Below, piece by piece: positions 1 through 35,380 of a stretch of DNA of 35,380 nt. The position numbers and the translations under genes were made by a program. Location of the stretch: assembly GCA_000442125.1 (NCBI GenBank), contig KE546983.1:754244-789623 (forward strand), in the 5' to 3' direction. Numbering within the stretch: position 1 is the first letter of the stretch; every line of letters begins with the position of its first letter. The stretch is from Opeltia flavorubescens (lineage: Eukaryota > Ascomycota > Lecanoromycetes > Teloschistales > Teloschistaceae). The notes beneath the pieces are model-generated. The model searched no databases. It was not told the DNA's origin and saw only the letters and a list, made by a program, of their open reading frames with translations.

Positions 1-106
1 CTATTTTTTTATTTATTACTTTACCCGTTATTTTACTCGTTATTTTACCTATTTTTTTACCTATTATTTTATCCGCTATTTTACCTATTATTTTATCTGT
101 TATTCT
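1..106. repeat. 12-bp minisatellite, cut by window edge
   Basis: Tandem 12-bp units of the type ACCCGTTATTTT / ACCTATTATTTT run in register from about 23 to 106. A more degenerate run lies in 1-22, and the array continues out of the window to the left. Differences between units are mostly C/T changes, as expected from RIP. Twelve is a multiple of three, so the array could once have coded a 4-residue protein repeat, but nothing else supports that. Confidence 0.75.
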
Positions 107-474
107 ATTATTATATTTCGCTTTAGATTTAGAAGATTTTAACCGATTTTTTTTGTTTTTTTTATTTTTTTTTAATATTTCGACTCTATTAAAACGATTT
201 TTATAAAAAAAAAACTATTAAATTAGTATTACGGCTATAGACTAGTATTAAAATTATTATATATTTAAAAATTTTAATAAAAAAAATCTCGAGAGAATTA
301 AAAAAATATAAAATTTTATTTTAAATTTTATTTTTAATCGTTTTAATTAAAAGGATTAAAAATTAAAAGTACTATATAATCGAAATAATAATATAATACT
401 ATTTATTAAATATCGAAAAATTATATTTTTAAAATTTTATTAATATTTATCGCGATTTTATATAAATTCTATAT
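107..474. other. AT-rich RIP-degraded spacer
   Basis: I see no gene, RNA or repeat family here. It is A+T-rich sequence with CA and TG almost absent and a few surviving CG-containing words such as CTCGAG. Confidence 0.6.
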
Positions 475-683
475 ATTTTAATAAAAAGCTACTATTTTAA
501 TTAAAAGCTAATATTTTAATAAAAAGCTATTATTTTAATAAAAAACTACTACTTTAATAAAAAGCTATTATTTTAGTAAAAAGCTACTATTTTAGCGAAA
601 AGCTAATATTTTAATAAAAAATTATTACTTTAATAAAAAGTTATTATTTTAATAAAAAGCTACTATTTTAATAAAATACTACT
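475..683. repeat. 19-bp minisatellite, 11 units
   Basis: Eleven consecutive 19-bp units of the form ATTTTAATAAAAAGCTACT begin at 475, 494, 513, 532, 551, 570, 589, 608, 627, 646 and 665. The period is exact, with no indels. Variants are mainly GCT to ACT/ATT and AAT to AGT/AGC. Nineteen is not a multiple of three, so this is not a protein repeat. Confidence 0.9.
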
Positions 684-1251
684 AGTTAATATTTAAATAT
701 CGAAAAAACTGATTTTAATATAGATTATATTATTATTTTAAATTAATATTTTTTTAAATAAATATTTAAAAATTATAGCCTATAAATTTAATTTTATATT
801 TTTAATAATTATAAAAAATATATTTACTGGAAAAACTATAATATTTTATATAGTATAAAAATACTAAAAATAAAATAATAAAAGATATTATATTTATAAT
901 AGAATAGAATTATTAATATTTATTATAATAAATACTTTCTTTAATTTTATTATAAATATTATTATATTAAAAACGCTATAAATATTTTAATAAATAAATA
1001 TATTTTTTATTATAAATAAAAGTGTAGAAATAAACTTATATTATTTAAAACGTTAATATATATTTTTTATTTTTTAATACTTTTACCGATATATTAAAAA
1101 TTAAAATTAGTTATTAAACTATTTATTAGAGTTATATTTTTATTTTAATTTTTATAATAATTAAAAAGTTTAACTTTTATAATTTTACTATAAAAATTAA
1201 GCTTTTTAGTTTTAAAATTTAAAAATTTTTTTTAACCGATTTTAATTAAAT
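684..1251. other. AT-rich spacer left of the 6-kb repeats
   Basis: No coding sequence, RNA gene or clear repeat is visible. The stretch ends in TAATAATAAT where the homology between the two 5.96-kb units begins. A similar ATAATAATAAT string sits at the A/B junction near 7210, so the exact left boundary is uncertain by a few tens of bases. Confidence 0.55.
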
Positions 1252-1455
1252 AATAATAATTGTAAATAATATAATTTAATTTAAAGTTAAATATAGAATT
1301 TAAAGAAAATTTCGAATTTTTTTTTTTATAACCGCGAGATTTTTATCCTATTTATTATATCTATTTAATCTCGAATAAAAAAATTTTTAATTAAAAAAGT
1401 TTATAGAATTTTTTTATATAAAATATTTTATTATTTTTTATTATTATTTTTATTT

Positions 1456-1474
1456 ACTAGTAAACGTTACTAGT
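1456..1474. repeat. ACTAGTAA inverted repeat (copy A)
   Basis: ACTAGTAA, a 3-base centre, then TTACTAGT: perfect 8-bp arms. The equivalent site in copy B is 7416-7434. A related imperfect version occurs outside the unit at about 13711-13730. Possibly a protein-binding site; no function can be assigned. Confidence 0.5.
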
Positions 1475-2100
1475 TTTTAATTTAATTTTTTCTTATTATC
1501 GATTTTTAATATTCGAATTATTAATAGTTCGTATAAAATATTAATAATATATTAACTAATTATAATTAATTTTTAAAATTAAACGCGGATTTATTATTAA
1601 ATTTTTATATTTTTAAAATTTTTTAAATCTCGAACTATTAATTAAATTCGATCTTTAAAATTAAATATAAAAATTATTTTTTTTTTTATTTTATATCCTT
1701 AGTATTATTTTTTTAAAATAGAATTTTTATATTCTTTTATTTTATATATTTATATCTTTCTTTTTATTTTTTTATTTTATTTTATTCCCTTTCTTTAAAA
1801 ATATTTTAATAGATAAATAAAAAAGGTTTTTTATTATTTTTAATAATAAAGAGAAATATATATAATAATTTTTATAATAATAGACTAATTAAACGAATTT
1901 TATAGTTTATTAAATAAAAACATCGATTATATAATCCGAATCTATTATTTAAAATTTATCTATAATAATTATAACTATAGGCCTACCTTTTAATATAGTT
2001 ATTATATAGACTATTCCTTTTTTTATAATTATTCCTTCTACTTTTAAAAAAAAAAACTAAAATTTAATTAGTATATATTTTTTTATTTATTTATAGAGCC

Positions 2101-2124
2101 CGAATTCGTTTATAAATAAATTCG
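2101..2124. repeat. Dispersed palindrome, copy A
   Basis: CGAATTCGTTTATAAATAAATTCG-type inverted repeat around a TATA centre, one of the dispersed palindrome family in this window. Its counterpart in copy B (8057-8086) is longer and better preserved. It lies about 200 bases upstream of the first coding-like frame of the unit. Confidence 0.75.
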
Positions 2125-2330
2125 AATATTAATCGATTTATTTATAATTTAGATTTTACTTATTAATAACCGATATAGAATTATTATATAGAATCTAGTA
2201 TATTTTTTTTTCAAGATTATTTTTTTCTATAAATATATCTAGCTAAAATTTATTTAAATCTTTTACTAAAGTTTAAAATCGATTTAATTATAATTTATAT
2301 TTTTTATTTTCGAAAAATAATTAATTATTA

Positions 2331-3960
2331 TTATTTACTTTAAACGCTCGCTATAAAATTAAATATAAACTATTACTACCCGTTATTTACTTTATTATTA
2401 AATTTAATATAAAGTTTTATATAATATTAAAAAAGGATAAAACTAAATTGAAATTATTTTTACCTATTATCTACTCTATTATCGAATTCGAGAAAGAGTT
2501 TTATATAATTTTAGAAGTAAATAAAATTAAATTTCGACTATTTTTATTTATAGCCTATTTAATTATTGAATTCGAAGAAAAATTTAATATAATATTAGAA
2601 GTAGATTTATCTAAAAACTATTATATTTTATATTTTTAAATTAATTCGATAAAATTTCGAATATTTATTATAAATCCTTCTTTTCTATTTCTATTTATAG
2701 CTATTAATTTCTTTAAATTTCGAGTATCTACGCGTTTTACTATCTATTATTTATTAGTATATAAAGTTTAAAATATAACCGTTTTCTTTATATAGCTTTT
2801 TTAACTACTAGTAATTATATAAAATTATATTTCTCTAGTCTATTATATAGCTACTATTAGAAATAGTAAGCCTAGTATATTTAGCGGGAATAATTCGAGT
2901 AATAAATTAAAAAATAAATAAATTTTATAGTTTTTCGAACGAATTCTATTAATAAATTTATTATTTTTATATCGCTAGTATAAATTATTTTAAACTAACT
3001 CTTTTTATATTTTAAAAAATAGTTCCGATAATAATTATAACTCTAATAAAAATTCTAATAATAATTCTATTAAAAGTTCCGATAATAATTTTAATAAAAA
3101 TTCCGATAATAATTTTAATAAAAATTCCGATAATAATTTTAATAAAAATTCCAATAATAATTCTAATAAAAATTCCGATAATAATTCTAATAAAAATTCT
3201 AATAATAATCCTAATAAAAATTCCGATAATTATTTTAACGAAAGTTCCGATAATATAATAAATATAAATATCGAACTTTTTTTTACTACCGATTACTATA
3301 ATATAAGCTCTAATATTTAAATTTTTTTTTTAATATAATTTCTATTATATTATACTTTTAAACGTCCTCGATACTAGATTAATATAATTTTAAATACCGC
3401 GGTTTAATATATATACTTATATAATAAATAAAACTCTATCGAAATTTTAAATAGTAATTAATAATAATAAAAGTTCTATTATCCAGTTATTTATAATAGC
3501 GCGATATATTAATTAATTATAATATAGAATACTATAAATCTATTTTCTAGAAATTAAAAAAAAAATTTAATTATATTATTACTTTTATACTCTACGAAAA
3601 TATTCGAACGGGATATTATAAAATAAAACTTTTTTAATAATAAATAAAAAGCTTTTTTTACTAATTAATTATAATTTTATAAACTCGACTTCTAAATTTC
3701 GAAATATAGATATTTAAAATAAATATTTATATTAAATATTTAAATTTAACGGGAATAAAATATTAATAATTTTATCGTATATATTAAAAGTTTAACTATT
3801 TATAAAACGGCCTTTAAATTTATATACTACTTATTATATAATTAATATATTATAAAAAATTAAAAAGTAATTATTAGTAAAATCGAATTTAACCGCTATA
3901 AATATATCCGGTTTAATTATAATATTAGTAGCGGCGGTTAGGGTTATAGTATATATATAT
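2331..3960 (+). pseudogene. Unrecognised large protein relic, first part (copy A)
   Basis: One reading frame runs from about 2331 through the acidic repeat at 3021-3255 and on toward the poly(A) tract. The piece 2448-2639 is still free of stops even after RIP. It shows two adjacent repeats of about 30 residues, each with the pattern LFL(P/F)I(I/A)Y(S/L)IIEFE followed by ...IILEV. Copy B suggests a third, earlier repeat. The frame stays in register from 2448 to 3024 (192 codons), and copy B keeps the same register, which supports real coding. The other stops are TAA/TAG, as RIP would make from CAA, CAG or TGG. No family is recognised and no start codon can be identified because ATG is erased. 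Confidence 0.5.
3021..3255 (+). repeat. 24-bp repeats coding an acidic tract (copy A)
   Basis: About nine tandem 24-bp units of the form TCC GAT AAT AAT TCT AAT AAA AGT. As read they give S-D-N-N-S-N-K-S repeats. If each AAT/AAA after a T is a RIP product of GAT/GAA, the ancestor was S-D-D-D-S-D-E-S, a strongly acidic low-complexity segment of the kind found in chromatin-associated proteins. The repeat is in frame with the coding-like stretch on both sides. The tract is followed by A-T-rich codons with no clear domain. Confidence 0.8.
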
Positions 3961-3985
3961 TATTCCCCGTAATATATATACTATA
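3945..3985. repeat. AT hairpin around TTCCCCG
   Basis: TATAGTATATATAT-type left arm and ATATATATACTATA right arm flank a short TATTCCCCGTAAT centre. In copy B the right arm reads ATACGTATACCGCAGTAT, so the good pairing in copy A probably arose through RIP rather than selection. Confidence 0.4.
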
Positions 3986-4006
3986 GTATATTTAGAAAAA
4001 GAATAG

Positions 4007-4028
4007 AAAAAAAAAAAAAAAAGGAGAA

Positions 4029-4070
<42 letters not shown>
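4007..4070. repeat. Poly(A) tract (copy A)
   Basis: Sixteen A, then GGAGAAC, then 41 uninterrupted A. The same site in copy B (9966-10027) is a mixed purine tract with G runs. The reading frame changes across it in copy B (frame of 9109 before, frame of 10479 after), so it may lie in an intron or separate two genes. Confidence 0.85.
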
Positions 4071-4072
<2 letters not shown>

Positions 4073-4431
4073 ATTTTTTTATTTTATATAATAAATAAAT
4101 AATTTAAATTAACGAAATTATTATTCTAATTTTAAAAGCTATTTATAATATTAAAATTTTTAGCCGGTATACTATAATATAGAATAATATATTTACTAAA
4201 GCGTATATTTATAATAAATACCGGTAAATAAAAAAATAATTTATTAATTTAATTTATTTTATTTTAATTTTCCGCTTTAAAGTATTTTAATATAAAGTAT
4301 ATATACTAGTTAACCGATAATTAGAATTTTAATAATTTATTTTAATATTATATATTTATAATTTTAAATTATTTATTACTATTAATTTAATAAATTTTAA
4401 TTAAATATAAATATATTATTTTATATATTTA

Positions 4432-6880
4432 AATTTATTTTTTAATATTTTTTTTAAAATTATATTTCTCGAAGAAATTTATTTTAATTTTAATTTTAAC
4501 AATTCTTTTATTTATAGCGGGGTTATATTATTATTTAAAAAATTCTATTTATAAAAATAGACTAAAACTTTTAATAATTTTTAAAATATAATATAATATT
4601 ATAAAATCGATTTTTATTTATAAATATTAACCCGCGATATAGTTTTAATATTAATAAAGTTAGTAAAAAATAATTAATTTTATTATTTATAAAAAATCGC
4701 GTATTTTAAAATATATAATATTATTTTTAATTTATTCTATTTTTTTATTAAAAATATTTTTTTTTTATTAATTTTTTATTCGAAGTTTTTAACTTTATTT
4801 AAATCGAGATTAACTAATAAAATACTATTAATAAATAAAAAGGTAATATTTATCGAGACTTATATAATTTCGATACTTTTATATAAATTATATAAATTAA
4901 AATTTATATTATTAAATAGTTTTTTATAATAAAAACCAGATTTAATAAAACTTTTTATAATATAATAAAATAAACCGAGCCTTTTAAATATTTAAATAAA
5001 CTTATATTTAATAAAATAGCGAAATTTTTTAAAATTTATTAAAAATTTTAAATTATTTTCGCCGCGTTTAAAGCTTTAAATTTTTTATTTTAAAATATTA
5101 AATATTAATAATCTTTAATAATTTTTAAAAAAACCGATACTAATTTTTTTACTATAACCGCTGCTATTAGCTACTAACCTTTTTAGCGTTTAAATATCTA
5201 GAATATTCTCGAGTTTATCTATATTTAAATTAATTAATAGTTTTTTTTTTAAAAACTTTTACCGCCGAGTTTAAATTAGCTCGCGGGTAAAAAATTATAT
5301 CTCCCGCTATATAGAAATACTTTAGCGCTACTATTTAGATTTTTACCCGTACTTTATATATAATATATAAAAGCTAAATTTTATAGAAATTCGAAGCTTT
5401 ATAAAAAAAAAATTAGCGATAAATAATTAAAATAAAATATATAAAATCGTTTATATAACGAAATTCCGTTTATTTTAATATTTAAAAAATTAAATAATAT
5501 AGTTTTAACTATTAGCAAATTTTATATAATTTTAATTTAATATTATTACTTTAGATTTTCTATTAAAAATATTTTTTTATTTTTAAAATCGAAATAATTT
5601 TAGATTTAAATATAATTAATACGTTTTAATAATATTTTTAAATATAATAGAATATCGCCGGTATTATTTTATAATAGAATAATAAATTTATTAAATTATA
5701 AAAGATAGCTTTATAAATATAAATAGCGTAGAGTAAATTTATAATATATTCGGAAACTTATTAAAATTTATAAAATTTTATTATTAAACTAATTATTTAA
5801 ATATATATAAAACGGATATAAAATATTTTTAAATATCGCGTTAAAAAAAATTTCCCTTTAAATAAAATAAAAAATATTAGAAAAATATTTTATAATATAC
5901 TATTTTAAAATTAAAGCGATAATTTTAAAAATTTATTATTTTATTTTATATTTAAAGTTATTAGATTTAAATTTTAAATTATTTATTTTTATAAATTAAA
6001 AAATTTAAATAATAAAAGTTTTAGAATTTTTAAAATTTAATCGGCTTTTTTATTATAAATAAATTATATATAAAAATTATTCGACTTCGAAAATTATATT
6101 ATAAATAATTTATATAGATTTATATAGGAATAAAAGTAGTATTATTTATATATATAATTTATATTCGCTATTATTTAAAATAAACTAATTTTAAAATATA
6201 TATAAAAATAGTTCAAGTATTTAATTTAATTAGCTAATTATTATTTTTTAATTTTTTTTTACTATAATAATAATCGAATTTATAATAAATATAAAACTTT
6301 AATTTTTATTAAACTAGTAATAAAAACTAAAACTAAAAGTAATTAGCTCTAGTTATATTATATTAGCTAGATTATTTTTATAATTTTAGCGGAATTATTT
6401 TAATTTTTTAAATATAGATTAAAAAATTATAAATTCTATTTATATTTTTTTAAATCCGTTTTTTATTTAAACGATTACTATTCTTTTAAAAAATAATATA
6501 AAAAATTTAATAAAAATACCGAAAAAATATTATAAATCGCCGCGATAAAAGTATTCGATATTTATAATATACTCGCTAAAAAAATCGAAAAAAAATATAC
6601 TTTTAAAATTGTTATAATTATAATCTCTATATATAAACGAATAAAAAAAATAATTAAATATATATATTCGATTAAATAACCTATAAAATTAAATAAAATA
6701 CAAGAATTTATAATTTTATATAATATCTATAAAAATAGAAATAATAAAAAAAGCGATATTAATAATAAAAAAATATTAAAATTATTTTTTAAATTCGAAA
6801 ATTAAGCGTTATAAAATTAAAAAAATCGAATAATATATAAAAAATTTATATAAACGGCTATATTTATCTATAAACAACTT
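4432..6880 (+). pseudogene. Unrecognised large protein relic, second part (copy A)
   Basis: Counterpart of 10389-12840 in copy B. The same frame can be followed with only TAA/TAG interruptions, but copy A is far more AT-converted, so the protein is best judged from copy B. No family is recognised. A perfect palindrome (6961-6992) lies just downstream. Confidence 0.4.
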
Positions 6881-6960
6881 TAAATATTCGATAAATATAT
6901 AATAATTATATTTTATTTATTTGTAAATAATTTTAAATTTTCGATAATTATTAAATAACT

Positions 6961-6992
6961 ATACCGAATTTATTTATAAATAAATTCGGTAT
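6961..6992. repeat. Perfect 32-bp palindrome
   Basis: The left half ATACCGAATTTATTTA is the exact reverse complement of the right half TAAATAAATTCGGTAT. It is the longest perfect member of the dispersed family and sits just past the coding-like stretch of copy A. The corresponding copy B site (12923-12948) is imperfect. Confidence 0.95.
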
Positions 6993-7415
6993 TTTATTAA
7001 ATTTATTTAATAGTTAAAATATTAATTTTTATTATTATATAATAAAATATTTAATAATATTTGTTTTAATATTAATTTATTTAAATTAATAAAATTATAA
7101 TAGTAATTTTAACTTTAATAATTTATTAATAGTTATATCGAAAAATTTATTAAAAAATAGAAATTTAATTTTTTATATAATATTATTATATTACCGCTAT
7201 ATTAAAAAATAATAATAATCGCAAATAACGTAACTTAACTTAAGGTTAGATATAGGATTTAGAGAAAATTTCGAATTTTTTTTTCTACGACCGCGGGATT
7301 CTTATTCTATTTACTATACCTATTTAATCTTAGATAAAAAAACTTTTAACTAGAAAAGTCTATAAAACCCTTTTATATAAAATATTCTGTTATTTCTTTA
7401 TTATTATTTTTATTT

Positions 7416-7434
7416 ACTAGTAAATATTACTAGT
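7416..7434. repeat. ACTAGTAA inverted repeat (copy B)
   Basis: ACTAGTAA-ATA-TTACTAGT. The arms match copy A's at 1456-1474; only the centre differs (ATA against ACG). Confidence 0.5.
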
Positions 7435-8056
7435 TTTTAATCTAATTTTTTTTTATTATTAACTTTTAATATTCGGATTATTAATAGTTCGTATAAAATA
7501 TTAATAATATATCGATTAATTATAACCGATTTTTAAAATTAAGCGCGGATTTATTATTAAATTTTTATATCTTTAAAATTTTTTAAATCTCGAATTATTA
7601 ATTAAGTTCGATCTTTAAAATTAAATATAAAAATTATCCTTTTTTTATTTTATATTCCTAGTATTATTTTTCTAAAATAGAACCTTTATATTCTTTCGTC
7701 CTATATATTCGTATCCCCTTTCTCGCCTTTTTATTCTATTTTATTTTTTTCCTTTAAAAACGCTCTAATAGGTAAATAAAAAAGGTCCTCTATTATCTTT
7801 AATAATAAAGAGAAATATATATAGTAATTTTTATAGTAACGGGCTAATTAAACGAATTTTACAGCTTGCTAAATAGAAATACTAACTATATAATCCGAAT
7901 TTATCGCTCGAAATTTATCTATAGTAATTATAGCTATAAGCCTATCTTTTAATACAACTATCGTATAGACTATTCTCCCTTTTATAATTATCCCTCCTAC
8001 CCTTAAAAGGGAGAACTAAAATTTAGTTAGTATATATTCTTTTATTTATTTATAAG

Positions 8057-8086
8057 GCCCGAACTTATTTATAAATAAATTCGGGC
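8057..8086. repeat. Dispersed palindrome, 30 bp (copy B)
   Basis: GCCCGAA at the left edge, TTCGGGC at the right edge, and TTATTTATAAATAA across the centre. There is one unpaired position (C opposite A), which a single G-to-A RIP change would explain. Confidence 0.9.
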
Positions 8087-8289
8087 ACTAATTAATCTAT
8101 TTATAATTTAGATTTTACTCGCTAATAACCGATATAAGGTTATTATATAAAATCTAGCGTACTCTCTTTCTAAAACTATCTTCCTTTATAGATATACCTA
8201 GCCGGGGTCTACTTAAATTTTTTACTAGAACCTAGAATCGATTTAATTATAATTTATATCTTTTATTTTTAAGAAATAATTAACTATTA

Positions 8290-9955
8290 TTATTTACTCT
8301 AAACGCTCGCTATAAAGCTAAATATAAACTATTACTACCTACTATTTACCCTACTATTAAGTTCGATATAAAGTTTTATATAATATTAAAAAGGAATAAA
8401 GCCGAGTTAAAATTATTTTTATTTATTATCTATTCTATTATTAAATTCGAGGAAGGGTTTTATATAATTTTAAAAGTAGATAAAGTTAAGTTTTAACTAT
8501 TTTCGTTTATAGCCTATTTAATTATTAAATTTAAAAAAAGGTCTAATACGATACTAGAAATAGATTTATTTAAAAACTATTATATTCTATACCTTTAAAC
8601 TAACCTAATAAGGTTTTAAGTATCTATTATAAGTTCCTCTTTTTTATTTTTATTTATAACTACTAACTCTTTTAAGTTTTAAATATCCACGCGTTTTATT
8701 ATCTACTATCTACTAATATATAAAATTTAAAGTATAACTGTTTTTTTTATATAGTCTTTTTAACTACTAGCAGCCGTATAGAATTATATTCCTCTAGCCT
8801 ACTATATAGCTACTACTAGGAATAGCGAGCCTAGTATATCTAGCGGGGATAATTCGAGTAATAAATTAGAGGATAAATAGATCTCGCGGTCTTTCGAGTA
8901 AATTTTATTAATAGGTTTATCGCCTTTATATCGCTAGTATAGATTATTTTAAATTAACCTTCTTTATATTTTAGAGGGTAGCTCTAATAGTAATTATAAC
9001 CCTAATAAAAATTCTAATAATAATTCTATCGAAGGTTCCGATAATAACCTTAATAAAGGTTCTAATAATAATCTTAATAAAGATTTTAATAATAATTCTA
9101 ATAAAAATTCCGATAACGACCTTAATAAAAGTTCCGATAATAATTCTAACGAAAGTTCTAATAACGATTTTAATAAAAGTTCCGATAACGATTTTAACGA
9201 AAATTCCGATAATATAATAAATATAAATACTGAACCTTTTTCCACTACCGATTACTATAATATAAACTTTAATATTTAAATTCCTTCTCTAATACTACCT
9301 CTATTATATTATACTTTTAGATATCTCTAATATTAAACTAATATAGCCTTAAATACTACGGCTCGATATATATATTTATATAGTAAATAAAACCTTATTA
9401 AAGTTTTAAATAGTAATTAATAGCGGTAAAAGTCCTATTATCCAGTCGCTTATAATAGCGCGATATACTAATTAGTTATAATATAAAATACTATAAATCT
9501 ATTCTTTAAAGATTAGGAGGGAAACCTAATTATATTATTATTTTTATATTCTATAGAAATACTCAAGCGGGATACTATAAAGCGAAACTTTTTTAATAAT
9601 AAATAGAAAGCTTTTTTTACTAGCTAGTTATAATTTTATAAATTTAATTTTTAAGCTTCGGAACGTAGATACTTAAAACGGATATTTATATTAGGTATTT
9701 AGATTTAATAGAAATAGGATATTAATAGTTTTATCGCGTATATTAAAAGTTTAACTATCTATAAAACGGCCTTTAAATTTATATACTACTCGCTATATAA
9801 TTAATATATTACAGAAAATTAAAGAATAATTATTAGTAAAATCGAATCTAACCGCTATAAATATATCCGGTTTAATTATAATATTAATAGCGGCGGTTAA
9901 GGTTATAATATATATATATTATTCCCCGTAATACGTATACCGCAGTATATTTAAA
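8290..9955 (+). pseudogene. Unrecognised large protein relic, first part (copy B)
   Basis: A single register runs from about 8290 to the purine tract. It holds three successive repeats of about 30 residues (8317-8394, 8407-8496, 8497-8571) with the shared pattern L-(P/F)-I-Y-.-I-I-K-F and ...-M-I-L. Next come a Ser/Gly/Asp-rich linker, the acidic 24-bp repeat tract (8980-9213) and a tail rich in aromatic residues (about 9590-9950). There are few stops before 9280 and none from about 8980 to 9280; those present are TAA/TAG. I know of no family with this arrangement. Acidic repeats suggest a nuclear, chromatin-linked protein, but that is inference. The start codon is not identifiable. Confidence 0.5.
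8980..9213 (+). repeat. 24-bp repeats coding an acidic tract (copy B)
   Basis: Same array as 3021-3255 with more G and C left. Units such as TCC GAT AAC GAC CTT AAT AAA AGT retain original Asp codons, which supports the S-D-D-(D)-(S/L)-D-E-(S/G) ancestor. The leucine/serine-rich open frame on the opposite strand over 8994-9245 is a shadow of this repeat. Confidence 0.8.
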
Positions 9956-9965
9956 AAAAAAATAG

Positions 9966-10027
9966 AAAAAAAAAAAAAAAAAAAAACTAGGGGAAAAAGG
10001 AAAAGGGAAAAAAAAAAAAAAAAAAAA
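9966..10027. repeat. Purine tract (copy B)
   Basis: Long A runs broken by CTAGGGG, GG and GGG. It occupies the place of copy A's pure poly(A) tract. G-to-A mutation or slippage could convert one form into the other. Confidence 0.8.
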
Positions 10028-10388
10028 TAATTTTTTCGTTTTATATAATAAATAAATAATTTAAATTAATAAAATTATTATTCCGGCTTTAAAGGCTATT
10101 TATAGTATTAAAATTCTTAGCCGGTATATTATAATATAGAATAATATACTTATTAAGGCGTACGTTTATAATAAATATTAATAAACGAAAAAGTAACTTA
10201 TTAATCTAACCTACTCTATTCTAGCCTCCCGCCTTAAAATATTTTAATATAAAATATATATACTAGCTAATCGGCGACTAGAGTTTCGATAATCTATTTT
10301 AATACTATATATTTATAATTTTAAATCGTCCGTCGCTATTAATTTAATAGATTTTAATTAAATATAGATAAACTACTTTATATATTTA

Positions 10389-12840
10389 AATTTATTTTTC
10401 GATACCTCCTTTAAAATTATATCTTTTAAAGAAACCTATCTCGATTTCGATTTTAACGACTCTCCTATTTATAATAAAGTTATATTATTATTTAAAGAAT
10501 CTTATCTATAAAAATAAGTTAAAGCCTTTAATAACCCCCGGAATATAGTATAATACTATAAAATCGATTTCTATTTATAGATACTAACCTATAATACAGC
10601 TTCGATATTAGTAAAACTAGCGGAAAATAATTAACTCCGTTATCTATAAAAAATCGTGTATTTTAAAATATATAATATTATTTTTAATCTATTCTACTTT
10701 TTTATTAAAAATATCTTCTCTTTTATTAATTCCCTATTCAAAGCCTTTAATTTTACCTAGATCGAGATCGACCAATAGGATACTATTAATAAACGAAAAG
10801 GTAATATCTATTAAAATCTATACGATCTCGATACTTCTATATAGATTATATAAACTAAAGCTTATATTATTAAATAGTTTCTCGCGATAAAAACTAGATT
10901 TAATAAAATCTTTTATAATATAGTAAAATAAACCGAGCCCTTTAAATATTTAAATAAATCTATATTTAATAAAGTAGCGAAATCCTTTAAAATTTATTAA
11001 AAGTTCCGAATTATTTTTACCGCGTTTAAAATTCTAGACTTTTCGCTTTAGAATATTAAATATTAGCGACCCTTAATAATTTTTAAAAAAACCGGTACTA
11101 ATCCCTCTACTATAGCCGCCGTTACTAACTACTAACTTTTTTAGCGCTTAAATATCCAGGATATCCTCGAGTTTATTTATACCTAAATTAATCGATAGTT
11201 CTTTCTTTTAAAAGCCCTCGCCGCCGAGTTTAAACTAGCCCGTAAGTAAAAGGTTATATCTCCCGCTATATAGGAATACCTTAGCGCTATTATTTAGGTT
11301 TTTATCTGTATTTTATATATAATATATAAAGGTTAAATCCTATAAAAGTTCGAAGCCTTATAAAAGAAAAGCTAGTAATAAATAGTTAAAATAAAATACG
11401 CGGGGTCGTTTATATAACGAGATTCCGCTCGTTTTAATATTTAAAAGATTAAACAGTATAACTTTAACTACTAATAGATTCTACGCGATTTTAGCTTAAT
11501 ATTATTACTTTAGATTTTTTACTAGAAATATCTTCCTATTTTTAAAGCCGAAATAATCCCGGATTTAAATATAATTAACACGTTTTAATAATACTTCTAA
11601 GTATAATAGAATATTACCGGTATTATTTTATAGTAGGATAATAAGCTCGTTAAATTACAAGAGATAGCCCTATAAATATAAGTAGTATAAAATAGATTTA
11701 TAGTACGTTTAAAGGCTCGTTAAAACCTATAAAACTCTACCGCTAAACTAGTTATCTAAATATATATAAAATAGGTATAGGATATTTTTAAATATTATAT
11801 TAGAAAAGATTTCCCTTTAAATAAAGTAAAGAATATTAAAGAGATATTTTATAATATACTATTTTAGAATTAAAACGACGGTTTTAAAAGCTTATTATTC
11901 TATTTTATATTTAAAATTATTAGGTTCAAATTCTAAATTACCTACCTTTATAAATTAAAAGGTTTAAATAATAAAAGCTTTAAAATCTCTAAAGTTTAGT
12001 CGGCCTCTCTACTATAGATAGATTATATATAAGAACTATTCGGCTTCAAAGATTACGTCGCGGGTAATCTATATAGACCCGCGTAAAAATAAGAGTAGTA
12101 TTATCTATATATATAACTCGTATTCGCTATTATCCGAGACGAGCTAACCTTAAAATATATATAAAAGTAGTTTAAATACTTAATCCAATTAATTAGTTAT
12201 TGTTTTTTAATCCTTTTCTATTATAATAATAACCGAATTTATAATAAGTATAAAGTTCTAATTCCTATTAGGCTAGTAGTAAAGGCTAAAGCCAGGGGTA
12301 ATTAGCCCCAGCTACGCTATATTAGCTAGATCGTTTCTATAGTTCTAGCGGAATCGTTTTAACTTTTTAAATATAAATTAAAGGGCTATAAATCCCGTTT
12401 ATACTCCTTTAAATCCGTCTTCCGCTCGAGTAATCGCCGTTCTTTTAAAAAATAATATAAAAGACTTAATAAAAATATTAAAAAGACATTATAAATCGCC
12501 GCGATAAAGGTATTTAACGCTTATAATATACTTATCGAAAAAATCGAGGAAGAATATATTTTTAAAATCGTTATAACTATAATCCCTATATATAAATAAA
12601 TAAAAAGGATAATTAAATATATATATTTAATCGGATAACCTATAAAATTAAATAAAGTATAAGAGTTTATAACTTTATATAATACCTATAAGGATAGGGA
12701 TAATAAAAGAAGCGATATTAACTATAAAAAAACGTTAGAGTCGTCCTTTAAACTCGAGGATTAGGCGTTATAAGGTTAAAAGAGTCGGGTAATATATAAA
12801 AGGTCTATATAAACGGTTATATTTATTTATAAACGATTTT
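10389..12840 (+). pseudogene. Unrecognised large protein relic, second part (copy B)
   Basis: From about 10389 one frame (codon phase of 10479) reads through more than 2.4 kb with interruptions that are essentially all TAA/TAG, implying a relic of roughly 800 residues. The amino-acid mixture looks protein-like: alternating hydrophobic and charged stretches with Gln/Trp-position stops, a small/charged patch near 11205-11250, and a basic Ser/Arg patch near 12415-12460. I do not recognise a domain. It may continue the product of 8290-9955 across an intron or be a separate gene. A palindrome follows at 12923-12948. Reading through stops is permissive, so the exact extent is uncertain. Confidence 0.4.
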
Positions 12841-12922
12841 AAATACTTAATAAGTATATAGTAATTATACCCTATTTATCTATAGGCGACTTTAGACCCT
12901 CGGTAATCGTTAAATAATTATA

Positions 12923-12948
12923 CCGAACTTACTTATAGGTAAATTCGG
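12923..12948. repeat. Dispersed palindrome (copy B, 3' side)
   Basis: CCGAACTTACTTATAGGTAAATTCGG: arms pair apart from two RIP-type mismatch pairs, around a TATA centre. It corresponds to the perfect 32-mer at 6961-6992. Confidence 0.85.
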
Positions 12949-13619
12949 CGTTTCGCTAAGTCTATTTAATAGCTAGAACGCTAACTTTTATTACCGCGCG
13001 GTAAAACGTTTAGTAATATTTATTTTAATATTAATTTATTTAAACTAACGAAGTTATAATAGTAATTTTAACTTTAATAATCTATTAGTAGTTATATTAA
13101 AAAATTTATCGAGGAGTAAAAATTTAATCTCCTATATAGTACTACTATATTACCGCTATACCGAAAAATAAAGGAGCCCTATCTTTTTAAGCTATAATTT
13201 CTAGTATAAAAACCCTACCGACTCCTTTATAATTTTAATACTATATTAGCAGGTTTTAATAAAAGCGATTTTTTAAATTAAACGTTAGTTAGGTTATTTA
13301 ATTAAAAACTTCTACGGTTAAAATATTCCTTATTTATCTTTTTAGGCACCCCTTATTACCGTATCTCTTTATAGCACCTAGGCCTAGCGAGGTCCTACGG
13401 CCTTCTCGCCTAGCTTAGCTTTAGAGTAATAGAACCTATTAAAGCCTAGATATTAATCTCCTCTAGACTACTATTAAGGAACCTATTTTTTATTAGATTT
13501 AAAGCGTCTAAATACCTTTATATAAACTAGTTTCGATATTATATCGACCTACCTAGATTATAGATACCGCCGAACTTATTAGTAGGCGTTTAGATACTAT
13601 ACTTCAATTATTTATTTTA

Positions 13620-13642
13620 CCGAATTTACCTATAAACGAGTT
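13620..13642. repeat. Dispersed palindrome, eroded
   Basis: CCGAATTTACCTATAAACGAGTT: same left arm and TATA centre as the family. The right arm keeps the CGAGTT form, so pairing is partial. Confidence 0.65.
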
Positions 13643-14218
13643 AACTTTATATATTTTTTTTTTATTATTCTTATTTTATATTACTTTATTTTATCTTACC
13701 TTATTTCTTTACTAGTAAATATTTATTAGTAAAGGAAATTATATTACGCGATTCTTATCGATAATTACTAGATATATAAACTAGTATAAATATAAAACCA
13801 CCTTTATAAGCTCTAGATTCCTAACTTCCTTTATATTATATTTTATACTCTTTTTCTTTTATAAATACTCGGCTTTATTTACTATTCTATATTTTTATTT
13901 TTAATTAAATCTTATAACGCGATTTAACGCTTTTAAAAGCTTTACTATATTATACTACAATTACTTATTATTTATAATAATATATTATTCTATCTAAAGT
14001 TCCGCCCTAAAGCCTAGCGTATTACTAATTAACGCTTATAATATAATAGGATAATCTATACCGATTCTAACTATTTATTATACTAATTCTATAGCTTTTA
14101 TAATAACTTTAATACCTTTAACCCCTATTATACCTCTTTATTCGTTAACTAACCCTTATTTTATAATATATTATAGCCTAAAAAGTAAATTTTAGCCGAA
14201 TTTAACTATAAGGGAATT

Positions 14219-14238
14219 AACTCGCCTATAGGCGAGTT
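14219..14238. repeat. Perfect 20-bp dispersed palindrome
   Basis: AACTCGCCTATAGGCGAGTT is its own reverse complement. It is the least mutated member of the family and a good approximation of the ancestral core. It lies about 100 bases upstream of the SNF2 frame. Confidence 0.95.
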
Positions 14239-14332
14239 TAGCAGCTTCTTATATCTTACCTCGTTCTTTCCCCTTTTTTTTTTAATTGGCCTACTAACGA
14301 ATTTAATAGAATATCCGAATTTTTAGTATTTA

Positions 14333-14350
14333 ATTTACCTATAAATAAGT
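14333..14350. repeat. Dispersed palindrome, eroded
   Basis: ATTTACCTATAAATAAGT: family core with RIP-type changes in the right arm. It overlaps the start of the SNF2-relic frame. Confidence 0.6.
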
Positions 14351-15944
14351 ACCGTTAATTAGAGCTTTTATAATAATTAGAAAGCGTATTAAAAAATATA
14401 AGTCGAATAAAACGCTAGAACCGACTATAAAACTAGAAAAAATTATAATAAAGGCCGATCTTCGTCGCGCTATAGATAAAAAGGTCTAGATTATCCGGAA
14501 GAACCCCTTTAAAGTATTAGTTATTAATTCTGGTTAACCCGATAATATTATATAATTTATTTTTTATCTTAAAATTCTAAATATTTTTAGCGTTTATAAA
14601 CTTTTATATAATTTTATTATCTAATCTATTTTTATTAAATATTTTAAAAAATATATTAAAATCTTCGGTAAAACGAGTAATTAAACCTTTATAGATATAT
14701 TCCCCGTATTTAATTTTAAAAAATATATTTTCTAATTATCCGTTTTAATATTTCCGAATAATAATACTATTAATATCTATAATCGTTAAGGATAAGTAAT
14801 TACCTACCGTATAATTTTAAATATCTTTAATACTTAACCCGATTTAATATAGGATTATATTAATAATAAGCCGGTTATTAAGATCTAGGGGTTTATTATA
14901 AAGGACTAGGCCTATAACTACACCCTACTACAATTCGTCTGGAAGAAAAAAAAAAATATTATTACTAGAAATTTTATTCCCTTTAATATTTACTAAACTT
15001 TAACTACCTCCGTAATATTTATAACCCCTAGTAATTAAAAGCTCGACCCGGAAACGCTATAAAATACGCTAGATATTATAGCTAAGAAAAATATACTAAT
15101 AAAATTTACCGAAGCGATATAATAGCTAAAAAATAAAAAATAATTAAACCCGTAATTTAAATTAAAGATAAACTAGAAAAAAAAAATAAAATATATAAAT
15201 AATCTCGCGAGCCGTTTAACTACTTTTAATTTAGATAAAATTCAATCCTATAATTTTATAAAATATAACTATAAAAATAATTTACGGGCTTTAATATTAA
15301 TCTAGTAATAGGCTATTTTAATAGAAGCCTAGCGCAACTTTAAATATATAAAAATTATTTACCTCGAAGATCCCTCTTAAATCGTTTTATCTATAGCGGA
15401 AATATAGTAGAAAGGATAAAAGTAGTAGCGCGTTATTAGTAAGCTTATAAAAGTTATTATCAAGAATATTATCTAAAAAAATCTTAACGACTACTCTAAA
15501 AGAAAAAACTTCCTTAATTTACTACCTAAAAACCTATTTATCCTCTAGCTCCTATTTAATAACTCGTATAATATAATACGTACTAATATAAACGTTTATA
15601 ATATAATACCCCCTTTATATCTAGAAGTCTATAAATTTCTAGGTTTAAACCCTATTATATTAATTTTTAAGTATAGCACCTAAAAGCCTTTTTATACGTA
15701 GTAAGTCTAGTATATAACCTAAAAAGCGAATACCGAATAAGCCCTTAAAAGTACTATTTTAACGGATAATATAGATTTAGGAAAAATGTTATTATCGTTA
15801 TTTTATATAGTATATACGGTAGAGAGTATATAGTTAAAATAGAAAAAAAGAAGTAATAGTAAATAAATCTCTCGGCCGCGACTACCCTTTTATTCTATTC
15901 CGCTATCTAGCTAGTCTAATAATAGATAGCTACTTTACTAAATT

Positions 15945-16087
15945 TATTTATAGGCGAGTAGTTCTAATAATAGTCCTACTTACCTATAAACGAGTTTAGT
16001 AGAATACCAGTTCTATTTATCTATAAGCGAGTTTAGTAGAGTACTAGTCCTATTTATTTATAAACGAGTTTAGTAAAATAGTAATCG
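15945..16087. repeat. 37-bp tandem array of the palindrome core
   Basis: Four head-to-tail units begin at 15945 (36 bp), 15981 (37 bp), 16018 (37 bp) and 16055 (partial). Each starts with TA(C/T)(C/T)TATA(A/G)(A/G)CGAG followed by TTTAGTAGAxTAC-AGT-CTATT. The unit includes the dispersed-palindrome core. The array sits inside the SNF2 relic between motif I and motif II, exactly where the frame changes from phase 0 to phase 2, so it is either in an intron or an insertion. Confidence 0.9.
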
Positions 16088-17742
16088 ATTTTTTTATAAA
16101 TACTATTAATTCGATTATTATTTTTTTTAAAAACGGAATTATATTTTTCGAAATCGCCTAATATATAGGAAAAGTAACGTTCTAATAACGCGAGCGAGAG
16201 ATAGGTATTTATAAATAAGATTAATCGAAATATCTCTATAATCGACGCCTTTAATATTATCTTTAACAATAATACTAATATAGCCGATAAAGTATTTAAA
16301 AAAGAAATACCTACTATTAAAGTATCGGATTAGTTTTTATACTTCTTTAATTAGATTTTTTTTAATATAATTTAATTTTATTTTAAATCTTCTAATTTAT
16401 ATTTTAAAGCTGTTAAAAAAAAGATAATTTAGTTTATTATCGACCTTTAGGCGCGTAAATACTATAAGGCGGTATTATTAATTAATAAAATCGGAAATAG
16501 ATAATACCGCTTAACCTTTATTATTTATAAAAATTCGGGTAGCTAGGTATAGTATAAAAAGCTCCTAGAAATCCCTACTTTAATATAATACCTCCGCTTA
16601 TTTTATAATAGTTCTAATCTATAGTTAAATTTAAATTATTATAAAATTACGTTAAAAACCGATATTATAAACCTTTTTAAAGATATCCGGTAATTATTTA
16701 ATATTTTATATATTTTAAAATAGGTATATTTTACTACTTATAATATCTAGGTGAACCGATTCCTAGATATAGGCCCGAATCCGGATTTTTATAAGCGGCG
16801 GCGTTTTAAACCGGATAATAAAAACGATATAGAAGAAGTAGATAAGTTAGTAGAACCAAATATAAAATATTAATTATTTTATTTAAATATTTTTAAGCGC
16901 GTATAAATAGCTAAAACTCTTTTTATTAGTATTCCGTATAGCTAATATACTAATCTACTATATAATATTTATAATAAGGTATATCGCCTTTAAAACGTCT
17001 CGATTTAGATATATAAGTCGATTAACTAACTAAATACCCGATACTACGATTTAATAACCGCTACCCCTATATTTAATAAAAGGGCCGACCTTTAAGGCCT
17101 ATTATATTTTATTTACCTAGACGACGCCGAGGAAAAGAATAAGTATCTAAATCTAGAAGAATATAAATAAGCTAAAGAAGTATTATATAATAGGAAATTG
17201 TCCGCCGCGTAATTAATTAAATATTAGTATTTCTTTTATTTATAAGCTTTTTATAATATCGCGAAACCTTAATAAAGCTAGTAGTTAAAGTTCGATATTA
17301 TAATAAATCTGTTTTTATTACTTCTTTATATAATATACCTATAACGAATATTTATATCTACTATTAATAACGTTAACGGGCGTACCGTTATTATCGGCGA
17401 ATTTATCCTTTATAATAAATAGATAGCCTTAGAACTCGAAAAAGGGCCGTTAAAAATATTTAAATATACGCTTATTTACGCTTTTTACGTTCAAGGCCTT
17501 AATAGAGGCGTCGACGAAGAAATAAAAAAAATTAGATATAATATATCTAAATATCGCCGCTTAAATTATATAGTATTCGCTCCTTTAATAAAAGAATTTA
17601 TTATAAATTTAAAAAATAGTATTACGGACGTAAATATATAATATATAATAAGTAATTATAACGCGACTAATTTCTTTTTTATAACTAGGATCGACGTTTA
17701 ACACCCTATTTTTTAGATAAATATATAGTCCGTTTTTTATAA

Positions 17743-17765
17743 AACTCGTTTATAGTCGAATTCGG
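17743..17765. repeat. Dispersed palindrome, eroded
   Basis: AACTCGTTTATAGTCGAATTCGG: family half-sites around TATA. It lies in the SNF2 relic between motif III and motif V. Confidence 0.65.
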
Positions 17766-18835
17766 TAGAATTAAAGTCTTTAAAATTTAAAGCTAACTTT
17801 ATTATAGGCTAGAGTCGATATTTATAATTATATAACGTACCTATTAATTAAGCTAAAGGCTATCGTTATTCTCGTCTACAATCTCTACTATATCTATTAG
17901 AGGAAATTTCTAATCTATTATAAATAGCTAGTTACGTAGTAGTTAATTAAAAGCTTTCTAGTAAATTTAAAGTTCTTTATTATATCGATCTAGTCGGTAT
18001 ATAAATAATATAATAGAAACGCCGCCGTAAATAGATTTAACGACTTTAATAATAACGCTATAGAATTAATTACTAGTATACGCACTTCCGCGACCTTTAA
18101 AAACTTTTAATTTAGAAGGTCGGATATTATATTCCTAGACGTATATACTAACGCGCAGCTTATTATCTAGGTATTAAACCGCGTACTAAAGCTCGGATAG
18201 AAAAACTAATACACCTTTTATACTATAATAATATTATACTTATACGACTAAACGTTAAATACCCTTATAATCTAGAAAATATATCTAATTATTATTAAAT
18301 AAGCCGATATTAGAGTCCTTTAGGCTATAATAGATAAGATCCGCGCCTATACGTTAGAGGAAAATTTTAAAGATATTCTATAAGATTTTACTAGCGAATA
18401 TATATTAATATAATTAGAGAACTTCTACTGCGATTTATTTAAATAGCGCTATTTTTAGCTATATTAAAGGTTAGTTTAAGATATAACAATAAAAGATTTA
18501 CTATTAAAGAAAAAGGAATTTATAAAAAATAAAAGAATTAAAAGGCCCCCGGATTAATTAATTCGGGAAAAAATTTTTTATAATATCCGAATATATTAAG
18601 ATATAGATTAGATTATCGCCGGAAATTTATCGTTTCTATCTATACGCTCCCCGGTATTAAAATATTAAAATTAATATTAAATAAAGCCTATTAAGTATTT
18701 AATATAAGAGATAGTCTAGTTATTTATTAAAAAAGAAGATATATAGCTAATATTATTAATAACTTTTAGCTATCAAAAAATTATTAAGGGGAAGATAAAT
18801 TTATTAGCTCTATATCGTATAGGTTTTTTAAGTTG

Positions 18836-18836
18836 N
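18836..18836. other. Ambiguous base (N)
   Basis: The only non-ACGT character noticed in the window, within AGTTGNCCAG. It probably marks an unresolved assembly or consensus position. Confidence 0.99.
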
Positions 18837-19495
18837 CCAGCCGATTCTAGAAAAAAAGAGGAAACGCGTAAAGGAAGAGAAAGTTAAATTAAATAAACGT
18901 TCTAGTAAATACTAATAATAAAACCTAATACCTCTAGTAGAGGCCGTAGCTAATATTTAATAAATAGTAGCGTTTATAGTAAAAATAGAACGCGCGAGGG
19001 CTAAATAAAAAAAAATAAAGGATAAAAAAGATTTAAAGGTAATTAAAGCTGTTAAAAAAGTATAAGTAAAAAAAAACCGCGCGGTAACTATAGCTATTAA
19101 AAAGGCTTAAAAAGATATATCGGAACGGTAAAATTCCTAGACTAAAATATATAGCTAACCAGCTTTTTATAGTCTAAAAAAAGATTAGTAAAGCCAATCT
19201 AAAAAAAATAAACGTTTTATTATAGATTTTATTATAGGTTTATATTAATAGCTTTAATAAAAAGTTTTTAAAATCGTTTTTATCTTTAAAATCCGAAGAA
19301 CCCGACGATTTTAAAAAATCCAAAAAATCTAAAGTATCTAAAAAATCTAAAAAGTTCGAGAAGTTCAACAACTTTAATAAATTTTTTAAATTATTTAAAC
19401 GACCCTCCCGGGCGGCCTCGAATACGCGTAGCTTTATTATTTATTCGAGTATAAGAGAATATAAACTAATCGGTATAGATATTAAAAAGCGCTGA

Positions 19496-21002
19496 TTAAC
19501 TCCGGCCGTACTACTATCTACTTTTAATAAAGAGCTTAGTTCCCTTTATCCCTCTTAGTATTCGTTCCTAAATATCGATATAGATTTACCGCCTCTAAAG
19601 CGCCTGCGTTATAGTAAAAAGTACTAGGGTTTAAACCTTCTTATATCTATACTTATTTATAGGTAAGTATAGTAGAAATTTTAAAAAATAGTATTAATAA
19701 AAATCTATACGGTACAGGTTATTTTCGTTTAATTTATTTAATAATACTATTTTATCCTTTTTATATTTATATTAACTATCCTATTTAGAGGCTATCTAGT
19801 TATTATATTATCGACGGATGTTTTTATATACTTAAATTAGATTTTCTCCTTTAATAGTGTAGCCGATACTAATATTATTCCTTTTATACCCGCCTTTAAC
19901 GTAATTTTTATATAAAAAGATTACTATTATATATCTACTAAGTCGCGCTTATATATCGATACTCCTTTAGCAATATTACTCGAGTAGATACTCGTTTTAA
20001 ATAAACTCGATATTTGAATAATTTAATAAATATTATTTATTAATTTTATTACTAGCTATCTAAAACTTTTAAAAGACGCCGCTATACTAAATAGGCTCTT
20101 TAGAGTCTATCCCGCCTAATAAGTATTATTAAATAGGGATAGAGCTAACCAGTACTTTATATAAAACGCTAAGCTATATAATTATACCGTATCTAATAGT
20201 ATTATAAATAAGTTCTAGTTATATATAAACAGGCTCTTCTTAAATTTTTTCTATAACTATTTTATCTAATACTTTTCCTCCTTTTACTCCGTTTAATTCT
20301 AGATAAAATTTACTACTATATAGTTTAAAAGTTTTCTGCCCGTTTTATAATTATTTATAATTCGTATTGCCCCTATTCGTATACTTTATTTATATTAATA
20401 TAGTTTATCTGTTATAAAATTTCGATTATACTATTTATAGTAATTTAACTACTAATACTAATAGTAAATTATAAACTGCTACTATCTATAGCTAACGTTA
20501 CTATATAGCTATACGTGGTAAGCGTTATTATATATAGCTATATAGCGTATAGTACGAGCGCTATTATACTCGATTTTTACCTACTAGGAGTAATTAGCTC
20601 TAGAAAATTAAGGTTTACTAGTAAAGAGTTATTTATTTAACCGTATCGATAACTCGATATAATTATTATCTAATACTAATAAAAAACTTTTTATTAATTA
20701 ATAAACTACCCGAAGATTACGGGTAAAAGGTTTAAATAATAAAGAATTAAAGAAGATTTAAACTATAAAGGTCTTTTTATTATTAAAACTCTTCGAAAAA
20801 TAGTATAAACTAATATTAAAGGCGATTTAATAAAATTCCTAGAATTTATATACTCCCTCGGATAAAGTTATTTTTTTTTTTAACTATTACCTCGAATAAT
20901 ACGCGGTAAAAGCTATAAGGAATTATTTTTCTTTTTAACTAATTTTTAGGTTTAGTCGTTAATACTAGCGGTATTATTAAAATAGTTCCTATATATTTAC
21001 TA
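19496..21002. other. RIP-degraded stretch, no gene recognised
   Basis: No coherent frame or family motif was found. It contains a palindrome (19647-19672) and a locally repetitive TATAGCTA/TATAGCGTA patch near 20480-20560. One of the very few ATG words of the window occurs near 19818, without an open frame behind it. Confidence 0.5.
19647..19672. repeat. Dispersed palindrome, 26 bp
   Basis: Arms CTATACTTA and TAAGTATAG around TTTATAGG, with two RIP-type mismatch pairs. It lies about 150 bases past the candidate SNF2 stop codon. Confidence 0.85.
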
Positions 21003-21165
21003 GTTTACTATACGGATATTCTCCGCGGTATTTTTATATCCGCTTGTTTACTATATAGATATCCTTTATAGTTTTATTATATCTACTAGTATACTAGGCG
21101 GCTATTTTTTATAGATTTTTTATATCTACTAGCGTATTACGCGGATATTATCCGTAAATAAGGTT
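21003..21165. repeat. 43-bp minisatellite, nearly four units
   Basis: Units start at 21003, 21046, 21089 and 21132 (partial). All begin G(T/C)(T/A/G)TA(C/T)TA and contain a GATAT(T/C)CT or equivalent and TTTTTATAT(C)(C/T)(G/A)CT(A/T). The first and last units keep CGCGG words; the middle ones are AT-converted. No coding role is evident. Confidence 0.8.
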
Positions 21166-21185
21166 ACGTGTTTTTATATATAAAA

Positions 21186-21199
21186 ACCCGTAGACGGGT
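21186..21199. repeat. Short GC hairpin
   Basis: ACCCGT-AG-ACGGGT: a 6-bp GC-rich stem with a 2-base loop. It is unusually GC-rich for this sequence. It could be chance, or the remnant of a longer palindrome. Confidence 0.4.
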
Positions 21200-21303
21200 A
21201 TAGCGAGAATATTATATTAGGGTACTTTAAATACTAATTTTATATATTAATTTAAATTTATAATTATTTTTTCTAGAATTAATAAGTTATAGCCGCCTTT
21301 AAA

Positions 21304-21324
21304 ATTATTTATAGGTAAGTTCGG
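21304..21324. repeat. Dispersed palindrome, eroded
   Basis: ATTATTTATAGGTAAGTTCGG: the right arm is well preserved (GGTAAGTTCGG) and the left arm AT-converted. Confidence 0.65.
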
Positions 21325-21790
21325 TTTAGTATTTATATCTAATTCTCGAGAATATTATTTTTTTAGATTTTAACTAACTTTTAAAATTATTTCCTTTAAT
21401 TAAAGGCTATAGATATATTATAAAACCTTATTAATATTAGCTCTTATAAAGTTCGGTCTTATAATTACCGGTTTAAATTTAAGGGTTATAGAAGTATTAT
21501 AAAATTTAATCGGAATCCTATTATATAATACTTAATCTTTTAAAAAATAGTCCTATTACTAGCCGGAATAACCTATTTTAATTATAAAGGATATCCTAAT
21601 TTTATATATATATCGAAATATAATTTTATAATTATAGTTAAAAGGTCCGAAATTAAATAATCTATAGTTATAATTATAGGTTCTTCGGCTCGCTATTTTC
21701 GGTAGCAGTTTTTATATATAATTTAAAACTTTAAATTCAGCTTTAAGTTATATTAAAACCTATATTAATATACGGTACGCGACTATTTAT

Positions 21791-21812
21791 ACTCGCCTAT
21801 AGTCGAGTTCGG
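21791..21812. repeat. Dispersed palindrome
   Basis: ACTCGCCTATAG followed by TCGAGTTCGG: same family, with one arm in the CTCG form. Confidence 0.75.
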
Positions 21813-22045
21813 CTATTTTTCAGCCTTTATTCTTTATATTAATCGCGACTATAAGGTTATAATAAATATTATTAGATTCTATACCGAATAAAAATAATAT
21901 AAACGCTAACTTTTTAATAGAATTATTTAAACGCTAGGGGTATTAATTATAATAGTACTAGATTTATATCGCCTAGAACCTATAAAGGAACCACGGTTAA
22001 AATTACCGAGCTTCTAGATTATTTATATCCAGTTACTTTTTTTAG

Positions 22046-22595
22046 CGGGAGATTTTATCTTAGCGCTAAAGTGCGATATAAAATACTACGGAGTATTTAG
22101 CTAAGTCCGACTTATAAAAGCGATAAAACTAGTAAACTCGAAGCTTTCTAAAGATTTTAAATAAAATAATTCTCCTTTAATACCAGATATAGGAAGAATA
22201 AAAAATATAATATATAATTAAAGCTACTAGTAATAGTATACAATTTAATAAAAGCGAGCTAAAAAACGTCCGATTAAAGGTTAATAATAAATAATACTAA
22301 AAGCACCCGGTAAAAAGGTATTAGATAAAAATTATTATAATATTTTATAATTATATTAAATCTTTACCCTTTTTTTTATTAAATAGTTAGTTTTATCGAG
22401 CGGTTAAATTTTTAAGCGATCTAGTTTTATATTATAACCTTTATAGTTTTCTAGTTCCGATTTATTATATTTATTATTAAGCTTTTAAATAACTCCTCCG
22501 CTTTAACCAATAGTAGATATTAATTTTAAATTATAAATATCGTAAAAGCTTAAAGCGGTCTATTTTTAGCTAGAAAAAAAAAGCTACCGATTAAA
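22046..22595 (+). pseudogene. Possible coding relic, unrecognised
   Basis: The frame starting CGG GAG ATT at 22046 gives a protein-like mix with basic and aromatic clusters and only TAA/TAG interruptions. No domain is recognised. A second frame over the same bases is almost as open, so this is a weak call included because no better gene was found in this stretch. Confidence 0.2.
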
Positions 22596-23200
22596 ATATT
22601 TAGTAGAAAAGGTATTATTTTTACTTTTTTATTCGTTGCTATTAATACGGGTAATTAAATTACGTCGAAATTATTAAATAGCTCTTTTAATTAATAATAA
22701 TACTATCAAGCTATTATTATTCCTTTTAGAGGAATTTAATTTAAAGGACTAAAATATTTAAAAATTTATTAAATAATTTTATAAGGAACTAAAACGTAAT
22801 TACCTAGATTTAAAAAAAGGATACTCCTATTTAATAAAAAGATTAAATATACCGTTTATAACTATAACCTAAAATTTAATACAACTATATTAGGATTTTA
22901 TTAAAAATAGGCTTAACCATTTACTTACTCCTATATTTATAACGATATTCTTTTTTTTAAACTACTTAAATTTTCTATTTTATATAAATCTCAATAACTA
23001 TACTATTTTATATTTTTACCTCGCCTTTATAAGGCTTGCTATAAACGTATATAAATTCGGATATAATCGATTTTTTCTCTTTAATAAACCTAGTATTTAT
23101 TCTTTTATTTTTCTTTATTTACCTTCTTTATTAAAATATTTAACTTCCGTAGCTCTTTTTATATCTATTAAACTAAATAAAATTAAGTTAATTTAGGTTC

Positions 23201-23226
23201 TAATTTATCTATAATTAAGTTTAGCC
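23201..23226. repeat. Dispersed palindrome, eroded
   Basis: TAATTTATCTATAATTAAGT followed by TTAGCC: family spacing and TATA centre, strongly AT-converted. Confidence 0.55.
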
Positions 23227-24754
23227 TATTTTAACTTTTACGGATATAGTATTATAAAAAAGTAGAACCTTCGTTTATTTATATACGGGTTAGGCCTAAT
23301 ATTAAAGCCTATATTTTTAGTTTATTATTATTATAAATTAAAATAGTTTAAACTAGTTATTTACTAGTAGCCTTTTTTTTTTAAAAAATATATTTTTCGT
23401 CTTTAAACAATTATAAGATTAATAATACTATATTTAATAATATAGAGATATAAAATACCCCGACCGGTCCGCCTCGTACTAATTAGTAGGTACTTAATTA
23501 ATATTAGATTTTAGCGGAAAAACTACCACTAGGTTTATTCTTTATAGTTCGATACACTATTTTTATATATTATTTTAAAGGAATTGCACCGGATTTAAAG
23601 GTAGTTTCCTCAACAATAATTTATATTAGAGTTACTAGAAAAAGATTCGGTTAATATAAACCCTACGGTTTATAATACACTTATAGCTTAAGCTATATAA
23701 AACCCTTATAAAGTTATCGATATTAGCGTTTCTATACGCCTAATAATATTTTATCAAGGTAAAATAAAACTTTAAAGGATTAATAATCGATTTTTTCTTT
23801 TTTAAAAAGATCTAAGTCTTTTTATAGAATTAATATATAAAGTTTACAACTATTCGGTCGAAGTACTATTTTTTAGTTAATAAATAATAAGCAATTTATA
23901 ATATATATAGATTTTATAAATTAAAGTATTTTAAAGCTTAATATTTTAGAACTAAAAATTTAACTACTATAGAGATATTTTTATTTAAATAGGATTAGAT
24001 AGATTATTACTATACGCGGTACCTTCGATTAAAAGTTTATCTATTTTATTATAAGGAAATACTAACTTCTTAATAAAATCTCGTTAATTTATATATATTA
24101 AAGGTATTTAAAGGCTAGTTTAATAGTTTCGACCCCGTTTTACTCCTAAAGAAACGCTATTATACGCGTTTTTATTTAATAAAGTCTTCCGCTTTTATAA
24201 TCTATTATCGTTCTAATAGAATTATAAATTTTTTACCTCTATTTAAATATTTAAATTCCCTTCTTTTAACGCTCTATCAAGCTATTTTTTAAATTTAACA
24301 GTCGTCTTTAGACTATAATAATACGCCTGTTTTTAGGGTTAATCGTTCTAGAATATTTAAAATTCGATAAATCGATACTCGAAGATCCTATTACGCTATT
24401 TTTTCTACTAGAATTTTCAGGTGTTTAAAGTAAACCTTAATATACGCTCTTATAATAAATCTAAATAAATTTAAGCGTTGATATTACAATTAATAAAGCT
24501 ATCGAATTGATTTAAAAAGATTTAAAAACCTATATAATAATTTTAAATATTATTAAAATTAAAGTCGAGCGAGTATACTATATTTCTAGGTTTAATAATT
24601 ACTTTTAACTGATTTAAATAAAGGATATTTACTTAAATTCGTCGTTTAAATAAGCTATAGCTACTTTTATATTTCTATACTATTCACCCGCCCTATCTTT
24701 TAATATAACTATTTAGTTTTTAAGTATATTAAGATACCGGATCTTTCTAGTAGT

Positions 24755-24778
24755 ACTCGCCTATAATTAAGTTCGGCC
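24755..24778. repeat. Dispersed palindrome
   Basis: ACTCGCCTATAATTAAGTTC followed by GGCC. The left arm is in the CTCGCC form; the right arm is AT-converted but ends in the family GTTCGGCC. Confidence 0.7.
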
Positions 24779-25800
24779 TATTTTTACTTTTTATATAGAG
24801 TTAACGGGTTTTATAGCTAATATTTATAGCAATAAAAATCGATTATCGGAACTTTTAATAATAGAATACTACTAGGACTAGTTATAAAACGCCTTTAAGC
24901 GGTAATTAAATATAAACGAATTATACCGTATATTTAAAACGAGTATAATATTTATTTCCTAGTTTAAACTAGACGACTATATTAATTTAGCTTGGAATAA
25001 CCTAGTAGAATATATATATTTAACCCGATAAAATATCGAACTAATTTATAGACGAGTAAAATTTATATTTAACTATAAATAAATTTAATATAATTCAGGT
25101 AATATCGGCTAAATATTATTTTTCGATTTTAAAACCATTTAGGTTACTATATTAAAATAATAAAGCTTATCTATAATTTATAAAATTAGACCTCGGTTTC
25201 GACGATATTCTAAAAATCCTTTTCCTTTAAATATTCTATAATAACCCGCCGAAGGCTAAGTACGCGGTAAACCTTAATAAAGAGTTAGCTAATCGCTAGC
25301 TAGAAGTAGTAATTATAATTAACTAAATACTTATTAAAAACTTTAAAATAATTTTAAAGCTAGAAAAAACGTATTATCGCTTATAGTATTAATTTATTTT
25401 AGCTAGCTCGGCTACCTAGCTCTATAATTAAAACCTAGGGACTGGTTTTTTAAATTCTTTTAGTCTATAATACCAAATCTATATAACTACGATTAGATAA
25501 ACCGCTTAATAGCTAACTTTATAGATTTTAATAAGAAAATTTAGTAAAGACGACGCTTATAATTTTTATTTATATTTTAAATAATAAAGTAAAGTAAGTA
25601 AAAGATTATAAAATTGTATTACTAATTTTTATATATATTTAAATCGAACCGAATTCTTTATTTAAAGATTTTACTAGGTTAATACTTACCGAACCTATAT
25701 TTAATCCTTTATTTTATCTAATTTAAAACTTTTTATCTTTAATAATTACTTCCTACTATTATATCTAATTTATCTATCGATACTCTTCTTCTATCTATAA

Positions 25801-25823
25801 AACTCGCTTATAGTTAAGTTCGG
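25801..25823. repeat. Dispersed palindrome
   Basis: AACTCGCTTATAGTTAAGTT followed by CGG: family arms around TATA. Confidence 0.7.
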
Positions 25824-26379
25824 TCGATTACCCGATAATAATTTACTTATAATAATCGATATAGCGAAAAAATTCGTCGACCCGATTTTATAATATCCCT
25901 TCTAGTAATATATAAGTCCGAAACCTTAAATAATAACTAGTATACCAGTTTAATACTAGTACTTTTTCCTTTATTTTACTCCCTCTAATTTTTATTTTTT
26001 ATAAATTTTTATCTTATTCTTCCAGGACTTCGTTTATAAATTTATATTTTTATAACCTAATCTTTTTATATCCGGTTTAAATATTTTTTCTCTTTTAAAT
26101 ATCTAATTTAGAGTTCCTATCTATTAAAAGATTACTTCTTCCTTTAAACCCTAGTATAGGTATATTATATTACTTAATAAATATACCTATTCTTTTTCGG
26201 TTCCCTATTATATAATTATAGCTTTTTACTAGAGTAAAAAAGTCTTCTACTCGAATATAAAAGTATTCTAGAGGTTTTTATCCGACCGTTTATCCTTAGA
26301 TTAACTAGTATATTTACCGCCTCTAGTTAAAATAGAGGTTACTAACTACACGGCAGTATTACTACTATAATAAAAAAAG

Positions 26380-26830
26380 GATAGAATTTAATCCCGTCCG
26401 GTCGTAAAAGAATTAGATATAAACAAGTATCCGGAGTTTATCGGATTAATAGATACAGTAAAGAATTTATCTAATATAGGGATATAAACCTAAAGAAGTT
26501 TAAATAAGCGGTAGATTACTTTTTAGCTATATATATATCGTTTTCTAAACTATAAATACCTCAATAATAATCAAACGCTTAAATTTCTAGATAATCTAGT
26601 ACTATATTATAATTTTCGTAGAAAAATAAATACAACCTTCCGGTATTATAGGGAGGGTTAACCCCTTATATTATAATTTTTCGCCTATAGCTATCTTTTA
26701 TACTATTAAGGCTGTATCTATAAAAAAATACAACGCTAAATTATACTAAGTTTATATACGCGATATAAATTTATCGCCTTTTTTTTTATTTATTATATCA
26801 ATTTTTATCTTTTTATTATATTTTATAACG
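26380..26830 (+). pseudogene. Possible coding relic, unrecognised
   Basis: Two + frames read through with TAA/TAG interruptions only; one includes a basic Gly-Arg-Lys-Arg-like patch near 26400. No family is recognised, and openness alone is poor evidence in RIPed DNA. Confidence 0.18.
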
Positions 26831-27615
26831 ATAAAATAGTTATAAAATCGATTTTTTTATTTTTTATATTTCTACCCGTAGCTATCGGCCGTTAAAAAAT
26901 CGAATTCTAAAAAATAATTTTATCTTCTTATAAAAGTATTAAGAAGATAAAAATTCCGGAGATTATAGAAATCGATAACAACTATATTATTATTAAAATA
27001 TACGAATTCTTTTCCTACGCCTTAATTTACTATACCGCGAATCGGGTAAACCCGAGAAATTTTTTTTTCTTAATATTATATATATTAAGCTAAATATCCG
27101 GAAGAATAATAACTTTAAGCTATTTTATAATATAACCCCTAATTAGGTTTTACTAAAACCTATTATAAGTTTAATTTTCGAAACTAAAGCGTTTAGCTCG
27201 ATAACTAGTAATATACAATATATAAAATAAGTATAACTTTCGAACAGCTAATAGCGATTAATTAAGTTAGTTAAAATTAAGTAAGAGAATCCGGAAGGAA
27301 TATTAGGTATTTACCCCGATTTATAAATACTATAAGTATATAATAGTCGAAGTTATACCCTAATTATTCTATTAATATTCCGTTTCTAGTCGCGACTACT
27401 ATATATTCGTTACTTTTACCGATTTTAATTTTTCTTTAATTTCTCGATTTTTTAATACCCGTTTTATAAATATTTATTATTATTAAAAAACTATTTTACT
27501 ACTATATTATTACCTAATAAGATCGAGTTTTTTTCGAGTTAATTAATATTTATCTATTACGCCTACTCTAGTTACTTATTAGTAATACCCGGGTAGGTAA
27601 AATAACAAAGCGAAA
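26831..27615. other. RIP-degraded stretch, no gene recognised
   Basis: No motif, repeat or palindrome of the dispersed family was seen here. Confidence 0.4.
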
Positions 27616-28086
27616 GAAATAATTAGATATTAGCTAGGTCTAATATTATATAAATATAAATAACCAGTTTTTTAAAAATACTATATTAGATAGTAAACTA
27701 ATAAATTCCGATTAAATAAACCTTAATACTTTATTTAAAGTTTAGATATAATTTAAGAAAATTATAATAATATTATACTAGATTTTTTTATTAAATAAAA
27801 TAAAGTTAGATTATAAAAGATAATTTTAAAAAAAAATAAAAAATATTCAAGAATTTACGGAAAGAAAATAAAAAATAGCTATTTTAATAACTCTCGTTAA
27901 ATTTACCGCGCGAGATCTAATAAAAAATACGCGGGGACTATTACTTTAAATCCTACGTAAAAGAGTTTTATTTCCTTATTTAATAACAATTAAAGTTACG
28001 GTTTTATATATTAATACAATTAGGGCCTCTAATTTCTATCCTTATTAGAAGTTTTATAAACGCTATACCTTAAAGTTATAACGGCG
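27616..28086 (+). pseudogene. Possible coding relic ending at a palindrome
   Basis: A frame of about 155 codons, rich in Lys, Gln-position stops and leucine, reads without TGA until just before the palindrome at 28089. The amino-acid pattern (Lys/Asn/Glu-rich helix-like stretches near 27800-27900) is protein-like but matches nothing I know. Confidence 0.2.
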
Positions 28087-28088
28087 CG

Positions 28089-28110
28089 GAATTTATTTAT
28101 AGGCGAGTTC
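28089..28110. repeat. Dispersed palindrome
   Basis: GAATTTATTTATAGGCGAGT then TC: the left arm is AT-converted, the right arm GC-retaining. Pairing is restored if left-arm A/T are read as RIP products. Confidence 0.8.
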
Positions 28111-29339
28111 GACGCGAATATACCTATAATACCCGATTTAATAAGGAAAGTATATAAGTTAATTATTTTTTATCCTATTAAGGTATAATTATAGTATTAT
28201 TATAAGTTATAAAGCTTATATTATTTTATTCCCTATTTCGTTAAATTTATTATATCTTAATATTTTAATTTTCTAGGCTTTTTTCCTTCTCTAATCTACT
28301 AATAATTCGATTACTACTAACTTTATTTAAAATTATCTTCTCTTTTTAAATATATCTATTAAAATAGTTAAACGCTAAAGTAATAATTTTTTAATTACTT
28401 ATTTTCCGACTTTAAATTAGCTTATCGCTTAAAATATAAAATCCTTTAAATTTAGTCCCTATAATAAAATATCTAGGGTTAAACTAATATTATAGGTTCT
28501 ATAGGATATTATATCCGAATTTATATTAAAAGATTAATAAATTACGATTTAAATAGGCGATAATATATTATAAATACTTTTTCAAGGTCAAGGTATATAC
28601 GGTTAAAAAAGGGAGATTTTTTTAAATCGATCTATTTATTTAAAACCGATATTATAGACGTTATAATTAAATAAATATAATTATTTTAAAGGATATTAAA
28701 GTCTAAATAGTTTCTAAAATAATAAAGCAGCCTCTAAAAAAGTACTAGAAATCCAACCTGATTATAATTATTAACAAATCTTCCGTTGAAAAATATATTA
28801 AAGCGAAAACCAGTAAAAATATACCGGCGGTTATCTTTTTAAAGAACTTTTCCTACTAAAAAACGTAAAGAATCTAGATATCTATTAAAATTAATAAAGG
28901 TACGGTATATTAATACACGCTATATAGCGTTATAACGTTTCTTTCTATAAAACCGATCCTTTATATAAAGGTATTAGGTTTAGGATTCGCTCTAAAATTA
29001 AGTTTTCCGTATAGATTCGTAGAAGTATAAAGCTATCTAACTATAATATCGGTATTAATATAATAACTCGAAATATAATATAGTATTATACTATATTATT
29101 AATAGCTCTACCGCTTATTTATAAAGGATTAAATAAATTATAAAGTTATTCTATTAATAAAGCCTTTTAACCCGTTATATATTATTTTAAACTTTATACA
29201 ATAGCGCTAAAACGCTTGATTACTATTATTCTCTTTATTCTCTCCTACAGTACCCTTAAATAGTTAATTTAAAATAACCTGAAATTTAGTTCGCTTTCTA
29301 ATAATTTTATTTAATAGCCGTCTAATATCGTTTTTACTA
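28111..29339. other. RIP-degraded stretch, no gene recognised
   Basis: No family motif seen. Several words with surviving CA (near 28580 and 28750-28810) hint at slightly weaker RIP than in the left half of the window. Confidence 0.4.
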
Positions 29340-30960
29340 CTTTTAGAAGCTGAGTTGTACCGATATAATATATATTTTATAATTTCTAACTTCGATAATA
29401 ATCGAATAGGCGTTAGAAATAATAGTCTTAACCGTAGCGGGGAGGATATAATTATAGCCGATAATAATAACGATAAAAAGGTCGATAACTAATAGGCTAG
29501 ATTAATAATATCTATATCGGCTTTATACTTTAAAGTTATCCGGGCCCTTTAATAAAACTATTTTCGAATTATACTATCCGCTAGTATTTATAAGGATTTA
29601 TTAGCCTCTAGATCAACTTTATAGTCCGAAAAAGAAGTATAATCCGAAAAAAATTTAATTGTTTTTAATTTAAATAGTAATAACGGAATATTCTATAACC
29701 GACGTTCCGACTATTATATAATTAGTTTTTCTAATAATAATAAATCCAAATCCGAGCTACTATTTTTTTTTACTAATTCCTAACGCTTTAAGTATTGTTT
29801 TTCCAAAAACAAAAAAAGTAGGCGTTTACGATAAAATAAAGGTTAAAAATTTATATTATCGTTTTTTAAAGTATTAATATAATTTTAAAGAGTTTTTAAA
29901 ATATACGAGTATAGTATAAATAATCTTATAGTAGTAGCTTTAGAGGCGGTCTAATTAAAAAGATTAACGGTTAAATTTAAAAATAGATTACCGCGTATTA
30001 AAAACCTATATCTAATATAAAAGCGAAAAGTAGGAGTTTAAATCTATTATTATTAGTAGTAAATTCTTCTAATCGATACCGTATAATCTACCGAGCCTAA
30101 AGGTAGTTAAATATTAAAAGGAAAAATTAGATCTCGAAAATCCAGGTCGAACCCGTATAATAATAAATTTATAGCTAGAAAAAAACTAGAAATTAGGTTC
30201 GGGTTTAGTTGTTTAAGTAAAAAATTTTTATATTATAGAGTTAAGAAAGGTTTATAAGTTCCTATTAATAGTTATTAACTAGTTATTGTTAAAATTAAAC
30301 GGCTGGAGAAAATCGGTAGCTAGATTAATTAGATAGTTAGTACTTTACTAAAAAATACTAGCTAAATTTCGAGGTTAAACTAAATTCTATATCGTCGAGA
30401 TATTTATATTTTAGGTACAGGCCGACGGTTCTAAACAAGGGATTTTAAGCGCTAAAGCTATTACCGCGCTAATATTTATACTAGATACACTACTATAAAC
30501 TCGTATAATCCTTTATCTTATATACTATCTTTAAAATTTTTTATTATCTAGACTATTAAAAATTAGATAGGTAAAAGTTATAATCTTATAGAACTTATTA
30601 AACGGAATTTTTCTAACTATATTAAAAGATAAGATTATTATACTTTTCTCTTTAAAGCCTCGGGCGTTTATTTAAATTACATCTATTAGATTATTAATTT
30701 ATCCCTATCTATAATCTATTTAATCCTTTCTTTTATAATAGAAAAAATAATATAGACTAGAAATAATCGGAATTCCCTTTTATTTAACGCGTCTATAGGT
30801 ACTAATATACTAATATACTATATAATATTTATAATAAGGTATATTATCTTTATATAATTTTAATATAAACGTATAAATCGATTAATTAATTACGCGTCCA
30901 ATATTACAAACCTCCTTTATAAACGATATTAATAGGCGTATAGTAACTATTAAAAAATCC
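29340..30960 (+). pseudogene. Second SNF2-like (DEAH-box) relic
   Basis: The block 30799-30909 aligns base for base with 16939-17049 of the first SNF2 relic (constant offset 13860). It includes the motif II codons AAT AAG GTA TAT (ancestral D-E-A-H) at 30833-30844 and the downstream Q-T-Y-K-S-I-N-Q-L pattern. After 30909 the similarity fades and motif III is not readable. Upstream, 30424-30474 reads D-G-S-K-Q-G-I-L-S-A-K-A-I-T-A-L, which resembles the region around SNF2 motif I with the GLGKT core missing. Further upstream (29390-29480) is an Asp/Asn-rich stretch and then a basic one (about 29800), plausible for an N-terminal extension. The DEAH block is well supported; the boundaries and N-terminal part are guesses. 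Confidence 0.5.
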
Positions 30961-31264
30961 ATTTTTTATAGAAAATAGGTTGTAATAAAACTGGAAGGAG
31001 AGCTACTAAATTTTAATATATAAATATATACTAATATATTTATTATTCTACTAATTATATATACGGACCTTTATTAAACTTTATATTTCGAAACTAAAAA
31101 AGATTTTCTAGTAATTCCAATTATATAACGCTTTATTATAATTCGGACTTTTTAATTCGCGGTAAATAAATATTATATATAAAACCCCGGCTATACTAAA
31201 ACCTTTTTATTTATTTATCTAATCTATTCGCCTTTTATTAATATTCTTTACTTCTAGAATACCA
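30961..31264. other. Spacer before the duplicated gene pair
   Basis: Possibly the decayed continuation of the DEAH-box relic. No further helicase motif was recognised and no palindrome was found. Confidence 0.35.
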
Positions 31265-31317
31265 GACTAGGCTCAACCGGCGTATCTATTCGCCCGGGTT
31301 TCGTTTTTTTCCTTAAG

Positions 31318-31357
31318 CCGAACGCCGAAGCGCGGAAAGTTCTAGCAAAATATAAAA
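31318..31357 (+). promoter_or_regulatory. Conserved promoter-like block, copy 1
   Basis: CCGAACGCCGAAGCGCG, then GAAAGTTCTAGCAA, then TATAAAA at 31351-31357, followed by a long T/C tract (about 31370-31403). The identical 17-mer, spacing and TATAAAA recur in copy 2, while flanks differ. GAA/TTC modules resemble a heat-shock element, which is a loose match. Confidence 0.5.
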
Positions 31358-31403
31358 CCGAAAACTATTTTTAGATTTTTTTTTTTTTTTTTTTTTTCTT
31401 TTT

Positions 31404-32060
31404 ATAACTACCGATATTTTAATTATTAGATTTACTTTTATAGTCTACTATATTTAAGTTTTCTACTCGACCTATTTACGGGCTATATACCTATTAAAGT
31501 AAAATCGATACCCTAATATACTATAGTCTTATTATAGAATACGCGGCTTTCGAGCTAGTAATTAGTAGAAACTAATTCTAATTTTCTAGTACTCTATATC
31601 GGAGATACCTAGAAGCGAAAAGGTAACGCCCGAGGAAGCGCTAGACGGTTTCTACTTTAAAGAAATCGCGCCTAAAGGGAATAACTAACCGAGATAAATA
31701 TATAATTTAAATCTTTTCGCGGTATTTAGAATTAACCCGTAAAAGAAAAACAATAGAATTTCTATAATATATTATTAGAGGTATAAAATTATCCTTTATA
31801 TATACAATACTTTAAAAATTAGCGCCGGGCCGATAGTATTAATATATATTTAAATTATATTTACCTACCGGCAGCTATATATATTTAAAATTAAAAAAGC
31901 CGATATTTAAATAGCGCGGAAATACTAGGTAGAGCGTTTATATAATTCGGTTTAGAACTTTTCGATACTAATAGATTCAGCAAAAATATTAAAAGGATTA
32001 AGGCCGTAGTTAAATATATCCCTTATATTATACTCTTTAAAATTAATTGTTAATTTTTTT
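31404..32060 (+). pseudogene. Unrecognised gene relic, paralogue 1
   Basis: Phase 0 from about 31560 to 32010 gives a protein that aligns with paralogue 2 without indels over its centre. Shared points in order: K-L-I-L; V-T-x-E; F-Y-F; (N/D)-x-F-x-V-F-x-I-N-x-[stop]-K-K-N-N; Y-Y-[stop]-(R/K)-Y; L-M-Y; K-A-D-I-[stop]; K-Y-[stop]-x-E-x-L-Y-x-S-x-[stop]-N-F. Several stops fall at the same codon in both copies, as expected of shared CAG/TGG positions hit by RIP. No family is recognised. The length is roughly 200 or more residues. It begins within about 200 bases of a promoter-like block. Confidence 0.6.
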
Positions 32061-32385
32061 TAAAATAGTATATATTTATTCAATTAACTTCTTTAAATAG
32101 CAGCGGAGCCGAATTCCTAGAATATAATAGGTTAAATCTACCCGTCGAAGGATTATTTTAAAAAAACGTATATAGAATCGCGTAATAAGTCGAAGAAAAA
32201 TAATATTTAGTTTAATATAGAGGTTTATAGTAATAGTTAAAATCTAATAGTAGTCTAGTCTATTTAAAAATAGCCGTATAATTAAGGGTTAGAAGCTTTT
32301 AAATATTTTTTTTAACTTTTACTAATATATTTTTTTTAATTAGAATAGTAGATATTTAATTTAAAAACTATATTATTAGATATAA

Positions 32386-33344
32386 TCTCCAGTATATAAA
32401 TAAAAAGGATTTATATTATTTAAAATACTTTTAATTACCTAAATAATTAGTAAAATTTAACGGATTTTTTTTTTTTAAACCCCCTTTATTCTACTATTAT
32501 TATTAAATTAATAGAATTTTATATAATTTATTTAAGGCGCCGTTAGACCGAACTTATCTATAGGCGAGTTCGACTCTATTTCTAGTAATTATAGCGTAAA
32601 TAACCTTTAAAGTAAAAGCGTTAAAAAGTAGTTTAATTAGAAAATTTAGCGTTTAAACGCAGGTATTACTCGTTTTATATTAAGGATTTATACCCGATTT
32701 AAAGGTGTAGCTAGAAGGATTATATAATCGATAGACTATTAAAAAGTATCTAGCTAGTTTAAAGTTCAATTTTTTAGTTATTAGTAAAAATATTAAGGTA
32801 TCTAAATTCTAGGGCCTTAATATAGCCCCTTTTCAACGGTTTAGGGTCTTTTTAATCGTTAAATACTAGTTAAAGCTATATTAATATCAAACCGGTTAAT
32901 ATAATAATATTTTATCTATAAAATTACTTAGAACTATTTTAGTCTACTAGCCAGGTTATAATTTTAGCTATAAACTAGAAGTTTTTAATATTAACCCCTA
33001 ATCGCTGCGGATATTTATTTTTATATATTTTACCGCCCTATAAACGCTTATAGAGCTTATATTTATAATTTTTAACTTTACCCTTTAAACTTAAATCAGG
33101 CTATATACTTTCCGGCGGCCGCCGAACTTATTATTAAGGGTTTTAACTATTTATACAATAATATATATTTAAATCCTATAATAAAAAGCTACCGTCCAGG
33201 CTTTATAACCTTATATAGAGCTTATATAAAATTTCGGCTCCGCTAGCCTCTTTTAAATTATTTATCTAGAATAGTTATTCTTTATTTATTCTATTTATTA
33301 TAAAATAAATTATCCCTTTTACTATAAAATAAATTATTTAACTC
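32386..33344. other. Spacer between the two paralogues
   Basis: Contains one dispersed palindrome (32549-32572). No gene was recognised. A short direct repeat, ACTATAAAATAAATTAT-like, lies near 33298-33350 at the left edge of copy 2. Confidence 0.45.
32549..32572. repeat. Dispersed palindrome, 24 bp
   Basis: CGAACTTATCTATAGGCGAG followed by TTCG: outer arms CGAACT/AGTTCG intact, with inner left-arm positions AT-converted. Confidence 0.85.
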
Positions 33345-33387
33345 GACCGGCGTATTTATTTATTTAAACTTCGTCTTTTTCTTTAAA

Positions 33388-33427
33388 CCGAACGCCGAAG
33401 CGCGAAAAATTCTAGAAAAATATAAAA
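33388..33427 (+). promoter_or_regulatory. Conserved promoter-like block, copy 2
   Basis: CCGAACGCCGAAGCGCG at 33388-33404, then AAAAATTCTAGAAA (a TTCTAGAA inverted pair, the core arrangement of a heat-shock element), then TATAAAA at 33421-33427 and a T/C tract. Spacing is identical to copy 1. Confidence 0.5.
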
Positions 33428-33471
33428 GCAGAAGCTATTCTTTAAATTTTTCTTTTTTTCTTTTTTTTTTT

Positions 33472-34100
33472 ATAACTACTAACTATTTAACCACTAAACC
33501 TACCTTATTAGTTTCCTATAACCAGATAAAAGGATCTTCAGCTACGCTTCCTTTCGGGTATATAGCTATCGAAGTAAAATAGATATCCTAGCGTATATTA
33601 GGCTATCGAGTCGCCGTTTAGAAAAAGCTAATTCTATTTATCCAATTTATTATACTAAAAGCACGCGAAAACGGAACGGTAACAATCGAATAGAAATCGG
33701 ATAGTTTTTATTTCGATAAAATCGGGCTTTAAAAAGAGTACTAGCCTAAATATAAATATAGTCCCGATTTTTTTACGGTATTTAAAATTAACCTATAAAA
33801 AAAAAATAATAAGACTTTTATCTACTACTATTAAAAGTATACGGTTATACTTTATATATATAAAAGCGGTAAAAAATAGGCTACTAGGCCGAAAATATTA
33901 ATATACTTCTAAATTAAAGCCGCTAAAAAGCAGCTAGTTATATAAAATTGTAATAAAGCGGATATCCAGATAATATAAAAGTATTAAACGGAATAATTAT
34001 ACGGTTCGATTTAGAATTTTATAGCTCTAGTAAATTCGTTAAAAGTATTAATAAAATTAAAATACTAATCCAGTACGTTTTTCTTTATATATTACTTTTT
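33472..34100 (+). pseudogene. Unrecognised gene relic, paralogue 2
   Basis: Phase 1 from about 33610 to 34080 matches paralogue 1 residue by residue over more than 130 codons. The best-kept segments are V-T-I-E...F-Y-F, F-F-T-V-F-K-I-N-L, K-K-N-N-K, Y-Y-Y-[stop]-K-Y, and K-A-D-I-[stop]-M-M-[stop]-K-Y-[stop]-T-E. Conservation at protein level between two diverged copies argues for a real gene before RIP. It is the most telomere-proximal gene relic, about 1.2 kb from the TTAGGG array. Confidence 0.6.
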
Positions 34101-34604
34101 AAAAATTATCGTAAATTTCGCTTTAAACGGAAAATATTTAAAGTACTAACTTTTATTTAAAGAGCAGTCTCGAATCTATAAAATATAATAAATTAGGTCT
34201 ATCCGGTAGAGGACGACTTTATAAAAATATATATATATTTATAATCGGATTCAGATATAAAAGAGAATAAATTAGATTAAAAATTTCGAGACGGTAGAAA
34301 TAAGCCGATAGTAGCCTAAAATAGATATAATCGGCGGTATAAATAAAAAAAATTCTTTTGGGTATTAATTTTTAGAATTTACTAATATTTTTTTTTTAAC
34401 TAGACTAGTAGGTATTTAATTTAAATATTATATTATTTATTAAAAATTATAAAGTAAAATTATTTTAACTCTAGTTTAATTATATAAAATCGCGTAAAAT
34501 ATAATAACCCGGGTTATTTAAATATAAAAATATTTATATTTATAGATAATTATCCTACTATTATAATAATTAGAATATTTAAATATATATTAGTAATACT
34601 AAAA

Positions 34605-34634
34605 GGCCGAACTTATCTATAAATAAATTCGGCC
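34605..34634. repeat. Dispersed palindrome, 30 bp
   Basis: GGCCGAACTTATCTATAAAT then AAATTCGGCC: outer arms GGCCGAA/TTCGGCC pair perfectly, with inner mismatches of the RIP type. Together with 34696-34723 it forms a pair 91 bases apart with similar flanks. Confidence 0.9.
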
Positions 34635-34695
34635 CCTTTTTATCCTACTGGTATAGTAATAAAATTATTTGAAGATATATTAATAATAATACAAC

Positions 34696-34723
34696 GCCGA
34701 ATTTATTTGTAAATAAATTCGGC
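34696..34723. repeat. Dispersed palindrome, 28 bp, nearly perfect
   Basis: Arms GCCGAATTTATTT and AAATAAATTCGGC pair perfectly around a central GT. It is the member closest to the telomere, 556 bases from the TTAGGG array. Confidence 0.92.
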
Positions 34724-35183
34724 CCTTTATAATTATTCTACTAGGTTTTATAATTTATAAAATTATTTCGAGTATTTTTAAATAATTAAACTTCCAATAT
34801 AATAACTATTAAATTTAATAACGAAAAAATAATTAATTAAATACTAATCGATTAAAAGACTAATAATAAAATTAAAATTTAAAAATAAAAAGAAAAAAAT
34901 AAAATACAATTATTGAAATTAGTTATATTTAAAAAAAAGTAATTTAAGTACTAATAAAGAATTAAGTATCAAAATTAATATTTTAAAATTTTAAAATTAT
35001 AGTTTATAAATTATATAGATTTCGGAGTTATAATCGACTAAATAAAATTAAATAGAAATAATTATTAAAAAGAGAATCGTTTAAAGAAGAGTTACTTTAT
35101 ATAAAATCTGAATTTAACGATAAAATAAAGCTTAAATTTAATTTTAATAAAATAAAATTTTAAACCTTTAAAATAATTTTAAA

Positions 35184-35279
35184 GCAATTGAAGTAATTAA
35201 GATAGAATTGGTCAAGTCGATACCAAATCCGACAATCAAAGGTGCAATGGGGTTAACCGCTGAAGTGATGATGGGAAGC
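35184..35279. other. Un-RIPed junction next to the telomere
   Basis: These 96 bases have ordinary composition with many CA and TG words (GCAATTG, GGTCAAG, ACAATCAAAGGTGCAATGG, GTGATGATGG), unlike everything to the left. No gene is recognised. It may be unique sequence or a chromosome-end repeat too short to have been a RIP target. Confidence 0.85.
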
Positions 35280-35380
35280 TTAGGGTTAGGGTTAGGGTTA
35301 GGGTTAGGGTTAGGGTTAGGGTTAGGGTTAGGGTTAGGGTTAGGGTTAGGGTTAGGGTTAGGGTTAGGGTTAGGGTTAGG
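35280..35380 (+). repeat. Telomere, (TTAGGG)n
   Basis: Sixteen perfect TTAGGG units plus TTAGG fill the last 101 bases without a single variant. The G-rich strand runs 5' to 3' to the end, which is the orientation of a right-hand chromosome end. TTAGGG is the usual telomere repeat of filamentous ascomycetes (and many other eukaryotes). Confidence 0.99.

Follow-up and report, generated by a model that had tools for sequence, protein, structure and literature searches.

Two-fold-symmetric DNA sites, putative relics of protein-binding sites, in a RIP-decayed subtelomeric block of Opeltia flavorubescens

Among the closest described systems is the repeat X3X3R8 of Parastagonospora (Stagonospora) nodorum, a RIP-degraded, multi-copy repeat with Rad5/SNF2-like helicase genes (Hane & Oliver 2010, PMC3017866). 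In the part of that article available to us, the subtelomeric family of P. nodorum is the RecQ-like X26, not X3X3R8 (PMC3017866). Short dispersed palindromic repeats are in turn known from the organelle DNA of Volvox carteri, where the accessible part of the report describes them as selfish hairpins in noncoding DNA (PMC2670323). In this study, we analysed a window of 35,380 nt at a chromosome end of Opeltia flavorubescens, along which about 24 copies of one short two-fold-symmetric word recur at intervals of 0.1–4.9 kb. The window comprises an upstream copy of a 6-kb unit (1250–7142, + strand), whose second copy lies at about 7209–13100, a site-bearing subtelomeric block (7209–35279, +) and a TTAGGG telomere (35280–35380, +). 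The sites are named in no title or abstract opening found in the open-licence literature.

A RIP-tolerant 28-bp consensus matched 23 window sites at 21 or more of its 28 positions, with site 19646 being one of seven places that scored exactly 20/28, whereas the same scan of 30 dinucleotide shuffles gave a mean of 0.23 matches and at most two. Since the consensus had been built from the data of the same window, a RIP-blind test was added, in which the 18-bp core was coded as purine or pyrimidine with 17 positions fixed. This core was counted 21 times in the window, 20 on the homologous right end of C2 (C2R, 28.8 kb) and 15 in 14 kb of C18L; the reversed pattern was absent, and 83 other palindromic purine/pyrimidine patterns of the same make-up reached at most two occurrences on C2R. 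In the terminal 10 kb of 15 further contigs (147,405 bases, four block-copy ends and one all-N end excluded), it turned up once, within the C3 piece of the block. Because the core served to locate the sites, any copy whose core is damaged may have escaped the search. When one mismatch was allowed, C2R had 27 occurrences versus 19 in the controls; a count of 27 is about three above that predicted from the control rate. Strict palindromes sought independently of any consensus (arm 12, at most two mismatches) were mildly enriched in the window (64 versus 37 per shuffle, shuffle maximum 44) and more so in C2R (13 versus 3.5). The strong signal is the shared core, not perfect symmetry. Column conservation fills 28 bp and drops to near chance beyond, with isolated flank columns up to 0.81; this profile was computed over 16 of 22 sites, 12869, 15973 and 16047 not having been entered and 14215, 16010 and 34696 having been removed as dependent. 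An earlier note on this DNA had proposed one common subtelomeric family at 19 entries, all of which bear the core at their coordinates, give or take a few bases; neither palindromes of equal number in shuffled sequence nor a uniform spread over core chromosome regions with no common core was found.

Across the genome, too, the matches listed lie near contig ends. The block of about 28 kb is present, whole or partially, at about 10 contig ends: besides the window, C2R, C18L, C13R, C1L, C4L, C12R and C21R, with pieces at C14L and C3L. In a half-site search of the genome, 15 of 15 matches listed stood no more than 28 kb from a contig end (control 0), and 26 of 26 strand matches listed for a RIP-tolerant 21-mer (22 places) stood no more than 23 kb from one (control 0). 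The TATA form was found at 10 places, all inside the block (control 1), and the un-RIPed form at 23 places listed, 20 of them inside it (control 0); the remaining three stand at the three-mismatch limit with altered centres. Outside the block there was no good match among the matches listed (34.4 Mb searched). Many sites do have dissimilar flanks, as the earlier note held in placing them in unrelated contexts, but all those contexts belong to one duplicated block and its extra 6-kb unit. Both copies of that unit hold two sites at matching relative positions, which the consensus scan placed in copy A at 2099–2126 (25/28) and 6963–6990 (26/28).

TATA occupies the centre of 23 of the 24 window sites, but it is not original at most of them: across block copies, G or C, often as TGCA, was kept in at least one copy for 16 of 22 sites, and TATA stands in every compared copy at the other six. 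The centre is TGTA at 13619–13646, 14328–14355 and 28086–28113 (the last at 26/28), all from consensus scan and copy comparison, and TGCA at 21298–21325 (copy comparison). TACA is the centre of a divergent site, 14195–14222, which overlaps that at 14215–14242 by 8 bp. The C2R copy keeps CTCGCCTGCAGGCGAG at 14215–14242, reads TATACTCACCTGCAGGTGAGTA at 19646–19673 (20/28 in the window) and has GCCGAACTTACCTGCAGGCGAGTTCGGC at 32547–32574. TATA was present in all three sequences compared, the little-mutated C3 left end included, at 8058–8085 (26/28), and across all compared copies at 12922–12949 (27/28). Five neighbouring sites, all on the + strand, form an asymmetric subfamily with GT for GG: 17739–17766, 21786–21813, 23198–23225 (centre CGCA), 24750–24777 and 25797–25824 (centre TGCG), the second, third and fifth being characterised by copy comparison. 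Judging from these copies, the TATA middle is mostly RIP damage, and the ancestral word would have been near GCCGAACTCGCCTGCAGGCGAGTTCGGC, with ACTYRCCTGYRGKYRAGT as its 18-bp core. The window and C2R differ by 5172 transitions versus 88 transversions, and the observed/expected ratios of window dinucleotides are 0.11 for CpA and 0.06 for TpG. Near-exclusive transitions between copies, loss of CpA and TpG, and occurrence at several chromosome ends characterise the block as a RIP-mutated subtelomeric repeat.

A first SNF2-domain relic (16997–17352, +, ends approximate) matched PF00176 at E = 3e-8 in C18L and reached 23.2 bits, below the cut-off, in the genome-wide search. A second SNF2-like relic (approximately 30580–31173, +) was recognised by its similarity to the first and to a core fragment in C3, and hence the block holds more than one SNF2/Rad5-like helicase relic. 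Neither Helicase_C in the block nor the Rad6-type ubiquitin-conjugating domain PF00179 in any block copy was among the matches listed, and RIP may hide a gene of the latter kind. Pfam frame scans (two loci on both strands, six on the + strand only) found SNF2 alone, translations of two loci in the three + frames, compared by sequence with the PDB, gave nothing, and scans for tRNAs (8 loci) and Rfam families (5 loci) gave no match. Purine/pyrimidine codon statistics gave too weak a signal for gene mapping, and no gene model was obtained. No coding strand was chosen for two paralogous modules at 31–34 kb, as alignment scores were similar in every one of the six frames.

Constraint on the sites was assessed from transversion-type changes. 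Departures of this type from the consensus number 7/288 in the core versus 26/160 in the outer arms (p = 2e-7). Local tandem repeats of the sites permit a comparison within arrays: a 53-bp array holds a variant site at 12869–12896, whose GC-richest reading has a TGCA centre, followed by 12922; a 37-bp minisatellite (15937–16074) holds four sites (15937, 15973, 16010 and 16047) and has one extra unit in C18L; and a 90-bp repeat holds 34606–34633 (28/28) and, in its second unit, 34696–34723 (27/28). Between adjacent units of these three arrays, 1/108 core positions had a transversion-type change versus 19/126 in the within-array spacers, outer-arm bases counted in (p = 7e-5; the 37-bp array entered without its initial, 36-bp step). 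The spacers of the 37-bp array likewise have no such change (0/19), so that the evidence of constraint comes from two arrays and one paralogue pair. The paralogue pair consists of sites 32547 and 34606, just beyond which modules A (approximately 31240–32609) and B (approximately 33312–34671), respectively, end. Aligned in register, this ancient pair has 0/28 such changes in the site versus 58/194 beside it (p = 1.4e-4); 91 of 796 other 28-column windows of the modules are also free of them, and what is informative is solely how the site differs from the spacer next to it. The modules lack codon periodicity, so that much of their divergence may postdate gene death. The core thus looks constrained relative to flanks of the same age, by the count of few independent events.

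Operators of dimeric DNA-binding proteins have two-fold symmetry and are conserved most strongly near the centre, with weaker outer positions. With about even confidence, we suggest that the sites are relics of symmetric, putatively protein-binding sites in a dead subtelomeric gene block. They are copies, decayed by RIP, of a single word with two-fold symmetry that recurs through a block with SNF2-type helicase relics. In the live block, the core would have been kept against its surroundings, fitting a site for a symmetric, possibly dimeric protein acting on the genes or chromatin of the block, although 28 bp is long for a single dimer. The block, its sites included, was later duplicated between chromosome ends, and RIP then mutated its copies, turning most TGCA-like centres into TATA. 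The data show the family, its confinement to the block, its RIP history, the 28-bp extent of the sites, and conservation of the core in local repeats and one paralogue pair; binding by a protein, its dimeric state and its function are inferred from them.

A possible but rather unlikely alternative is a mobile palindromic mini-element, either a hairpin or akin to a solo terminal repeat, whose copies multiplied in the block ancestor before RIP killed it. The sharp 28-bp limits with dissimilar flanks, the perfectly palindromic consensus, the overlap of sites 14195 and 14215, and the GT-for-GG subfamily of five neighbours, as copies of copies would give, are all compatible with it. MITEs of fungal DNA transposons likewise have inverted arms and many copies; the present sites, however, have no interior or conserved flank. 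No MITE-type empty site or target duplication was seen among the two to seven sequences compared per site, a weak test because all descend from one block. Dispersal beyond one locus family, which mobility predicts, was not observed, the good matches listed all lying within the block. Changes are also rarer in the core than in outer positions, and the 32547/34606 pair is older than the ancient module duplication. The arms do not covary either, and the mobile hairpin mini-elements considered by the earlier note are not supported.

RNA hairpins, serving as transcript ends or processing signals for the block genes, are a distinctly less probable explanation. Three of eight copies folded as single-stranded DNA below z = −2 (window 12922 at −5.4) and some gaps between sites are gene-sized (4.9 and 4.5 kb), but the other five did not fold so, 24750 and 17739 having positive z. 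Pairing is broken by the outer arms, both-sided changes number just two among 16 sites × 14 pairs, and five loci had no Rfam match. Improbable, too, is an extension of the binding-site reading, in which the block carried its own ~20 long symmetric sites for a putative dedicated dimeric protein with a role in organising, silencing or exchanging the ends of chromosomes; the block would have spread between telomeres along with its sites, some ends healing beside a site, until RIP erased the system and left a TATA-centred ghost.

That the sites themselves are places of exchange or breakage, where chromosome ends trade the block and telomerase then heals them, is very improbable. The C18L telomere begins 12 bp past site 24750 and the C4L end lies 20 bp from a site (2/6 within 20 bp, p = 0.03; 3/7 within 50 bp with the internal C14L junction added, p = 0.015; both cut-offs chosen post hoc), but the C13R, C12R, C3L and C19R junctions are 236–2080 bp away. 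The mean log distance gave p = 0.16 for the six telomere junctions and 0.085 with C14L, the test running without C1L, C2R and C21R, whose junction was not placeable. Recombination sites had been among the roles that the earlier note entertained; telomere healing at the sites was rejected as not significant for the set. Chance palindromes of very AT-rich DNA, or mere leftovers of local tandem repeats, can practically be dismissed. The merely mild enrichment of strict palindromes in the window and the existence of local arrays speak for this reading, but flanks are dissimilar at most sites and the shared core far exceeds shuffles (23 sites versus 0.23), control patterns (at most two) and other chromosome ends (20 in C2R versus one).

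RIP wrecks genes, yet purine/pyrimidine order stays intact, and a RIP-blind comparison can recover a conserved family of cis-elements from apparent AT debris. If relatives retain a live block, the putative binding protein, possibly an organiser of fungal chromosome ends, would be directly searchable. Neurospora mitochondrial PstI palindromes are short, dispersed and described as selfish hairpins, and the un-RIPed centre CCTGCAGG of the present sites likewise contains a PstI site. The organelle palindromes of Volvox carteri (as partially available, PMC2670323) and Neurospora are, like these sites, both short and dispersed; unlike those hairpins, the sites are restricted to a single block of chromosomal DNA, their core is conserved and their arms show no covariation. 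X3X3R8 and the block are alike in being RIP-degraded, present in several copies and provided with Rad5/SNF2-like helicase genes, but X3X3R8 has a Rad6-type ubiquitin-conjugating gene, of which the block has none among the PF00179 matches listed, and the available part of its description does not use the word palindrome (PMC3017866). With operators, the sites share symmetry and central conservation, and they differ from them in their length of 28 bp and in their number, about 20 copies over 28 kb.

We found that the 28-bp palindromes, each with an 18-bp core, form a real family of symmetric sites that is restricted to the subtelomeric block. The core described in an earlier note could be read at each of its 19 entries, and with a degenerate 28-bp consensus 23 sites score at or above 21/28, versus 0.23 per shuffle in a control of the kind proposed there; site 19646 (20/28; sites are named by window start) raises the total in the window to 24. 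Since the consensus was derived from the same data that it scored, a purine/pyrimidine test was added, which is blind to repeat-induced point mutation (RIP) because RIP makes only transitions. The reduced 18-bp core occurs 21 times in the window, 20 times at C2R (the right end of contig 2) and 15 times in 14 kb of C18L, and its reversed form was absent from all three. Each of 83 control palindromic patterns matched to it in make-up was found at most twice on C2R, and among 147,405 control bases, taken from the terminal 10 kb of 15 further contigs, there was one reduced core, within the block's C3 piece. With one mismatch allowed, the counts were 27 in C2R and 19 in those 147,405 bases.

The genome searched comprised 34.4 Mb in 23 contigs, and as genome-wide searches score best candidates only, absence outside the block applies to the matches listed. 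The suggested enrichment near chromosome ends was borne out: none of the 15 listed half-site matches (≤1 mismatch) is more than 28 kb from the end of a contig, and none of the 26 listed strand matches (22 places) of a RIP-tolerant 21-mer more than 23 kb, with 0 for either control. At ≤3 mismatches, the TATA form had 10/10 listed places in the block (control 1) and the un-RIPed form 20 of 23 (control 0), the other three being on core chromosomes, at the mismatch limit and with altered centres. Copies of the block are present at C2R, C18L, C13R, C19R, C1L, C4L, C12R and C21R, and pieces at C14L and C3L; diverged pieces of its distal part also occur at the left end of C21 (C21:5528-9536 and 18946-19262).

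The window (the final 35.4 kb of C19, 754244-789623, ending in TTAGGG repeats) has a G+C content of 21.6%, and the depletion of CpA and TpG (0.11 and 0.06 of expectation) indicates heavy RIP, which points to a filamentous ascomycete. Alignment of window 7001-35279 to C2R gave 5172 transitions against 88 transversions, along with 11 gaps, of which seven lie within 7210-35278. The last ~80 bp before the telomere (35200-35279), where CpA/TpG are plentiful, look un-RIPed; C1L and C2R have them too, and run on past them for some 38 and 57 bp, respectively, before reaching their telomeres.

The TATA centre claimed earlier stands as a description of 23 of the 24 window sites, but not, at most of them, as the original state. 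Centres were read across copies for 22 sites (2 to 7 sequences each including the window; C4L counted twice at 28086), and 16 keep G or C among the central four bases in some copy (TGCA 7, TGTA 5, TACA 1, CGCA 1, TACG 1, TGCG 1). TATA is mostly decay, with an ancestral word near GCCGAACTCGCCTGCAGGCGAGTTCGGC; the least damaged copy, at C2R, is GCCGAACTTACCTGCAGGCGAGTTCGGC. Six of the 22 sites have TATA in all copies read, and at site 8058 it may be original, as it is also found in the little-mutated C3 copy.

Conservation across 16 sites fills the whole 28 bp and is near chance beyond, with isolated columns up to 0.81. Transversion-type changes number 26/160 in the outer five bases per arm versus 7/288 in the core (p = 2e-7), and five of those seven are a single shared GT-for-GG change, defining an asymmetric subfamily (17739, 21786, 23198, 24750 and 25797) oriented in all five cases toward the telomere. 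The arms do not covary, just two both-sided changes being found in total, and single-stranded DNA folding of eight copies gave z < -2 in three and positive z in two. The core also looks constrained. Between adjacent units of three local tandem arrays, cores differ at 1/108 and spacers at 19/126 positions (p = 7e-5); the 37-bp array has zero differences in either. Larger imperfect inverted repeats surround the 37-bp array (window about 15896-16083; 194 columns, 61% alike in C2R) and the 90-bp array (about 34595-34734; 143 columns, 67%). Two ancient paralogous modules (about 31240-32609 and 33312-34671; 192/1328 transversion-type differences) carry sites 32547 and 34606 in register at their right ends (offset 2059 versus 2060 in the nearest difference-free stretch). 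This pair shows 0/28 differences versus 58/194 in the adjoining spacer (p = 1.4e-4). Counting against constraint, difference-free 28-column windows number 91 elsewhere in the alignment (95/796 including the site's own four), neither module has codon periodicity, a site was recognized by its core in the first place, and both tests draw on few events.

Most simply, the sites would be RIP-decayed relics of binding sites for a putative dimeric protein, in a subtelomeric gene block that was once active and that RIP then decayed together with them. A mobile-element origin seems unlikely to us, and no site-lacking copy was seen among those compared, a weak empty-site test with all descended from one block in one genome. 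Site number does vary among block copies, as the 37-bp minisatellite has five units in C18L (L037 8819-8993) and four each in C2R and C19R. Telomere repeats cut off the block at a different point in each of C18L, C4L, C3L, C12R and C13R, indicating repeated truncation and healing of ends. Preferential breakage or healing at the sites themselves seems unlikely: for six healed ends the distances to a site are 12, 20, 236, 556, 738 and 2080 bp (p = 0.16 for the set; p = 0.085 on adding the internal C14L junction, 41 bp away).

The once-active block of the binding-site reading holds two SNF2-type relics, near 17.0-17.35 kb (E = 3e-8 in C18L; below the cut-off in the genome search) and 30.6-31.2 kb of the window. 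Genome-wide searches for Helicase_C and ubiquitin-conjugating domains placed none within the block among the matches listed. If a weak match to SNF2 at about 15.7 kb (E = 0.012) belongs to the first helicase gene, the 37-bp array may lie within that gene. Each 6-kb unit has a 24-bp-period repeat (3033-3255 and 9003-9214); at C2R the counterpart of the second one is open and encodes an acidic repeat, probably a gene relic. Adjoining pieces of a non-subtelomeric SNF2-like fragment (C3:193464-194116) resemble both block relics, as if it were a chimera. A helicase repeat described in Parastagonospora (PMC3017866) is similar to the helicase relics of the block.
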